A stretch of DNA of 64,000 nt, taken from the NCBI RefSeq assembly GCF_018224925.1, contig NZ_JAGTUF010000006.1:62001-126000 (forward strand), read 5' to 3'. The notes under the pieces are model-generated. The model was not told the DNA's origin, ran no database searches, and was given only the letters and a program-made list of their open reading frames with translations. Within the stretch, counting starts at the first letter, position 1; every line of letters starts with the position of its first letter. This DNA is from Magnetospirillum sulfuroxidans (GTDB taxonomy: Bacteria; Pseudomonadota; Alphaproteobacteria; Rhodospirillales; Magnetospirillaceae). Positions 1 to 64,000 of the stretch are shown one piece after another. The translations under genes were made by a program, and so were the position numbers.

Positions 1-2
1 GC

Positions 3-449
3 GCCAGCCTGGGGCAATTGCTGGTCTATATCGACGATTCGGTTCCCAGCGAAAACGGGAAGGGACCGACCATTCCGCTGATCGGTTCGGCCCAAGCCGG
101 CGATCGCGGATATTTCGACGATGCCGGCTATCCGTGCGGCGGCGGCTGGGATGAAATCCCGTTTCCCGAAGTCGGCGACAACAATGCCTATGCCCTGGAA
201 GTCTCGGGCGACAGCATGGAGCCGCTGTATCGCGACGGCGACATCGTGATCGTTTCCCCCGCCGCCTCGGTGCGGCGCGGGGATCGTGTCGTGGTCAAGA
301 CCATCGAGGGCGAAGTGATGGTCAAGCAATTGATCCGCCAGACCGCCAAGCGCATCGAGCTGGCCTCGCTCAACCCCGCCCATTCCGGTCGTTCATTCGC
401 GACGGAAGAGGTTTCGTGGCTGGCGCGCATCTTGTGGGCGAGCCAATAA
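3..449 (+). CDS. S24-peptidase transcriptional regulator, C-terminal part (5' end outside window)
   Basis: The frame is open from the window edge, so the N-terminus, presumably a helix-turn-helix domain, is missing. What remains is a LexA/CI-type S24 self-cleaving domain: a candidate Ala-Gly cleavage site in GSAQAGDRG, the nucleophile Ser in SGDSMEPL followed by DGDIVIV, and the general-base Lys in VVVKTIEG. Known members are repressors inactivated by autocleavage on RecA filaments. Whether this is LexA itself or a phage-type/stress regulator cannot be decided without the DNA-binding half. It is followed after 39 nt by a small gene on the same strand. Confidence 0.85.
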   Translation, partial: ASLGQLLVYIDDSVPSENGKGPTIPLIGSAQAGDRGYFDDAGYPCGGGWDEIPFPEVGDNNAYALEVSGDSMEPLYRDGDIVIVSPAASVRRGDRVVVKTIEGEVMVKQLIRQTAKRIELASLNPAHSGRSFATEEVSWLARILWASQ

Positions 450-488
450 GGCCTTGCGCATTTGTTCGCTTTATGTTCTAAATCGAGC

Positions 489-770
489 ATGCGTTTCATC
501 TTGCTTCATTCGGCCGTGCCCGGTGACGAGCGCCGTTATGACGGCCCCATTCCCCGCCGCGATCCGCCGCCAATGGCGGGGGCGTCCGCTGTGTTGGAGC
601 GGTTGGCGGCGGAAAGCCGTGCGCAGACGGCGCGGCGGCGACAGCGGATCAACGCCGTGCAGGTGTTGGAAGATGGCGCCTTGTCTCAGCGCAGTCGATC
701 CTTGAACGATTACCGGCGTCAGGCCATGGCGGTGCGCAATGCCGGAAAAATCAATGGCGCGCCGGCCTAA
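489..770 (+). CDS. Small hypothetical protein (93 aa)
   Basis: Short basic protein starting MRFILLHSAVPG. I chose the ATG at 489 because the upstream ATG at 462 gives a Cys/Ser-rich leader with no ribosome site. The middle is rich in Arg and Gln with a likely helix (VLERLAAESRAQTARRRQR). It follows the S24 regulator on the same strand and ends by overlapping the convergent membrane-protein gene by 4 nt. No family recognised. Confidence 0.45.
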   Translation: MRFILLHSAVPGDERRYDGPIPRRDPPPMAGASAVLERLAAESRAQTARRRQRINAVQVLEDGALSQRSRSLNDYRRQAMAVRNAGKINGAPA

Positions 771-1105
771 GCGCAGAAGCGTTTGGCCAGAATTTCCGCC
801 ACCGCCGCCGCTCCCAATCCCAAGCTAAGGTGGAGCGCTTGCAAGATTGCGCGCATTTCGGCATGACCGAGTTGGGCCATGCCGACGACCGGGATCACAA
901 GTCCCAGCGCGATGGCCGCCCACGCAAGCCAGCCGGCGCGGCGACGGCCAAGGATGGCCAGGCCGCACAGGGCGAGAACCAGCGCGGCGCCGCAGGCCAT
1001 GTGGACATGCAGGGGCAGGCCGACGCCAAGCCAATGCATGAGCCCCAACACCAGGGCGGCCCCGGCGGCGGTCCGGGCGACGATGAGCAGAGCTTGCTTT
1101 TTCAT
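767..1105 (-). CDS. Small integral membrane protein (112 aa), partner of ECF sigma factor
   Basis: Starts MKKQALLIVARTAAG and has about four hydrophobic segments (near residues 8-25, 34-52, 57-77 and 85-105). The ATG overlaps the stop of the upstream ECF sigma gene (ATGA), so the two are translationally coupled. Histidines in the first loops (MHWLG, LHVHMA) could bind metal or haem, but this is a guess. It is the last gene of a three-gene minus-strand set. It has no recognisable anti-sigma domain, although a membrane-bound sigma-binding role would fit the position. Confidence 0.7.
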   Translation of the reverse strand: MKKQALLIVARTAAGAALVLGLMHWLGVGLPLHVHMACGAALVLALCGLAILGRRRAGWLAWAAIALGLVIPVVGMAQLGHAEMRAILQALHLSLGLGAAAVAEILAKRFCA

Positions 1106-1632
1106 GGCGTCTTTCCTTCCTGGTTGGGATCGGCCAGCAGCCGTTTCAAGGTTTTTTCCGCTCGGTTCTTGCGTGACAGCAAGGTGCCGATGGGCTGGCC
1201 CCATTGTTCGGCCAGTTCGCGAAAGGTGTAGCCTTCGACCTCGACGGCGACCCAGACCTCGCGCTCGGCCAAAGAGAGCTGGGCGAGTGCCGCTTCCAGC
1301 AGGTCGCGCCATTGCTGGTGTTGGGCGTTCTGGTCGGGGCCGGGCGCTCGGTCCTCTTGGTCGGGCGACAATTCCTCGGTGCGGCGGTGGCGTCGCAGCA
1401 GGTCGGTCAGGCTGTTGCCCACCGCGCGGAACAGATAGGCGGTCAGGTTTTCCACCTCGGCCAGCAGATCGGCTCGTTCCAACAAGCGGAGCACCGCGTC
1501 CGAGACGACGTCTTCGGCATCCAATTCGGAAAATCGTCCCAAGCGGGCACGGACCAGCCGCGTTATCTTGTCGCGTTCACGCGTTATCGTCGCGGTCAGG
1601 CGTTGCCGTCCGCCGTTGTGATCGGGGGGCAT
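1102..1632 (-). CDS. ECF-family RNA polymerase sigma factor (176 aa)
   Basis: Region 2 is seen as ITRLVRARLGRFSELDAEDVVSDAVLRLLE, followed by NLTAYLFRAVGNSLTDLLRRHRR. Region 4 has LAQLSLAEREVWVAVEVEGYTFRELAEQWGQPIGTLLSRKNRAEKTLKRLL, a helix-turn-helix that binds the -35 element. I start at the ATG giving MPPDHNGG; a longer frame upstream overlaps the preceding gene and is Pro-rich and unlikely. It is flanked by two small membrane proteins on the same strand, one of which may be its regulator. The stimulus is unknown. Confidence 0.9.
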   Translation of the reverse strand: MPPDHNGGRQRLTATITRERDKITRLVRARLGRFSELDAEDVVSDAVLRLLERADLLAEVENLTAYLFRAVGNSLTDLLRRHRRTEELSPDQEDRAPGPDQNAQHQQWRDLLEAALAQLSLAEREVWVAVEVEGYTFRELAEQWGQPIGTLLSRKNRAEKTLKRLLADPNQEGKTP

Positions 1633-1633
1633 G

Positions 1634-2020
1634 TCAATGGTGACCGCACCCGCGACCGCTTTCGCCCGTCTGTTTGTCGGCATAGGCCTGAAAGGCGCTG
1701 GCGCCTTCGGCATCCCACCAGGCCGAATACAAGGCGGCGTTGGCGCCATGGCGGTGGCCGAATGTGCGGGAAAAGCGGCGATGATGCCCATGCCGGCCAG
1801 GGGTGAAGCGCCCGGTCAGGACCCGGACCAGCACCAAGATGGCGACGGCGTGCCAGAAATTCAACGGCGGCAGGCCGAACAGATCGGGGATCACCGCGTT
1901 CCAGGCCAGCATGACGACAGCGCCGAAGACGATGGCGAAGACCAGGGCGGCGGCCAGTCCCAGCAGGACGTGGCGGATCATTCGAAGGGGAGTGCGGGAA
2001 AACATTGGCGGCGCCTTCAT
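1634..2020 (-). CDS. Small membrane protein upstream of ECF sigma factor (128 aa)
   Basis: Starts MKAPPMFSRTPLRM. Two transmembrane segments (about residues 15-38 and 45-63, around NFWHAVAILVLVRVLTG) are followed by a His/Arg-rich tail (GRHGHHRRFSRTFGHRHG) and an acidic amphipathic end. It ends 1 nt before the sigma-factor start. The His-rich tail suggests metal contact. Two-transmembrane proteins of this kind next to ECF genes are candidate sensors or anti-sigma factors, but no anti-sigma motif is seen. Confidence 0.65.
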   Translation of the reverse strand: MKAPPMFSRTPLRMIRHVLLGLAAALVFAIVFGAVVMLAWNAVIPDLFGLPPLNFWHAVAILVLVRVLTGRFTPGRHGHHRRFSRTFGHRHGANAALYSAWWDAEGASAFQAYADKQTGESGRGCGHH

Positions 2021-2118
2021 GTCGGTTGCTTGGCAGGGCCGGGGGTTCCCGGTCATACCCTTGTGATCATGATGACGAGCGGGACGGGAATTTTATTGCA
2101 GCCGCCGTGGCGAAATTT

Positions 2119-2450
2119 TCATTCCACCGCCTCGTAACGGATTTCGATGATTTCCAGCGTCTCGATGCCGCCGGGAATGCGCAATTGCACGGTGTCGCCC
2201 TCATAGGCTTTCATCAGGGCGCGGGCGATGGGGGCGATCCAGGAAATGCGCCCCTTTTCCAGGTTGGCCTCGTCGATGCCGACGATGGTCACCGTCTTTT
2301 CCTCGTTGCGGGAATTGGCATAGGTGATGGTCGCGCCAAAGAAGACCTGTTCGGTATTGGTCTGGGTTGTGGGGTCGACGACGCGGGCGGCCTCGATGCG
2401 CTTGGTCAGGAAGCGTAGGCGGCGGTCGATCTCCCGCAGGCGCTTCTTGC
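2119..2450 (-). pseudogene. greB: greB 3' fragment (host copy split by the island)
   Basis: Encodes the last 109 residues of GreB from KKRLREIDRR to the end (IEIRYEAVE), including the whole C-terminal FKBP-like domain with the GreA/GreB signature around VTIVGIDEANLEKGRISW. The first 76 residues are 23.6 kb away at 26079-26305, on the same strand. Joining them restores a 185-aa GreB with no missing residue. This half lacks the N-terminal coiled-coil tip acidic residues that stimulate RNA cleavage by polymerase, so it cannot work alone. An open frame continues upstream into the island to an ATG, but that leader is not GreB. Confidence 0.93.
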
Positions 2451-2456
2451 TGGCCG

Positions 2457-2466
2457 TTTTAACCCC
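2457..2466 (+). repeat. Left terminal inverted repeat of island (TTTTAACCCC)
   Basis: Lies 6 nt inside the left greB junction and matches TTTTCACCCC read inward from the right end at 9 of 10 positions. Likely part of the recombinase binding arm; assigned by sequence only. Confidence 0.5.
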
Positions 2467-2627
2467 AAGAACATACTCATCATTTAAAATCAATGAGTTA
2501 AATGGGTGGCCATAATTCGGCGATATACTCGTTAGACGACATTTTAATTTTCGGGCGCGCGGGCGACTGCGAAGTGTAAGACGGCGCGGCCAGCGCCGGC
2601 TCACTTCGCTGGCGACCGCGCGCAACC

Positions 2628-2966
2628 TCACTGGCGATTCGCGAGCGCCTCGATTGTTTTTTGAGCGACTTCAAGATCGCTTTCAGACAGTGTCCGCAGC
2701 GTGAGGACCACCCTGTGCTCCCGAGCAACGCGGCCCACATCCCGACCCAAATCTTCGTCGGCAAAGAGCTCCGCCAACCGCAAGCCAAGAGCAGAACACA
2801 GCGCCTGAAGCGTCTCGATCGCAGGCATGGTCTTCCCGCGTTCGATATTCGAGATTGTCTCGGGGGTGCGATTGATCCGCTCGGCGAGCTGCTCCTGGCT
2901 CAGGCCAGCGCTTTCGCGCCCCGCTCGTACCTTTGCCCCTAAAACAGATTTCAGATCGGTTGCCAT
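2628..2966 (-). CDS. Xre-family helix-turn-helix regulator (112 aa)
   Basis: Residues 8-65 form an Xre/HTH_3 domain: VRAGRESAGLSQEQLAERINRTPETISNIERGKTMPAIETLQALCSALG, followed by a helical C-terminal tail (about residues 80-112) that may mediate dimerisation. It is divergent from two small genes starting at 3062, with a candidate operator between them. It is the leftmost intact island gene and probably represses itself and the divergent pair. Confidence 0.9.
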   Translation of the reverse strand: MATDLKSVLGAKVRAGRESAGLSQEQLAERINRTPETISNIERGKTMPAIETLQALCSALGLRLAELFADEDLGRDVGRVAREHRVVLTLRTLSESDLEVAQKTIEALANRQ

Positions 2967-3034
2967 GAACCGAAGTGTCTCTTCGACTCACGTGCTTGAC
3001 CATCGGGAGTCGTTTCGCCTAATGAAGGTTATGG

Positions 3035-3049
3035 CGAAATCTGATTTCG
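3035..3049 (+). promoter_or_regulatory. Inverted repeat, candidate Xre operator
   Basis: CGAAATC-T-GATTTCG has perfect 7-nt arms and lies 12 nt upstream of the start at 3062, between the Xre gene and the divergent pair. Position and symmetry fit an operator for the neighbouring repressor; no direct evidence. Confidence 0.45.
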
Positions 3050-3061
3050 GATTGCGGGGTT

Positions 3062-3319
3062 ATGAGGACAGAGCTAACGCTTGACGGCGACATCGCCGCA
3101 GAAATTGCCGATTTCGCATTGGAGAGGGTTGGGCGTCAGGTACCTGGCTTCGGCCCAGCCGACGTAATTGCGCACCTGTGTGGGGCGACCGCTGGGATCC
3201 TGCTCGGGAGTTTACCACCGGACCAAGCCATCAAATCAACTGAGGGATGGCGCCTCCTCCTCATTGAAGCCATCAAGCAGTTGGCCGCTCATCCGAATGC
3301 CGACCAAATGGAGGGATAG
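3062..3319 (+). CDS. Hypothetical protein (85 aa), first of a two-gene set
   Basis: Soluble, mostly helical small protein starting MRTELTLDGDIAAEIADFALERVG, with a mildly hydrophobic centre (DVIAHLCGATAGILLG). No family recognised. It ends 3 nt before the next gene's start codon, so the two are likely co-translated. Divergent from the Xre regulator, whose target it probably is. Confidence 0.55.
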   Translation: MRTELTLDGDIAAEIADFALERVGRQVPGFGPADVIAHLCGATAGILLGSLPPDQAIKSTEGWRLLLIEAIKQLAAHPNADQMEG

Positions 3320-3322
3320 GCT

Positions 3323-3838
3323 TTGCCACGTTCGCTTCTGCCTCCCGATCTCACTGGCGATGGGCGAATTGCATACCAGGGACATTGGATTTCGGAGCAC
3401 CGCGATACTGAGGTATCCGGAGATGGCGGGATTCGAAAGTTTCGCGAGATCTGGGTGAGGGATCTATGTGGCGAGGAGCGTCGATGGGAGATGCATGACC
3501 GGCGGTTTGGCGCGCTTGAAGGGTATTCGATTGGCATCCTCGCATACCAGCCCGATGATGGGGAGGGGCTTCTCCTAGGCGTGGTCAATTACCACACCGG
3601 CGAGGCGCGACTGCTTCCAAGCAGGCGTTCCGGCCTCGGGTGGAAGGTCTGGCTCGGCTATTTCGCCCTGTTGCTCTTGGTAGAGGGCGGGGATCCCTGG
3701 CGAATGTACGCCTGGCTTGGGGGCGTGGTCCTTTTGACGGGAGCAACCGTATATTCAGCTCTTGGCGATGTCCGGCTCGCGGAAAGGGACCGCCGACGGC
3801 TTGCATTCCTTAAGGAACTCGGATGGGCAGGGAACTGA
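3323..3838 (+). CDS. Hypothetical protein with two C-terminal membrane segments (171 aa)
   Basis: Starts with TTG (MPRSLLPPDL) three bases after the preceding stop. Residues 1-105 are a soluble beta-rich part rich in charged and Trp residues (IWVRDLCGEERRWEMHDRRFG). Two adjacent hydrophobic helices follow (WKVWLGYFALLLLVEG and MYAWLGGVVLLTGATVYSAL, about residues 110-147), then a basic tail. A soluble sensor joined to a membrane hairpin and paired with a tiny partner resembles the layout of some phage-defence or toxin pairs, but this is layout only. Confidence 0.55.
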   Translation: MPRSLLPPDLTGDGRIAYQGHWISEHRDTEVSGDGGIRKFREIWVRDLCGEERRWEMHDRRFGALEGYSIGILAYQPDDGEGLLLGVVNYHTGEARLLPSRRSGLGWKVWLGYFALLLLVEGGDPWRMYAWLGGVVLLTGATVYSALGDVRLAERDRRRLAFLKELGWAGN

Positions 3839-3930
3839 TAATTCAAATTGAGGCCATAACCAAGCCTGGGACTTATTCCCGTGATATTCTCGGCCTAGGT
3901 TCGGCCATCTCCACGAGGTTCATGCTGGCG

Positions 3931-4155
3931 CTATAACCGCCCGTCCTGGGCTTTTCCTAACTCATCACTGGCCCAGATGTTCGCCCACAGCATGGGCTGC
4001 TTCTCGGTACCCAAGTCCATTCGACGGACAGTCCCCCAGGGCATTTCCTGCCTCTGACGATCCAAATTCAGGCGCACATCAGTCTTGCCCCTTGGGTGCC
4101 ATTGCCGGCCAGGGATCATTGTCGTTGTTCGCTGCTGCTGGCATTGCTGCCTCAA
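3931..4155 (-). CDS. Doubtful small ORF (74 aa)
   Basis: The C-terminal half (RQEMPWGTVRRMDLGTEKQPMLWANIWASDELGKAQ) has a protein-like composition, but the N-terminal part is Gln/Arg-rich and overlaps the 3' end of another minus-strand ORF. No ribosome site is seen. It may be the decayed end of a gene. Confidence 0.2.
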   Translation of the reverse strand: MRQQCQQQRTTTMIPGRQWHPRGKTDVRLNLDRQRQEMPWGTVRRMDLGTEKQPMLWANIWASDELGKAQDGRL

Positions 4156-4315
4156 TTCGGTCTAACGCAGCCTCCAGTAGATGGGGCGCATTAAGCGACG
4201 AAGGCCTCAGGTGTGCAAGTTGTCCATCAGAATCGCGGCGAATGACGCAGGCGGCCACTCCAAACGGTGCGGTCCACCCCCGGCTCTCCAAGATACGCAT
4301 GTACATTCTTATCAT
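4079..4315 (-). CDS. Possible small hypothetical protein (78 aa)
   Basis: Internal start MIRMYMRILESRGWTAPFGVAACVIRRD gives a compact, ordinary-looking protein ending AAANNDNDPWPAMAPKGQD. Longer versions add an Arg/Cys-rich leader and are less likely. No family recognised; isolated on its strand. Confidence 0.3.
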   Translation of the reverse strand: MIRMYMRILESRGWTAPFGVAACVIRRDSDGQLAHLRPSSLNAPHLLEAALDRIEAAMPAAANNDNDPWPAMAPKGQD

Positions 4316-4390
4316 GCGAGCCTCCAGGTCCGATAAATAGGCGCGCTTGCATCTGCGTCGCAATATGCAAAGCACATTCAGTATCAGCAC

Positions 4391-4929
4391 GGTAGTCAGG
4401 CGACAGCACCAACGTCAACCGTTAAATATTCGATTGGTTTATGTGGGTAAATTTAAGTGCATTCAGCATTACACATTTAGATTGTGCCTAATATTATTTA
4501 TTGAGCACTGTAATTTTCAGAAACCACTCCGCTCTGAATGCCCCTGGTTCAAACATTATGGCGCCGGGTCAGTGGCCGAAAAATTTCAGCCGATAGTGTT
4601 TTCCCCGATACCCATTGTCCAAAGCGCCCCCCGGTCATCCCCACAGCGGAATGTTCAGGGGCGGCATTTTTCTCCGGCACATCCATTGATATGCTGAACA
4701 TGGTGGCGAACTGGTGGCTGAAAATTTCCGTGCTACGTGAAATTTTCCTCGCAAAAACGCTGATCATCTCAATAATTCGACCAAATTTTCATCGCTAGGC
4801 CAGTGAAAATATATGTGTTGATCCGCCTTTCTACCTTTCATAGGCTTCCACGTATGGGATCAACCGACATCACAGAAACGACGGGAGCAGGTGAGCCTGG
4901 CTTAGCGCGGAATGAGAGGGGAAGGGTCA
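4391..4929. other. AT-rich intergenic stretch upstream of the phosphotransferase operon
   Basis: No convincing gene. The sequence is markedly AT-richer than the rest of the window, especially 4425-4530 and 4740-4820, and must contain the promoter of the five-gene operon beginning at 4930. A purine-rich ribosome site (GGGGAAGGG) precedes the ATG at 4930. I could not fix a -35/-10 pair with confidence. Confidence 0.5.
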
Positions 4930-6621
4930 ATGGACATCGCGGAAACCGTCAAACTCATACACAACAATGACCCACGGAGCCTGCACGTGCTCCGCGACGC
5001 CTTGCTCCCCTTGCCTTATCAGCTTGCCGATGTGTTCGTCTGCCGCGATAGATCGTCGTTCGACATTCGCTGGTACCAAGTTAAAGACACCAAAGGGTCG
5101 ATTAAGCATTTCGGTCGCTTGCACAAGGATAGTCAATGCAATCGAATTACTCCGGGAACGCCACCCTGGACACTGATGTATCGCGAAGGTGTATTTGAAG
5201 TTCTCGATGTCTGGGACCGGAACCACATTCTAGGAGGCAGCGACGATTACCTGGCAAAGCAGGATAACGCGTATGCTTTGTTAGAGAGGGCCTATCCGGA
5301 AATATTCATGCGGGACCGGTTGCACCGGAGGCTAGTACACGGCCTGAAGGATCTGTCGCTGTTCCGTATCCGGCGGACTATTGAGGAGAGGGAGTACACT
5401 ATTTGTTTTCGTTTTTTTAATAGGATCGACGACACCAGGGGTGACGCGGCCAGGGATGAGGCGACCAGAGGTGAAGCGGCCGAAAAGACCATTGCCCCGG
5501 ACATTACCGAGCGCGCCCTCGCGCTTCAGGAAACAGTGCTGTCCTCCATTCCCCATTTTCTGTCCTGGCCGACATCGCAGGAGTTCTCCGGCCTAAAGGC
5601 GCGTTGCGGCTTCATCCAGCGGAACATCCGCTTTCTCAGCTACGTCGGCAACCCGAACTGCATCTGGCTGTCCGGACCGGACCCGCTCGAAAGGGAATTT
5701 TGGGCGCGAGCCATCCACAATCATATGGCCACGCGGGGTACCGATGCCCCAAGGGATCCAATAGTTTCGCCACCCGATCCCGTGCCGTTCTTCGGTGATC
5801 CTGGAAGTACCTACCTAAAGTTTTCTGGAAATGATCCCGAAATGTTGAGGGGGACGCACCTAGATCGCGCGCTGAGCGACCCCAAAATGGCCACCATCTA
5901 TGTTGACGATTTCGACCGCGCCCCCGCACCTGCGCTGCTGGCTCTGCTCGACGCCGCCGTTGGACAGCCCGTGCGGAAAATCGATGGTACGTTCATCGAT
6001 CCAAATCGACTGACCATTATTCTTGGGTCCGGACCGCAGGCGACGGTAACGCTCACACAGAATATCGACCAAGATCAGCATCTATATATTGCCAGTCGAA
6101 AATTCTATCTGCCCAAGTTTCAGGAGCGGAGCGAAGAAGGGGTTCTCGATGCCGTCGATAACGCCTTCACGTGGGCCAAGGCGAAGGTCGGCGTCACGGT
6201 GCCGGATCTTGCTCTCGACGATACGTGGCGGAAAGACCTGGCGCAGGCGCTGCTCTCTCGCGAAGCCCCTGCAGTCTCGATGCGGGATGTCGTGCGTCAG
6301 CTAATGGATGCTTTGAAGCACCTCCCATCCGACACGACGGTTTTGCGGCGTCCTAGGACGCCGATCCCACCAGGCCTTCCAAATCCGCGTTCAGAAGAGG
6401 AAATAATCTGGGACTTCATCCAACTCATGATGAAGCGATTTGAGGAAATAAAGGCGAACGGGAACGGCGCCGCATCAATTAGAGGCCCCATGTCAAAACA
6501 GGCCGACCTCGCTTCTGTTATGATCATGAAAGAGATGAGAAGACGTGGCGATAATGAAAAAATTATTTCTACTACACTTGGCGTCGATATTGTCACTGTT
6601 AGGACAAAACTTAATATGTAA
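4930..6621 (+). CDS. Degenerate sigma-54-activator-like AAA protein (563 aa)
   Basis: Residues about 1-165 are an unrecognised N-terminal domain. A charged repetitive linker (about 167-185) leads to a region with the plan of a sigma-54 activator AAA domain: CIWLSGPDPLEREFWARAIHNH aligns with the usual GESGTGKE..ARAIH, but Walker A is lost (no GxxxxGK; Lys is Arg). A Walker B-like IYVDDFDRAP follows, then a conserved-looking LLALLDAAVG...IDPNRLTIILGSG. The GAFTGA loop that contacts sigma-54 is absent. The C-terminus (KIISTTLGVDIVTVRTKLNM) resembles a Fis-type helix-turn-helix. It is first in an operon with the phosphotransferase genes, 65 nt before the next. Likely a non-ATPase sensor or DNA-binding regulator; the function is inferred. 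The ATG at 4930 is preferred over one at 4912 because of its ribosome site. Confidence 0.6.
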   Translation: MDIAETVKLIHNNDPRSLHVLRDALLPLPYQLADVFVCRDRSSFDIRWYQVKDTKGSIKHFGRLHKDSQCNRITPGTPPWTLMYREGVFEVLDVWDRNHILGGSDDYLAKQDNAYALLERAYPEIFMRDRLHRRLVHGLKDLSLFRIRRTIEEREYTICFRFFNRIDDTRGDAARDEATRGEAAEKTIAPDITERALALQETVLSSIPHFLSWPTSQEFSGLKARCGFIQRNIRFLSYVGNPNCIWLSGPDPLEREFWARAIHNHMATRGTDAPRDPIVSPPDPVPFFGDPGSTYLKFSGNDPEMLRGTHLDRALSDPKMATIYVDDFDRAPAPALLALLDAAVGQPVRKIDGTFIDPNRLTIILGSGPQATVTLTQNIDQDQHLYIASRKFYLPKFQERSEEGVLDAVDNAFTWAKAKVGVTVPDLALDDTWRKDLAQALLSREAPAVSMRDVVRQLMDALKHLPSDTTVLRRPRTPIPPGLPNPRSEEEIIWDFIQLMMKRFEEIKANGNGAASIRGPMSKQADLASVMIMKEMRRRGDNEKIISTTLGVDIVTVRTKLNM

Positions 6622-6686
6622 TATGGCGGACGAATTAAGTGTAGCGAAGCGCGGTTGAGCGCAGGAACGGAGGCTAAGAAATCACC

Positions 6687-8393
6687 ATGCAGTACGAACA
6701 CGAGAGGTGGCTTTCCTGGAATCAGCCGGCGAATATCCTCATGATCACGCTTCCTCTCGAGGCTGGCGTCTACAGGGCAAAGGAGTTCTTTGGCCAAAAC
6801 TGGCCTCTGACAATACTTTATTTCGAAGGTGATCAAGTTGTCTGGTTCAATCGGTGGGAAGAACTGCGCTCTCTGGGTGAGAAAATCCTCGATTCCTGGC
6901 TCCTTCCCGGCGCCTCCGAGCAGTTCTTTACTGGCTTCGAGCAGGAATGCAAGACGATGCGACGGGCAGTCCAGGACATGGTGCAGTTGCTTGAGAGCAG
7001 CGATCCACCTCATGCAGTCTTGGCTGATCACTACCGGGCCTTCGTCGATAAATACCTTCGGTGGTATGCAATCGGCTGGTGTGCCGAGCCGGTCCAGTTC
7101 TGCGCTGAACGAATTCTAGTCCGCGAGTTGGAGCGCCTAGTGGCTTTGGGGCACATTGAGGGTGAGAAGGTCATAAGCGGGAAGATCCATCTATTCTCCC
7201 CCACCGCCATGACCTATCAGGCCAAGATGGAGATTTCGTTTGCTGCGTGCGTGGAGACCGTCCTCGCCGCCCTTCGTCGAGCCGGCTGGTCGATTGCCGA
7301 CGACATGCCATTTTCCAGGGAGGAGCCATTCATCACCTGGTCGGCAGTGCTCAATGATCCCATCTATGATGATGCACGCCGGATGTGCCAAGCACATGCG
7401 GCGGAGTTCTATTGGTCGCGCAACAACTATCTCAATACATGCAAGTTGACCGGTCCGGACGTCCTTGATGAGGTCGGCAAGGCGCTCAAGGACAGGCCCC
7501 CGCAAGCAATCCGGAAGGGAGTGGCCGACCTTGAGGGGATGTTTACCCGCGAGAACCCTTCCCGCCGGGAGCTGAAGCAAAATCTAGGCGCCTATCACCG
7601 GGCCATCGTCGATATCTTGGGCAGCAACGCCCTGCTGAAAGACCGCCGTAAGGAAGTTATCAGTAGGGTCAACCATGTCCTCACCCTGTTTCTGGAACGG
7701 ATCGCAGCAGACTTTAGCATCACCCTCGGGCAAGCGCAGCAGATGCTGTCGGCGGAGATTGAGGAGGTATTGTCGCAGGGCCGTATTTCCGAGGCGCTGT
7801 GCGAGACACTAACGATGCGGCGCGAGAAGGCGGTCGTCATCTGGTGCGAACACGACGTGGCCCCGATCGAATACACCTCCCTGCGGCGTCTGCGGGACTC
7901 TGGACAGGACCGATACCCGCCGTTGACGGAGTGGACCATGGGCGGACCGACGATCGTCGAGGGCGCGGCTGCGGCAAACGACATGCTGGCGGCTCTCAAC
8001 GGCAAGTTCGGCTTTGTTCTCGACCTGGAGAAGCGGGTGACCAGCAGTCGCATCAAGGGCGACTGTGTGTTCTTTAATCCCGGCGAGTTTGAGATCAAGG
8101 GAACCGCCCGCATCGTTCTTGATCCCAAAGTGCCGGGCAACTTCGAGAAAGGCGACGTGCTGATCGCCCCCTCGACGACACCCGACTACCTGGCCCTGAT
8201 GAAAAAGGCCGCGTGCATCGTGACCGACTGGGGTGGATGGACGTCACACGCGGCGCTGGTTGCTCGCGAATTCGGCAAGCCGTGCATCGTCGGCACCAAT
8301 TACGCGACCAAGATCTTCGCGGACGGGGACCAAGTCGCCGTCATCCTGCCGGATGGGATCATAGAGAAGTCACTTCTAGAAGAACCGGCTTAG
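6687..8393 (+). CDS. PEP-synthase-like phosphohistidine (swivelling) domain protein (568 aa)
   Basis: The C-terminal 90 residues are a PEP-utilising mobile domain: DVLIAPSTTPDYLALMKKAACIVTDWGGWTSHAALVAREFGKPCIVG, with the catalytic His in TSHAAL at about residue 520. In PEP synthase, pyruvate phosphate dikinase and rifampicin phosphotransferase this His carries phosphate between an ATP-grasp domain and the acceptor. Residues 1-450 are largely helical and not a PEP TIM barrel, so they probably bind an unknown acceptor. The ATP-grasp half is encoded by the next gene 15 nt downstream, giving a split enzyme with domain order opposite to rifampicin phosphotransferase. Substrate unknown. Confidence 0.75.
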   Translation: MQYEHERWLSWNQPANILMITLPLEAGVYRAKEFFGQNWPLTILYFEGDQVVWFNRWEELRSLGEKILDSWLLPGASEQFFTGFEQECKTMRRAVQDMVQLLESSDPPHAVLADHYRAFVDKYLRWYAIGWCAEPVQFCAERILVRELERLVALGHIEGEKVISGKIHLFSPTAMTYQAKMEISFAACVETVLAALRRAGWSIADDMPFSREEPFITWSAVLNDPIYDDARRMCQAHAAEFYWSRNNYLNTCKLTGPDVLDEVGKALKDRPPQAIRKGVADLEGMFTRENPSRRELKQNLGAYHRAIVDILGSNALLKDRRKEVISRVNHVLTLFLERIAADFSITLGQAQQMLSAEIEEVLSQGRISEALCETLTMRREKAVVIWCEHDVAPIEYTSLRRLRDSGQDRYPPLTEWTMGGPTIVEGAAAANDMLAALNGKFGFVLDLEKRVTSSRIKGDCVFFNPGEFEIKGTARIVLDPKVPGNFEKGDVLIAPSTTPDYLALMKKAACIVTDWGGWTSHAALVAREFGKPCIVGTNYATKIFADGDQVAVILPDGIIEKSLLEEPA

Positions 8394-8408
8394 TCAGGAG
8401 ACAGGACC

Positions 8409-9287
8409 ATGGACATCATTATGTGTGATGTGCCGCAGTTGGCCAGCCCCCTCGATGTAACGAGGATCGGCGGAAAGGCTCTGCACCTCTTCAAGCTCAT
8501 TGAGCATGGTTTTCCGGTTCCTGCGTTCTTTTCTCTGACGGTGGAGCACGCGAAGGAGATCGAACTCGAACAGGAGCGTATCCTTGCCGCATTCGACGCC
8601 TTGAACTCCCCGCGCGTGGCCGTGCGCAGTTCCGGTGTCGATGAGGATAACGCCCAAGCCTCGTACGCTGGCATGTTCGAGACGTGCCTCAATGTCTCGC
8701 GCGATACGCTGATTGCCAGCATCCACAAAATCTTCGAATCGAAAGATACCGAAAGGGTTGAGGGGTACCGGGCAGAGAAGGCGCCGCAGCACAGCCACCC
8801 CAGCTCCATGGGGATCGTGGTGCAGTGCCTCGTAAATAGCGATGTCAGCGGCGTTGCCCTGACCCAATTCAACACGCCGGCCGATGGTGCCGGGCTGTTT
8901 GCCGTTATCGAAACGTGCTGGGGACTGGGCGAGACCCTGGTGCAGGGGCTGGACACGCCGGAACGCTACATCATTGACCGCAGGCGGCTGAAGGGCGATG
9001 GCAACGATGGCGCGGCGATCCAGCGCAATCTCGGCAACCAGCTAACCATGCAGGTGGTTGCCCCTAAACACGGCGGGCACCCGGTCGTCAATGTACCTGT
9101 CCCAGTCCATATGCGGCTACGTCGCCGTCTGAGCACGCAGCAGGTCTCGATGGTTACGCTTATGGCGTGCTCTATCGAGGAAAAACTTTTCGGCGGCGAA
9201 CCTGCTGACATCGAATTCGCCCTAGCTAACGATGTGCTTTTTATCCTTCAGGCGCGCCGGCTAGCCAGCCGGGGAACGCCAGCCTGA
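8409..9287 (+). CDS. PEP/pyruvate-binding ATP-grasp domain protein (292 aa)
   Basis: A free-standing copy of the N-terminal PPDK/PEP-synthase ATP-binding domain. Motifs in order: IGGKALHLFKLIEHGFPVPAFF, RVAVRSSGVDEDNAQASYAGMFET, GIVVQCLVNSDVSGVALTQ, IETCWGLGETLVQGLDTPERY, and GEPADIEFALANDVLFILQARR. These include the Arg and acidic residues that bind ATP and metal in the family. It has no His domain, which is supplied by the preceding gene, so the two must act together as an ATP-dependent phosphotransferase. Preceded by a GGAG ribosome site. Confidence 0.88.
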   Translation: MDIIMCDVPQLASPLDVTRIGGKALHLFKLIEHGFPVPAFFSLTVEHAKEIELEQERILAAFDALNSPRVAVRSSGVDEDNAQASYAGMFETCLNVSRDTLIASIHKIFESKDTERVEGYRAEKAPQHSHPSSMGIVVQCLVNSDVSGVALTQFNTPADGAGLFAVIETCWGLGETLVQGLDTPERYIIDRRRLKGDGNDGAAIQRNLGNQLTMQVVAPKHGGHPVVNVPVPVHMRLRRRLSTQQVSMVTLMACSIEEKLFGGEPADIEFALANDVLFILQARRLASRGTPA

Positions 9288-9303
9288 ACCGAAAGATCAT
9301 GGG

Positions 9304-10215
9304 ATGGTCGCAATGAAAATTCTGAAGGAATTCCATCACTTCAAGGCCGGCAGTCTCGGCAGCGAGCGCGTTTCCCATTACGAGCGCTTTCTTCTCGACC
9401 GCATTCTGGAAAAGGGCGCCAAAATTCCCGACAACAAACGCCAGAATTCCATGGCCTGGGAGTTGAAGCATCACGCGTCCTGTGTCCAATTCGCTAGGCT
9501 CTTTGCAAAAAAGCGCGGTTTGTCGGAAGATGTTTGTGCCGTCGGCATGCTCTTGCATGACATTTATGCAATTGATGAGGGAGAGTACTCCAACCACGCT
9601 AGGCTTGGCGGCCCCGTGGCGCAGGAAATTCTCGATCATCTCGGCGGATTCGACGAGGCGGAGCGGACGCTGATCCTGCGCATTATCACGGAGCACAGTG
9701 ACAAGCACATCTTCTCGAACGACTCCTATAGCGAATTCGGCAAGGATGTGGATGTTTTAGATTGTTTTCTCTATCCGGAGGCCTTCAACTTTTACTTAAA
9801 GGAAAAACCGCCGAACAAGCTCCACGCCTACCTTTTGCGAGCAGGAAGGATCAATGCTGATCTTGGCTTGCCGATGGACAAACGTTTCGACATCTTGAAA
9901 AGCTACCAACCAGACGGAAAATGGCTTGCCTGCTATGCCTGTCCGACCGGTGTGGAACCTCTTGAAACCGCCTGCAGGTCTGGCTTGTCACTAGCAATCG
10001 TGGCAGGAACTGACCGCGAGGTCACCATTCTTTTTCCGTGCAATGAGGAGGATGCCTTTCGGACAGCCTTCGACGCAACCGGTCGCGGCTGTGTTTTATC
10101 GACAGCTCCAGTGATGCCACACCGGCTGCAGATCATTTGGCCGATCCTCGGCCTGTACGAGGACGTTAGTGGCCTAGCTGCATGCAGCAACCGATTGCAG
10201 AATTTTCTTCTCTAA
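9304..10215 (+). CDS. HD-domain protein, probable phosphohydrolase (303 aa)
   Basis: Residues about 50-145 hold an HD-type metal-binding arrangement: ELKHHASCVQFARLFAKK, MLLHDIYAIDEG (the HD pair), NHARLGGPVAQEIL and IITEHSDKH. A further acidic residue occurs in DVDVLDCFLYPEAF. Such proteins hydrolyse phosphoesters or nucleotides. The C-terminal 130 residues have no recognised fold (DGKWLACYACPTGVEP...). The gene starts 16 nt after the ATP-grasp gene; ATG at 9304 or 9313. In context it may remove or act on the phosphate added by the split phosphotransferase (inference). Confidence 0.75.
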   Translation: MVAMKILKEFHHFKAGSLGSERVSHYERFLLDRILEKGAKIPDNKRQNSMAWELKHHASCVQFARLFAKKRGLSEDVCAVGMLLHDIYAIDEGEYSNHARLGGPVAQEILDHLGGFDEAERTLILRIITEHSDKHIFSNDSYSEFGKDVDVLDCFLYPEAFNFYLKEKPPNKLHAYLLRAGRINADLGLPMDKRFDILKSYQPDGKWLACYACPTGVEPLETACRSGLSLAIVAGTDREVTILFPCNEEDAFRTAFDATGRGCVLSTAPVMPHRLQIIWPILGLYEDVSGLAACSNRLQNFLL

Positions 10216-10234
10216 CATTCCAGGATGTCGCCCC

Positions 10235-11287
10235 ATGTTCACCCCACCTGAAGGTCGGGATGCCACGCGACAGCGGCGCAAAGATGAAGAGCCGCGTCAT
10301 GACCTTATCAGCGAAGCCCTCGCAAAACTTGATCGTTTCGCACTCGCGGTTGGCCAGACTCCCATGATCGAGCTACGAAACCTTGGTTTGTCCAACGGCA
10401 ACCGCCTGTTTGCAAAATGCGAGTTCATGAACCCGTCGGGCAACCTTTATGACCGAGTCTACGCCAACATTATGAGGACATTGTTGGCAAGCGGTCAGAT
10501 CATTCCCGGAGAAACCACGCTTGTAGAAACCACTTCGGGAAACGCTGGCACGGCTTTCGCTCACATCTGTGCCCGGCTCGGCTTTCGCTGCCATGTCATC
10601 TTGCCAGCCGACACCCCTGCCAACCGCAAAGCAAAAATATACAACTACGGTGCAGAGATCATCGATTCACCAAAGGGCAAGTACGTATCTGGCGCAGTGA
10701 AGACATTAAAGAATTTTATACAAACTCATGGCAGCGAATACCGCGCAGGAACCTTGATTTGTCCAGACCATTCTCGGAACGAGTTAAGCCTGGAATCCGT
10801 TGCTATGATTGCTGACGAGATCGTGAGCGATCTTGGGCGTATGAACCTCGTTCCAGACATTCTGGTGCTGGGCTGCGGAAATGGAACAACTATCCTGGGA
10901 ACTGGTGGGCGCCTGAAAGTGCTCATGCCGCATGTCCGCTGTATGGTGTTCGATCCGGTCGAAGCACCTGTAGCTCACGGTCTCCTCTATCCTGATCTCG
11001 TCCAGGACTATTCTCAGGAACGTCAACATCGAATTATTGGGACGGGCGGCCTTGGCGTATCGTTTCCTTTCCTTCACGACGAACGATTTTCTCGTTGCGT
11101 CGATGGCGTTTCCATGGTTACCGATTGGGAAATGGTCGAGGCCATGAAGTCACTGGAAAGGCGGGAGCGCCGCACCCCAGGACATTCTTCAGCAGCCGCT
11201 GTTTCTGTCGCGCTGCGCATCGCAAAAGAGGTGAGTGGAAAAAATATAGTGACAATATTTTATGACGATGCGCTGTACTATAATTGA
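10235..11287 (+). CDS. Cysteine-synthase-fold protein lacking the PLP lysine (350 aa)
   Basis: Belongs to the CysK / fold-type II PLP family by order of motifs: VGQTPMIELRNL, KCEFMNPSGNLYDR, ETTSGNAGTAFAHICARLG (substrate loop), VLGCGNGTTILG (phosphate-binding Gly loop) and PGHSSAAAVSVALR. In CysK the Asn-Pro...Lys-(Asp/Cys)-Arg block supplies the Schiff-base Lys; here that position is Tyr72 (codon 10448-10450), which needs more than one base change from a Lys codon. The Gly loops are otherwise kept. It is either a non-catalytic binding protein or acts by another chemistry. Last gene of the operon, 19 nt after the HD gene. Confidence 0.8.
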   Translation: MFTPPEGRDATRQRRKDEEPRHDLISEALAKLDRFALAVGQTPMIELRNLGLSNGNRLFAKCEFMNPSGNLYDRVYANIMRTLLASGQIIPGETTLVETTSGNAGTAFAHICARLGFRCHVILPADTPANRKAKIYNYGAEIIDSPKGKYVSGAVKTLKNFIQTHGSEYRAGTLICPDHSRNELSLESVAMIADEIVSDLGRMNLVPDILVLGCGNGTTILGTGGRLKVLMPHVRCMVFDPVEAPVAHGLLYPDLVQDYSQERQHRIIGTGGLGVSFPFLHDERFSRCVDGVSMVTDWEMVEAMKSLERRERRTPGHSSAAAVSVALRIAKEVSGKNIVTIFYDDALYYN

Positions 11288-11399
11288 CAATGCTTTGATA
11301 TGATCATCGCTATCTTCATCCCACCTGAAGTAGAATTTAGGGTGCGGGTTTAGTTTTGCGCTGCTTCTCTGCAGCGATGCCGGTTAGGGCACTTCCCGA

Positions 11400-11840
11400 T
11401 CACATCGAATAACCACTGTTTTTGATGTAGTTTGTGCATTCATCAGGCAAGAATTCGTCGATCGCGGAGGCAATAGCCCGCCACAGGGCATCGACCGACC
11501 TAGCGGCAATCCGGCGCAGGATGGCCTTAAGTTTGGAGAAAACCTGCTCGATGGGGTTCAGATCGGGGCTGTAGGGTGGCAGGTAGCGGACCGTTGCTCC
11601 CGCCGCCTCGATGGCCTCGCGGATTCCGGCGACCTTGTGAGAGCCGAGGTTGTCCATGATGACGATGTCGCCGGGCGCGAGTGTCGGCAACAGGGCTTAC
11701 TGGACCCAAGCGAGGAAGCGCTCTCCGTTGATGGCGCCATCGAACACGCAAGGCGCGGTGATCCGATCGTGCCGCAGGGCCGCCAGGAATGTGGTCGTCT
11801 TCCAATGGCCATGGGGAACTGCGGCTGACCTGCTCTGGAA
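11400..11840 (-). pseudogene. IS630-family transposase remnant
   Basis: Reading the minus strand from about 11840: [40 protein letters not shown], then a TAA at 11697-11699, then [19 protein letters not shown] and [16 protein letters not shown]. These are IS630 DDE motifs. The N-terminal half is absent and the reading frame carries a nonsense codon, so it is inactive. Its truncated 5' end abuts the IS3 remnant, suggesting one element landed in or recombined with the other. Confidence 0.85.
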
Positions 11841-11843
11841 CTT

Positions 11844-12560
11844 TCATCCGGCCGAAAGTAGAGCCTCGACCGAGGTTACGCCGTTGGGCTCGGTTTGGGC
11901 AATGGGGGCAGGCTCGGAGCCCGGTACGGGCGGAGAGCCTGCCCCCATTGCCTTGAGTTTGGCGGCGTGAGCCGCCGGTGTCTGGTATCCCAGGGCCGAG
12001 TGCGGCCTGGCGGTGTTGTAGTCGGCGACCCAGGCGGCGATGACGGCGCGGGCCTGGGCCATGCTGGTGAAGACCGTTTCGTTGAGCAACTCGTCGCGCA
12101 TCCGGCCGTTGAAGCTCTCGACGAAGCCGTTCTGCATGGGCCTGCCCGGCGCGATGTAGTGCCATTGCATGCAATGGTCTTGCGCCCATTTCAGCACGGC
12201 GTTCGAGGTCAGCTCGGTGCCGTTGTCGGAGACAATCATCTCCGGCTTGCCGCGCCGGGCCACCAGCGCTGTCAGTTCGCGGATCACCCGCACGCCGGAG
12301 ATCGACGTGTCCGGCACCGAGGCCAAGCATTCCCGCGTCACATCATCGACGATGTTGAGCACGCGGAAGCGCCGCCCGTTGTCCAACTGGTCGTGGACGA
12401 AATCCAGTGACCAGCGGGCGTTGGGGCGGGCCTCGACGAGGATTGGGGCGCGGGTGCCGATGGCCTTGCGGCGGGTGCGGCGCTTGCGCACCATTAGCCC
12501 TTCCTCGCGGTAAAGTCGGTAGATCCGGGTGCCCGGGCATTCCGCCAGACGGATCGACAA
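11844..12560 (-). pseudogene. IS3-family OrfB transposase, N-terminally truncated
   Basis: The DDE integrase core is complete: [36 protein letters not shown] and [17 protein letters not shown], ending with the usual [19 protein letters not shown]. The N-terminus begins inside the motif [21 protein letters not shown]; the upstream helical domain and OrfA are missing, with unrelated sequence from about 12535. Not expected to be active alone. The C-terminal extension contains a long inverted repeat. Confidence 0.85.
11898..11952. repeat. 18-bp perfect inverted repeat inside the IS3 remnant
   Basis: Arms at 11898-11915 (GGCAATGGGGGCAGGCTC) and 11935-11952 are exact reverse complements around a 19-nt loop. 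It falls in the codons for the transposase tail. It could be a terminator-like hairpin, a duplicated IS end, or a mobile palindrome. Confidence 0.8.
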
Positions 12561-12605
12561 ATTGCTGCCGTGGAACTGGAAAGGTTAAACTGGCACACTG
12601 GCGGC

Positions 12606-13247
12606 ATGAACCGTTCAGCCAAATCCGCCTTCGAGAGCTACAACGAGATCGCCACCATCCGCATTGAACTGGTGGACAGCGATCCCTTGATCTGGCGCGA
12701 GGTCGAGGTGCCGACCTCGATCACCCTCAAAGTCCTTCACGACGTCATCCAGGCCGTCATGGGATGGTTCGATTGCCATCTCTGGGAATTCACTATCGGC
12801 GAACGGCGATATGGATTGCCCCCGGACGAGGACTGGGGAACCGAACCGCGCTTTGAAGCCGCCAAGGTGCGGCTGCGAGACGTGGTGAGCTCCGGCAGCA
12901 CCACCATCGACTATCTCTACGACTTCGGGGATTCGTGGGAACACCGTCTCACGGTGACCAATATCCGTCAGGGCGATCCCGACCGTTCCTGTCCGCGCTA
13001 TGTCGGCGGCGAGCAAAACGCTCCCCCGGAAGACTGCGGTGGCCTCCCTGGATTCTACGAAATTCTCTCCGCTGTTGCGGATCCAGACCATCCCGACCAC
13101 GCCGAAATGGTGGACTGGTTTGACGACTACGCCCCGGACACCTTTGACGACTTGCCCATCAAGTACACCCTCGGTCGCATCGCCAATCAGCGAAACGCCG
13201 TAAGGGTCCGCCTCGCCAAGAAGAAGGCGACGCCGTCACCGGACTGA
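12606..13247 (+). CDS. pRiA4b ORF-3 family protein (213 aa)
   Basis: Starts MNRSAKSAFESYNEIATIRIEL. Family marks: PLIWREVEVPTSITLKVLHDVIQAVMGWFDCHLWEFTIGERRYG and YLYDFGDSWEHRLTV, then CPRYVGGEQNAPPEDCGGLPGFYEIL. This family was named from an Agrobacterium rhizogenes plasmid ORF; its biochemical role is unknown to me, and it is often found on plasmids and islands. Isolated here between the IS remnants and the Vsr/Dcm module. The start was placed at the ATG nearest the conserved domain; a GTG 36 nt upstream (12570) is possible. Confidence 0.85.
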   Translation: MNRSAKSAFESYNEIATIRIELVDSDPLIWREVEVPTSITLKVLHDVIQAVMGWFDCHLWEFTIGERRYGLPPDEDWGTEPRFEAAKVRLRDVVSSGSTTIDYLYDFGDSWEHRLTVTNIRQGDPDRSCPRYVGGEQNAPPEDCGGLPGFYEILSAVADPDHPDHAEMVDWFDDYAPDTFDDLPIKYTLGRIANQRNAVRVRLAKKKATPSPD

Positions 13248-13343
13248 GCCAAACCCAAAATCAGCGGCCTTCACCGGACGGATACGAATCAAGCTGCGAT
13301 ACCGCAACTGCCGCGAGTTGGTTGCCCCGCAAACGCATACCCG

Positions 13344-13389
13344 CTACTCTCTTCCAGAGTAGGCGCCCCGGCTGAAGTGTTCGGGCGCC
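13344..13389. terminator. Paired hairpins, probable bidirectional terminator
   Basis: CTACTCT-n5-AGAGTAG (13344-13362) overlaps GGCGCCC-n14-GGGCGCC (13362-13389), followed by ATTGTT. It lies between the convergent pRiA4b-family gene and vsr. Confidence 0.5.
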
Positions 13390-13452
13390 ATTGTTGATTC
13401 GTTCAAACGCTCGGAGTGTCTGGAATGCGGTCACGGGTGTACCGTGCCTAAT

Positions 13453-13917
13453 CTATCGCCGAACCGCCCTCTGTCGCGCGGCGCTGGTATTCGCGCCTTC
13501 GAAGATCTGGGTAAGACACCGCCCAAGAGTGGCCCTATTGCGAGTCTCGCACTCCCAAACTATGGCCACCCGCCAACCGAGAGCTTCCAATTCGGCCATC
13601 TGCCTGGCATCTCTGCTCACGTTAAGCGCCAACTTGTTTTGCCAGAATGTTTCACGGGTTTTCGGCATCGTGGCCCTCTTGCACCCCGGATGTTGGTGCC
13701 AAAAGCAACCGTGAACGAACAGCGCAAGACGCCATTTGGGCAGAACCAAATCGGGTTTCCCAGGCAGGTCCGCGCGGTGAAGGCGGAAGCGGAAACCGGC
13801 GGCATAAAGCCATTTGCGCACGGCAAACTCCGACCGGGTATTCTTCCCTCTAATCCGCGCCATAAGCCTGCTGCGTTCAGCGGGGATGGGAGGGTCATGG
13901 ATGGCGCTATCATCCAT
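13453..13917 (-). CDS. vsr: Very short patch repair (Vsr) endonuclease (154 aa)
   Basis: Vsr nicks DNA next to the T of T:G mismatches made by deamination of 5-methylcytosine, starting short-patch repair. Seen here: RSRLMARIRGKNTRSEFAVRKWLYAAGFRFRLHR, the catalytic block GKPDLVLPKWRLALFVHGCFWHQHPGCK (Asp and His residues of the active site), and FWQNKLALNVSRDARQMAELEALGWRVAIVWECE. Full length for the family. Divergent from the cytosine methylase gene (65 nt apart), the standard pairing. Confidence 0.95.
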   Translation of the reverse strand: MDDSAIHDPPIPAERSRLMARIRGKNTRSEFAVRKWLYAAGFRFRLHRADLPGKPDLVLPKWRLALFVHGCFWHQHPGCKRATMPKTRETFWQNKLALNVSRDARQMAELEALGWRVAIVWECETRNRATLGRCLTQIFEGANTSAARQRAVRR

Positions 13918-13982
13918 GGGGTTGCAGCCTCTTCGTCGCCTGATCGATCACTCATGATCTCACATGCTTGCACGGGCGCGCC

Positions 13983-15161
13983 ATGAGTTTTATCGATCCA
14001 AAAAAGCTTGGAACTAAGCGCCCAAATCTGTTCTGGGAAATGGCGCTTCCGGATGTAGCGTGCAGAGATGCCCGCCCGAAAGGGGTGGATCTCTTCGCCG
14101 GAGCTGGAGGCTTTTCTTTAGGGGCACGTCTTGCGGGGATCGATATCGTCGCAGCCGTCGAGAAGGACAAGCATGCTTGCACCACCTACGAATGGAATCT
14201 GATCCATAGCGGCGTCGCCAATACCCGCCTTTTCTCCGAGGACATTCTCAAACTTGATCCGGGCAAGTTCATGTCCGAGGCGGGGCTAAAGCCGGGAGAA
14301 TGCCAGGTGCTGTTGGGCGGCCCACCGTGCCAAGGCTTTTCGGCACACCGTCTAAACGGGTCCGGCATCGACGACCCGAGGAACAAGCTCCTCCTAAGAT
14401 ATTTTGAGTACGTCAGAGCACTGAGGCCCGCCTTTTTCATTGTGGAAAACGTTCCGGGGATGCTTTGGCCACGCCATAAGGCCTACGTCGAGGAATTTCG
14501 CCGGCTTGCGATCTAGGCCGAATACGAGCTCCCAGATGCGGTCACCCTCAACGCCCGGAACTATGGCGTTCCGCAAAATCGAAAGCGGGTTTTCCTCTTC
14601 GGTACAGACAAAAGGCGACGATCCCTTAACTGTACTTGGCCTCCACCTTACACACACCGCGACCCAGGCGAGCTGGATGGTCCCGACGCAACATGGCTGA
14701 AAGCATCTGCGGTGTTCGAAACGCCGCTGCCTGCGGATGACCCAAATGGGATCCACATGAACCATGGCGCGGACCTAATCAAACGATTCCAAGATACGCC
14801 GATAAATGGCGGGTCGCGGGCGCAATCCGGTCACCGCTTGAAATGTCATGCAGATCATGATGGGCATTCCGACGTTTACGGGCGGATCGATCCCTCGGCA
14901 CCTGGACCAACAATGACGACGGCCTGCATAAATCCGTCAAAGGGTAGGTTCGTTCATCCGAACGAACCTCATGGGATCACGCTTCGTCAAGCGGCCAGAT
15001 TTCAGACCTTCCCTGACGGGTTCATTTTCGCTGGCGGCTTGATGGCGGGTGGCACCCAGGTGGGAAACGCCGTTCCCGTCCAGATGGCCCAGGCGCTTCT
15101 TGAGCCGATCGTACATGCCTGGGAGCGCCAACAGGCAATGGGTGAGGAGGTGACCTCTTGA
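13983..15161 (+). pseudogene. DNA (cytosine-5) methyltransferase with one in-frame TAG
   Basis: Reading through one stop gives a 392-codon C5 methylase with all main motifs: I (VDLFAGAGGFSLGARLAG), IV (LLGGPPCQGFS, catalytic Cys), VI (FFIVENVPG), then the TAG at 14514-14516, then VIII (NYGVPQNRKRVFLFG), IX (LRQAARFQTFPDGF) and X (GGTQVGNAVPVQMAQALL). The frame does not shift. The stop lies in CTAGG, so a CAG (Gln) codon would have made CCAGG, the classic Dcm site. The truncated N-terminal product lacks the target-recognition part and should be inactive unless the amber codon is suppressed. The ATG at 13983 is preferred to the TTG at 13968. Its stop overlaps the next gene's TTG start (TTGA). 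Confidence 0.9.
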
Positions 15162-18076
15162 CCTTGGAAGTTTCTTTCCAAACGCGAGCGAGAACGATCG
15201 ACCATCTCGGACGCGGGCAGATCGCCGACAGTCCGACGGCAATCAGCGAGCTGTGGAAGAATGCCTACGACGCCTACGCGACAAGCGTTTCTCTCCACAT
15301 TTTCGACGGTACTCCAGAAGTCGCGGCCATCTTCGACGACGGCTGCGGAATGGACGCGAGGGATTTCGTCGAACGTTGGCTGGTGATCGGAACCGAGTCC
15401 AAGATCGCCGACCCCGATCGCCCCCCACCCGAGACCTTTGGCCTTGAACCGCGCGAGCGTCAGGGCGAGAAAGGAATTGGCCGTCTGTCGGCCGCGTTTC
15501 TTTCGCCGGCGACGGTTGTCGTTTCACGCAAGCCCTCAGGGCCGTTTGCCGCCGTGATGGTCGATTGGCGCCTATTCGAAAATCCGTTCATCGCATTGGA
15601 CGACGTTCGCCTCCCTGTCGAGGAATTTGAAGAGCCAGGTCAGCTCTACGGTCTTCTTCCTCGGATGGCCGAAGTCCTTCTCGCCAACCTTGGGCACGCT
15701 GGAAATGAACGCGGACAGCGGTTGGAACGCGGGTGGGACAAGTTCTCCGATCATGAATCTCGATCTGGTTTCCGAGCAACTACCGCTTCTCAAATTTCGG
15801 CGGCGTGGCAGGAGATGCCGCTTAATAGGCGCCATCTTGAGGAATGGCCGGCGTTCCTTGGCCTTGAAGGGCATGGAACAGCGCTATTCATGCTCAGCAT
15901 TCATCATGAGTTGGCTGTTTGGGTCAGGCCGGAATCAGACGATGCTGAGGCCGAGATTGTTCAGGATCGTTTGCGCCAGACACTATTGGGATTCACCGAT
16001 CCTTACGGTGAAGGCAGGCTGGAATTCGATTACGAGGTTCTCCTTCACCGAGGTGAACGAGTAAGCACGGTGCTTCGCGCGACCGATGTCTTTGGGTACG
16101 AGGAACTCAAGGAGCTTGAACATTATGTCAACGGCTCCTTCGATGAAAATGGCGTCTTCCGCGGACGTGTCGTCGTATCCGGTCGTGATTTAGGCATTAA
16201 GGAGTACGTTCCTCGGCGCCCTCCACCGAAGACTGGTCGGGATAAACTTGGCAAGTTTTCGTTCTGCATCGGTACTTATGAGAGGGATTTTGCCAGGACC
16301 ACTCACACCGAACAGCAACATTCTCGGCTGGACACACAGGCCGATAAATACGGCGGGGTTGCAATTTACCGGGATGGCCTCCGAGTGATGCCTTACGGGC
16401 GCGCCAATGCCGATGTGTTCGAGATCGAAGAACGGCGTGGCCGTCATGCCGGACGCTATTTCTGGGCACATAAGCGGAGCTTCGGCCGAGTATCCATCAC
16501 CCGGTCGGAGAATCCCAACCTTCGGGACAAAGCGGGTCGTGAAGGTTTGGTGGACAATAGGGCCTTTCGGGAACTTCGCATCCTGGTGATCGGTCTCTTG
16601 ATCGATTTCGCCTACCGCTATTTCGGCACAGATTCGGATATCCGCGCTGAAATGATGCCCGAGATCATGAAGGCGAACGCTACGGCAAGAGATGCGGCGG
16701 CAAAGGCGAAGACACGCCGGAGACGGAATGTTCGCACCTTCCTGAAAGAGCTAATGCCGGACCTCCGGAGCGGTTTGGCCGAGGTTGAGGCGCTGGCTGC
16801 CGAAGCGAACGAAGTGAAGCGAACGAATGACCGGGAGCGCGCCACCGTGCTCGCTGCGCGCTTCCAAAGCCTGGCAGCGAAGAAGGAGGACCTGCGCCCC
16901 CCGCCAGCGCCAGCAAAGCTCGGCGATCTGGAAGACAAGTACCGGGAATACCGCGACGGATATCGGGAGTTCGTGGCCGGTCTGGACAATCTTGCAAAGG
17001 CCTCGGTCGACATCGAAGCCTCTGTCGGCAGTCTTGCCCCCAACGAAGCCGCAAAGCGGAGCTTCAGCAGTCACCAGTCCAGCCTCAGTGTCAAGGTCGA
17101 GAGTTACCTCAGAAAGATCGAGGGGAAGCTCGACGATCTCCGGACTATGTGGCGGAACAAGGCGGGCGAAGATCGAGGCGCATTCTACAAACTATGCCGG
17201 CCGCTTCTCGAAGATGAAGTCGATGCAGAAACTCTCATCCGCTTCCTGAATTTGATCGAGGCTCATCGGCGGGAACTCGAGGAGGAGTTCGCGGCCCGAT
17301 ATACCCCCATGCTCAGAGCACTTGATCAATTGGCCGAGGGGATTGACCTGGACGGCGCGCTCTCCGTGACCGAGGACGACAAATCAGATCTCGAGGAGAA
17401 GATCCGCGATCTGAACGCTGTCGCTCAAGTGGGTATCACCGTTGAGATTGTCGGCCATGAGCTGGAAACCCTCGACGCTGAGGTGCGCCGTAATCTGATG
17501 CGCCTGCCGGAGGGCATTCGGCAATCCTCGGCTTTTAAGCTTGCCTTCGAAGCGCATCATGCGCTGACGGAGAAGCTCCGCTTCCTCTCTCCTCTCAAGG
17601 TCGCTGGCTACCGCGCGAGGGAAAAGATTCGCGGCGAGGCCATAGCGGAGTATGTCGGCGAGTTTTTCCACCGTGCCTTCCGAGATAACAGGATCACCTT
17701 TGAGGCCACACCTGCATTCAGGTCCCTTCAGGTCGTTGATCTGCCCTCTCGTATCTTTCCGGTCTTTATAAACCTAGTGAACAACTCCGTTTACTGGGTC
17801 ACACATGCCGTTGATCGGCGGATTACGTTGGATTTTGTCGATGGTTTGGTCGTCGTTGCCGATAGTGGCCGGGGAGTGGACCCCGATGACGTCGGACGAT
17901 TGTTTGAGCTTTTCTTTACCCGGCGCGCCGGTGGCCGCGGCGTCGGCTTGTATCTTTGTAAGACCAACCTCGGGGTGGCCCACCATTCGATCCGCTATGC
18001 TTGCGAGAACGACCCCGCGGTACTACCGGGCGCAAACTTCATTATCGAATTCAGGGGACTGACGAACGATGCCTGA
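15158..18076 (+). CDS. Double-GHKL protein: MORC/Hsp90-like ATPase fused to histidine-kinase-like C-terminus (972 aa)
   Basis: N-terminal GHKL ATPase: N-box AISELWKNAYDAYAT (about 29-43), IFDDGCGMD (about 65) and the lid GEKGIGRLSAAF (about 107). Long charged helical middle (about 510-740), likely coiled coil. Then a histidine-kinase-like half: VEIVGHELETLDAEVRRNL with His767 in the H-box position, FPVFINLVNNSVYWV (N-box, about 870), VVADSGRGVDPDD (G1), FFTRRAGGRGVGLYLCKTNL (F/G2). Thus two nucleotide-binding modules in one chain. It starts with TTG overlapping the methylase stop, and its own stop overlaps a receiver-domain gene by 8 nt, so methylase, ATPase and receiver are one translational unit. 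GHKL ATPases of MutL/MORC type are known in restriction-modification loci; phosphorelay to the next gene is inferred. Confidence 0.85.
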   Translation: MTLEVSFQTRARTIDHLGRGQIADSPTAISELWKNAYDAYATSVSLHIFDGTPEVAAIFDDGCGMDARDFVERWLVIGTESKIADPDRPPPETFGLEPRERQGEKGIGRLSAAFLSPATVVVSRKPSGPFAAVMVDWRLFENPFIALDDVRLPVEEFEEPGQLYGLLPRMAEVLLANLGHAGNERGQRLERGWDKFSDHESRSGFRATTASQISAAWQEMPLNRRHLEEWPAFLGLEGHGTALFMLSIHHELAVWVRPESDDAEAEIVQDRLRQTLLGFTDPYGEGRLEFDYEVLLHRGERVSTVLRATDVFGYEELKELEHYVNGSFDENGVFRGRVVVSGRDLGIKEYVPRRPPPKTGRDKLGKFSFCIGTYERDFARTTHTEQQHSRLDTQADKYGGVAIYRDGLRVMPYGRANADVFEIEERRGRHAGRYFWAHKRSFGRVSITRSENPNLRDKAGREGLVDNRAFRELRILVIGLLIDFAYRYFGTDSDIRAEMMPEIMKANATARDAAAKAKTRRRRNVRTFLKELMPDLRSGLAEVEALAAEANEVKRTNDRERATVLAARFQSLAAKKEDLRPPPAPAKLGDLEDKYREYRDGYREFVAGLDNLAKASVDIEASVGSLAPNEAAKRSFSSHQSSLSVKVESYLRKIEGKLDDLRTMWRNKAGEDRGAFYKLCRPLLEDEVDAETLIRFLNLIEAHRRELEEEFAARYTPMLRALDQLAEGIDLDGALSVTEDDKSDLEEKIRDLNAVAQVGITVEIVGHELETLDAEVRRNLMRLPEGIRQSSAFKLAFEAHHALTEKLRFLSPLKVAGYRAREKIRGEAIAEYVGEFFHRAFRDNRITFEATPAFRSLQVVDLPSRIFPVFINLVNNSVYWVTHAVDRRITLDFVDGLVVVADSGRGVDPDDVGRLFELFFTRRAGGRGVGLYLCKTNLGVAHHSIRYACENDPAVLPGANFIIEFRGLTNDA

Positions 18077-19949
18077 GCCGCTGAGCTACGAAGAGAAGGT
18101 CGTCAAGACGTTTCGCAAGACGGCTCTCCGTACCGTCCTCATGATCGACGACCAGTTCCCCACGTTTTCGGATTTGGCGCAAGCAGCGTGCAACATCGAT
18201 GAAAAGGTGTGTGGGCTGGCGAATGTGGACAAGCGTTTCACCGAACGCCAGCGCGCCCGGCGACTGTACGAAATGTTCCGCAAACACGATATGCCGTGCG
18301 ACATAGAGAACACCATCAACGATATCGAGACGAAGAGCGGCGTCGAACGCATCAGAAAAAGTGATCTTGTTGTCCTTGACTACAATCTTGACGGGTCAAC
18401 GGATGATAATAGGAAATCTGTCGGCCTGATCATGCGTCTCGCTGAGACCAGCCATTTCAATACTGTTGTGTTGTACACGGGGGCGCCCGACCTCGAACAG
18501 GTGTGGTTCGACGTCGCCCTTTTTCTGAAGGGCGGCTGGAAGGAACCCGATGACTTGTTGAGCGCCGACGCGCTCGACCTGTGGGAGAAGCTCACGGACG
18601 AGGAGGCCGTGTTTCCCGAGGTCAGCAACGAACTCGTGAAACGCTATCTGCTGGGCGAGGTGCGTGCCCCTACCCCCGAGAAGGATCCGATTACTGCCGA
18701 GTTAAAAGTTCTTGGTGTGGACAAGAACCACGCCGACGCCTTTATCGAAGCCTTGGTCCATCGCGCTGTCCGGGAGCGCCTTGCCGACAGGGTCTCCGCT
18801 GCGTCCGAAACCACCCGCCCGATCGCCGGCCGAAGCCAGAATGAAAGTCCCCGATGGTTACAGGCCGGAAACTGCTTCATCGCCATCATGGGGAAGCAGG
18901 CCATTGGGGCTGATGGCCTGCCATATGAGAACGACGATATCATCGGGTATCTGGACGCAGCGCTGACCGATTGGCGACCGAACCTCCTTCAGTTGGTGAT
19001 CTCGGAAATCCAGAACATGTTGGAGCTAGAATCGCTGGCGACCGACGAAATGCACCTGCTGAACCCCGAGATCCAAGCTGGGCTGTTCTATTATCTTCTG
19101 CAGCGCATCGAAGGGCTCCCGATCGCAGAGGATGGCGCTCCGTTCACCCCCGGAATTGAAGCGATCATCGATAGGCTGGTGGACAGCATTCGGCGGAAGA
19201 TCTCTGCGAACGAACTGGTGGCCAGTGGAGCAGCTCGCCTGCTGGCTGCGGAACTCAGGGACAAGGGCTGGCCACCTGCCGCAGAGAACGATCGTGCCAT
19301 CTTCGATTTCGCTTCCAAAATTGCCGGGCTGGAGACTTCCCCCGATGTGGGTGAGACAATTTTCAAACTGAATTCCTTCCTGAACACGGAAGATTTCGAG
19401 CGTGGGCACATCACGACGGGCACCATTATCCGGGTCGCCGAAAAAGGGCGTGAGGGCGATCACTGGATATGCCTTTCCCCGGCATGCGATATGGAGGATC
19501 GCGAGCCTTCCCCGAAGACCATCCAGTTTTGGATGAAGGATATCTTCCCAGTGCGCGTCTTTGTGATCGTACGCCTTGAAACAAAGATGGACCACATGAA
19601 GGTCCTAAAAAGAGCTACAGACGGGTTCACAATCTTTGTGGAGAATGCGGATGGAAAGCAGGCATTCTCTGTTTTCGTAGGTGGCTCGTCGCAACCATCG
19701 TACGAGTTCCTTTTCCCCGCAGAGGCGGGGCGTGTTATTCTGGACGATGCGGTTCCCTATCCCCAATTCAAGGCCTTTCGCTTGGGACGTCCTGCCACCC
19801 CTGAGAGGTTTTCTCAGGACGCCCTTACTGAAGTAACCTTCGAGGTTGTCGGTCAGGTGCGAGAACAGTACGCAAGCCGTTTTCTCCAAGTTGTCGGACA
19901 ACACCTTTCTCGCATTGGCGTAGATTATATCAATGCGCCTAAGGGGTAG
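18069..19949 (+). CDS. Large receiver-domain protein, partner of the GHKL kinase (626 aa)
   Basis: N-terminal receiver-like domain: acid pair in VLMIDDQ (Asp27/Asp28), candidate phospho-Asp104 in DLVVLDYNLDGS, and the Thr strand VVLYTGAPD. The span from first strand to Asp104 is about 75 residues, longer than in ordinary receivers, so an insertion is present. The remaining 450 residues have no recognised domain: mostly helical to about 400, then a beta-rich end with a Cys near LSPACDMED. No classic DNA-binding output domain. Its ATG lies inside the end of the GHKL gene. Probably the output or effector of the Vsr/Dcm-linked system (inference). Confidence 0.75.
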   Translation: MPEPLSYEEKVVKTFRKTALRTVLMIDDQFPTFSDLAQAACNIDEKVCGLANVDKRFTERQRARRLYEMFRKHDMPCDIENTINDIETKSGVERIRKSDLVVLDYNLDGSTDDNRKSVGLIMRLAETSHFNTVVLYTGAPDLEQVWFDVALFLKGGWKEPDDLLSADALDLWEKLTDEEAVFPEVSNELVKRYLLGEVRAPTPEKDPITAELKVLGVDKNHADAFIEALVHRAVRERLADRVSAASETTRPIAGRSQNESPRWLQAGNCFIAIMGKQAIGADGLPYENDDIIGYLDAALTDWRPNLLQLVISEIQNMLELESLATDEMHLLNPEIQAGLFYYLLQRIEGLPIAEDGAPFTPGIEAIIDRLVDSIRRKISANELVASGAARLLAAELRDKGWPPAAENDRAIFDFASKIAGLETSPDVGETIFKLNSFLNTEDFERGHITTGTIIRVAEKGREGDHWICLSPACDMEDREPSPKTIQFWMKDIFPVRVFVIVRLETKMDHMKVLKRATDGFTIFVENADGKQAFSVFVGGSSQPSYEFLFPAEAGRVILDDAVPYPQFKAFRLGRPATPERFSQDALTEVTFEVVGQVREQYASRFLQVVGQHLSRIGVDYINAPKG

Positions 19950-20014
19950 CCGATAGTGGTGTCGCTGCGCGATGGCCTGCGAAACCGTGCCCATGCGACT
20001 CGACATCCAGCGCC

Positions 20015-20692
20015 TTATTCGCGCGACCTTCGGCATTGAGTATTACGGACGTATTCAATTACAGCGCGGAGCGTGGGAACAAACCCAGCGGGACTGATCA
20101 TGGCGTTGCCGTTATAGAGCGCACCGCTCTCACCGATGGTCCATGCCTGATCATCAATCCAGTCGGCAGAAGCGAACCGTTCAAGCGGCCCGAGATTGAT
20201 GTCGCTTTTCCGAGGCGGGAGGATTTCGACTTCGAAGGGCGACGACTCGGCGCTGTGCGAGGGTTCCGGCTGCGGCGCCTGCAATTTGGCAAATCCCTGC
20301 CGCAAAGCTTGGATCTCAGCGCGCTGCGCTCGATTCTCGGCCAGCATCGCGTTGAGACGCGTGCGGATATCGAGGTCAGGAATGGACGCGATCGCTTCTT
20401 GCAGGGGCGTTAAGTGTTGGACGGGGCGATGATTGGTTGACGCGCCCCTTGCCAGCGCAAACGCTTCGATCAGGCGGCGGAAGTCCTCACCATTAGCGTT
20501 GCGAATGGTCTGGGTCTTGAGCACGTTCACGGCCTCGCACTCCCGGCCTACCGCGACTATGGTAAAGGCCTTCACTCCTCGGCTCGCCATCTGATTGAGG
20601 ATTTGGACGAGCGCTCGCACTGTGCCGCGCCGCCGTTCGTTCGAACGAGCCAAGACCTCTTCCAGCACGTGTTCGAAGCCGTTGTCATTCAT
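20015..20692 (-). CDS. gmtX: GmtX-like island accessory protein (225 aa)
   Basis: The N-terminal third (VLEEVLARSNERRRGTVRALVQILNQMASRGVKAFTIVAVGREC...KTQTIRNANGEDFRRLIEAFALARG) looks like a small DNA-binding fold and matches my memory of the gamma-mobile-trio protein GmtX, notably the QTIRN...G..+R.LI block. A coiled-coil-prone segment follows (MLAENRAQRAEIQALRQGFAKL). The start MNDNGFEH overlaps the greB-copy stop as ATGAATGA, so it is coupled to greB. Last gene of the recombination operon. The family assignment is from memory. Confidence 0.6.
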   Translation of the reverse strand: MNDNGFEHVLEEVLARSNERRRGTVRALVQILNQMASRGVKAFTIVAVGRECEAVNVLKTQTIRNANGEDFRRLIEAFALARGASTNHRPVQHLTPLQEAIASIPDLDIRTRLNAMLAENRAQRAEIQALRQGFAKLQAPQPEPSHSAESSPFEVEILPPRKSDINLGPLERFASADWIDDQAWTIGESGALYNGNAMISPAGFVPTLRAVIEYVRNTQCRRSRE

Positions 20693-21248
20693 CCACGTCG
20701 TTCGCCTCACCGTTACCGAGATACCGAATCTCCTCAACGACAATATCGCGACGACCGGCAGGTGTCCGGATGGCGACCGTGTCGCCGACTTCCGCCTTAA
20801 GGAGCGCTCGAGCGATTGGTGAGACCCAGGAGACCTTACCCCGGTCCATGTTGGCCTCATCAACTCCGACGATTGTGACGGTCGTCTCGGCACCGTCTTC
20901 CTCGGAATAGGTGACGGTTGCGCCGAAGAACACTCGCGAGCGATTGGTCTGGCGGGCCGGGTCAACGATTTCGGATCGCTCGATGCGCTTGCGCAGAAAC
21001 CTTACGCGCCTGTCAATCTCTCGAAGCCGCTTCTTACCATATAGGTAGTCACCGTTCTCCGATCGGTCCCCATTGCCAGCGGCCCATGAAACGATCTCCA
21101 CGATACGAGGCCGCTCGACCCGCCAGAGATTGTCCAACTCATCAACGAGAGCACGGTACCCCGCCGGCGTAACGTAGTTCTTCGAACCGGGCGCTAGACC
21201 CGCGGATCCCTCGTCATCATCTTCATCATCGCGAATCTGCTTTCCCAT
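20685..21248 (-). CDS. greB: Intact island-borne GreB (187 aa)
   Basis: Transcript cleavage factor: the N-terminal coiled coil has tip residues in GNGDRSENGDYLYGKKRLREIDRR (Asp and Glu of GDRSENGD stimulate RNA hydrolysis in backtracked polymerase), and the C-terminal FKBP-like domain has VTIVGVDEANMDRGKVSWVSPIARALL. It parallels the reconstructed 185-aa host GreB over the full length, with many differences, so it is a homologue rather than a recent duplicate. It sits between the gmtZ-like and gmtX-like genes, 39 nt after the former. Likely supplies the GreB lost when the element split the host gene. Confidence 0.95.
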   Translation of the reverse strand: MGKQIRDDEDDDEGSAGLAPGSKNYVTPAGYRALVDELDNLWRVERPRIVEIVSWAAGNGDRSENGDYLYGKKRLREIDRRVRFLRKRIERSEIVDPARQTNRSRVFFGATVTYSEEDGAETTVTIVGVDEANMDRGKVSWVSPIARALLKAEVGDTVAIRTPAGRRDIVVEEIRYLGNGEANDVDE

Positions 21249-21287
21249 AAGGCCCTCAACAACATGACTACCCAGCTCCGCAGTGGC

Positions 21288-24200
21288 TCACTCTACGGAC
21301 GAAAATTCGGGGGCGCCAATTTGACGCCTCTCTGCTCCGGTAGCAAGGCGGCGTGCGATCGTCTGATCCAGGAACGCATCCAACTCCTGCCGCAATGCTT
21401 CGGGAAGAAGGCCGGTTTGATCGCAGATATCCTTGATCATGGCCTCGCCCTCCATCAGGCGTATGGTGTTTCGGCGCCCGACCCGCATATCCAGCCATTC
21501 GCTCATTCGGTTGCCCACATAGGCGGAAAGCTCGTCATCGAGGTCAAGGAACCTGACGTCCAAGCCATGTCGCATGAGGACGCGATCATAGCGGCGAGCT
21601 CGAAAGTTACTCGCGGCTTCGGTCAAATTGCCACGGGCTGCGAGGGACGGATAGGCCACGGCAGATCGGCAAATCCGATCGGCAAGGTCCCACTCCGTGC
21701 TTTCCTCCAGCGCAGCTTCGACCGTGACGATATCCCCCACAACCAGGGCCAGGCCGGTTTCCTGTGCCTCCATTCGCCGCTTCGCGATCCCCCTGATCTG
21801 CTGCTCCAGCATTAGCAAGTTCGCCATCTCAAGGGTCAATTGGTTTTGCCTGGCCTCGATTTCTTGGATCTGGTGGGTGAGGGCTTCCCATTCGCGATAC
21901 CCTTGGAAAATTCGTTCTTCCTGCATAGCCGTTTGCCGTTCATCGTCCAGCGGGTGCAGTTTCTCCTCCAGGCGTTCCCGTTGACGCGTAAGGCCGGTCA
22001 TTTCGTAGCTGCGCACATTGAATTCGGTCTGCACACCCTCAAGCCATGCCTCGCCCGAAATGAAATACCGGCACCCTGCACAATTGGCGCGCCCACCAGG
22101 CACCGGCGTCGGCCGGTCCTCTGAGCTTTTTGCGTTGAGAGACGGTCCTCCTTGATGGCACCGACTAGCTCCGACGGGGCAGATCCCAGCTATCAACGGT
22201 ACAATGCTGCCGTTCGGGGCACCGTGGAAGGCCTGCAAGGCGGCGCCGCTGGCAGCATGAACCAGACTCTGCAACTCGCCAATTTCTTGGGCGCGAGCAG
22301 CTTCAATCCATTGCCTTTGGGCTGCGTCCCGAGATTTGCCATCAGCATCCATCATCACTTCCGCGATGTGCTCCTGGCTGTGCTTGATATAATACATGGT
22401 CATGACGACCGTCGCGTGACCGACAATCTTCATGATCACATCCGGGGCCACTTCACCGTGCTCAATGTAATGTGTAATCAACGTGACTCGAAGTGCGTGC
22501 AAATCATAGATGCTTGCGCAGGCATCGCCGCGGGCATTGCGATTGGCAACGAGCTTAACCGGCGCTCCATCCGGACCGACAATCCCAGCATCGCGAAGTC
22601 GGCGCTCCACCTCTTCGCAAAGTGCTAGCCAGAGTCCCTTAACCTTACCGTCACCGATCGGTTCTCCTCGACGCGCTGGGTCGGGAAAGGTTCGGTCGCG
22701 AAAAAGGAAGCAGTTCCGCATGCCGGTGAGCTGGGCGTCGTGCTTTCGGCCCTTAAATTCCTGCAGGTCGGTCCACTCAGTCGGCTTCGGAAGCGGATTG
22801 TATTTTGCCTGCCAATCTCGCAGGGCAATCAGTTCCTTCGCCAAATCGTCCGGCATCCACGGTGCCGTATAGCCCTTGTTCCACGATTCCTTGTTGATAT
22901 CGGCTGTCTTATTGGTGGTGAATTTCATAGTCAGAAACGGTCGGATCCGGCCTTCGACGATCTGAACCACGCCTTTCTGGGTGGGGGCGCCCGGGCTTTT
23001 ACGTCTTCCCCCCCGCGACAAGCTGAGCCTGTCTCCTCGCTCGGCACTCCGCAATGGCCCGTGGTTTTCCACCATTTTCATCAGGTCAAGATCGGGAATG
23101 AGCTCGTCCGCCTCGCCGGAATCGAGCACGCGAATCTGCATCGTTCGGGCTGGGAAACGCAATTTTGCGAACAGCGCTACCGCGCGGGCCGGCGCCCAAA
23201 CATATTCTCGGTCGCCAGAGGTCGGATCTTCCCAGAGGAACCAGTCTGGGCCAGACTTGCCAACAGCCCCAGGCATGCCAAAGGTTCCTTTTGGCCATGA
23301 CCAGTCATTTTCGGTCAAGGTTTCAATCATGATCTTGAGGATGTGAGGCGGAACCGCGTCGCGGCTACTTTCACCCAGGGACTTAAGGGGGTCGCCCTTC
23401 TTCGATATAGGATTCCTGATGCCGGGGCGAGGGCGCCGCTCACCCAATTGGGTCTCCTCGGAGAACCGCGAGGCAATCGCAAATTCAAAGAAATCAACGA
23501 TCAGATTATAATGCGATATGGGCGTCTTGTTGAAAAGGTTTGCATCGTATGTTTTATGCGATAGAAGGTCTTCTGGATTCCGTGGAATGCCTTTGTTTTC
23601 AATGAGGTATTTGAAGAAATATCTCATTGCTTGGATTCTGTTGGCGACGGAGTTTCGAGACTCCTTAATATACTCTGTCGCAATCTCAACCCATTCTAAA
23701 AGATCTTCACCCTCATTTTTCACCCAACTGAATTCTGTATCACGCTGATATGTATGGCGCGGCCAATAATCCGTAGAACGATGGCGCAATGGGCCATGCG
23801 CGTCTCCCTGTGCAGCAGTAATCGCAACGCCCAAAGTTGAAAATCTACCTTGCCTGCTGAATGTCATCAGGTTCAGTACATCTGGTACAAAATCGCCGAT
23901 AGCCTCAGAAAAACTGACTCGCACCAAAACATCTTCAAAATGCGCAAGCATTTGGGTCGCATACGGCTTTTTCTGCCCGAGCAACTTTAGGCATGCTCGG
24001 TCTACGGTATCGAGCGCCTTGGCGCCGGTAGCCCAATGAGCCCGGACGAATTCAGGGGCGCTCATGGGCATAACAAGAACGCCGGATCGCCAAAGTGCGA
24101 GCAAAAATTCTCTGATTCGCGCCTTATCATTTAAGTACCACGGCTTCGCCGCCTGCACCGATGCGGCCTTTTCCTCCCTACTCTTTCTGTTTGGCTGCCC

Positions 24201-24512
24201 CCAGTTCTCCCGGCCCGCCATAATAGCGTCGAGAGCCGCAACCGCGGTTTCGTGGGAAGGGCTGGCAAAGAATGGCGCGACAGAGGCGAGGAACACCGGC
24301 GATCGCGCGTTCGACTGCGAACGTGTCCATGACCTCTTGGTCGACAAAGCCGCCAACTCGTGGCCGAGGAGATCTTGGTTCCACCGGTTTTCCGGAAAGA
24401 GCAGGAATCGATCCTGATCGATGTTCACCGTAACGGTATTGCCGGTCAGATAGCTGACGATCTCCCGGTAATTTTCGTAATGCCAATGCCTGCCGCTCAT
24501 TTCAACAGGCAT
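21288..24512 (-). CDS. gmtZ: GmtZ-like large tyrosine recombinase (1074 aa)
   Basis: A phage-integrase catalytic core lies near residues 420-720: an Arg box candidate in KLRFPARTMQIRVLD, then HALRVTLITHYIEHGEVAPDVIMKIVGHATVVMTMYYIKHS with HxxR, GH and the Tyr nucleophile. After it comes a Cys-containing region (GICPVGASRCHQGG...GRANCAGCRYF), a possible zinc site, and a long coiled coil (RQRERLEEKLHPLDDERQ... to about residue 890). Far longer than ordinary integrases. It overlaps the upstream recombinase gene by 16 nt. The two-recombinase arrangement fits gamma-mobile-trio elements and recalls Tn554 TnpA/TnpB. Confidence 0.75.
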   Translation of the reverse strand: MPVEMSGRHWHYENYREIVSYLTGNTVTVNIDQDRFLLFPENRWNQDLLGHELAALSTKRSWTRSQSNARSPVFLASVAPFFASPSHETAVAALDAIMAGRENWGQPNRKSREEKAASVQAAKPWYLNDKARIREFLLALWRSGVLVMPMSAPEFVRAHWATGAKALDTVDRACLKLLGQKKPYATQMLAHFEDVLVRVSFSEAIGDFVPDVLNLMTFSRQGRFSTLGVAITAAQGDAHGPLRHRSTDYWPRHTYQRDTEFSWVKNEGEDLLEWVEIATEYIKESRNSVANRIQAMRYFFKYLIENKGIPRNPEDLLSHKTYDANLFNKTPISHYNLIVDFFEFAIASRFSEETQLGERRPRPGIRNPISKKGDPLKSLGESSRDAVPPHILKIMIETLTENDWSWPKGTFGMPGAVGKSGPDWFLWEDPTSGDREYVWAPARAVALFAKLRFPARTMQIRVLDSGEADELIPDLDLMKMVENHGPLRSAERGDRLSLSRGGRRKSPGAPTQKGVVQIVEGRIRPFLTMKFTTNKTADINKESWNKGYTAPWMPDDLAKELIALRDWQAKYNPLPKPTEWTDLQEFKGRKHDAQLTGMRNCFLFRDRTFPDPARRGEPIGDGKVKGLWLALCEEVERRLRDAGIVGPDGAPVKLVANRNARGDACASIYDLHALRVTLITHYIEHGEVAPDVIMKIVGHATVVMTMYYIKHSQEHIAEVMMDADGKSRDAAQRQWIEAARAQEIGELQSLVHAASGAALQAFHGAPNGSIVPLIAGICPVGASRCHQGGPSLNAKSSEDRPTPVPGGRANCAGCRYFISGEAWLEGVQTEFNVRSYEMTGLTRQRERLEEKLHPLDDERQTAMQEERIFQGYREWEALTHQIQEIEARQNQLTLEMANLLMLEQQIRGIAKRRMEAQETGLALVVGDIVTVEAALEESTEWDLADRICRSAVAYPSLAARGNLTEAASNFRARRYDRVLMRHGLDVRFLDLDDELSAYVGNRMSEWLDMRVGRRNTIRLMEGEAMIKDICDQTGLLPEALRQELDAFLDQTIARRLATGAERRQIGAPEFSSVE

Positions 24513-25885
24513 CCCAATTCTAGCTGATGCCTGGTGTGTTTTTCTGCAGCCTCCATCTCTTCCGCAATTTCCCCCAGCAAGGGTCCTTTATAGGTTTCCT
24601 GGGACGCTGGCGTACGGTGCCCCATCGCCACCTGAAGCGCTTTCGAAGAGACGCCTCGCTTCGCCGCACGCGATCCATAGGCGTGCCGATGTCCATGGGG
24701 CGTCGTCCCAAGGCGTTTCGCAGGAATCAGGCCGATGCGGCGAACGGCAGCGGCATGGACCTTCTCGAAGCCAGCCCTGGTCATTGGATCGCCAGCGGGA
24801 GTGACAAAAAGGTACGGATGGCGCGAGACTTTTGGTCTGGACTGGATGTAGAGAAGATAGAGCGACCAAAAAACGCGGTCGGCAGCTGCGTCCGACCAGA
24901 ACGTGCGCAGCGCGTTCCTGTGCGTCAACAACGGATTCTTGAAGCCGACCCGCCTGCGGCCTGTTGCCGCGGTCAACGGGGCGCGCCCGTAGACAAGCCG
25001 CAAGTATTCGTCGCGCCGGATCTGGCCTGTCGCGCCCGTCTTGGGATCGCGGTATTCAGCGTAGCCGTCACTTGGGTGATGGACCCAGGGGACGCAGCGA
25101 GTCGGATCGCTCGGATGAGGCTGCACATCCCCGATCCACATCTGCAATACCTCCGAAATCCTGCGTCCTCCAAAGTGCAGCAGTATCGTAATCAGTTGGT
25201 CGCGCAGGATGGTCCAGCGCAGATGTGGTGGCCTGGATGAGAAGCCGTCGCGGAGCAACGGCAGGATGGACTCTTCCGGGAACCGCTTGGTCTCGTTGGC
25301 CGGGTTTTCGTGATAAGCCGACTGCTTCCTCACCGTAATCTCGCGGGCAACTCGGGACTGCTCGTAAGCCCGACCTGCGGACCGCAAATGGGCGAACAGG
25401 CTGCTGTCCTTCCTCTTGGCCCATCCTCGCCAAAAAACGATCTGCTCCGAGAGCGACGCTTGCCGCTCCGGGTTCAGCGGACGAATGCCCCGACTTTCCG
25501 CCAGCCAATCGCCGAACGCTGTCACAGTCTGAAGAGACCGGCGCACTTCCGCTGCCGACTTGGGAAGCCAGAAGAGATCAGATGGGTCATCACCGTCCGG
25601 ACCGACTGTTCCCATGACCAGAGCATCGACCCAATGCTGCATGAACAGCGTGCGGCGCTCGAGCGGCAGATAATCCCGCCATCGAGCATCCATGAACTCG
25701 ATCAGAGACCCGATATGGCGTGCCTGCGATCGTTGGGCGCCGATGCCCAACCTGTGGCGGTAGTCCGACCACGTCGTCCAAGGAATCCCACCAGGGAGCA
25801 GGATGCTGACCACCGGCAGGCCGACAGCGTCCAAATGCTCTACCCGCCAATGCGCCCTGGACGATTCGATCAAGTTCATGGGCAT
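24497..25885 (-). CDS. gmtY: GmtY-like tyrosine recombinase (462 aa)
   Basis: The catalytic motifs are clear: Arg in LLHFGGRRISEVLQMWIGDV, then TPHGHRHAYGSRAAKRGVSSKALQVAMGHRTPASQETYKGP with HxxR, GH and Tyr. The N-terminal 200 residues would be the SAM-like core-binding arm. First gene of the element's recombination operon and the closest to the right end (177 nt from the greB 5' fragment stop), on the same strand as the interrupted greB, so host transcription can run into it. Gmt naming is from memory of the family. Confidence 0.78.
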   Translation of the reverse strand: MPMNLIESSRAHWRVEHLDAVGLPVVSILLPGGIPWTTWSDYRHRLGIGAQRSQARHIGSLIEFMDARWRDYLPLERRTLFMQHWVDALVMGTVGPDGDDPSDLFWLPKSAAEVRRSLQTVTAFGDWLAESRGIRPLNPERQASLSEQIVFWRGWAKRKDSSLFAHLRSAGRAYEQSRVAREITVRKQSAYHENPANETKRFPEESILPLLRDGFSSRPPHLRWTILRDQLITILLHFGGRRISEVLQMWIGDVQPHPSDPTRCVPWVHHPSDGYAEYRDPKTGATGQIRRDEYLRLVYGRAPLTAATGRRRVGFKNPLLTHRNALRTFWSDAAADRVFWSLYLLYIQSRPKVSRHPYLFVTPAGDPMTRAGFEKVHAAAVRRIGLIPAKRLGTTPHGHRHAYGSRAAKRGVSSKALQVAMGHRTPASQETYKGPLLGEIAEEMEAAEKHTRHQLELGCLLK

Positions 25886-26068
25886 ACATTGAGGGAACTT
25901 TTGGGGAAGGCAAGCGCCAAGCCCCTACCTGCATCGCTCGACGGCGATCAACCGCTGTGCGTGGCAGGTTGAACGAGCTCGGTGATTTATCCCCAAAAGC
26001 GCCTCTTGGATAGAGCCCGGCAAAGGGATTTGGGATCGGCGAGTTTCGCCATTGTTAGATTGCTAGCG

Positions 26069-26078
26069 GGGGTGAAAA
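26069..26078 (-). repeat. Right terminal inverted repeat of island (TTTTCACCCC on minus)
   Basis: Abuts the last matching base of the greB 5' fragment. It differs from the left copy (TTTTAACCCC) at one position. The left copy lies 6 nt inside its border and this one at the border, so the arms are not perfectly symmetric. Confidence 0.5.
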
Positions 26079-26305
26079 CCATAGATGTAATCACCATTTT
26101 CCGAACGGTCGCCGTTGCCGGCCGCCCATGAAACCGTTTCCACCACCTTGGGGCGGTCGATCCGCACCAGCTGGTTCATCTCGTCACGCAGAGCCTGCAA
26201 GCCCTTGGGGGTGATGTAATTGGGCGAGCCCTTGGGAATCGGGCTGGCGCCTTCGGGCAGATCGTCGTCGTCGCCGTCGGATTCCTTGGTAAAAGCTTTA
26301 CTCAT
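26079..26305 (-). pseudogene. greB: greB 5' fragment (host copy split by the island)
   Basis: Encodes residues 1-76 of GreB (MSKAFTKESDGDDDD ... AAGNGDRSENGDYIYG), keeping the coiled-coil tip acids but no polymerase-binding C-terminal domain. The frame then runs four codons into the island (FHPR) to a TAG at 26063-26065. Its ATG overlaps the end of pabC by 8 nt, so it remains the last gene of a hydroxyacid dehydrogenase-pabB-pabC-greB operon and its promoter now reads into the island recombinase operon. Confidence 0.93.
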
Positions 26306-27110
26306 GCGTCAGTTCTTCCAGCAGTCTTGTGCTTAACCGGCCGGGGTGGCCGTCGCCGATCAGGTGGTCGTCGATGGCCACCAGGGGGCGGACCGACAGC
26401 GCGTTGGTCAAAAAGACCTCGCGGGCCGATCGAAGGTCGCTCAGCGTCAGCGAACGTTCCTGCGCCACCATGCTGCGCAGCAATTCCGCCCGGCGTATTC
26501 CGGGCAGGGCGCCATCGGCCAGCGGCGGCGTCGCCAAGAGACCATCGCTGTCGACCATGAACAGGTTGGCGATGGTGGTTTCAGCGACGATGCCGTCGGT
26601 ATTGAGCAGCAAGGCATCGTCGGCGCCGCGTTCTTGCGCTTCCATCCGCGCCAATACGGTGTCGAGAGAGCTCAGCGTCTTGCAGCGGGCCAGCGGCGAA
26701 TGGGCGTTGCGGCGAACATGTTGCGACACCACCACCCGCGCCGGCGACAGTGGCGGCGGCGGCGGCCCGGCGGTGATCAGCACGGTGGGGGCGCAGGGGG
26801 CGGGCGGCAACAATCCGCGGGGACCGGGGCCGCGACTGACGGTCAGGCGCAAGGCGGCCTGACTGAGGTGATTGGCGTGCAGCACGGCGGCGACGGCATC
26901 GGCGAACCAGGCGTCGCCGGCTGGCAGGGGCAGGCGCAAGATGGCGGCGCCGTCGCGCAGGCGGCGCAAATGAGCATCCAGGCGCAGGGGGTGGCCGTGG
27001 CTGATCTTGATGGTTTCAAACAGGCCGTCGCCCAGGGTAAAGCCGCGATCGGCCGGCGACAGGGTGGCGTGTTCCTGCGGCAGCAGGCGGCCGTCAAGAA
27101 AGACGATCAT
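26298..27110 (-). CDS. pabC: Aminodeoxychorismate lyase / class IV aminotransferase (270 aa)
   Basis: PLP enzyme of fold type IV that releases pyruvate from aminodeoxychorismate to give p-aminobenzoate for folate. Seen: DRGFTLGDGLFETIK near the start, the PLP Lys in SPLARCKTLSSLDTVLAR, ADDALLLNTDGIVAETTIANLF, and LPGIRRAELL. Its ATG overlaps the pabB stop (ATGA) and it overlaps greB downstream. The position next to pabB favours PabC over a D-amino acid or branched-chain transaminase. Confidence 0.88.
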   Translation of the reverse strand: MIVFLDGRLLPQEHATLSPADRGFTLGDGLFETIKISHGHPLRLDAHLRRLRDGAAILRLPLPAGDAWFADAVAAVLHANHLSQAALRLTVSRGPGPRGLLPPAPCAPTVLITAGPPPPPLSPARVVVSQHVRRNAHSPLARCKTLSSLDTVLARMEAQERGADDALLLNTDGIVAETTIANLFMVDSDGLLATPPLADGALPGIRRAELLRSMVAQERSLTLSDLRSAREVFLTNALSVRPLVAIDDHLIGDGHPGRLSTRLLEELTHE

Positions 27111-28420
27111 GGCGCTTCTCCGGCCAGTGCCGCCAACAGCGGGGCGGCCTTGACCAAGGTTTCATCGTATTCCGCTCGTGGATCAGAATCGGCGGTGATG
27201 CCGCCGCCGGCATGGATGACGACGGTGTTATCGTGTCGGGCGGCGACGCGGATGGCCACCGCCAGATCCATGGCGCCGTCATCGCCGAACCAGCCATAGG
27301 CGCCGCAATAGGGGCCGCGCGGCGCGCTTTCCAGTTCGGCGATGATTTCCATGGCCCGCACCTTGGGCGCCCCGGTGACCGAACCGGGCGGGAAGCTGGC
27401 GCGCAGCAGGTCAATGGCGCCAAGGCCGGGGCGCAGCTGTCCGGTCACGACCGAGACCAGATGGTGCACGGCGGCATAGGTTTCCAGCGCCATGCGCTGT
27501 GGCGCGGCGATGCTGCCCAGGGCACAGACGCGCGAGAGGTCGTTGCGCATCAGGTCAAGGATCATCAGGTTCTCGGCCCGGTCCTTGACGCTGGCGACCA
27601 GTTCCGCCGCCAAGGCGGCATCACTGGCGGCGTCGCCGCCACGGGGGCGCGTGCCCTTGATCGGCCGACTTTCCACCCGGCCCTTGGCGTCCAAGGATAC
27701 AAAGCGTTCCGGCGACACGCTGGCCAAGGCGCCGTGGCGGCCCGAGATAAAGGCGGAAAACGGCCCCGCCGCCCGTGCCCGCATGCGCCGGTACAAGCTG
27801 AAGGGCGACAGGCCCTGGGGCCAGGGGGCGGTGAAGCGTTGGGCCAGATTGACCTGAAAGACATCGCCGGCATGGATGTACGCGATCACCTGGGCAATGT
27901 CGGCTTCGTAACGCTCGCGGGGGAGGTCGGGCCGGGCTGTGCCGCCGATGTTCCATTCCAGCGGCGCGAGCGGCGGCGCCGCCAGCAGACGGTCGCGTAA
28001 ATGATGGGCGGCCTTGTGCGCGCCGATCACCCAGGCCTTGCCCTGGCGGTGGTCGAAGGCGGCCACCGCGTTGAATTCCCCCAACCGGGCGGCGGCAAAG
28101 GCCGGTGTCGCCGGGGGCGGAGACGGCAGACGTTCGAGCTGGCGGTTAAGATCATAGGACAGCCAGCCGGCAACGCCGCTTTGGAATGGCGGCAGCCCCG
28201 CCACGGCTGGCCGGCGGCGCGCCGCAAGCCGGGCGGCAAGGGCGGCGAATGGGGCGTCGGCGTCCAAGATGTCGACCGGATCGGCGGCGATATAGGAATA
28301 GTGCGAACGGGGATCTCCCCCGGCGGCGCTGTCCAGCAGCACCGCCAAGGGGTCGTCGGCCAAGGGGGCAAAAACGGCGACCGGGTCGGTCACCGGCAGA
28401 TCAAGGACGGTTGGCTGCAC
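27107..28420 (-). CDS. pabB: Aminodeoxychorismate synthase component I (437 aa)
   Basis: Chorismate-binding enzyme that adds ammonia to chorismate on the way to p-aminobenzoate. C-terminal motifs: YIHAGDVFQVNLAQRF, AFISGRHGALASVSPERFVS, RVESRPIKGTRPRG, ENLMILDLMRNDLSRVC, and SFPPGSVTGAPKVRAMEII. The N-terminal 170 residues match PabB/TrpE lobes. Starts 2 nt after the dehydrogenase stop and overlaps pabC, so all are in one operon. Confidence 0.92.
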   Translation of the reverse strand: MQPTVLDLPVTDPVAVFAPLADDPLAVLLDSAAGGDPRSHYSYIAADPVDILDADAPFAALAARLAARRRPAVAGLPPFQSGVAGWLSYDLNRQLERLPSPPPATPAFAAARLGEFNAVAAFDHRQGKAWVIGAHKAAHHLRDRLLAAPPLAPLEWNIGGTARPDLPRERYEADIAQVIAYIHAGDVFQVNLAQRFTAPWPQGLSPFSLYRRMRARAAGPFSAFISGRHGALASVSPERFVSLDAKGRVESRPIKGTRPRGGDAASDAALAAELVASVKDRAENLMILDLMRNDLSRVCALGSIAAPQRMALETYAAVHHLVSVVTGQLRPGLGAIDLLRASFPPGSVTGAPKVRAMEIIAELESAPRGPYCGAYGWFGDDGAMDLAVAIRVAARHDNTVVIHAGGGITADSDPRAEYDETLVKAAPLLAALAGEAP

Positions 28421-28422
28421 CG

Positions 28423-29409
28423 TCAGAACATGCTGGCGAGCACGCGGTCCGGCGGGTTGTGGCCATCGGCGAAGGTCTTGATGTTGATGATGACCTTCTC
28501 GCCCATGTCGATGCGGCTCTCGATGGTGGCGGAGCCCAGATGCGGCAACAGCACCACGTTGTCCAAGCCCAACAGCTTGGGGTTTACCGCCGGCTCGTGC
28601 TCGAACACGTCCAGGCCTGCGCCGGCCAGTTCGCCGCGGCCAAGCATGCGGGTCAGCGCGTTCTCATCGACGATTTCGCCGCGCGAGGTGTTGATGACAT
28701 AGGAATGCGGCTGCAACAAAGCCAAGCGGCGGGCCGACAGCAGATGGAAGGTGGCCGGGGTGTGCGGGCAATGGATGGTGACCACGTCCATGCGGGCCAG
28801 CATCTGATCCAGGCTTTCCCAATAGGTGGCTTCCAGTTCCGCTTCCAACTCGGGATGCAGGCGCTTGCGGTTGTGGTAATGGATGGACATGCCGAAGGCC
28901 TTGGCCCGGCGGGCCACGGCCTGGCCGATGCGGCCCATGCCGATGACGCCCAGACGCTTGCCCCAGATGCGGTGACCCAGCATGTGGGTGGGGCTCCAGC
29001 CGTTCCACTTTTCCGACCGCAACAGGCGTTCGCCCTCGGCCAGCCGGCGCGGCACGGCCAAGATCAGCGCCATGGTCATGTCGGCGGTGTCTTCGGTCAG
29101 CACGCCCGGCGTGTTGGTGATGGTGATCGAACGCTGGCGGGCGGTGGCCAGGTCGATGTTATCGACGCCGGTGCCGAAATTGGCGATCAACTTCAGATTG
29201 GGGCCAGCCTGGGACAAGACGGCGGCGTCGATGCGATCGGTGATGGTCGGCACCAGGACATCGGCGGTCTTGACGGCTTCGATCAACTCGGCCTTGGACA
29301 GCGGCTTGTCTTCCAGATTAAGCCGGGTGTCGAACAGCTCCATCATTCGCGTCTCGATGACGTCGGGCAACTTACGGGTGACGACGACCACGGGCTTCTT
29401 TTGCGGCAT
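28423..29409 (-). CDS. D-2-hydroxyacid dehydrogenase, glyoxylate/hydroxypyruvate reductase type (328 aa)
   Basis: NAD(P)-binding domain with KRLGVIGMGRIGQAVARRAKAFGM, catalytic Arg in INTSRGEIVDENAL, Glu in GAGLDVFEHEP and His in LLPHLGSATIESR. Reduces glyoxylate or related 2-oxoacids. I start at MPQKKPVVVV (ATG 29407-29409), 8 nt after a GGAGGAG ribosome site; a longer frame begins upstream at 29445. First gene of the operon that ends in the broken greB; its promoter must lie in 29410-29578. Confidence 0.88.
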   Translation of the reverse strand: MPQKKPVVVVTRKLPDVIETRMMELFDTRLNLEDKPLSKAELIEAVKTADVLVPTITDRIDAAVLSQAGPNLKLIANFGTGVDNIDLATARQRSITITNTPGVLTEDTADMTMALILAVPRRLAEGERLLRSEKWNGWSPTHMLGHRIWGKRLGVIGMGRIGQAVARRAKAFGMSIHYHNRKRLHPELEAELEATYWESLDQMLARMDVVTIHCPHTPATFHLLSARRLALLQPHSYVINTSRGEIVDENALTRMLGRGELAGAGLDVFEHEPAVNPKLLGLDNVVLLPHLGSATIESRIDMGEKVIINIKTFADGHNPPDRVLASMF

Positions 29410-29578
29410 TTTCCATTCTCCTCCCGGGACCCCAATTAGCTTCACGACCTAGCAAGACCTGACCGTCTTGTCCAGAGATGGTTTCATTCAGCCCCCGGTT
29501 TCCCCATTACCTTGACCGGGCGGGCGCATCCCCCCCTATAATGCCGTAAGGTCACGGTATCAAGGAGCGGGTTTTCGC

Positions 29579-30079
29579 ATGCATCGGGTTCGGGGGGTCG
29601 GTTTGGCGTTGGCGCTGATGCTTTGGGGGCAGGTGCCGGCCTGGGCTGGCGAGACCAGCGGCTTGCCCTTGCCGCGCTTCGTGTCCTTACGTTCAGACGA
29701 GGTTAATCTGCGCACCGGTCCGGGCGTGCGCTATCCCATCGACTGGATTTATCTGCGCAAGGACTTGCCCGTCGAGGTGGTGGCCGAATTCGAGGCGTGG
29801 CGCAAAATCCGCGACTGGGAGGGGGCCGAAGGCTGGGTCCATCAATCCATGCTGACCGGTCGGCGGATGATGGTGGTGGTTGGCGGCGAACCGCACCTGC
29901 TGCGCGGCGCCGACGCCGATTCGGCCGAGGCGGTGGCCCAGGTGGGGCCGGGGGTTCTGGGGCGTCTGCTGCAATGCCCGCGCAATCGCGATTTCTGTCG
30001 TGTCGAGGTCGGACAGGCTCAAGGCTGGTTGCGCCGCGACCAGCTTTGGGGGGTCTATAAGGGCGAGTGGCTGGAATAA
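29579..30079 (+). CDS. Secreted bacterial SH3-domain protein (166 aa)
   Basis: A signal peptide is visible (MHRVRGVGLALALMLWGQVPAWAGE). SH3b domain: RFVSLRSDEVNLRTGPGVRYPIDWIYLRKDLPVEVVAEFEAWRKIRDWEGAEGWVHQSML, then a second repeat-like half ending GWLRRDQLWGVYKGEW. Such periplasmic proteins bind peptidoglycan or other partners. Its 3' end overlaps the convergent PAP2 gene by 25 nt. Confidence 0.88.
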   Translation: MHRVRGVGLALALMLWGQVPAWAGETSGLPLPRFVSLRSDEVNLRTGPGVRYPIDWIYLRKDLPVEVVAEFEAWRKIRDWEGAEGWVHQSMLTGRRMMVVVGGEPHLLRGADADSAEAVAQVGPGVLGRLLQCPRNRDFCRVEVGQAQGWLRRDQLWGVYKGEWLE

Positions 30080-30846
30080 CCCGGCAGCCAGCCCTTGGCG
30101 CGGAACCAGCGGGCCAGCAGCACGGTGACGCAAATGGCCAGCCATGACCCGGCCAGGGCGTCCGACAGCCAGTGCACGGTGGTCGCCACCCGGCTGAAGG
30201 CCACCAGCACGGCGACGGTCAGCCACAAGGCGGCATGGCGGGGGAAAATCACCATCAGCGCCGTCATGGCGGCGAAGGCGGCCTGAGAATGGCCTGACGG
30301 GAACGAATTCATCCCCCAATGGGTGTTGAAGGGCTCGAAGCCATAGAGGCCCTGTTCGAACCAATAGCGCGGCCGCATGCGGCCCAGGCTGATCTTGATG
30401 GCGTTGCTGGTCAGACCCGACACCGCCATGGTCAGGAACAAGAAGCCCGGCGCTGCCGCCCGCCGCCGCCAAAAGGCCCGTCGCTGCACCGAAGCCGCCC
30501 GCCAGCCGGCCAGCATCAAGCCCAGGAACAAAAGGCCGGCGGGGATCAGATAAAGCTGAGCCTCGCCCAGGCGGGTGACGGTTTTGAAAAAGCCCTCGAT
30601 TTCGCCGCTGATGTGGGATTTGAAAAATCCCGCCACCGGCCGATCCAACGCCAACATGGCCAAAAGGCAAAAACCGACGACGTAGACGCTGCCCCACGTC
30701 AAGGGGCGGGCGCTGACCCGCGCCGCATGGGCGGACAGTCGCGCCCGCGCCGGGGCGGCGCTGCTCCAGCCGGCTTGGGCCGACATGATCAGGCCTTCCC
30801 AGGCCAGGGCCACCCGTTCCATCAAGGACAAGAAGCCGCGCTTCAT
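30055..30846 (-). CDS. PAP2-family membrane phosphatase (263 aa)
   Basis: Acid phosphatase-type motifs: KISLGRMRPR (motif 1), SFPSGHSQAAFA (motif 2, His), RVATTVHWLSDALAGSW (motif 3). About six membrane helices. Acts on lipid phosphates such as undecaprenyl pyrophosphate or lipid A phosphate. Its start overlaps the stop of the GT39 gene upstream (ATGA), a pairing repeated at 37347-39514. Confidence 0.88.
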   Translation of the reverse strand: MKRGFLSLMERVALAWEGLIMSAQAGWSSAAPARARLSAHAARVSARPLTWGSVYVVGFCLLAMLALDRPVAGFFKSHISGEIEGFFKTVTRLGEAQLYLIPAGLLFLGLMLAGWRAASVQRRAFWRRRAAAPGFLFLTMAVSGLTSNAIKISLGRMRPRYWFEQGLYGFEPFNTHWGMNSFPSGHSQAAFAAMTALMVIFPRHAALWLTVAVLVAFSRVATTVHWLSDALAGSWLAICVTVLLARWFRAKGWLPGYSSHSPL

Positions 30847-32561
30847 GGGCTCTTGGCCCCAAGGATAGCCAAGCTGGCCCGCTTGCCGCGGGAATAGTTG
30901 AAGCCGTCCAAAATGGCGAAGGCTTCCACTTTCAGCCCGGTTGCGGCGACGCGGGCATCGAAAGCCGCTTGCTGGCGACTTTCCACCACCACCAGGGCGC
31001 CGGGATTGGCGATCAGATAATCGGCGGCGCCGGCGCCATCGGTGAATTTGGTTTTGCTTCCCAGCAGGAAGACCAGCGACGGTTCGGAATAGCCGGCGGC
31101 GGCCACCGGCACGTCAGAGCCGATACTGTCGACCACCTGCGCCGCCGACCGCGACAAGAACACCTTGTCCAAGCCGGGCAGGACGCCATTGAAGAGAGCC
31201 GGATAGGTGGCGGCCGCGGTCAGCGCCAGCACCAGACCGGCTTGGACCATGGCCCCGCGCAGGGCCAGAACCACCGGGGCGATGGTGGTCAGGACGATGA
31301 GCGCGGCCGAGAGCAGGCTGAGGGCGGAGAAGCCGTTGCCGAATTGCATCGGCAACACGATGGTGGCGGCGGCCAGAACCAAGCCGATGGCCGTCCACAG
31401 CACGTACCAGACTTTCGCCGCCTTATGGCGAAAAGCCTCCAATCCCTCGACCGTCAAGGCGCCGATCATCAACGCGACGGCGGGAAAGAGCGGCAAGACG
31501 TAATGGGGCAGCTTGGTCGGGATCAGCTCGAACATGATCCAGGCGGGGATGGCCCAGGCCAGCAAGAAACGAAAGGCCAATCGCTGGCGCTGCGCCCATA
31601 ACCGGGTCAGGGCCGGAAACAGCAGGGAACCCGGCCAGAACAGCACCGCCGCCAGCAACAGATACAGGCCGGGGAAGCCGCCATGGCTTTCTTGCGCCCC
31701 CAGCAGCTTGGGCAGCAGGTCGCCCTTGACCGCCTCGCCGACGAACGCGCCGCCGGTGGCCTGCGAAATGGCGATGAACCACGGGGCCGCCACGGCGGCG
31801 GCGACCACGGTGCCCAGGACCGGCTTCATGGAATTAAGCCAACGCAGATTGCGGTCGCTGATGCCCAGGGCGGCGATGGTCAGCAGGCTGATCACCGGCA
31901 CCACCGGTCCCTTGACCAGGATGGCGACGCCTTGGATCAGCCAGAACAGCAAGGCCGCGGTCAGACCGGGGCCGACGATATTGGCCGCCGCCGAGGATGC
32001 GCCAGAGGAACAGCCGCCGGTCGAACACGTACCGCCGGCGGACGCGCCGCCCGACGCCATGTCGCGGGCGCGGCCCAGGATATAAAAGCGGGCCAGGATG
32101 CCTTGGGTCGCCACTGTGCACAGCAGCAAAAGCGCATCGGTCTTGGCCTGATGAGCCTCGGAAATCAGAATCAGCGCCGACGCCAGCAATGTCGCGCCCA
32201 ACAGCGCCGGGCGGGCGCCCAGCAAGGACTTGCCGAAGGTGAAGGTCAGCAGCACCGCCGCCCAGGCGGCCAGCACCGACGGCAGGCGATAAGGCCAGGT
32301 TTGGGTCGAAGCCGGATGCGACAGCGCCTCGACGCTGATCGCTTGCAGCCAATAGGCCCCCGCCGGCTTTTTCGCCCGCATTTCGTCTTGGAATTGGATG
32401 CGGATGTAATCACCGCTTTCCAGCATCTGCCGGGTCGCTTGCATGAAGCGCGATTCGTCGCGATCCATGGGCGGCAAGCTGGCCAGTCCGGGCAGCATGA
32501 TCATCAGGCAGAACAGGGACAACAGCAGATAGGGGCGCAAGCCGCCGGTCAGTCGATCCAC
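30843..32561 (-). CDS. GT39 / ArnT-like membrane glycosyltransferase (572 aa)
   Basis: N-terminal PMMT/GT39 pattern: about 20 residues of first membrane helix, then LPPMDRDESRFMQATRQMLESGDYIRIQFQDEMRAKKPAGAYWLQA with the Asp-Glu pair, and HQAKTDALLLLCTVATQG. Around ten or more membrane helices. Family members move sugars from polyprenyl phosphate to lipid A, lipids or proteins. A Gly/Ser/Cys-rich insert (about 170-190: GGASAGGTCSTGGCSSGASS) is unusual. Coupled with a downstream PAP2 phosphatase. Confidence 0.87.
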   Translation of the reverse strand: MDRLTGGLRPYLLLSLFCLMIMLPGLASLPPMDRDESRFMQATRQMLESGDYIRIQFQDEMRAKKPAGAYWLQAISVEALSHPASTQTWPYRLPSVLAAWAAVLLTFTFGKSLLGARPALLGATLLASALILISEAHQAKTDALLLLCTVATQGILARFYILGRARDMASGGASAGGTCSTGGCSSGASSAAANIVGPGLTAALLFWLIQGVAILVKGPVVPVISLLTIAALGISDRNLRWLNSMKPVLGTVVAAAVAAPWFIAISQATGGAFVGEAVKGDLLPKLLGAQESHGGFPGLYLLLAAVLFWPGSLLFPALTRLWAQRQRLAFRFLLAWAIPAWIMFELIPTKLPHYVLPLFPAVALMIGALTVEGLEAFRHKAAKVWYVLWTAIGLVLAAATIVLPMQFGNGFSALSLLSAALIVLTTIAPVVLALRGAMVQAGLVLALTAAATYPALFNGVLPGLDKVFLSRSAAQVVDSIGSDVPVAAAGYSEPSLVFLLGSKTKFTDGAGAADYLIANPGALVVVESRQQAAFDARVAATGLKVEAFAILDGFNYSRGKRASLAILGAKSP

Positions 32562-32705
32562 GGAGACACATCCTTGGGCAGGGGCAACAGCTCGGTGCTT
32601 CTTCTACACCAGAAGCGGACGCGAACCAACAAAACCGCCCAATTTGTTGATTATGTCGTCCGTCCGGAGCGGAGCGCGAGGCTCCAGCGGCCGGGCGGCG
32701 GAAAC

Positions 32706-32735
32706 GAAAAAGCGCCCCGCGATAGAGCGGGGCGC
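32706..32735 (-). terminator. Rho-independent terminator
   Basis: Minus strand: GCGCCCCGC / GCGGGGCGC arms (32712-32720 and 32727-32735) followed by a T run (32706-32711). Lies just after the 3-hydroxyacyl-CoA dehydrogenase gene. Confidence 0.85.
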
Positions 32736-32767
32736 CTTGCCGTGTCGGCGTGATCCGGTGCGATCCC

Positions 32768-33658
32768 TTAGCGGGTCGGCACCGGCTTTTCACCGGTGTA
32801 ATCATAAAAACCGCGACCGGTCTTGCGGCCCAGCCAACCGGCTTCCACGTATTTCACCAGCAGCGGGCAGGGACGGTACTTGGTGTCGGCCAGGCCGTCA
32901 TGCAGCACGTGCATGATCGCCAGACAGGTGTCCAAGCCGATGAAATCGGCCAGTTCCAGCGGACCCATGGGATGGTTGGCGCCCAGCTTCAAGGCGGTGT
33001 CGATGCTTTCGACGCTGCCGACGCCCTCGTACAGGGTATAGACGGCTTCGTTGATCATCGGCAGCAAGATGCGGTTGACGATGAAAGCGGGGAAATCCTC
33101 GGCCGAAACCGGCTTTTTGCCCAGCTTGACCACCATTTCACGCACGAGGCTGAAGGTTTCCTCGTCGGTGGCGATGCCCCGGATCAGTTCGACCAACTGC
33201 ATCACCGGCACCGGGTTCATGAAGTGCATGCCCATGAACTTGCCCGGACGGTCGGTCGAGGCGCCCAGGCGGGTGATGGAAATGGACGAGGTGTTCGAGG
33301 CGATATAAGCCGACGGCTTGAGCACCGGGCACAGCAGGTTGAAGATCTTGCGCTTGATCGCTTCGTCTTCGGTGGCCGCTTCGATGACCAGATCGCTGTC
33401 GCCGAAATCGGCGTAAGCGGTGGTCGTCTTGATGCGCGACAAGGTGGCGGCCTTGTCTTCTTCCGACAGCTTGCCCTTTTGCACTTGGCGGGCCATGTTT
33501 TTCTCGATGGTCGCCAAGCCCTTTTTCAAGGCTTCGTCGGAAACGTCGAGCAAGATGACGTCGAAGCCCGCGGCTGCGGCAACGTGGGCGATGCCATTGC
33601 CCATTTGGCCTGCGCCGATGACACCGATTTTCTGAATGGCACTCATGGGATGCTCCAT
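32768..33658 (-). CDS. 3-hydroxybutyryl-CoA / 3-hydroxyacyl-CoA dehydrogenase (296 aa)
   Basis: NAD-binding fold IGVIGAGQMGNGIAHVAAAAGFDVILLDVSD; SNTSSISITRLGA and the catalytic His in MHFMNPVPVMQLVELIRG; C-terminal helical domain with GANHPMGPLELADFIGLDT. Stand-alone size fits the butyryl-type enzyme (PhaB/Hbd/PaaH) that oxidises 3-hydroxyacyl-CoA in fatty-acid or polyhydroxyalkanoate metabolism. Directly downstream of etfA-etfB in a fatty-acid oxidation-like cluster. Confidence 0.93.
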   Translation of the reverse strand: MEHPMSAIQKIGVIGAGQMGNGIAHVAAAAGFDVILLDVSDEALKKGLATIEKNMARQVQKGKLSEEDKAATLSRIKTTTAYADFGDSDLVIEAATEDEAIKRKIFNLLCPVLKPSAYIASNTSSISITRLGASTDRPGKFMGMHFMNPVPVMQLVELIRGIATDEETFSLVREMVVKLGKKPVSAEDFPAFIVNRILLPMINEAVYTLYEGVGSVESIDTALKLGANHPMGPLELADFIGLDTCLAIMHVLHDGLADTKYRPCPLLVKYVEAGWLGRKTGRGFYDYTGEKPVPTR

Positions 33659-33700
33659 TACGCGTAAGGTGTTGGGCTACTCGAACGTCTCATAAGCAAA

Positions 33701-33723
33701 CGGGGCGGGTGTTCCCCGCCCCG
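33701..33723 (-). terminator. Hairpin after etfA, probable terminator or processing site
   Basis: CGGGGCGGG-TGTTC-CCCGCCCCG is a perfect 9-bp stem between etfA and the dehydrogenase gene. The T run is weak, so it may attenuate rather than stop. Confidence 0.6.
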
Positions 33724-33740
33724 AAATCGCTTGGTCCGGC

Positions 33741-34676
33741 TTACTTCTTGTCCAGCGCGGCGGTAAGCTCGGGGATGGCCTTGAACAAATCGGCGACCAA
33801 TCCGTAATCGGCGACCTGGAAGATGGGGGCTTCTTCGTCCTTGTTGATGGCGACGATGACCTTGGAATCCTTCATGCCGGCCAGATGCTGGATGGCGCCG
33901 GAAATGCCGACGGCGATGTAAAGGTCGGGGGCGACGATCTTGCCGGTCTGGCCGACTTGCAGATCGTTGGCGACAAAGCCGGCATCGACGGCGGCGCGGG
34001 ATGCGCCGACGGCGGCGCCCAGCTTGTCGGCGACGGCTTCCAGCAGCGGGAAATTGTCACCCGATTGCATGCCGCGGCCGCCCGAAATGATGATGCGGGC
34101 GCTGGTCAGTTCCGGCCGTTCCGATTTCGACAATTCCTGGCCGACAAAGGCCGACAGGGCCGGATCGGTGGCGGCGGCGATGGTTTCGATGGTGGCGGCG
34201 CCGTCCAGGGCGGCGGCTTCGAAGCCGGTGGCGCGCACGGTGATCACCTTGATCGCGTCCTTGGATTGGACGGTGGCCAGGGCGTTGCCGGCATAGATCG
34301 GGCGGACGAAGGTGTCGGCGGCGACGACCGCGACGATTTCCGAGATCTGGGCCACGTCCAACAAAGCGGCGACGCGCGGCATCACGTTCTTGCCGATGGC
34401 GGTGGCCGGGGCCAGGATGTGGCCATAGCCGCCGGCCAGGCCGACGATCAGGGTGGCCAACGGCTCGGCCAGCGCATGGGCGTAAAGCGCCGCATCGGCG
34501 ACCAGCACCTTGGCGATTCCGCTGATCTTGGCGGCGGCGGCGGCGACGGCGGCGCAGTTTTCACCGGCCACCAGCACATGGATGTCGGCGCCGATCTTTT
34601 GCGCGGCGGCGACGGTGTTCAAGGTGGCGGGCTTGAGCGCGCCGCCTTCATGTTCGGCGAGAACCAAAAGAGCCAT
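33741..34676 (-). CDS. etfA: Electron transfer flavoprotein alpha subunit (311 aa)
   Basis: The C-terminal FAD domain is diagnostic: [66 protein letters not shown] and [19 protein letters not shown]. With EtfB it carries electrons from acyl-CoA and other dehydrogenases to ETF:quinone oxidoreductase. It begins 2 nt after the etfB stop. Confidence 0.96.
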
Positions 34677-34678
34677 GG

Positions 34679-35425
34679 TCAGATCACCTTCGCTTCGTTC
34701 TTCAGCTTGTCGACCAAGGTGGCGACGTCGGCCACCTTGATGCCGGCGGCGCGCTTGGCCGGCTCTTCCACCTTCAGCGTCATCAGGCGCGGCGCCGCAT
34801 CCACCCCCAGCGTGGCCGGGCTGGTGGTGTCGATGGGCTTTTTCTTCGCCTTCATGATGTTGGGCAGGCTGGCATAGCGCGGCTCGTTCAAGCGCAAATC
34901 GCTGGTCACCACCGCCGGCAATTTCAGGCTCAGCGTTTCCAGGCCGCCGTCAACCTCACGCGTGACGGTCAGGGTGTCGCCCAGCACGATCTTGCTGGCA
35001 AAAGTGCCCTGCGACCAGCCCAGCAACGCCGCCAGCATCTGGCCGGTCTGGTTGCTGTCGTCGTCAATGGCCTGCTTGCCCAAGATCACCAGACCGGGGG
35101 CTTCGCTGTCGATCACCGCCTTCAGCAGCTTGGCCACCGCCAGCGGCTGAACCTCGTCGTCGGTCTGCACCAAGACGCCGCGATCGGCCCCCATGGCCAA
35201 GGCCGTGCGCAGGGTTTCCTGCGCTTGCGCCGGTCCGATGGACACCACCACGATCTCGCTGGCCTTACCGGCTTCCTTAAGGCGAACCGCCTCTTCCACC
35301 GCGATTTCGTCAAACGGATTCATGCTGAACTTGACGTTCGCCGTCTCGACGCCCGTCTGGTCTGCCTTGACCCGGATTTTGACGTTGTAATCAATGACGC
35401 GCTTGACGGCGACAAGGACTTTCAT
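34679..35425 (-). CDS. etfB: Electron transfer flavoprotein beta subunit (248 aa)
   Basis: Starts [20 protein letters not shown], then [68 protein letters not shown] and the C-terminal [12 protein letters not shown] recognition loop. Binds AMP and docks to partner dehydrogenases. First gene of etfBA; the promoter lies in the 126-nt gap upstream. Confidence 0.96.
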
Positions 35426-35551
35426 GGTTTTGACGATCCCTCGATTGACCGCTCGCTGCCTAAATAGGTATTGCGTAGCGTATTTCAGTGTTGCATTGCA
35501 CCATATGACGTGCGGGTATGGATGTCAACGTCACCGGCTTGACAGATAATG

Positions 35552-36118
35552 TTACCGATTTGCGCCCGGAATCCACAAGACATCCGCGCCGCCTTTTTCG
35601 TTGAGCCAGCGGGCCATGACGAACAGATGGTCGGACAGGCGGTTGATATAGGCGATGGCCTGTTCGCTGATTTGTTCCTCGCCGGCCAGGGTGCAGATAT
35701 GGCGTTCGGCCCGGCGGGCGATGGTGCGGCCCAGATGCAGATAAGCCGAAGCGGCCGAGCCGCCGGGCAGGATGAAGGAATTGAGCGGCGCCAGTTCCGC
35801 GTTCATGGCGTCGATTTCCGCTTCCAGCCGCGCGACCTGGGCCGCGATGATCCGCAAGGCGGAGCCGGGGGCTTCGGCCGTGGTGGCCGGGGTGCACAGA
35901 TCGGCCCCCAGATCGAACAGATCGTTTTGGATGCGGCCCAGCATGGCGTCGGCCTCGCCCGTACAATGCAGCCGGGCCAGGCCGATCGTCGCATTGGCTT
36001 CGTCCACGGTGCCGTAGGCTTCGACGCGGATTGATTGCTTGGGCACGCGGGCGCCGTTGCCCAGCGACGTCTCGCCCTTGTCGCCGCCTTTGGTGTAGAT
36101 GCGGGTCAGCCGGACCAT
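35552..36118 (-). CDS. Cob(I)alamin adenosyltransferase, PduO type (188 aa)
   Basis: Makes adenosylcobalamin from ATP and cob(I)alamin. N-terminal YTKGGDKGETSLGNGARVPKQSIRVEAYGTVDEANATIGLAR, then FILPGGSAASAYLHLGRTIARRAER and LSDHLFVMARWLN, the standard PduO/ATR signatures. The single gene is flanked by etfB and the divergent lptG. Confidence 0.93.
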   Translation of the reverse strand: MVRLTRIYTKGGDKGETSLGNGARVPKQSIRVEAYGTVDEANATIGLARLHCTGEADAMLGRIQNDLFDLGADLCTPATTAEAPGSALRIIAAQVARLEAEIDAMNAELAPLNSFILPGGSAASAYLHLGRTIARRAERHICTLAGEEQISEQAIAYINRLSDHLFVMARWLNEKGGADVLWIPGANR

Positions 36119-36238
36119 GGGGGTTCCTTCCGTATCCAGGGGGGTGGGATTTATGCCATGATTGCCGCCATCATGCGAGCCTTCCCCTGGGGACGAATCG
36201 CACTATAATCCGCCGCGACGCTATTTCGGATCAAGCTC

Positions 36239-37342
36239 ATGCGCCTTTCTCCCACGCTCAGCGGCTATATCGGTCGCCAGTTCCTGCTGGCCTTCGCCTC
36301 GGTTCTGGCGGTCATCCTTGGCGTGGTCTTCTTGTTCGATGTCATCGAACTGATCCGCCGCGCCGCCGGACGGGGCGATCTGGGGGTGGCCAACCTGCTG
36401 TTGATGGCGGTGTTGAAATTGCCGCAAATGCTGCACACGGTGTTGCCCTTTGCCGTGCTGATCGGCGCGATGACGGCGTTCTGGCGGTTGACCCGGACGC
36501 ATGAATTGGTGGTTGCCCGCTCGGCCGGCATCTCGGCTTGGCAGTTCCTCACCCCGGTGCTGGTGCTGGTGGCGGGGATGGGCGTGATCGAGCTGACCGC
36601 CTTCAACCCGCTGGCGGCAGCCATGTACGGCCGCTTCCAGAAGATGGAGGACGAGATTTTGCTGGGCAAGACCAGCTCTCTTGACGTCTCCGAGGTTGGC
36701 CTGTGGCTGCGCGAAGGCGATGCCGACCGTCAGATCGTGCTGCACGCCGATCAGGTTCAGCAACAGGCGTTGACCCTGAATTTGCGCGGCGTGCATGTCT
36801 TCATCCTCGACAGCAACGAACACTTCACCCGCCGGCTGTCGGCGCGGACCGGCACACTGGCCGATGGCTCGCTGGAATTGGGCGATGTATGGGAAATGGA
36901 GGGGGGCAAGGCGTCCGTCCACCACGCGGCGATGACGGTGCGGACCGAGTTGACGCTGGAACGGGTGCACGACAATTTCGCCTCGCCCGAGACCATGAGT
37001 TTCTGGCAATTGCCGGCTTTCATCACTTTTTTCGAGAAGGCCGGCTTTGCCGCCACCAAGCATCGCATGCACTTTCAGTCGCTGTTGGCTTCACCGCTGC
37101 TTTATTGCGCCATGGTGTTGGTGGCGGCGGTGTTCTCGCTGCGCCCCAATATGCGCGCGGGCGGCTTGCTGATGCGGGTTGGCGGCGGCGTCGCCGCCGG
37201 GTTTGGCATTTATTTCTTCAACAAGATCATCTATGCCTTCGGCCTGTCGGCGACCTTGCCGCAAGGGTTGGCGGCGTGGAGCCCGGCCTTGGTCGCCGGG
37301 TTGATCGGGGTTTCGGGTCTGCTGCATCTGGAAGACGGCTGA
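36239..37342 (+). CDS. lptG: LPS export permease LptG (367 aa)
   Basis: LptF/LptG (YjgP/YjgQ) membrane subunit of the LptBFGC transporter that extracts LPS from the inner membrane. Begins LSGYIGRQFLLAFASVLAVILGVVFLFDVIELIRRA, with LPFAVLIGAMTAFWRLTRTHELVVARSAGISAWQF; a periplasmic beta-jellyroll in the middle (about 135-255) and three C-terminal helices (from FQSLLASPLLYCAMVL). No lptF in the window. It is followed after 4 nt by a GT39 gene, suggesting linkage of LPS export and modification. Confidence 0.87.
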   Translation: MRLSPTLSGYIGRQFLLAFASVLAVILGVVFLFDVIELIRRAAGRGDLGVANLLLMAVLKLPQMLHTVLPFAVLIGAMTAFWRLTRTHELVVARSAGISAWQFLTPVLVLVAGMGVIELTAFNPLAAAMYGRFQKMEDEILLGKTSSLDVSEVGLWLREGDADRQIVLHADQVQQQALTLNLRGVHVFILDSNEHFTRRLSARTGTLADGSLELGDVWEMEGGKASVHHAAMTVRTELTLERVHDNFASPETMSFWQLPAFITFFEKAGFAATKHRMHFQSLLASPLLYCAMVLVAAVFSLRPNMRAGGLLMRVGGGVAAGFGIYFFNKIIYAFGLSATLPQGLAAWSPALVAGLIGVSGLLHLEDG

Positions 37343-37346
37343 GGTC

Positions 37347-38813
37347 ATGACTGTATCGTCGCGTTGGCCGGGCTATGCCCTGGCCCTGGTGGTTCTTGTC
37401 ACCGTCTGGCGCTTGGCGCTGTTGGCCTTGGCTCCGCCCAATCTTTCCTTCGACGAGGCGCAGTACTGGGCCTGGGCGCAGACCATTCAGCTGGGATATT
37501 ATTCCAAACCGCCGATGGTCGCCTGGGCCATCGCCGCCACCACGGCGCTGTTCGGCGAGGGCGAGGGCGCCATCAAGCTGTCTTCGACCTTGGCCCACAC
37601 CGCCACCGCCTTGCTTCTTTTCGCCCTGGGGCGGGAAATGTTCGATCGCCGGGTCGGGGCCTGGGCGGCTGTGGGCTGGATTGTGCTGCCGGCGGTGTCG
37701 TTGTCGTCCATGGTCATCACCACCGACCCGTTTTTGCTGACCTGCTGGGCCGCCGCCTTGCTGTTTCTGGTCAAGGCCGAGCGGCAGGGCGCGGCGGTCA
37801 ATGTCTGGTGGGGGGCGCTGGGACTGGCCTTTGGCCTGGGGCTTTTGTCCAAATACGCCATGGCCTTTTTTCTGCTGGGCCTGGCCTTGTGGATGGTGCT
37901 TGAGCCGTCGGCCCGGCGGCTGCTGAAAGGGGGCGGGCTGTGGTTGGCCTTGGCTTTGGCCGTGCTGGTCTATGCCCCCAACGGGCTGTGGAACGCCGCC
38001 AACGGCTTCGTCTCCTATGCCCATACCCGCGATAACGCCAATCTTGGCGGCACGCTGTTCAATTTCCCCAAGCTGGCGGAATTTGTCGGAGGCCAGTTCG
38101 GTGTCGCCGGCCCGATTCTGATGGCGGCGATCCTGTTCTCCCTGGTGGTTGCCTTCCGCCGGAATGCCGATCCGCGCTTGAAGCTGTTGGCGGCTTTCAC
38201 CGTTCCGGTATTGCTGGTGATGACGGTGGAAAGCTTTCTGTCGCGGGCCAATGCGAATTGGACGGCTCCGGCCTATGTGGCTGGGGTGGTGCTGGCCAGT
38301 GCCGTCCTGGCGTCGCGGGCGCCGCGTCTGCTGCTGGCCTCGCTGCTGCTGCATCTGCTGGCCACCGGCGTGCTTTACAATATTGATGCGGTCCGCCACG
38401 GCCTGGGACTGGCCGAGAATACTCGCTTGGATCCGATGAAACGGATTCGCGGCTGGGACAAGGTGGGAGATCGGGTTTCCGCCCTGCTGGCCGAACATCC
38501 CGGTGCCCGCTTGTTGGCCGATGAGCGCAAGGTCTTGGCGACGTTGACCTATTACGTCCATCCCCATCCCTTTGACGCCATCAAGTGGAACCCCGGTGGG
38601 CAAATCCACGACCATTTCGACCAGACCACCCGGCTGGAGCCGGGGGGCGGCAGCTATGTCTACGTGACCGAGAATCCGGGAGTGCCGGAAAGCGTCATCG
38701 CCCGTTTCGGCGAGGCTCGCGGGTTGGGGACGATCGACGACCATCTCAGCGGGGATCACGGCCGGGTTTTGTCGGTGTGGTGGTTGCGGGATTTCAAGGG
38801 CTATGGAAAATGA
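37347..38813 (+). CDS. GT39 / ArnT-like glycosyltransferase (488 aa)
   Basis: Polytopic protein with the GT39 pattern: LSFDEAQYWAWAQTIQLGYYSKPPMVAWAI, with the catalytic Asp-Glu, and MVITTDPFLLTCWAAALLFLVKA. About ten membrane helices then a soluble C-terminal part. Likely uses a polyprenyl-phosphate sugar to modify an envelope lipid. Four nt after lptG, and its stop overlaps the start of a PAP2 gene (ATGA). Confidence 0.87.
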   Translation: MTVSSRWPGYALALVVLVTVWRLALLALAPPNLSFDEAQYWAWAQTIQLGYYSKPPMVAWAIAATTALFGEGEGAIKLSSTLAHTATALLLFALGREMFDRRVGAWAAVGWIVLPAVSLSSMVITTDPFLLTCWAAALLFLVKAERQGAAVNVWWGALGLAFGLGLLSKYAMAFFLLGLALWMVLEPSARRLLKGGGLWLALALAVLVYAPNGLWNAANGFVSYAHTRDNANLGGTLFNFPKLAEFVGGQFGVAGPILMAAILFSLVVAFRRNADPRLKLLAAFTVPVLLVMTVESFLSRANANWTAPAYVAGVVLASAVLASRAPRLLLASLLLHLLATGVLYNIDAVRHGLGLAENTRLDPMKRIRGWDKVGDRVSALLAEHPGARLLADERKVLATLTYYVHPHPFDAIKWNPGGQIHDHFDQTTRLEPGGGSYVYVTENPGVPESVIARFGEARGLGTIDDHLSGDHGRVLSVWWLRDFKGYGK

Positions 38814-39514
38814 GGGCGCTGTCCGCCATATGGCAATCGCTGGAGCGTCACCCCTGGCGCTGGACGCTGTCTTTGCTGGTGCCGCTGATCCTTTTGCCAC
38901 GGATTGATTTGACCATCGCCGGTTGGTTCTTTGATCCGGTCAATGCGGTCTTTCCTGCCCGCTCGGCCCCGATGTACGAATGGGTGCGGCGGGTGATGCC
39001 TTATTTCCTGTTCGCCGGCGCCGGCTATGTGGCGGTGCTGTGGGCGGCCGGGGAAATGATGAAGCAGGTTTTTCTTGGCGTCAGTCGTCGGGTTGCTCTT
39101 TATTTGCTGTCTTCCCTGGCGTTGGGGCCGGGGCTGATTGTCAATGTTATATTGAAGGACAATTGGGGCAGGCCGAGGCCGTCAACTATTCGCGAGTTCG
39201 GCGGCGCCAATTACTATGTCCCGCCTTTGGTCATGACCGATCAATGCGACAATAATTGTTCGTTTTCCTCGGGGCATGGGGCGTTGGGCTTTTGGCCGGT
39301 GGCGGTGGCGCTTTTGGTGCCGGCGCCGTGGCGCGGCGCGGCGATGGCGGCGGCTTTGCTGTTCGGCGGCCTGGTCGGTTTTGTTCGCATCGCCCAGGGC
39401 GGACATTTTTTTTCCGACGTGGTGTTTTCGGCGGTTATCGTCATTAGTACAACGGTATGGCTGAATCATCGCATCCTCGGGCGGCCTGCGGCAGAGTCAT
39501 GGAAAAATAATTGA
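38810..39514 (+). CDS. PAP2-family phosphatase (234 aa)
   Basis: Starts MRALSAIWQSLERHPW, overlapping the GT39 stop. Motif 1 KDNWGRPRPSTI, motif 2 CSFSSGHGALGFWP, motif 3 RIAQGGHFFSDVVFS; about six helices. Resembles lipid A 1-phosphatase/undecaprenyl pyrophosphatase type. Third gene of the lptG-GT39-PAP2 set. Confidence 0.88.
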   Translation: MRALSAIWQSLERHPWRWTLSLLVPLILLPRIDLTIAGWFFDPVNAVFPARSAPMYEWVRRVMPYFLFAGAGYVAVLWAAGEMMKQVFLGVSRRVALYLLSSLALGPGLIVNVILKDNWGRPRPSTIREFGGANYYVPPLVMTDQCDNNCSFSSGHGALGFWPVAVALLVPAPWRGAAMAAALLFGGLVGFVRIAQGGHFFSDVVFSAVIVISTTVWLNHRILGRPAAESWKNN

Positions 39515-39667
39515 CTGAATCGCTATGAGTCGTCGCAAGACGCTATGCGAACGGGCATTTCTCAGGTAATGATATGAGTTCAGACTGTGCTCGAAGCCAT
39601 ACTGGCGGGGGCCGGGGTGCCTCGCGCTCGCGTGAGGGTAATTTTTTTCTAAGACGAGTAATGACAC

Positions 39668-40300
39668 ATGGCATGGAACCGAGACAATCATGGTAGTCGC
39701 TCCCGCGATCGTGGCCGGCGGGACGATTTTGGCGGCGGCGATATGGGTGGATACGAACCCCGCGCGCCGCGGATGAGCAGCAGCTTTGATCGCCAGCAGG
39801 TCACCCAGACGAACGTGACCGCCACCGTGAAGTGGTTCAATGCCTCGAAGGGCTTCGGCTTCGTTGCTCCGTCGGACGGCACCCCGGACGCTTTCCTGCA
39901 CATCTCCGCCTTGGAGCGTGCCGGTCTGACCCAGGTCGCCGAAGGCACCACTCTGGTCGTTGACCTGGGCCAGGGCAACCGTGGTCCGCAGGTGGTTGTG
40001 GTGCATGAAGTCGACGCGTCGACCGCGACCGCGACCCCGCGCGCCGCGTCGTCGTCCTCGTCCTCTGCCCCGCGCATGGACCGTGGCCCCAGCGAGACCG
40101 TCGAAGGCGTGGTCAAGTTCTTCTCGGCCGAGAAGGGCTTTGGCTTCGTTCAGACCGACCAGGGCGGCAAGGATGTGTTCGTGCACATCAAGGCTCTGGA
40201 ACGCTCGGGCATCAAGGCTCTGGAGACCGGTCAGCGCGTGCGCTGCACCACCACCCAGGGTCAAAAGGGTCCGCAGGCCGACAGCGTCGCCCTGATCTGA
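39668..40300 (+). CDS. Two-domain cold shock protein (210 aa)
   Basis: Two CSD folds: residues about 46-115 (VTATVKWFNASKGFGFVAPSDGTPDAFLHISALERAG) and about 143-209 (VEGVVKFFSAEKGFGFVQTDQGGKDVFVHIKALERSG), both with RNP1/RNP2 aromatic residues, joined by an Ala/Ser linker. An Arg/Gly/Asp N-terminal tail (NRDNHGSRSRDRGRRDDFGGGD) may bind RNA. This double form is common in alphaproteobacteria. The 150-nt leader upstream may fold; followed by a strong terminator. Confidence 0.94.
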   Translation: MAWNRDNHGSRSRDRGRRDDFGGGDMGGYEPRAPRMSSSFDRQQVTQTNVTATVKWFNASKGFGFVAPSDGTPDAFLHISALERAGLTQVAEGTTLVVDLGQGNRGPQVVVVHEVDASTATATPRAASSSSSSAPRMDRGPSETVEGVVKFFSAEKGFGFVQTDQGGKDVFVHIKALERSGIKALETGQRVRCTTTQGQKGPQADSVALI

Positions 40301-40321
40301 CGCTTTGACGCCAAAGATTGG

Positions 40322-40368
40322 CCGTCCGCCGATTCACTCATTCGAGTGAGTCGGTTGGACGGTTTTTT
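40322..40368 (+). terminator. Rho-independent terminator of cold shock gene
   Basis: CCGTCC (40322-40327) pairs with GGACGG (40357-40362), with an inner TCACTC/GAGTGA stem, then six T (40363-40368). Confidence 0.88.
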
Positions 40369-40518
40369 CTTGACTTAAAATAAGTATAAAAGTACCAGTT
40401 TGCCGTTAACCCTTTGTCTCTCCGTCATTGCGCGGGGCGGAACATTGTTTCGCCCCGCGACTTTTTGGCCGGGACGGAGGTGCGGGGCAGAAATCAGGGG
40501 AGAGGGAGCGGTTTACGC

Positions 40519-41025
40519 TCAGCGCTTGACGCCACAAGCCTTGTCGATGGCTTCAAGCGCGTCACTAAAGCCGGCCAGCGACACGTTGTCGGTGACGGCG
40601 CCACCCTTGACGGGAACGGCGCGGATGGTGACGTCGCGACCTTTGACCATGGCGGCGATGATCGACGAATCGGCCTTGGTGTCCTTGGCCCAGGCGGATT
40701 TGCCGTTGGTGAAGAAACTGTGCTTCATGCCGCCGATCTGAATTTCGGCTTCGGAATCTTTTTTGAAGCCATAGCCGGCGATCAGGCTGACCTCTCCGGG
40801 GCTGCGGGGGCGGTGGGTGATGGCGATGGCGGTGCCGACCCGGCCCTTGTCGCCGCCCTGCACCCGATCGGCCTGGGCGGCCATATAACAGACCTTGCCG
40901 CCGCCTTCGGGATAGACATAGGCCTCCCAGGCGCCGGTCTTGCCCAGGCGCTTTGGCGCGTCGGCGGCCGTGGCCGGAACGGCGACGATCAACAAGGCCA
41001 AGGTCAGGATGGAACGACGGAGCAT
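40519..41025 (-). CDS. Invasion-associated locus B (IalB)-like periplasmic protein (168 aa)
   Basis: Signal peptide MLRRSILTLALLIVAVPATAADA. The mature part follows the IalB pattern: W-rich start GAWEAYVYPEGGGKVCYMAAQ, ITHRPRSPGEVSLIAGYGF, and the ending ALEAIDKACGVKR with two Cys likely disulphide-bonded. Role unknown beyond the envelope. Confidence 0.82.
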   Translation of the reverse strand: MLRRSILTLALLIVAVPATAADAPKRLGKTGAWEAYVYPEGGGKVCYMAAQADRVQGGDKGRVGTAIAITHRPRSPGEVSLIAGYGFKKDSEAEIQIGGMKHSFFTNGKSAWAKDTKADSSIIAAMVKGRDVTIRAVPVKGGAVTDNVSLAGFSDALEAIDKACGVKR

Positions 41026-41106
41026 GGGGGAACCCTTTCCTGTTTCGCAACTGCGAAACGGTTTAAGCCCAGCAGATGGGTGCGTGTCAACCTTCAGGGT
41101 AAAGCG

Positions 41107-41619
41107 TCAGACAGGGCGGCCGCGGGGGGGGAAGACGCTTTGGCCGCGCATTTGCCGTTCGTATTCCAGCGACCAGCGGACATTGGGATAGGCCAGATCA
41201 TCCCAGGGAATCTCGTCCCAGGCCACCAACATGACTTCCAGGCTTTCTGGACCGGCGGCGAAATCAGGGCTCAGCATCTGAGCCCGATAGATCATGTGCA
41301 CCTGGCTGATCTCGGGGATGGAATAAATCGCCAGCAGGGCGTCGATTTCGGCGCGGGCGCCGGCTTCTTCCCACACTTCGCGCAGGGCGCCTTGTTCGGT
41401 GGTTTCGTGCAGTTCCATATAGCCGATGGGCATAGTCCAATACCCGACACGCGGCTCGATGGCGCGGCGGCACAATAGATATCGGTCTTCCCAAGTGCAA
41501 ACGGCGCCAACGATGACCTTGGGGTTTTCATAGACAATAAAGCCGCAATCACCGCAAACCAGTCGTTCGCGGTCATCGCCTTCCGGCGTCATTCTGAGAT
41601 TGGGGCCTTGCAGTCGCAT
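41107..41619 (-). CDS. NUDIX hydrolase with zinc ribbon (170 aa)
   Basis: N-terminal zinc ribbon half ([51 protein letters not shown]) and Nudix box G-(x5)-E-(x7)[13 protein letters not shown]. Cleaves nucleoside diphosphate linked substrates; the ribbon suggests an NADH pyrophosphatase-like relative. Ends [29 protein letters not shown]. Single gene. Confidence 0.9.
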
Positions 41620-41657
41620 GCGGGCAGTCTGAACAAGGCGGCGGAAACGCGCAAGCC

Positions 41658-41891
41658 CTATACCAGGATATCCACATAGGTTCCGCGACGGGCCATGCGA
41701 TCCAACTGATCAAGGGGGAAATCCGCGGGCAGCACGCGGTTGCCGGGCTTGCCGCCAATGCCGCCACGGGTGCCGGTGGAAACGGCAGCGCCGGCCATGG
41801 GCACTTCGCGGCTGCCGCCGCCCAGTCCCAGGGCTTGTTTGAGGCTGTCCAAGCCAGCCGTGGATGCGCCAATGCGAAGATCGTCCGCCAT
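41658..41891 (-). CDS. Small conserved-looking hypothetical protein (77 aa)
   Basis: Starts [31 protein letters not shown], with a Gly/Ala middle and a C-terminus [24 protein letters not shown]. Alphaproteobacterial composition and good codon use; 38 nt upstream of the NUDIX gene on the same strand. No family name. Confidence 0.55.
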
Positions 41892-42019
41892 ATGTCCTTC
41901 CCGCGTAACCGCACCATCATAGCATGGGCGGTGGTTAGCATTCCATGAATGCGGCGCGCATTGACGTTCCGTGTCGGGCGCCCCATTATATAATTATAAT
42001 CTAATAAAGTAGGGAGCGC

Positions 42020-42361
42020 ATGTTCATGCCGGAACTCATGGTCAATAGCCAAGCGGTGGATGTCAGCGAAGCCGGCTGGCTGGAAGATTGCCGGGTGTGG
42101 AACGATGATATCGCCAAGGCCATCGCCGCGGCCGAAGGCGTCACGCTGACGGACGAACATTGGGATGTCATCCGCGAGGCGCGGGCCTATTTCGATGAAT
42201 ACGGTCTGGTGGCCGAGCAGCGGGTGTTCATGAAGCTGATGAAGGAAAAATTCGGAGCGGAACGGGCCACCCAGCAATATCTGTACACGCTTTTCCCGCA
42301 CGGGCCGTTGAAGCAAGGCAATAAAATCGCCGGACTGCCGCGGCCAAAGGGATGCTCGTGA
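42020..42361 (+). CDS. tusE: TusE/DsrC-family sulfur relay protein (113 aa)
   Basis: DsrC/TusE fold: WNDDIAKAIAAAEGVTLTDEHWDVIREARAYFDEYG and C-terminal arm KQGNKIAGLPRPKGCS with the conserved penultimate Cys that carries persulfide in tRNA 2-thiolation. The second Cys of true DsrC (dissimilatory sulfur metabolism) is not present, so TusE-like. Start ATG at 42020 with AGGGAG ribosome site. No tusBCD in the window. Confidence 0.85.
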   Translation: MFMPELMVNSQAVDVSEAGWLEDCRVWNDDIAKAIAAAEGVTLTDEHWDVIREARAYFDEYGLVAEQRVFMKLMKEKFGAERATQQYLYTLFPHGPLKQGNKIAGLPRPKGCS

Positions 42362-42406
42362 TCACTTGTGCTTGCCCGTGACTCGCGCTTCGGGCTAAAT
42401 GGCGGC

Positions 42407-43228
42407 ATGGATAATAGCCGCCACAGCCCGGCCCAAGCCGCCGCGCAGCCGCGCGACCTCGCCACCCATTTCATGGAATGTGGGGCGCTGAACACAAATT
42501 TGACCTTGGCGCCGGGTGACCGCATGGTCATCACCGATGATTTCCTCAATGGCAAGGTGGTTGATCTGACCGCCATGTCCATGGCGGCGATTGTCGCCCG
42601 CGACGGCATGGTGGCCAAGGCCGCCATTCTGCCGCTGGGCTTGGCCGCCAGCAGATTGAAGGCGGCCGACCGCCTTAAGTACGAACGCCTGTTCGCGCTG
42701 ATCGAGGATACCGCTTTTGACAGCGGCGTGCGCGAATCGGCGGAAGCGCTTATTCATGCCAATTTCCGCGAAACCCAGATCAAGGAATTGGCGGCCGAGC
42801 TGGGGGGCACGGTGGGGCCGGCGCGTCAGCGCTATAAGGCGTTCCTGGAAGTGGTCAAGCTGCTGGCCGACCGCAAGATTTCCGAGTCGTTGTTCTTGGA
42901 CGAGTTCATGGACTTCACCCGGACCGTGGCTGGCAAGCTGGATTTCGGCATCTATTCCCTGTGCGTGGATCGCCTGTTCACCTCGGCCCGCATTCCGATC
43001 ATGGTCAAGGCCTCGTTGCTGCGCGAAGTGTGCAAATATCCGCCGCTGATCCGCAAGGAATTGGTGACCAATCTGTTGTCATCGCCAGCCGCCGACCCGG
43101 AACTGGTCCGCTATGCCCGCCAGGAAGTGGCCAACGTGCTGACGCGGGAGCAATTGACGGAAATCTTTTTGTTCACCACCCTGAAACGGGCGTGGGCCGC
43201 GCAAAAAGACCGCCCGCGTCCGGTCTGA
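42407..43228 (+). CDS. Hypothetical helical protein (273 aa)
   Basis: I start at MDNSRHSPAQ. The N-terminal 130 residues contain LAPGDRMVITDDFLNGKVVDLTAMSMAAIVARDG; the rest is helical and resembles DUF2336-type alphaproteobacterial proteins only loosely (LRRLIHANFRE, VANVLTREQLTEIFLFTTL). No catalytic motif. It follows tusE on the same strand by 45 nt. Confidence 0.6.
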   Translation: MDNSRHSPAQAAAQPRDLATHFMECGALNTNLTLAPGDRMVITDDFLNGKVVDLTAMSMAAIVARDGMVAKAAILPLGLAASRLKAADRLKYERLFALIEDTAFDSGVRESAEALIHANFRETQIKELAAELGGTVGPARQRYKAFLEVVKLLADRKISESLFLDEFMDFTRTVAGKLDFGIYSLCVDRLFTSARIPIMVKASLLREVCKYPPLIRKELVTNLLSSPAADPELVRYARQEVANVLTREQLTEIFLFTTLKRAWAAQKDRPRPV

Positions 43229-43253
43229 TTCTTCACATCCTCCGAGGGTCATT

Positions 43254-44219
43254 ATGCGTGCCATGGTTTGCCCCGCCTTCGGCGCCGCGCTGGAAATGCG
43301 CGACCTCCCCGCTCTCCCCCTGACGGCGGAGCAAGTGCGCATCCAGGTGGTGGCTGCCGGCGTCAATTTCGCCGATTCACTGCTGATCCAGGGCACGTAT
43401 CAGGAAAAGGTCGCGCCCCCCTTCGTCCCCGGTTTGGAATTGGCCGGTATGGTGGTGGAGGTTGGCGCGGCGGTGACCGAACTGGCGGTTGGGGATCGGG
43501 TGATGGCCAATGTCAGCGCTGGCGCCTTCGCCAGCGAGGCGGTGGCCGATTGGACCGATGTCCACAAGCTGCCCGAGAGCTTGGATTTTATCGCCGCCGC
43601 CGGCTTTCCGGTGGCTTACGGCACTTCGCATCTGGGGCTGCTGAAAGCCGGATTGCGGCCGGGCGAGGCCTTGTTGGTGCATGGTGCGGCCGGGGGTGTC
43701 GGGCTGACCGCGGTGGAAATCGGCGTGGCCATGGGGGCGACGGTGATCGCCACGGCGGGCGGCGCCGACAAGGTCAAAGTGGCGTTGGATCATGGCGCCC
43801 ATCACGGCATCGATTATAAAGCCGAAGATATCCGCACCCGCGTCAAGGAACTGACCGGCGGGCGCGGCGCCGACGTGGTTTACGATCCGGTGGGCGGCGC
43901 GGTCTTCGAGGCGTCGCTGCGCTGCGTCGCCGCCGACGGCCGTATCTTGCTCATCGGTTTTGCCTCGGGGATCGTGCCGCAGATTCCCGCCAATCATCTG
44001 TTGGTCAAGAATGCCACCGTGATCGGCTATTGGTGGGGCGCGTACCGTACGCTCAATCCCCTGCTGGTGCGCCAATCCATGGCCGAGGCCCTGGATATGT
44101 GGGCGGCGGGCAAGCTGCGCCCCCATGTCGGGGCGTGCTTGCCGTTGGCCCAGGCGGATGCGGCCATCGGCATGCTGAAAAGCCGCGCCGCCACCGGCAA
44201 GGTGGTCTTGACGGTTTAG
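43254..44219 (+). CDS. NADPH:quinone oxidoreductase family protein (321 aa)
   Basis: Medium-chain dehydrogenase/reductase without zinc ligands: LPLTAEQVRIQVVAAGVNFADSLLIQGTYQEKVAPPFVPGLELAGMVVEVG, then the NADPH fold LVHGAAGGVGLTAVEIGVAMGATVIATAGG and GADVVYDPVGG. Reduces quinones or enones. Its stop overlaps the convergent reductase by 4 nt. Confidence 0.9.
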   Translation: MRAMVCPAFGAALEMRDLPALPLTAEQVRIQVVAAGVNFADSLLIQGTYQEKVAPPFVPGLELAGMVVEVGAAVTELAVGDRVMANVSAGAFASEAVADWTDVHKLPESLDFIAAAGFPVAYGTSHLGLLKAGLRPGEALLVHGAAGGVGLTAVEIGVAMGATVIATAGGADKVKVALDHGAHHGIDYKAEDIRTRVKELTGGRGADVVYDPVGGAVFEASLRCVAADGRILLIGFASGIVPQIPANHLLVKNATVIGYWWGAYRTLNPLLVRQSMAEALDMWAAGKLRPHVGACLPLAQADAAIGMLKSRAATGKVVLTV

Positions 44220-45244
44220 CCGGGCGACTGGCCCGGCATGCCCATGCTGGTGGAATGTTCGAAATGCAGCGCCTCGCCCGGATGGGCGGCTTCATAGGCC
44301 GAATGGGCGGCGCGGGCGGCCTCGGCGAAGCCTGACAGGATCAGCTTCAGCTTGCCCGGATAGGTGCAGATGTCGCCGGCGGCGAAAATGCCGGGCACGC
44401 TGGTTTGCATGCTGGCCGGATCGACGCTGATGACATTCTTGTCCATGGTCAGGCCCCATTGGGCGATCGGGCCAAGCTCGGTGGCCAGGCCGAAGAACGG
44501 CAGCAGCACGTCGGCGGCCAGGGTGCGGGTTTGCCCGTCCAAGGTGGCGACGACGACGCTGTGCAATGCGCCATTGGCGCCGCCCAGGCCATGCAGTTGA
44601 TAGGGGACCACCAGTTCGACGGCGCCGGCAGCGGCCAGGGCTTTCAACTTGGCCTCGGATTCGGGGGCGGCGCGGAATTTCGGCCGCCGATGCACCACCT
44701 GAACGCTGGCGGCCAGCTCGGCCAGGGAAATCGCCCAATCGACGGCGGAATCGCCGCCGCCGGCAATCACCACTTTCTTGCCGCGAAACGCCTCGCGCTT
44801 GGTGACGAAGTAATTGATGCCGCAGCCCTGGCCCTTGCCTTCATAGGCGTGCAGGCCATCCAGCGGCGGCCGGTTCGGGCCGAAAGCGCCGCTGCCGGCG
44901 GCGACGATGACCACCTTGGCGGAGATCTCGGTGCCGTCCGACAAGGTACAGCGCCACGTCTCCCCCGCCTTGTCCAAGCCGACCATCTGGCGGCCCAAAT
45001 GATAGGTGGGGTTGAACGGCGCCGCTTGCGCCGCAAGTTGATCGATCAGGTCGGCGGCCAGCACGCTGGGATGGGCGGGGACGTCATAGATGGGCTTTTC
45101 CGGATACAGCGCGGCGCATTGGCCGCCGACGGAATCCAGCGCATCGACCACATGACAGTTCAGCCGCACCATGCCGCACTGGAACACGGCGAACAGACCG
45201 GCAGGGCCGGCTCCCACCACCACAACGTCGGTTTCATGTTTCAT
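44216..45244 (-). CDS. Ferredoxin-NADP reductase, thioredoxin-reductase-like type (342 aa)
   Basis: FAD site VVVVGAGPAGLFAVFQCGMVRLNCHVVDALDSVGGQCAALYPEKPIYDVPAHP, NADPH site VVIAGGGDSAVDWAISLAELAASVQVVHRRPKFRAAPES, and GIFAAGDICTYPGKLKLI. No CxxC redox pair, which separates it from thioredoxin reductase. ATG at 45242-45244; a longer frame upstream is not supported. Lies in the pyrD operon. Confidence 0.9.
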   Translation of the reverse strand: MKHETDVVVVGAGPAGLFAVFQCGMVRLNCHVVDALDSVGGQCAALYPEKPIYDVPAHPSVLAADLIDQLAAQAAPFNPTYHLGRQMVGLDKAGETWRCTLSDGTEISAKVVIVAAGSGAFGPNRPPLDGLHAYEGKGQGCGINYFVTKREAFRGKKVVIAGGGDSAVDWAISLAELAASVQVVHRRPKFRAAPESEAKLKALAAAGAVELVVPYQLHGLGGANGALHSVVVATLDGQTRTLAADVLLPFFGLATELGPIAQWGLTMDKNVISVDPASMQTSVPGIFAAGDICTYPGKLKLILSGFAEAARAAHSAYEAAHPGEALHFEHSTSMGMPGQSPG

Positions 45245-45257
45245 CGTCTGTCGCCCT

Positions 45258-46127
45258 TTACCAGAGGAAGCTACGGATGGCGGCGACGGGAACGTCGCCA
45301 TGTTCGGCCACCAGCCGGTCCAGATTATCTTGTGTCGGAACTTCGCCCGGCGCGATGGCCAAATCCTTGGCGTGGATGCCTTGGGTGACGAACACCGCGC
45401 CGGCCAGCCCGGCGCCATTGGCGCCCTTGACGTCGGTGTGCAGGGCGTCGCCCACCGCCAGCACCCGCGCCGCCGGCACTCCCAGGATCTTCAGCGCCTG
45501 GGCATAGATGGCCGGATCGGGCTTGCCGCGCATGGAAACAAGGCCGCCCATGGCGACATAGCGTTCGGCCAGGGCGCCGGCACAGACGATGGGTTGGCCC
45601 TGGCGCATGACCACCAGATCGGGATTGGCGCAAACCATGGGCAACTGACGGGTCAGGGCCTGTTGCATGGCGGGCGCGTAATCCTCGACCGTTTCCTCCA
45701 TGTCCCAGGGACCGGTGTTCAAGATGAAATCGGCGTGTTCCAGATCGACGCTGACGTAATCCAGGCCCAAGAAGACGTTTTCGTCGCGCTCGGGTCCCAT
45801 GTGATAGAGGTTGCGGCCCAAGGCGGCGTAGAACGGATCGGTGCGGTCGCGCAATTCCAGGTAAACCGCCTCGCCCGAGGATAATACGTGGTCGTAAAGC
45901 TCGCGGCCGATGCCCATGCGGGCCAGTTGTTCGACCAGCGCGTCGGCGCGGCGCGGGGCGTTGGACAGCAACAGGCTTTGCTTGCCCGCCGCGCGCAAGG
46001 CGACCAGGGTGTCGCGGGCGCCGGCATAGGCCTCGACGCCGTCATGGACGACGCCCCACAAATCAAGAATGAAGGCGTCGGCCCGATCGGCGATGGCGGC
46101 AAGGCCGGAAATCTGGGCAATGGACAT
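45258..46127 (-). CDS. HAD class IIA hydrolase (289 aa)
   Basis: HAD motif I DAFILDLWGVVHDGVEAYAG, motif II LLLSNAPRR, and the C-terminal GKPDPAIYAQALKILGVPAARVLAVGDALHTDVKGANGAGLAGAVFVTQG (motif III/IV). Phosphatase or nucleotidase of unknown substrate, of the alphaproteobacterial NagD-like kind. Its start overlaps the pyrD stop (TAATG). Confidence 0.9.
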   Translation of the reverse strand: MSIAQISGLAAIADRADAFILDLWGVVHDGVEAYAGARDTLVALRAAGKQSLLLSNAPRRADALVEQLARMGIGRELYDHVLSSGEAVYLELRDRTDPFYAALGRNLYHMGPERDENVFLGLDYVSVDLEHADFILNTGPWDMEETVEDYAPAMQQALTRQLPMVCANPDLVVMRQGQPIVCAGALAERYVAMGGLVSMRGKPDPAIYAQALKILGVPAARVLAVGDALHTDVKGANGAGLAGAVFVTQGIHAKDLAIAPGEVPTQDNLDRLVAEHGDVPVAAIRSFLW

Positions 46128-47194
46128 TACTTCCCCCGGTGGGCGGCGCCGACGGCATCGGCGATATTGTTATAGCCATCGGCGGCCAAGAGGGCGATCA
46201 GACCGCGGTTGATGCGCTCGATCAGGGCGGTGCCCTGATAGACCAAGGCGGAATAGACCTGAACCAGGGCGGCTCCGGCCTTGATCTTGGCATAGGCGTC
46301 GGCGGCGCCGGCAATGCCGCCCGCGCCGATCAGCGGCAATTTGCCCTCGGTCAGGGCGTACATTTGGTGCAGCACGGCGGTCGATGGGGCCAGCAGCGGC
46401 GCGCCGGACAAGCCGCCGGTTTCGCTGGCGTGGGCGCTTTGCAAGCTTGGCGGGCGGGCAATGGTGGTGTTGGACACGATCAGGCCATCCAAGGCGCCGG
46501 ACAAGGCCACGGCGGCGATGTCGGCCAGATCCTCGTCATTGAGATCCGGTGCGATCTTGAGCAGCAGCGGCGGCCGCTTGGCCCCTTCGCTGGCCAGGTC
46601 AAGGGCGGTTCGGGTGCGGCCGACCAGACCTTCCAATTGATCGCGGCCTTGCAGCGCCCGCAGGCCCGGCGTGTTGGGCGACGAGACGTTGATGACGATG
46701 TAATCGGACAGCGGCGCCAGTTTGGCGGCGCCCTTTTCGTAATCGCTGGCGGCGTCCTCGGTGTCCTTGTTCTTGCCCAGATTGGCGCCGACGATGCCGA
46801 TGCGCGGCCGTGCCAGCAAGCGTGCGGCCACCGCGTCCAGGCCTTGGTTGTTAAAGCCCATGCGGTTGATGACGGCCTGATCCTCGGACAGCCGGAACAT
46901 GCGCGGCTTGGGGTTGCCGGGCTGCGGGCGCGGCGTCACCGAGCCGATCTCGACGAAGCCGAAACCTTGCCCCAGCATGGCGTCGGGAACCTCGGCATTC
47001 TTGTCGAAGCCGGCGGCCAGGCCGACCGGATTGGGGAAGCGCAGGCCCCACAAATTCTGTTCCAGGCAGGCATGGGACACGGCGCGGCGGCCCGGCACCA
47101 ATCGGGATTTCAGGGCGCGGATGGTCAGGCCATGGGCCTGTTCCGGGTCGAGCTTGCGCAACAGCGGCCCAACCAGCGTGTAAAGATCGGCCAT
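46127..47194 (-). CDS. pyrD: Dihydroorotate dehydrogenase, quinone type (355 aa)
   Basis: Class 2 enzyme of pyrimidine synthesis, membrane-associated by its N-terminal helices (MADLYTLVGPLLRKLDPEQAHGLTIRALK). Seen: NPVGLAAGFDKNAEVPDAMLGQGFGFVEIGSVTPRPQPGNPKPR, NRMGFNNQGLDAV, the catalytic Ser in NVSSPNTPGLRALQ, and LIGAGGIAGAADAYAKIKAGAALVQVYSALVYQG. The start is chosen at MADL, 1 nt after the DUF952 stop. Confidence 0.96.
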   Translation of the reverse strand: MADLYTLVGPLLRKLDPEQAHGLTIRALKSRLVPGRRAVSHACLEQNLWGLRFPNPVGLAAGFDKNAEVPDAMLGQGFGFVEIGSVTPRPQPGNPKPRMFRLSEDQAVINRMGFNNQGLDAVAARLLARPRIGIVGANLGKNKDTEDAASDYEKGAAKLAPLSDYIVINVSSPNTPGLRALQGRDQLEGLVGRTRTALDLASEGAKRPPLLLKIAPDLNDEDLADIAAVALSGALDGLIVSNTTIARPPSLQSAHASETGGLSGAPLLAPSTAVLHQMYALTEGKLPLIGAGGIAGAADAYAKIKAGAALVQVYSALVYQGTALIERINRGLIALLAADGYNNIADAVGAAHRGK

Positions 47195-47195
47195 G

Positions 47196-47543
47196 TCAGT
47201 CCTCGAACGGGGGAAAGATGTGGTGGCCATCCGCGCCCAGGGGCAGCGGCTTGGCCCAACGCGCCGCGCTGACCGGCAGGGCGGCGTAAAGATGCGGAAA
47301 CAATTGTCCGCCGCGTGATACTTCCCATTTCAGCGCCGCGCCCAGGGCGTCGGCATCGACGGCCAGCAGCAGCAGGCCAGTCTGCCCGGCGCGATGCTTG
47401 GCGGCGCTTTCAACGATCTGGGACGCGGTGGAAAAATGCATGAAGCCATCGGCCGCATCCTGGGACGAACCAAGATAGAAGCCGGAATTTTGCGCCGCCT
47501 GCCATTCGTCGGCACGGCACATGTGATAGAGGGTGGTGGTCAT
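47196..47543 (-). CDS. DUF952 family protein (115 aa)
   Basis: LYHMCRADEWQAAQNSGFYLGSSQDAADGFMHFSTASQIVESAAKHRAGQTGLLLLAVDADAL and LFPHLYAALPVSAARW match DUF952, an uncharacterised family related to ADP-ribosyltransferase-like folds. First gene of the pyrD operon. Confidence 0.88.
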   Translation of the reverse strand: MTTTLYHMCRADEWQAAQNSGFYLGSSQDAADGFMHFSTASQIVESAAKHRAGQTGLLLLAVDADALGAALKWEVSRGGQLFPHLYAALPVSAARWAKPLPLGADGHHIFPPFED

Positions 47544-47573
47544 AATGGTGCGGACATTAGGGGCAAATGCCCG

Positions 47574-48203
47574 TCAAGGCAACGGCGACGCCCCGATCAC
47601 CGGTTCATGCAGCCACAACAGCAGCGCATAGATCGCCAATCCGGCCAGCGGTCGCCACCAGCCGATTTCCGGCAGCATGGCCGGATGAATTTTTGCGGTC
47701 AGGGCGGCCAGTTGCTGCCAATCGGGCAGGCTCCGCTTACGCTTGGAATCCAGCAGACGCAGACCCATCAGGGCCAAAGCCAGCAAGGGGGCGAAGATCA
47801 TCAGCGCCGCCACGTCGCCATTGGGCACCATGTGGGCGGCGGCCCACAGGGCCAGCCCCCACAAGATGGGATGGCGGGTCAGGCGCAGCAGGCCGGGACG
47901 GGCGGGGTCGTAGCCGCGCCGGCCGGGGCCGATGGAAAAGGGATTGGCGGCGGTCATGCCGATGGTCAGCAACAGGCAGGCGGGCAGCATGGCCAGCGGC
48001 GGCACCCAGCGCATCCACGGCGCTTGTTCCCACAGCAACAATGTGGGGGCTTGTTGATAGGCGACGATGATCCAGGCCAGCAAGGCGAGGGAGACGATGG
48101 AATAGGCGACGGAAAACCCGACGATCCCGCCCAGACGGGCCTCGGCCCAGCGACGGAAGCGGGGCTGGTTGGTCAGGCGGTGACTGACCAGAAAGACCAG
48201 CAC
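47574..48203 (-). CDS. NnrU-family membrane protein (209 aa)
   Basis: About six membrane helices with PRRGYDPARPGLLRLTRHPILWGLALWAAAHMVPNGDVAALMIF, typical of the NnrU/methyltransferase-like membrane family. NnrU has been linked to denitrification in Rhodobacter, but family members occur widely, so no function is claimed. It follows folD by 23 nt. Confidence 0.85.
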   Translation of the reverse strand: MLVFLVSHRLTNQPRFRRWAEARLGGIVGFSVAYSIVSLALLAWIIVAYQQAPTLLLWEQAPWMRWVPPLAMLPACLLLTIGMTAANPFSIGPGRRGYDPARPGLLRLTRHPILWGLALWAAAHMVPNGDVAALMIFAPLLALALMGLRLLDSKRKRSLPDWQQLAALTAKIHPAMLPEIGWWRPLAGLAIYALLLWLHEPVIGASPLP

Positions 48204-48226
48204 CGCCAGAGCGAGGGGGAGCAGCC

Positions 48227-49126
48227 CTAGTTCCAGGGGTTGACCTCGGGGATATCAAGGCGATGCAGGCGGGCCGCCGCCGTCAGGGTGTTGCGCAGCA
48301 GGCAGGCGATGGTCATGGGGCCGACGCCGCCGGGCACCGGGGTGATGGCGCCGGCGACCTGGACCGCCTCGGCGAATTTGACGTCGCCGACCAGCTTGGA
48401 CTTGCCGTCGGGCAAGGTCACCCGGTTGATGCCGACGTCAATGACCGTGGCGCCCGGCTTGATCCAATCGCCGCGGATCATTTCCGGCTTGCCGACGGCG
48501 GCGACGACGATGTCGGCGGCGCGGATCTCGGCCGGCAGATCCTTGGTTTGGGAATGGGCGATGGTCACGGTGCAGCTTTCGCGGATCAACAGATTGGCCA
48601 TGGGCTTGCCGACGATATTAGAACGGCCGACAACCACGGCCTTGAGCCCGGTCAAGAGCCCGAGATGATCGCGCAGCATCATCAACGAGCCCAGCGGCGT
48701 GCACGGAATCATGCCGATCCCGCCCGAGGCCAGCATGCCGACATTCCACGGGTGAAAGCCATCGACGTCCTTGTCGGGGCGAATGGTCTCAATCACCTTT
48801 TGCGCGTTGATGTGACGGGGCAGCGGCAATTGCACCAAGATTCCGTGAACGTCCGGGTCGTCGTTCAACCCCTCGATCAGGTTCAGCAGGTGGTGTTCGC
48901 TGGTATCCGCCGGCAGCACGTGCTCGAACGATTTCATGCCGCATTCGGCGGCGCGCTTGTTCTTGTTGCGCACATAGACTTGGCTGGCCGGGTCCTCGCC
49001 CACCAGCACCACCGCCAGACCGGGGGTAACGTGGTGCAGATCGCGGATCTCATGCACCCGCGCGGTGATTTCGTCACGCAGATTGGCGGAAAAGGCGTTG
49101 CCGTCGATAAGCTTGGCCTGAGTCAT
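48227..49126 (-). CDS. folD: Methylenetetrahydrofolate dehydrogenase / cyclohydrolase (299 aa)
   Basis: Interconverts 5,10-methylene-THF and 10-formyl-THF with NADP. Motifs: [83 protein letters not shown] and [21 protein letters not shown] take MTQAKLIDG as the start, overlapping the yggU stop (ATGA). Confidence 0.96.
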
Positions 49127-49446
49127 GATCGTTTCGCCATCCATTGGTCAAGGCGGGCGGCCAGTTCGGCCCCGTCGCCGGAAATCAACAAGGTCTTGCG
49201 GCGGTCGGTGGCGCCGGCGACGATTTCGATCAGCGATTTCGCCACCCGCCATTCCTTGGCCAACATCTTGATCAGGGCGGCATTGGCCTTGCCGTCTTCC
49301 GGCACCGCCGTCACCGCCGCTTTCACCACGACGCCGCCATCGGCCTCGGCGGCCAGACCATCGACCTTGTCACGCGACGCCTTGGGGGTCAGGCGGACGA
49401 AGACCTTCAGCCCCTGGGGCGCAAGGCTATAGGGGGCTGGGCTCAA
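49123..49446 (-). CDS. DUF167 / YggU family protein (107 aa)
   Basis: [19 protein letters not shown] ... [53 protein letters not shown] is the complete DUF167 signature. I propose the TTG at 49446, overlapping the yggT stop as TTGA; a longer frame would add 21 residues inside yggT. The yggT-yggU pair is conserved widely; function unknown. Confidence 0.88.
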
Positions 49447-49748
49447 AAGCCCTGCACCGCCAGCAACAGCTTTTTCACCACCATTTGCAGGAACAAGATG
49501 ATCAGCCACAGGGCGATGGGCGACAAATCGACGGCGCCGATATCGGGCAGCCAGCGGCGCAACGGCCGCAACGCCGGCTCGGTCAGGCGCGCCAAGACGT
49601 CGCCGATGGTGCGGACGGCGTGGTTATAGGTGTTGATGACGCCAAAGGCGATCAGCCAGGAAAAGATGACCGTGGCCAGAACCACATACCAATAGAACTC
49701 GAGGGCGAAATAAATCACCGTCAACAACGGTTCCAGGATGATGTCCAT
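49443..49748 (-). CDS. YggT family membrane protein (101 aa)
   Basis: Two hydrophobic stretches (VIYFALEFYWYVVLATVIFSWLIAFGVI and the final [22 protein letters not shown]) with the loop LTEPALRPLRRWLPDIGAVDLSPI typical of YggT. Inner-membrane protein, reported in osmotic or ion stress in some species. First gene of a yggT-yggU-folD-nnrU operon. Confidence 0.9.
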   Translation of the reverse strand: MDIILEPLLTVIYFALEFYWYVVLATVIFSWLIAFGVINTYNHAVRTIGDVLARLTEPALRPLRRWLPDIGAVDLSPIALWLIILFLQMVVKKLLLAVQGF

Positions 49749-49863
49749 GGGGCAGCGGCCTTGATGGTTTGCGTTTCAGGGGAAACCTAACCACAGCAGG
49801 GCGTTAGCGCAAGCGCGCTGTTGCGGGATCGCCAAGGCGGACCCGCAACAGCGCCCCCTGGGG

Positions 49864-50259
49864 TCACGCCGCCTGATAGCCGGCTTGCATGGCGAATTGG
49901 GCGGTGACGGCGTCCATGGTGTTGCGATGGACCATCAGCCATTCCGGCAGCGCCTTGGTGAAATAGGAATCCTGCGGATTGCCGGCTTCCAACTTGGTCA
50001 AAACAGAGGCCAATTCGGCCAGGACCCGTTCGTGTTCCCCCTGATGACAGCCCAGGGCGAAAAAGCCGGTCTTGGCCATCATTGCTTCTTCGCGGGCGAA
50101 ATGCTCGCGGCAATGGTCGATAAAGTGACGCAGCAGATCCAGGCGTTGCGGCAAGGCGGCTTCGGCCAGGGCGTTGATCTGACCGGCGGCGACCGCATGG
50201 TCGTCATCCATGAATCCCACCCCGACATCAAGCCCCGCATGCCACTCAAGAACAGACAT
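49864..50259 (-). CDS. Bacteriohemerythrin (131 aa)
   Basis: Di-iron O2-binding protein: the iron ligands fit H (MDDDH), HFIDHCREHFAREEAMM, GCHQGEHERVL and LPEWLMVHRNTMDA, that is His, His-xxx-Glu, His-xxx-His, and His...Asp. Common in magnetotactic and other micro-aerobic bacteria for O2 sensing or delivery. Single gene, separated from its neighbours. Confidence 0.93.
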   Translation of the reverse strand: MSVLEWHAGLDVGVGFMDDDHAVAAGQINALAEAALPQRLDLLRHFIDHCREHFAREEAMMAKTGFFALGCHQGEHERVLAELASVLTKLEAGNPQDSYFTKALPEWLMVHRNTMDAVTAQFAMQAGYQAA

Positions 50260-50371
50260 TTTCCTTACCTTTCCCGTTCGGCGACTGGCGGTGTCGGTTG
50301 CACTGCACCGATATTGCCAACGTCCCCTATAGGGGGCAAGTAAATACCTGTATTAAAAATAAGGGGAAGGG

Positions 50372-52273
50372 TCAGGGGCTTTCCCGCCGCAGGTGACGGT
50401 ACAAGGTGTTGCGGCTGATGCCCAATTGCTTGGCCGCCTGCGACATATTGCCGCCGCAGGCTTCCACCGCTTGTTCCATCAAAGTCTCGGAGACGGTGCG
50501 CAAGCTGCCGCCCTGGGGGGCGGTGCCGGGGACGGGGTGGCGCAAATCGTCAATCAGGTCGTCGGGCAGGTGCTGCCAGCGGATGCGGTTTTCGCCGGGT
50601 TCCAGCAAGGCGCAGGCGGTGCGCAGGGCGTTGGCCAATTGGCGGATGTTCCCTGGCCAGGCATAGCCGGCGAAGGCGGCGGCGACCTGCGCCGACAGGG
50701 CCAGACCGCCGCCGGGTTCGAGGTCGTCAAGAATGCGGGCGACCAGATGTTGCAAATCGCCACGTTGGCGCAGGGGCGGCAAATTCAGCGACAGGCCGTT
50801 GATGCGGTAATAAAGATCGGCGCGGAAACGGCCCGCCGCGATGGCTTGCTTGAGCGGTTGATGGGTGGCGGTGATCAAGGTGAAATCCACCTGAACCGGC
50901 TTGCCGCCGCCCAGCGGCACCACCTGATGGTCCTGCAACACCCGCAACAGCCGGGTTTGCAAGGCCAGCGGCATGTCGCCGATTTCATCCAGGAACAAGG
51001 TGCCGCCCTGGGCTTGGCGGATGCGGCCGGCGCAGCCGTCGCGGCGGGCGCCGGTAAAGGCGCCGGGGGCATAGCCGAACAATTCGGCTTCGATCAGATG
51101 TTCGGGCAAGGCGGCGCAATTGACGGCGATGAACGGGCCGTGCGCCCGTGGGCCGCTGGCGTGGACGGCGTGGGCGAACACCTCCTTGCCGACGCCGGAT
51201 TCGCCATGCAGCAACAAGGCAATGGCTTTGCCCGCGACCTTGCGGGCGCGGCTGATGGCTTGGCGCAAGCTGTCGTCGCCGCTGTCGAGCGCGGCCAGGG
51301 CATCGGTCTGGGGCGTGACGGGCGCGGGGTGGGCGACAGGGCGGCGCGGCGGCGCTTCCACCCGCAGGAACAGGCGTTGGCCATGGGGGGAATTGGCCAT
51401 CAGCGGCGCGCCGGGGCGGCTGTGGCCCCAATCGAGGATTTGATCCAGCGGCAGGCACAGACGGTCTTCCAGGCGCAGCCGGCCCAAATCGGTGGGGGTC
51501 AGGCCCAGCAGGGCCGACGCGGCGCGGTTGGCGCCGATGATGCGGCCGTCCTCGGCCAGGGCCAGCAATCCCTCGGCCACCGTGCCGATGCCGTCGGGTT
51601 GCGGATGCAGGCGCAGGCGCAAAGTGCATTCGTGGCGGGCATCGAACAGGCGGTTCTCGATCATATGGGCGGCGGCGCTGACCAGTCCGGCGGTGTGCGG
51701 ATGGCGGCCGCGGCGATGGCCGGAAATGTCGAGGACTCCCAGTAAGCGGCCATCGGGGCCGGCGACCGGGGCGGCGGTGCAGGTGAGGAAGCCGTTATGT
51801 TCCAAGAAGTGCTCGCCGCCATGAACGCTGACCGGCGCCGCCTCGGCCAAGGCGGTGCCGATGGCGTTGGTGCCGCGATGGCTTTCATGCCACGAGGCGC
51901 CGGGCGTCAGCGCCACCCGCTCGGCCCGAGTCAGAAATTCGGCATCGCCCAAGGCGTCCAGCACCACCCCTTGGTCATCGGCCAAGATGACCATGGAGCC
52001 CGAGCCGCGGGTCTGGGCCTGAAGGTATTCCATCACCGGGCGGGCGCGGGTGACCAATTCACGTCGGCGTTCGATGGCATGTGATAATTGCGGCGCCGAC
52101 AGATGCGGGCTGTCGCCGCCGCGCCATGGGGTCAGGCCGGCGCCGACGCTGCGGCGCCACGATTGGGTGACGATGCTGCTGACCAGGCCGGCCGGTGGAA
52201 TTTGGCCGCATTCCAGCAGATGACGGGCATGACGCAAGGCCTGCCCGGGGGGCTGCCCCTTGGCGCTGTCCAT
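50372..52273 (-). CDS. Sigma-54-dependent activator, AcoR-like (633 aa)
   Basis: An N-terminal GAF-like sensor (about 70-200, including GTNAIGTALAEAAPVSVHGGEHF) and a PAS-like part (LALAEDGRIIGANRAASALLG). Full AAA domain: Walker A HGESGVGKEVFAHAVH, GAFTGA loop in ELFGYAPGAFTGARR, Walker B GGTLFLDEIGDMP, and sensor region. A Fis helix-turn-helix ends it (NMSQAAKQLGISRNTLYRHLR). AcoR-type regulators turn on acetoin or alcohol dehydrogenase genes; here the divergent neighbour is an aldehyde dehydrogenase with a -24/-12 promoter. Preceded by GGGAGAAA. Confidence 0.94.
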   Translation of the reverse strand: MDSAKGQPPGQALRHARHLLECGQIPPAGLVSSIVTQSWRRSVGAGLTPWRGGDSPHLSAPQLSHAIERRRELVTRARPVMEYLQAQTRGSGSMVILADDQGVVLDALGDAEFLTRAERVALTPGASWHESHRGTNAIGTALAEAAPVSVHGGEHFLEHNGFLTCTAAPVAGPDGRLLGVLDISGHRRGRHPHTAGLVSAAAHMIENRLFDARHECTLRLRLHPQPDGIGTVAEGLLALAEDGRIIGANRAASALLGLTPTDLGRLRLEDRLCLPLDQILDWGHSRPGAPLMANSPHGQRLFLRVEAPPRRPVAHPAPVTPQTDALAALDSGDDSLRQAISRARKVAGKAIALLLHGESGVGKEVFAHAVHASGPRAHGPFIAVNCAALPEHLIEAELFGYAPGAFTGARRDGCAGRIRQAQGGTLFLDEIGDMPLALQTRLLRVLQDHQVVPLGGGKPVQVDFTLITATHQPLKQAIAAGRFRADLYYRINGLSLNLPPLRQRGDLQHLVARILDDLEPGGGLALSAQVAAAFAGYAWPGNIRQLANALRTACALLEPGENRIRWQHLPDDLIDDLRHPVPGTAPQGGSLRTVSETLMEQAVEACGGNMSQAAKQLGISRNTLYRHLRRESP

Positions 52274-52398
52274 GACGTTTCTCCCTGTGGTCGCGGCTGC
52301 GTTGCGCGCTCGCGCTTACCTTTGTTGCGAAACAGTGTCGAAGAGGCGGCGGGACGATTGCAAGAAAAACCTGGGTGTGCGCTGCAACCGTCCCATTT

Positions 52399-52423
52399 TG
52401 ACACACTGTGCCGGAATGACACA
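52399..52423 (+). promoter_or_regulatory. Repeated TGACACA sites, candidate activator binding
   Basis: TGACACA occurs at 52399-52405 and again at 52417-52423, 18 nt apart, about 50-70 nt upstream of the -24 element. An ACTGTG segment between them gives partial symmetry (ACAC-n-GTGC). This is typical spacing for upstream activating sites of the divergent activator. Confidence 0.45.
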
Positions 52424-52465
52424 GTAATGGCGCCGTTAACGCATTGAAATAAAACGTATTTTGTT

Positions 52466-52480
52466 TGGCACGATATGTGC
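52466..52480 (+). promoter_or_regulatory. Sigma-54 (-24/-12) promoter
   Basis: TGGCACG-ATAT-GTGC fits the TGGCACG-N4-TTGC consensus with one change (G for T), including the invariant GG and GC. It lies 63 nt before the aldehyde dehydrogenase start, opposite a sigma-54 activator gene. Confidence 0.8.
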
Positions 52481-52543
52481 GGATGATTGGGCGATCCCGT
52501 GTTCAAGCGGGGCATCCAAAGGAAAATCCAGGGAGGATCATCC

Positions 52544-54064
52544 ATGCTGTACGCCGCTCCCGGCTCTGCCGACGCCAAGGTCACGTTCAAGCCGCGTTAC
52601 GACAATTTCATCGGCGGCCGCTGGGTCGCCCCGGTCAAGGGCCAGTATTTCGACAACGTCACCCCGATCACCGGCAAAGTCTTTTGCCAGGCGGCACGCT
52701 CGACCGCCGAGGATATCGAGTTGGCGCTGGATGCCGCCCATGCCGCCGCGCCCAAATGGGGCCATACCTCGGTGGCCGAACGCGCCTTGGTGATGTGCCG
52801 CATCGCCGATCGGATGGAAGCCAATCTGGAAAAGCTGGCCTATGCCGAGTGCGTGGATAACGGCAAGCCGATCCGCGAGACCATGGCCGCCGATATTCCG
52901 CTGGCCATCGACCATTTCCGCTATTTCGCCTCGTGCATCCGGGCTCAGGAAGGCTCGTTGGCCGAACTTGATTCCGACACCGTCGCGTATCACCTGCACG
53001 AACCCCTGGGGGTGGTCGGCCAGATCATCCCGTGGAACTTCCCCATCCTGATGGCGACGTGGAAACTGGCCCCGGCGATCGCGGCGGGGAATTGCGTGGT
53101 GCTCAAGCCGGCGGAACAGACCCCCATCGGCATTTTGGTGTTGATGGAGCTGATCGCCGATATTTTGCCGGCCGGCGTCATCAATGTCGTCAACGGCTTC
53201 GGGGTCGAGGCCGGCAAGCCGTTGGCCTCAAGCCCGCGCATCGCCAAGATCGCCTTTACCGGGGAAACCACCACCGGCCGCTTGATCATGCAATATGCCA
53301 GTCAGAACCTGATCCCGGTGACGCTGGAACTGGGCGGCAAGTCGCCCAACATCTTTTTCCCCGACGTTGCCGCCGAGGACGATGATTTCTTCGATAAGGC
53401 CATCGAAGGCTTTGTCATGTTCGCGCTTAATCAGGGCGAGGTGTGCACCTGCCCATCGCGGGCCCTGATCCATGAAAAACTGTATGACCGCTTCATGGAA
53501 CGGGCCTTGACGCGGGTCGCCGCCATCAAGCAGGGCAATCCGTTGGACACCAGCACCATGATCGGCGCCCAGGCTTCCAGCGAGCAGATGGAAAAGATCC
53601 TGTCCTACATGAATATCGGCCAGGAAGAGGGCGCGACCTTGCTGACCGGCGGCGGTCGGGCCGATCTGGGCGGCGAGCTGTCGGGCGGCTATTACGTCAA
53701 GCCGACGGTGTTCAAGGGCCACAACCGGATGCGCATCTTCCAAGAGGAAATCTTCGGCCCGGTGGTGGCGGTGACCACCTTCAAGGACGAGGACGAGGCG
53801 CTGCATCTGGCCAACGATACCTTGTACGGCCTGGGCTCGGGCATCTGGACCCGCGACGGCAACCGCGCCTATCGCTTCGGTCGCGGCATCAAGGCCGGTC
53901 GGGTGTGGACCAATTGCTATCACCTTTATCCGGCGCATGCGGCGTTCGGCGGTTACAAGCAATCGGGGATCGGTCGCGAAACCCATGCCATGATGCTGGA
54001 TCATTACCAGCAGACCAAAAACCTGTTGGTCAGCTATAGCCCGAAAGCGCTAGGCTTCTTCTGA
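52544..54064 (+). CDS. Aldehyde dehydrogenase, acetaldehyde/AcoD type (506 aa)
   Basis: NAD-dependent aldehyde dehydrogenase: [27 protein letters not shown] at the start, [36 protein letters not shown], general base Glu in [14 protein letters not shown], nucleophile Cys in [16 protein letters not shown], and [22 protein letters not shown] at 52544 follows GGGAGGATCATCC. Linked to an iron-dependent alcohol dehydrogenase and DUF779, a set for ethanol/acetaldehyde use under sigma-54 control. Confidence 0.95.
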
Positions 54065-54136
54065 TATCCAAACGCTGCCGATCCGGGGGCGCTGGACGCT
54101 CCCGGACGGGCTTCGTGCCCATGTAGGGGATCGATC

Positions 54137-55288
54137 ATGACACAAACCGCTTTCTACATTCCGTCCGTCAATCTGATGGGGGCCGGCTGTCTTGACGACG
54201 CCATTGCCCGCATCAAGACCTATGGCTTTTCCCGCGCGCTGATCGTCACCGACGTGCCGCTGGTCAAGCTGGGCATGGCCGGGAAGGTTGCCGACCTGTT
54301 GGCCGCCCAAGGCATCGCCGCCGCTGTTTTCGATGGGGTTCATCCCAACCCGACCACCAGCAATGTGGAGGCCGGGCTGGCGCTGTTGCGGGCCAATGGC
54401 TGCGATTGCGTTATTTCCCTGGGCGGCGGCTCGCCCCATGACTGTGCCAAGGGCATCGCTTTGTGCGCCGCCAATGGCGGCGCCATCGGCGATTACGAAG
54501 GCGTCGACAAATCGGCCAAGCCGCAAATGCCGCTGATCGCCATTAACACCACCGCCGGCACCGCGTCGGAGATGACCCGCTTTTGCATCATCACCGACGA
54601 ATCCCGTCATGTGAAAATGGCCATCGTCGATAAGCACGTCACCCCGATCCTCTCGGTCAACGACCCTGAACTGATGTTGGCCAAGCCGCCGGCCTTGACC
54701 GCCGCCACCGGCATGGATGCGCTGACCCATGCCATCGAGGCTTATGTCTCGATTGCCGCCACGCCGATCACCGATGCCTGCGCCTTGAAAGCGGTGGGGT
54801 TGGTGTCCGCCCATTTGCGTCAGGCGGTGGCCAATGGCGGCGATCTGGCGGCGCGCGAAGCCATGGCCTATGCCCAATTCCTGGCCGGCATGGCCTTCAA
54901 CAACGCCTCGCTCGGCTATGTTCATGCCATGGCCCATCAATTGGGCGGGTTTTACGATCTGCCCCATGGCGTCTGCAATGCGGTGTTGTTGCCGCATGTG
55001 GAGGAATTCAACGCCCAAACCAGCGGTGGGCGGCTGCGCGACGTGGCCGCCGCCATGGGCGTCGATGTGCGCGGAATGGACGATACGACGGGGGCCAAGG
55101 CCGCCATCGCCGCCATCCGCGCCTTGGCCGGCGATATCGGCATTCCCGCCGGTTTGGCGCAATTGGGGATGAAGGATGCCGACGTTTCGATCCTGGCCGC
55201 CAACGCCATGAAGGACGCCTGCGGCCTGACCAATCCGCGCCGGGCCAGTCAAGAAGAGATCGAAGCCATCTTCCGCGCCGCCGCATAG
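54137..55288 (+). CDS. Iron-containing alcohol dehydrogenase (383 aa)
   Basis: Group [44 protein letters not shown], and metal ligands in [13 protein letters not shown] and [24 protein letters not shown] (Asp/His set). Oxidises ethanol or similar alcohols to the aldehyde used by the preceding enzyme. Follows by 72 nt on the same strand. Confidence 0.94.
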
Positions 55289-55303
55289 AAAGCCGCGACC
55301 TTG

Positions 55304-55333
55304 CCGGGGATGGTTTGCCCATCCCCGGTTTTT
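55304..55333 (+). terminator. Rho-independent terminator after alcohol dehydrogenase
   Basis: CCGGGGATGG / CCATCCCCGG, a perfect 10-bp stem (55304-55313 and 55319-55328), followed by five T. It should reduce expression of the DUF779 gene from the upstream promoter. Confidence 0.88.
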
Positions 55334-55349
55334 CTCCCGGAGGTCTTTC

Positions 55350-55706
55350 ATGGTGCAACGGGTTTTGGCCACTGATGCCGCCTTGGCGTTGATCGAAACG
55401 CTGAAGCTTAAGCATGGGCCGTTGATGTTTCACCAATCGGGCGGGTGCTGCGATGGCAGCGCCCCCATGTGCTATGCCCTGGGTGAGTTCCTGGTGGGCG
55501 AATCCGACGTCAAATTGGGGGTGATCGGCGATTGCCCGTTTTACATGGGCAAGGCGCAATTCGAATATTGGCGTCACACCCAATTGATCATCGACGTCGT
55601 GCCGGGGCGCGGCGGCATGTTTTCGCTGGAAGGGCCGGAGGGCCTGCGCTTCCTGACCCGGTCACGGGTGTTCACCGATGCCGAGGTGGCCGCGCTGGGA
55701 GATTAA
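55350..55706 (+). CDS. DUF779 family protein (118 aa)
   Basis: GPLMFHQSGGCCDGSAPMCY and GDCPFYMGKAQFEYWRHTQLIIDVVPGRGGMFSLEGPEGLRFLTRSRVF are diagnostic of DUF779, which is often next to acetaldehyde dehydrogenase. The double Cys CCDG and further Cys suggest metal binding. Function unknown. Its stop overlaps the convergent TetR gene. Confidence 0.92.
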   Translation: MVQRVLATDAALALIETLKLKHGPLMFHQSGGCCDGSAPMCYALGEFLVGESDVKLGVIGDCPFYMGKAQFEYWRHTQLIIDVVPGRGGMFSLEGPEGLRFLTRSRVFTDAEVAALGD

Positions 55707-56302
55707 CCCGGCTTGGGGCCCGGCCAGGCTGACAAGGCGGTGGCGGCGACCTGACGCAATTGTTCGCGGGTGGCGCCGGCGACCACCTGAATGGCCATGC
55801 CCTGGGCGACGGTGATGATGAAACGGGTCAAGGCCAAGGTGTCGCAATCGGCCGGTAATTCGCCGGCCTGCCGGCCCTGGTCGAGGCGGGCGACCATCCT
55901 GGTCTGGTATTGCTCGCGGATTTTATTGAGCTCCAGCTTGACCGCGTCGGCTTCGTCGGCGCCGCTTAGGGTCGCCTTGATCGCCATGCAGCCGACCGGC
56001 TGGGTCGGGTCGGTCATCATGTCGGCGCCGCCCAACAGCAGCCGTTCGGCCACTTGGTAGGCGGTGGGGGCGGACAGCGCCTCGCTCATATAGGCGGCTT
56101 TTTCCGAGACATAACGGTCCATGGCCTTGCGGAACAATTCTTCCTTGTTGCCGAAGGCGGCGTACAGGCTGGGGCGGTTGATGCCCATGGCCTGGGTCAG
56201 ATCGGTGAGCGTCGTGGCTTCGTAGCCCTTTTGCCAAAACACGCCCAAGGCCTTGTCCAAGGCCTGTTCCGGGCAAAAGCAGCGGGGGCGTCCGATAGCC
56301 AT
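55703..56302 (-). CDS. TetR/AcrR-family repressor (199 aa)
   Basis: N-terminal helix-turn-helix: FCPEQALDKALGVFWQKGYEATTLTDLTQAMGINRPSLYAAFGNKEELFRKAMDRY. The C-terminal ligand domain (about 70-199) contains GGADMMTDPTQPVGCMAIKAT. A longer frame begins upstream inside the neighbouring SDR region, but only the version from MAIGRPRCF has the normal DNA-binding start. Divergent from an SDR and RND efflux operon with a palindromic operator between; likely represses both. Confidence 0.93.
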   Translation of the reverse strand: MAIGRPRCFCPEQALDKALGVFWQKGYEATTLTDLTQAMGINRPSLYAAFGNKEELFRKAMDRYVSEKAAYMSEALSAPTAYQVAERLLLGGADMMTDPTQPVGCMAIKATLSGADEADAVKLELNKIREQYQTRMVARLDQGRQAGELPADCDTLALTRFIITVAQGMAIQVVAGATREQLRQVAATALSAWPGPKPG

Positions 56303-56318
56303 ACCATTGGCTCCTTGA

Positions 56319-56340
56319 TTTCTGTACCGAAGAGTAAAAT
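56319..56340. promoter_or_regulatory. Second, weaker TetR half-site
   Basis: TTCTGTACCGAAGAGTAAAAT resembles the main operator (TGTACCGA...AGTA.AA) but is less symmetric. It lies 17 nt upstream of the repressor's own start and could support autoregulation. Confidence 0.45.
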
Positions 56341-56372
56341 ATTCTGTTGACACCCTCCTGTCCAGTCCGATA

Positions 56373-56392
56373 TTTGTACCGATCAGTACAAA
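56373..56392. promoter_or_regulatory. Palindromic TetR operator
   Basis: TTTGTACCGATCAGTACAAA: perfect 7-nt arms TTTGTAC/GTACAAA around CGATCA, 25 nt before the SDR start and 71 nt before the repressor start. Form and site are those of AcrR-type operators. Confidence 0.85.
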
Positions 56393-56416
56393 ACAGATGG
56401 ATGGAGCATCCCCCAC

Positions 56417-57166
56417 ATGAGCAAGCCCCTTTCCGGCAAGATTGCCCTGGTCACTGGTGGCGCCCGCGGCATCGGCGCCGCCATCGTCCGCTCGTTGGCC
56501 GCCGATGGCGCCGCTGTCGCCATCAGCTATTCCGCCTCGGCCGAGAAGGCCGAGGCCTTGGTGGCCGAACTCAAGGCGCAGGGCGTGACCGCCGCCGCCT
56601 TTCAGGCCGATCAGGCTGACACCGCCCAGGTCGATGGCCTGATCGCGGCGGTTTACGCCCATTTCGGCCGCCTGGATATCTTGGTCAACAATGCCGGCGT
56701 GTTCATCGGTTGGCCGGTGGACGCGGTGGCGGCGGATCGGGCGGCGCTTGATCGCCTTTATGCCATCAACCAGCACGGCGTCATCGCCGCCATTCGCCGC
56801 GCGTCGCAAGTGATGGCCGAAGGTGGCCGCATCATCACCATCGGCTCGGTGCTGGCCCAGCGTTCCGGCTTTCCCGGCATCGCCGATTACGTCGCCAGCA
56901 AGGCGGCGGTGGTTGGCTATGCCAAGGGCGCGGCCCGCGATCTGGCGGCGAAAAAGATCACCGTCAACGTGGTTCAGCCCGGATCCACCGCCACCGAGAT
57001 GAACTCGGAGGTGGGTGATTTCGCCGATCTGCAACGTTCCGGCATTCCGCTCGGCCGTTTTGCCCAGCCGGGAGAAATCGCCGCTGCCGTTTCCTATCTG
57101 GCCTCGCCGGGGGCGGCTTTCGTCACCGGTCAGGTGATCACCGTCGATGGCGGTTTCACCGCGTGA
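56417..57166 (+). CDS. Short-chain dehydrogenase/reductase (249 aa)
   Basis: Classical SDR: GGARGIGAAIVRSLAADGAAVAISYS (cofactor), LVNNAGVFIG, catalytic Ser in TIGSVLAQRSGFPG, Tyr-x3-Lys in YVASKAAVVGYAKG, and the C-terminal PGEIAAAVSYLASPGAAFVTGQVITVDGG. Substrate unknown. First gene after the TetR operator, before the efflux pump genes. Confidence 0.93.
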   Translation: MSKPLSGKIALVTGGARGIGAAIVRSLAADGAAVAISYSASAEKAEALVAELKAQGVTAAAFQADQADTAQVDGLIAAVYAHFGRLDILVNNAGVFIGWPVDAVAADRAALDRLYAINQHGVIAAIRRASQVMAEGGRIITIGSVLAQRSGFPGIADYVASKAAVVGYAKGAARDLAAKKITVNVVQPGSTATEMNSEVGDFADLQRSGIPLGRFAQPGEIAAAVSYLASPGAAFVTGQVITVDGGFTA

Positions 57167-57213
57167 ATGACTGCGGTTTCACCGCGTGAATGGTTGCGGT
57201 TTCACCGCGTGAA
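57150..57213 (+). repeat. Three tandem 18-bp repeats, period 23
   Basis: GCGGTTTCACCGCGTGAA occurs at 57150-57167, 57173-57190 and 57196-57213. The first covers the SDR stop codon (ends GGFTA, TGA). It looks like a slippage-type expansion of the SDR 3' end into the leader of the efflux gene. Confidence 0.95.
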
Positions 57214-57229
57214 CTACAGGAGCATCGTC

Positions 57230-58414
57230 ATGGGCGTCGTCCTTTCGAAAAACAAACTTTGGCTCGCCGGTGTTGCCGTGACGGTGATTGTCGTCGGCGG
57301 CGGCTTGGCCGTCTCTTTGAACGGTCACGTCGCCAAGGCGACGCAAAGCGCGGTGGCGGCGCCGCCGCCGTTGCCGGTTTCGGTGGCGGTGGTGGAAAGC
57401 CGCGACATGGTGGCATGGGAGGAATTCTCGGGCCGGCTGGAAGCGGTGGAACGGGTCGAGCTGCGCTCTCGCGTGGCCGGGCAGGTGCAAGCGGTGCATT
57501 TCCGCGAGGGCGGGCTGGTGAAAAAGGGGGATCTGCTGGTCACCATTGATCCCGCCCCGTTCGCCGCCGAAGTGGCCCGCGCCGAGGCGCAACTGGCCTC
57601 GGCGCAGGCGCGGCTGACCTTTACCCAGCGTGAACATGACCGCGCCCGCCAATTGACCGGATCAGGCAATATGCCGGTGCGGGAATTGGATACCCGCGCC
57701 AATGCCTATGCCGAGGCCCAGGCCAGTGTGCGGGTGGCGCAGGCGGCGCTGCAAAGCGCCCGTCTGGATTTGGGCTATAGCCGGATCACCGCCCCGATTT
57801 CCGGTCGCATCGGCAAGGCGCAGATCACCGCCGGCAATCTGGTGCCGGCCGGGGCCGGCGCCCCGGTTCTCGCCACCTTGGTGTCGGTGTCGCCCATCCA
57901 TGCCAGCTTCGATGCGGACGAACAGGTGGTGACGCACGCGTTGGCCGACCTTAAGGGCGGCGCGGTCGACGGTATCCCGGTGCGCATGCAGGTGGGCGGG
58001 CACGAGACCAGCGGCAGCGTGCAGATGATCGACAATACCGTCGACGTCAAAAGCGGCACCGTGCAGGTCCGCGCCATCTTCGCCAACGACGACGGGGCGC
58101 TGATCCCCGGTCAATTCGCCCGTCTGTCGTTGGGCCAGCCGCAAAGCCGGCCGGTGCTGCTGGTCTCTGAACGGGCCATCGGCACCGATCAGGACAAGAA
58201 GTACGTGCTGGTGGTCGGTGCCGACAACAAGGCGCTGTATCGCCAGATCACCCTGGGGAGCGCCACCGATGGCTTGCGGGTGGTGACGTCCGGTTTGCAG
58301 CCGGGCGAACGCATTGTCGTCAACGGCCTGCAACGCCTGCGCCCCGGCGCCGTCGTCGCCCCGCACGAGGTGGCGATGCTGGCCAAGAATCCCGACGCGC
58401 TGGCGCAACGTTGA
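57230..58414 (+). CDS. RND efflux periplasmic adaptor (394 aa)
   Basis: Membrane fusion protein: N-terminal signal/anchor (LWLAGVAVTVIVVGGGLAVSL), lipoyl-like half-motifs FSGRLEAVERVELRSRVAGQVQAVHFREGGLVKKGDLLVTIDP, alpha-hairpin with coiled coil (AEAQLASAQARLTFTQREHDRARQ), SARLDLGYSRITAPISGRIGKAQ. Connects the inner-membrane pump to an outer channel; no outer-membrane factor gene follows. Start MGVVLSK at 57230; the frame extends to 57167 through the repeats. Confidence 0.93.
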   Translation: MGVVLSKNKLWLAGVAVTVIVVGGGLAVSLNGHVAKATQSAVAAPPPLPVSVAVVESRDMVAWEEFSGRLEAVERVELRSRVAGQVQAVHFREGGLVKKGDLLVTIDPAPFAAEVARAEAQLASAQARLTFTQREHDRARQLTGSGNMPVRELDTRANAYAEAQASVRVAQAALQSARLDLGYSRITAPISGRIGKAQITAGNLVPAGAGAPVLATLVSVSPIHASFDADEQVVTHALADLKGGAVDGIPVRMQVGGHETSGSVQMIDNTVDVKSGTVQVRAIFANDDGALIPGQFARLSLGQPQSRPVLLVSERAIGTDQDKKYVLVVGADNKALYRQITLGSATDGLRVVTSGLQPGERIVVNGLQRLRPGAVVAPHEVAMLAKNPDALAQR

Positions 58415-58442
58415 TTTTTCCCGACAAGACGAGGGCGACATC

Positions 58443-61400
58443 ATGAACATCTCTAAATTCTTCATCGACCGCCCCGTCTTTGCCGGTGTCTTGTCGGTGC
58501 TGATCTTCGTGTCCGGTCTGCTGGCCCTGGGCAATCTGCCGATTTCCGAATATCCGGAAGTGGTGCCGCCCACGGTGGTGGTGCGGGCCAATTATCCTGG
58601 CGCTAATCCGACGGTGATCGCCGAGACGGTGGCCACCCCGATCGAAGAAGCCATCAACGGCGTCGAGAACATGCTGTACATGGGGTCTCAGGCAACCACC
58701 GATGGCCTGATGACGTTGACGGTGACCTTTAAGCTGGGCACCGATCCCGACAAGGCCCAGCAATTGGTGCAAAACCGGGTTTCCCAGGCCGAGCCGCGCC
58801 TGCCCGAGGAAGTCCGGCGCTTGGGCATCACCACGGTGAAAAGCTCGCCCGATCTGACCATGGTGGTGCATCTGCTGTCACCCGACGGCCGCTATGACAT
58901 GACCTATCTGCGCAATTACGCGGTGCTGAACGTCAAGGACCGGCTGGCCCGCATCAACGGGGTCGGTCAGGTGCAGTTGTTCGGCTCGGGCGATTATTCC
59001 ATGCGGATCTGGCTTGACCCGCAAAAGGTGGCGGAACGCGGTCTTGCCGCCGGCGACGTGGTCGCCGCCATTCGCGAACAAAACGTCCAGGCGGCGGCCG
59101 GCGTCGTCGGCGCTTCGCCCGGCCTGGCGGGGGTGGACCTGCAATTGTCGGTCAACGCCCAAGGACGCCTGCAAAGCGAAGACGAATTCGGCGACATCAT
59201 CGTCAAGACCGACGCCAATGGCGCCGTCACCCGTCTGCGCGATCTCGGCCGGATCGAATTGGGGGCGGCGCAATACGCGTTGCGTTCCTTGCTCGACAAC
59301 AAATCGGCGGTGGCGGTGCCGATCTTCCAGGCGCCGGGCTCCAACGCCATCGAGATTTCCGACCATGTGCGCGCCACCATGGCCGAGTTGAAAACCTATA
59401 TGCCCGAGGGCATCGATTACGAAATCGTCTATGACCCGACCCAATTCGTCCGCGCTTCGATCAAATCGGTGATCCATACGCTGTTGGAAGCGGTGTTGCT
59501 GGTGGTGCTGGTGGTGATCTTGTTCCTGCAAACCTGGCGGGCGTCGATCATTCCGTTGCTGGCGGTTCCGGTTTCGGTGGTCGGCACCTTCGCCGTCATG
59601 CATCTGCTGGGGGTGTCCATCAACGCCTTGTCGCTGTTCGGGCTGGTGCTGGCCATCGGCATCGTCGTCGATGACGCCATCGTCGTCGTCGAGAACGTCG
59701 AACGCAATATCGAAGCCGGGCTTAGTCCCAAGCAAGCCACCTATCGGGCCATGCGCGAAGTCTCTGGTCCCATTGTCGCCATCGCTTTGGTGCTGGTGGC
59801 GGTGTTCGTGCCGCTGGCCTTCATCAGCGGCCTGACCGGGCAGTTCTATAAGCAATTCGCCCTGACCATCGCCATTTCCACGGTGATCTCGGCGATCAAT
59901 TCGCTGACCTTGTCGCCGGCGCTGTCGGCCTTGCTGCTGAAGGGGCACGACGCCCCCAAGGACCGGCTGACCCGGATCATGGATAGCGGTCTGGGCTGGC
60001 TGTTTCGCGGGTTTAACCGTGTTTTCGGCGCCGGCACCCGTGCTTATGCCGGCGGCGTGGAAAAGGTCATCGGCCGCAAGGCGCTGATGATGGCGATCTA
60101 TCTGGCCATGGTCGGGGTGACCTATGGTCTGTTCCAGGCGGTGCCCGGCGGGTTCGTCCCCATGCAGGACAAGCAATACCTGATCGGCTTCGCCCAATTG
60201 CCCGACGCCGCCACCTTGGACCGGACCGAGGACGTGATCCGCACCATGAGCGCCATCGCCCTGGAAGATCCCGGCGTCGAGCACGCCATTTCCTTCCCCG
60301 GTCTGTCGATCAACGGTTTCACCAATTCCACCAATTCCGGCATCGTCTTCGCCGCGTTGAAATCTTTTGACCAGCGTCAGGACCCCAGCATGAGCGCGGG
60401 GGCCATCGCCATGCGCCTGAACCAGAAATATGCCGGCTTGCAAGACGCCTTTGTCGTCATGTTCCCGCCGCCGCCGGTTCAGGGGCTGGGCACCACCGGC
60501 GGGTTCAAATTGCAGATCGAGGATCGCGGCTCGGCCGGCTATCCGGCCACCGACGCGGCGGTCAAGGCGTTCATGGCCGAAGCGGCCAAGGCGCCGGAAC
60601 TGGCCAATCTTTTTTCCAGCTATCAGGTCAACGTGCCGCAGCTCTATGCCGATCTTGACCGCACCAAGGCGCGTCAGTTGGGGGTGGCGGTGACCGACGT
60701 GTTCGACACCTTGCAGATTTATTTGGGCAGTCTGTACGTCAATGACTTCAACAAGTTCGGCCGCACCTATTCGGTCCGGGTCCAGGCCGATGCCCCGTTC
60801 CGCGCCCATGCCGACGATATCGGCAAGCTGAAGGTGCGCTCGAATAGCGGCGAGATGGTGCCGTTGGCGGCGTTGCTGGCGGTCAAGCAGACGGCGGGAC
60901 CGGAACGGGCCATGCGCTATAACGGCTTTTTGTCCGCCGATATCAGCGGCGCCGCCGCGCCCGGCTATTCCTCGGGCGAAGCCCAGGCCGCGGCCGAGCG
61001 CATCGCCGCGCAGACCCTGCCCAAGGGCTTTTCCTTCGAATGGACGGAATTGACCTATCAGCAGATCTTGGCCGGCAATTCCGCCGTCATCGTCTTCCCG
61101 CTGGCCATCTTGCTGGTGTTCCTGGTGCTGGCGGCGCAATACGAAAGCCTGACCCTGCCCATCGCCATCATCATGATCGTCCCCATGGGGCTGCTGGCGG
61201 CGATGACCGGCATCTGGCTGACCGGCGGCGACAACAACGTCTTTACCCAAATCGGCCTGGTGGTGCTGGTTGGTCTTTCGGCCAAGAACGCCATCTTGAT
61301 CGTCGAATTCGCCCGCGAACTGGAATTCGTCGGCCGCACCCCGATGCAGGCGGCGATGGAGGCGGCGCGGCTACGGTTGCGGCCGATCTTGATGACCTCG

Positions 61401-61661
61401 CTTGCCTTCATCATGGGGGTGGTGCCGCTGGTGGTGTCGAGCGGGGCGGGGGCGGAGATGCGTCAGGCCATGGGGGTGGCGGTGTTCGCCGGCATGATCG
61501 GGGTGACCGCGTTCGGCATCTTCCTGACCCCGGTGTTCTATGTGCTGATCCGTCGTCTGGTCGGCAACCGGCCGCTGCACCACCATCAGGGCAGCCACGC
61601 AGTCAAGGTTCCCGATGAAATCGAGGCGCCGCTTTCACCCCATCCCTTGCCGGCGGAATAA
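58443..61661 (+). CDS. RND efflux transporter, AcrB/MexF-like (1072 aa)
   Basis: Start MNISKFFIDRPVFAGVLSVLIFVSGLLALGNLP, the typical first helix. Key parts: ATTDGLMTLTVTFKLGTDPDKAQQLVQNRV, helix 4 LFGLVLAIGIVVDDAIVVVENVERNI (the Asp pair for proton relay), GGFVPMQDKQYLIGFAQLPDAATLDRT, and the late GLVVLVGLSAKNAILIVEFARELE. Twelve helices, two large periplasmic loops. Third gene of the operon (with SDR and adaptor) behind the TetR operator. Confidence 0.95.
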   Translation: MNISKFFIDRPVFAGVLSVLIFVSGLLALGNLPISEYPEVVPPTVVVRANYPGANPTVIAETVATPIEEAINGVENMLYMGSQATTDGLMTLTVTFKLGTDPDKAQQLVQNRVSQAEPRLPEEVRRLGITTVKSSPDLTMVVHLLSPDGRYDMTYLRNYAVLNVKDRLARINGVGQVQLFGSGDYSMRIWLDPQKVAERGLAAGDVVAAIREQNVQAAAGVVGASPGLAGVDLQLSVNAQGRLQSEDEFGDIIVKTDANGAVTRLRDLGRIELGAAQYALRSLLDNKSAVAVPIFQAPGSNAIEISDHVRATMAELKTYMPEGIDYEIVYDPTQFVRASIKSVIHTLLEAVLLVVLVVILFLQTWRASIIPLLAVPVSVVGTFAVMHLLGVSINALSLFGLVLAIGIVVDDAIVVVENVERNIEAGLSPKQATYRAMREVSGPIVAIALVLVAVFVPLAFISGLTGQFYKQFALTIAISTVISAINSLTLSPALSALLLKGHDAPKDRLTRIMDSGLGWLFRGFNRVFGAGTRAYAGGVEKVIGRKALMMAIYLAMVGVTYGLFQAVPGGFVPMQDKQYLIGFAQLPDAATLDRTEDVIRTMSAIALEDPGVEHAISFPGLSINGFTNSTNSGIVFAALKSFDQRQDPSMSAGAIAMRLNQKYAGLQDAFVVMFPPPPVQGLGTTGGFKLQIEDRGSAGYPATDAAVKAFMAEAAKAPELANLFSSYQVNVPQLYADLDRTKARQLGVAVTDVFDTLQIYLGSLYVNDFNKFGRTYSVRVQADAPFRAHADDIGKLKVRSNSGEMVPLAALLAVKQTAGPERAMRYNGFLSADISGAAAPGYSSGEAQAAAERIAAQTLPKGFSFEWTELTYQQILAGNSAVIVFPLAILLVFLVLAAQYESLTLPIAIIMIVPMGLLAAMTGIWLTGGDNNVFTQIGLVVLVGLSAKNAILIVEFARELEFVGRTPMQAAMEAARLRLRPILMTSLAFIMGVVPLVVSSGAGAEMRQAMGVAVFAGMIGVTAFGIFLTPVFYVLIRRLVGNRPLHHHQGSHAVKVPDEIEAPLSPHPLPAE

Positions 61662-61689
61662 CCGATCCCCCAACCCCCGGCAAAGGCGG

Positions 61690-61730
61690 AACCCCGGGTT
61701 GCTTCCCTGACTCAGAAGCGACCCGGGGTT
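61690..61730. terminator. Long hairpin between the efflux gene and convergent catalase
   Basis: AACCCCGGGT-T-GCTTC ... GAAGC-G-ACCCGGGGTT: about 16-bp stem with one mismatch. It sits between two convergent genes and so serves both. Confidence 0.75.
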
Positions 61731-61770
61731 CATCATGTGGATATCGGCCCGGTTTTGCCGGGTGGGGTGG

Positions 61771-63228
61771 TTATTGCGCCAGGGCTGCTGTCACCCCGGC
61801 GGCATAATCGGGGTGAATTTGTGCGAACAGGGCCAGCTGGCGCTCGACGATATTGGCGGGCACCCCAGCCATGGCGGCGGCGATATTGCCGTACAGCCGG
61901 GCTTTGTGGGCGTCGTCGAACAATGCCCACAGGGCGCGGGGTTGGGCGAAATCGTCATTGCCGTCGCGGTGGGAATAGCGGTCGGCCATGCCGTCCACGG
62001 CCAGGGGCGGTTCCTTGTATTGCGGGGCCTCGGTCGGGCCGTTCATGGAATTGGGCTCGTAATAGGCATCAGGATTGCCGGTATCGTTGGCGAAAAAGCG
62101 CATGGCGCCATCCTTGTGATAATGGTGCACCGGACAGCGCGGCTGGTTGACCGGCAGGGCTTCGTAATGGGTTCCCAGGCGATAGCGATGGGCGTCAGCA
62201 TACGAGAACAGCCGGGCTTGCAGCATTTTGTCCGGCGAGGCGCCGATGCCGGGCACGGTGTTGGAGGGCGAGAACGCCGCCTGTTCGATCTCGGCGAAGT
62301 AATTCGCGGGGTTGCGGTTCAGTTCGATCACCCCGACCTGTTGCAGCGGCGCATCGGCATGGGGCCACACTTTGGTCAGATCAAAGGGGTTGAAGCCGGT
62401 GCGGTTGCTCCACTCTTCCGCCTGTTGCTCGCTCATCACCTGGACCTGAACGGTCCAGCGCGGGAAACGGCCGGATTCGATGGCCCCGAACAAGGCTTCT
62501 TGATAGCTTTCGCGGCTCTTGCCGATGACCTGCCCGGATTCGGCGTTGGTCATGGTCTGCCATCCCTGTTGGGTCTTGAAATGGAACTTGACCCAGAACC
62601 GCTCGCCGGCCTGATTCCACAAGGAATAGGTGTGGCTGCCATAGCCGTTCATGTGCATGGGCGTCACCGGGATGCCGCGATCAGAGAACAAGATGGTGAC
62701 CTGATGCAGGCTTTCCGGTGACAGCGACCAGAAATCCCACATGGCGGTGGGCGACCGCAGATTGCTGCGCGGATGGCGCTTTTGCGTGTGAATGAAATCG
62801 GGGAATTTCAGTGGGTCGCGGATGAAGAATACCGGGGTATTGTTGCCGACCAGATCCCAATTGCCTTCCTCGGTATAGAATTTCAAGGCGAAGCCGCGGA
62901 CGTCGCGCTCGGCATCCGCCGCCCCCATCTCGCCGGCGACGGTGGAAAAACGCGCCAGCATCGGCGTCTGTTTGCCGACGCCGGCGAAGATGGCGGCGCG
63001 GCTATGGGCGCTGATGTCGTGGGTGACGGTGAAGGTGCCGAAGGCCCCCCAGCCCTTGGCGTGAACCACACGCTCGGGGATGCGCTCGCGATTTTGGTGG
63101 GCCAGCTTTTCCAGCAGATGGTGATCTTGCAGCAGCAGCGGCCCACGCGGCCCGGCGCTCAATGAATTCTGGTTGTCGGTGACCGGAGCCCCGGCGGTGG
63201 TGGTCTGATGATAGGGACACTTGCTCAT
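61771..63228 (-). CDS. katA: Catalase, monofunctional haem type (485 aa)
   Basis: Start [13 protein letters not shown]. Active-site His in [14 protein letters not shown], Asn in [13 protein letters not shown], haem-ligand Tyr in [15 protein letters not shown], and [17 protein letters not shown]. Small-subunit length fits the KatA-like clade. Decomposes H2O2. 128 nt separates it from the ArsC-like gene upstream; the intergenic region contains a palindrome. Confidence 0.95.
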
Positions 63229-63336
63229 GACGATCCTCCGGAATTGACGCCTTGGCGGCACAGGATGCAATCATAGGCAGCGGCCTATTATTATAGAAAT
63301 TGGTTTAATTTTTAGATGTGATCGATTCTATCAATG

Positions 63337-63350
63337 ATGATGCGCATCAT
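63337..63350. promoter_or_regulatory. 14-bp palindrome upstream of catalase
   Basis: ATGATGCGCATCAT is perfectly symmetric, about 110 nt upstream of the catalase start and just after the ArsC-like gene stop. Candidate regulator site; not an obvious OxyR or Fur box. Confidence 0.35.
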
Positions 63351-63356
63351 GTGGGA

Positions 63357-63704
63357 TCAGGCCGGGAAAATGGCGGCGTAGCGTTCCGGCTTGAAGCCGA
63401 TCTCGATGCCCTCCGCGTATTCCAGCACCGGCCGCTTGATCATCGACGGCTGTTCCCGCATCAGGGCGATGGCCTTGTCGCGGTCCAGATTCTGCTTGGC
63501 CTCATCGGGGAGTTTGCGAAAGGTGGTGCCGGCGCGGTTGATCACCTTTTCCCAGCCGGCGGCGTCGCACCAGCGTTCCAGCGCCGCGCGTTCGATTCCG
63601 GCTTTCTTGAAATCGTGGAAGTCATGGGCGATGCCGTGGCTGTCCAACCAGACGAAGGCCTTCTTCATGGTGTCGCAGGCCTTGATGCCGTAAAGCGTGG
63701 TCAT
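63357..63704 (-). CDS. ArsC/Spx-family protein (115 aa)
   Basis: MTTLYGIKACDTMKKAFVWLDSHGIAHDFHDFKKAGIERAALERWCDAAGWEKVINRAGTTFRKLPDEAK and MREQPSMIKRPVLE match the ArsC/YffB thioredoxin-fold family. The single N-terminal Cys of the family is present (KACDTMK), as in YffB proteins, which need not reduce arsenate. Start at 63704. Confidence 0.9.
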   Translation of the reverse strand: MTTLYGIKACDTMKKAFVWLDSHGIAHDFHDFKKAGIERAALERWCDAAGWEKVINRAGTTFRKLPDEAKQNLDRDKAIALMREQPSMIKRPVLEYAEGIEIGFKPERYAAIFPA

Positions 63705-63708
63705 GGAA

Positions 63709-64000
63709 TCAGCCCTGGTAGCGGATGCTGATCTTGGCCGCCGCCGCCCGTGCCGCCGCCCGCGCCGTGTCGGTATCGCCATCTGGCGCCAGGGCCAGGG
63801 CGACGGCCATGCGGCGATAGGGCCGGGTCGTCGGCTTGTTGAAGACGCGGACATCGACGTCAATGCCCGCTGCCGGCGCGATCAGGGCGTCAGCCAGGCC
63901 TTCGATGGTGAAGTCGCGGCTGTCGCGATCGGCCAGGACCACGGCGCTGGCCGCCGGGCCGAACTGGGTGATCGCCGGGATCGGCAGGCCCAGGATCGCC
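63709..64000 (-). CDS. purT: Formate-dependent GAR transformylase PurT, C-terminal part (runs off window)
   Basis: Continues beyond 64000. The visible end, AILGLPIPAITQFGPAASAVVLADRDSRDFTIEGLADALIAPAAGIDVDVRVFNKPTTRPYRRMAVALALAPDGDTDTARAAARAAAAKI, is the ATP-grasp C-terminal lobe of PurT (IDVDVRVFNKPTTRPYRRMAVALA). Uses formate and ATP in purine synthesis. It stops 4 nt upstream of the ArsC-like gene. Confidence 0.9.
   Translation of the reverse strand, partial: AILGLPIPAITQFGPAASAVVLADRDSRDFTIEGLADALIAPAAGIDVDVRVFNKPTTRPYRRMAVALALAPDGDTDTARAAARAAAAKISIRYQG

Follow-up and report, generated by a model that had tools for sequence, protein, structure and literature searches.

A GMT-type island that splits greB in Magnetospirillum sulfuroxidans and carries a complete second greB gene

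In Magnetospirillum sulfuroxidans, a GMT-type island interrupts the host gene greB and carries a complete and diverged greB of its own. From the sequence comparisons described below, we consider it very likely that elements of this type insert at a fixed spot in greB, destroy the gene, and replace the lost function by the copy which they bring along. The stretch of DNA analysed (the window, 64,000 nucleotides) corresponds to positions 62001-126000 of a contig within a 4.13 Mb draft genome.

The interrupted greB gene and its island

The native greB is found on the reverse strand of the window in two parts, an N-terminal part with codons 1-76 less the last base (26079-26305) and a C-terminal part (2119-2449) that comprises codons 77-185 (2119-2446) and the final base of codon 76. 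Both were delimited by ORF calls, NCBIfam and comparison with the uncut sites of relatives. Both halves are assigned to GreB by NCBIfam, at profile positions 3-50 and 50-155 of 156. The ORF of the N-terminal part continues into the island as FHPR-stop (to 26063).

The uncut site, GATTACATCTATGGCAAGAAG or a close variant, could be read across the insertion point in nine of the 11 relatives from the genus that have a native greB; for the remaining two (L042, L045), the two greB halves give adjoining blastn matches. In the closest relatives from the genus, the uncut site reads GATTACATCTATGGCAAGAAGCGC. At one junction of the window, GATTACATCTATGG is followed directly by TTTTCACCCC, and at the other GGGGTTAAAACGGCCAG is followed by CAAGAAGCGC. 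Comparison with the uncut site of the relatives thus defines an insert of 23,629 bp (2450-26078), located between TATGG and CAAG of greB, with zero greB bases lost. When the native halves are joined, GreB aligns to that of an intact relative (G021) without a gap at the junction. An earlier note on this DNA had claimed that a single insertion split the host gene with no codon missing; the uncut sites and the gap-free alignment bear this out, and no rearranged or missing codons are found at the window junctions upon comparison with the relatives.

The insertion is probably recent, as the sequences of the two halves are still undecayed. Their dN/dS values against G021 (0.053/0.709 for the N-terminal and 0.068/0.365 for the C-terminal part) are near that of a pair of intact relatives (0.072/0.385). 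A search of the whole genome for GreB (E 0.001) retrieved the two halves, the complete copy of the island (the spare) and one match below the cut-off, which is taken to be greA, and nothing else.

The island carries the three genes gmtY, gmtZ and gmtX, all on the reverse strand. The tyrosine recombinase gene gmtY (24497-25885) passes the cut-off of its profile (NF040693, 359.6 bits, cut-off 340), as does gmtX (20015-20692, scanned as 20015-20701; NF040692, 99 bits, cut-off 40). The integrase gene gmtZ (21288-24512, 1074 aa, Pfam Integrase_2) matches NF047926 over profile positions 1-783 of 784 with E 1.5e-173, at a score slightly below the cut-off (578.7 bits, cut-off 600). Just as the earlier note had described, a complete and divergent greB lies within this cluster, between the second recombinase gene and gmtX (20685-21248, reverse strand, 187 aa; 234.9 bits, cut-off 188). 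The gene order is gmtY-gmtZ-greB-gmtX, with short gaps or overlaps. The spare starts 39 nt past the gmtZ stop codon and overlaps the gmtX start by 8 nt (ATGAATGA), and because of this spacing it is probably translated together with its gmt neighbours. Both GreA/GreB domains are present in the spare protein, which shares the motif GDRSENGDY with the native GreB of the same genome and is 58.9% identical to it.

The island ends were defined by comparison of the junctions. The end on the gmtY side (26039-26078, reverse strand) begins with TTTTCACCCC, and the far end (2450-2494, forward strand) consists of 7 nt followed by TTTTAACCCC and, further on, CATACT. The far end is in part an inverted match of the gmtY-side end. 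According to domain searches, the cargo includes PEP-utiliser and PPDK_N proteins, an HD protein and a PLP-dependent enzyme (6687-11287, forward strand), a Vsr nicking endonuclease on the reverse strand with a C5 cytosine methylase in two ORFs on the forward strand (13453-15161), and a HATPase/HEF_HK protein (972 aa) with a Response_reg_2 protein (626 aa; 15158-19949, forward strand). Part of this cargo resembles defence genes.

Genus relatives and greB islands in distant hosts

Among 13 genomes of the genus, 11 have a native greB, one (G025) has only a greB of the island type, and one is that of the window with its cut gene and spare. No second greB above the cut-off occurs in the 11 genomes with a native gene; the earlier note had proposed to look for an uninterrupted greB in related strains. 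The 13 genomes thus include no relative in which both greB genes occur without an island, the outcome which the earlier note had named as contrary to its reading. One of the 11 (G024) had seemed to carry a cut greB, and this was rejected; the NN and the repeated stretch represent an assembly gap.

The single greB of G025, a sister species, is 90.7% identical to the spare of the window and occupies the place of the native gene, behind pabB-like and aminotransferase genes (our designations). It is preceded by the tail of gmtZ (alignment score 70 against a shuffle maximum of 25) and followed by the head of gmtX (68 against 31). The native greB persists only with its first 10 bp and its last ca. 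14 bp, and beyond this remnant 6.65 kb match G021 at 90.6%. The only other GreB match in this genome at E 0.001 is greA-like. The simplest account of this arrangement is that an island of the window's type entered greB, decayed, and left its own greB as the sole copy. The proposal of the earlier note that an island-borne greB makes up for the loss of the host gene has its strongest evidence in G025, where the spare is intact, the island has apparently decayed and the native greB is gone. The dN/dS of 0.050/0.450 between the spares of the window and of G025 points to purifying selection on the spare.

In a search of 55 genomes of the family with GmtY, one exceeded the cut-off and the matches were mostly general tyrosine recombinases; GmtZ was therefore chosen as search protein. 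GmtZ was found in two of 385 genomes of the class and in six of 398 genomes of the phylum, with the window's own genome included in both counts. In one of these genomes (G554), the native greB is split over 66.9 kb, with the three gmt genes and a complete greB between the halves. A wider contig scan yielded 242 GmtZ relatives, and among the best 80, which were kept, greB occurs in three loci (Vibrio salinus DNF-1, Vibrio sp. SCSIO 43135 and Rheinheimera sp. 4Y26). The native greB is in two pieces in all three, with the C-terminal part on a separate contig in Rheinheimera. In these three and in G554, the cut in greB falls between residues 47 and 48, as counted in the G554 spare. The spare of V. 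salinus is 94% identical to the native GreB, and a recent local duplication explains this case as well as a foreign spare does.

Among the matches listed for 100 genomes of the G554 genus, at least five genomes have a C-terminal part of greB that starts at profile position 47 (G554, G587, G845, G980, G995), and all five also have a complete second greB. More than two GreB matches were listed for seven of the 100 genomes, namely these five, G979 and G997. G979 was rejected as an additional case, its greB running to the end of the contig. In G995, the three gmt genes are spread over two contigs, and in G980 their order is gmtY-gmtZ-gmtX-greB. The earlier note had suggested a search for the order gmtY-gmtZ-greB-gmtX together with a split greB. 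The cut gene and its spare do recur, but the gene order is not constant. Neither gmtY nor gmtZ was found in the DNA examined for G587 and G845 (80 kb and a 21 kb contig), and in both genomes a gmtX stub lies beside an intact spare. The spares of G587 and G980 have a dN/dS of 0.12/1.85 (YN00). A motif search of the fetched DNA did not find the N-terminal parts of the native greB of G980, G995, G587 and G845. In total, the native greB is cut or replaced in ten genomes; each has an intact spare, and gmt genes have been lost in three of them.

In G997, the native greB is unsplit and contains an early stop, and a second, island-like copy is broken by a stop and a frame change. No gmt gene of the trio was found near its greB copies.

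In the second lineage of greB islands (eight genomes), the C-terminal part starts at the same codon (TAY), and in the four genomes with the N-terminal part in view, the cut is exactly between GAY or GAG and TAY. The gmtY end points towards the C-terminal part in this lineage and towards the N-terminal part in the window, where the cut is 11 bp further along greB. The gmtY ends of all eight genomes begin with TTA, and five have ACCCC at positions 6-10, as in the window. CATACT is found ca. 20 nt inside the gmtY end in seven of the eight; the window lacks it there and has it in the far end. Of five far ends seen, three (the window and both Vibrio) clearly show a similar repeat which starts ca. 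6-7 bp inside the junction. Integration of the Tn916 type involves coupling sequences, a few bp at one junction that stem from neither the target nor the end repeat. The offset of the far-end repeat suggests such a coupling sequence of a few bases in the GMT-type islands, a likeness that we infer from the junctions alone.

Number of origins and other target genes

The association between entry into greB and possession of a spare was scored for 89 GMT loci, reaching about 10 kb past gmtZ and leaving out Rheinheimera, which has no gmtY on the contig. Four loci combine a native greB fragment at the gmtY end with a complete greB in the interior, and no locus shows one of these features without the other (Fisher p 4e-7). 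If the window and G554 are left aside, two of the 72 scan loci have both and no locus is discordant.

A GmtZ tree was computed from 97 rows, leaving out five short ones (L126, L131, L153, L183, L234). The second-lineage greB islands fall into one clade of six, which includes L174 (a 3.5 kb contig) and L229 (genome G799, in which the 4.7 kb that follow gmtZ contain no greB). The window is on a long branch, apart from the other greB islands. The hypothesis that the greB habit arose once, with all seven held together, was rejected by the AU test (p 3.5e-45), as computed on a quick tree of 46 selected rows from the 97, with the window long-branched and with L174 and L229, in which no greB is seen, within the group of seven. 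In a GreB tree of 34 rows (19 of 32 outside GreB loci had been removed by a motif filter, and G024 was not entered), the spares of the window and of G025 group with GreB of the window's own class (100/100). The other spares fall among the GreBs of their own host groups, and there is no single spare group. The two trees and the differing gene order indicate at least two origins of the entry into greB with a spare, or an exchange of spares after a single origin.

The DNA just upstream of gmtY was compared to the interior of the same locus for 72 of the 80 loci, 46 of them extended by 3.9-20 kb. Left out were four loci without a recognisable gmtY on the right strand and four with too little upstream DNA. 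A first self-comparison had returned seven loci, and three of these (L172, L185, L200) were retained. In L143, L144 and L189, the match had been added up from short weak pieces, and these loci are absent from the final pass, in which sum statistics were turned off and matches of 30 aa or more were considered. L170 shows a membrane-protein-like pair which lies more than 1.9 kb away from gmtY and was not accepted as a spare. The final pass returned eight loci, and L150 (a match of 59 aa with 37%) was set aside. This leaves seven convincing cases among the 72 loci, two with greB, three with srkA and two with a nuclease gene. The other 65 loci have no convincing copy of the entry gene within the scanned DNA, with many of the far ends out of reach.

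The second target is a kinase gene that matches NF008738 and which we take to be srkA. It is cut in the motif HGDCH-xGN, after HGDCH, in Rhodocyclaceae REEB364, in Duganella sp. BJB480 and in a third genome. In these islands, a complete copy is located ca. 75-150 bp behind the truncated 5′ part of the native gene and on the same strand; cut and complete copy thus occur together in all three islands with both ends in view. For Herminiimonas (L177), the N-terminal part of srkA was found alone, and the contig stops inside the island. The third target is an Endonuclease_NS gene, which is cut at or just after its DRGH motif in Pseudomonas sp. PB101 and Paraburkholderia sp. BCC1886. Both are clear cases with a complete copy beside gmtY. 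Pieces of the nuclease are also found in the related loci L122 and L123.

Neither greB nor srkA was found in 18 further GMT-like loci. From the same search, L084 with short weak pieces and L065 with strong self-matches of GMT-like genes were not accepted. A GMT element on a Polaromonas plasmid cuts a nuclease gene with no complete copy in view. Replacement of a whole gene is thus one habit among several of GMT islands. The earlier note had tied the phenomenon to greB; its combination of cut gene and spare does recur there, but the same pattern is also found at srkA and Endonuclease_NS.

Explanations and comparison with known elements

We propose that GmtY and GmtZ choose the insertion site, that insertion at this fixed spot destroys the native greB, and that a few bases of coupling sequence remain at the far end. 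The spare would be made from the gmt operon in the window and, in the case of srkA, possibly from the native promoter. If the spare protein works as GreB, the host would pay little for the insertion because the complete gene of the island replaces the lost function, and the substitute could outlive the element. This explanation is supported by the exact insertion, the conserved and complete spare, and the recurrence within 11 bp in distant hosts, as well as by the persistence of the spare in genomes that have lost gmtY and gmtZ, the replacement in G025, and the pattern at srkA and the nuclease gene. Against it stand the 65 loci without a convincing copy of the entry gene in the scanned DNA, the 18 loci with neither greB nor srkA, the position of L229, with no greB in view, in the clade of greB islands, and the Polaromonas plasmid with no complete copy in view, as well as the 94% identity in V. 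salinus, the broken greB of G997 and the gmtZ score below the cut-off.

Among the alternatives, the island might force an allele swap, installing a GreB variant that helps island or defence genes, for example one that is not recognised by phage factors acting on RNA polymerase. Spares are indeed often diverged from the native protein (59%, 48%, 67% identity) and some cargo is defence-like, but the V. salinus spare is nearly identical to its native counterpart and the targets srkA and nuclease fit no single defence logic; we regard this explanation as unlikely. We find it quite improbable that the spare is a trapped old target which is kept as a source of attachment sites or as a decoy for insertion, and not for its protein. 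While the target codons are present in the spare, its entire reading frame is unbroken and evolves under purifying selection, and the spare has been retained in three genomes without the recombinase genes (G025, G587, G845). Moreover, none of the ten genomes with a cut greB has a broken spare, and the broken one, in G997, accompanies an unsplit native gene. GMT islands have varied cargo and greB also occurs on plasmids, so that greB might be ordinary cargo of an element that landed in greB by chance; given the complete association in 89 loci, its occurrence in two distant GmtZ lineages and the srkA and nuclease counterparts, such a coincidence is hardly credible. Most genomes considered here are draft assemblies, but an assembly or duplication artefact can practically be dismissed, as the window is on one 170 kb contig, the entire G554 case on one of 1.68 Mb, and the record of Vibrio sp. 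SCSIO 43135 is by its title that of a complete chromosome.

GMT islands (Mahata et al. 2024, Nat Microbiol) are described, in the parts of PMC12039261 and PMC12715929 used here, as elements of tens of kb with gmtY-gmtZ-gmtX and some defence-like cargo. The island in the window agrees with this description, with gmtZ scoring just under its cut-off, and differs from it in having greB inside the gmt cluster, in cutting greB and in carrying a complete spare. In three annotated plasmid GMTs, gmtY-gmtZ-gmtX is present and greB is absent from the stretch shown.

Elements that enter a conserved protein-coding gene and keep its product available are known. According to the sections used of PMC8409611, dusA elements such as IMEVchUSA3 provide a new promoter and a 5′ end that is fused to the native remainder. 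SXT/R391 ICEs, which share with the GMT-type island a tyrosine recombinase, integration into a conserved protein-coding gene and, as proposed for the island, restoration of the target, restore prfC by a new promoter and N-terminus only, as stated in parts of PMC2791158 and PMC8409611. Restoration of a protein-coding target, which the earlier note had set apart from that of tRNA genes, is thus already on record for dusA and prfC (PMC8409611, PMC2791158, as far as these sections go). What differs from these elements is that the native greB of the window stays cut and that a separate, complete second gene is supplied in place of a new gene end. An in-frame fusion of the dusA or prfC kind is absent, as the N-terminal part ends in FHPR-stop; upstream of the C-terminal part there is no GreB-like sequence in its frame (the NCBIfam match starts at residue 61 of the ORF). 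The titles and abstract openings searched, with the text of the founding GMT paper outside this scope, contain no earlier report of greB as an island target or of a whole spare for a cut protein gene, and the novelty of the whole-spare strategy is thus provisional.

By bringing a complete substitute, as proposed here, a mobile element could insert into a conserved core gene without harm to its host. A later stage is seen in G025, G587 and G845, where the recombinase genes have disappeared and no intact greB other than the replacement is found. Core transcription genes could thus be passed on horizontally by a direct route. It also provides a search rule for such islands (a conserved gene in two halves with a full copy nearby), a caution for genome annotation, and a test of recombinases that track conserved codons. 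It is conceivable, though we lean slightly against it, that cut-and-replace is general for GMT islands, with separate lineages that are each specialised on a conserved motif of one conserved gene, carry a full spare, make the host dependent and lastingly replace core genes by foreign or diverged versions. If so, the host would depend on the island copy once the native gene has decayed, and the spare would be the island's hold on its host.

Entry-gene remnants and island cargo

In the genome G587, the native greB persists as its C-terminal part and the spare greB of the island survives intact. Three proteins of very large size, with 1043, 1221, and 927 aa, are encoded in the region between them (L328:5629-15282), where gmtY and gmtZ are both absent. 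In G997 (loci L336 and L337), from the same genus, the native greB is unsplit and has an early stop near the end of the gene. There is also a second, island-like greB with a stop and a frame shift, and genes of the gmtY, gmtZ, gmtX trio were not found nearby. This second copy is perhaps a spare in decay while the native gene survives.

On the Polaromonas plasmid pPNAP01, an Endonuclease_NS-like gene is cut by a GMT island (L062:12402-21393). No complete copy of the cut gene was seen in this region; a different endonuclease gene is found inside the island.

The island in the window carries a C5 cytosine methylase split over two ORFs (13968-14516 and 14712-15161, together spanning 13968-15161); this gene is probably broken.

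GMT-like clusters in the same genome and genus

The genome of the window contains another GMT-like gmtY/gmtZ pair, which is very divergent (L067, C59:57018-61344), and no greB was found in the 19 kb of DNA examined at this locus. A GMT-like cluster from the genus relative G020 (L065, C10:1-8809) contains repeated stretches: sequence on the upstream side of gmtY matches sequence after gmtY at 74-80%, and there are two gmtX-like matches.

Genes upstream of gmtY

In three loci from Pseudoalteromonas and Acinetobacter (L133, L139, and L173), an ORF which we take to be glmS-like ends 178-199 bp before the start of gmtY. The glmS neighbourhood is the one used by Tn7. In nine GMT loci that form one cluster (L128, L131, L135, L138, L148, L159, L161, L165, and L166), a long ORF is located immediately upstream of gmtY, with at least approximately 600 aa in those members whose sequence was inspected. 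This helicase-like ORF may represent an additional conserved gene of this GMT lineage.
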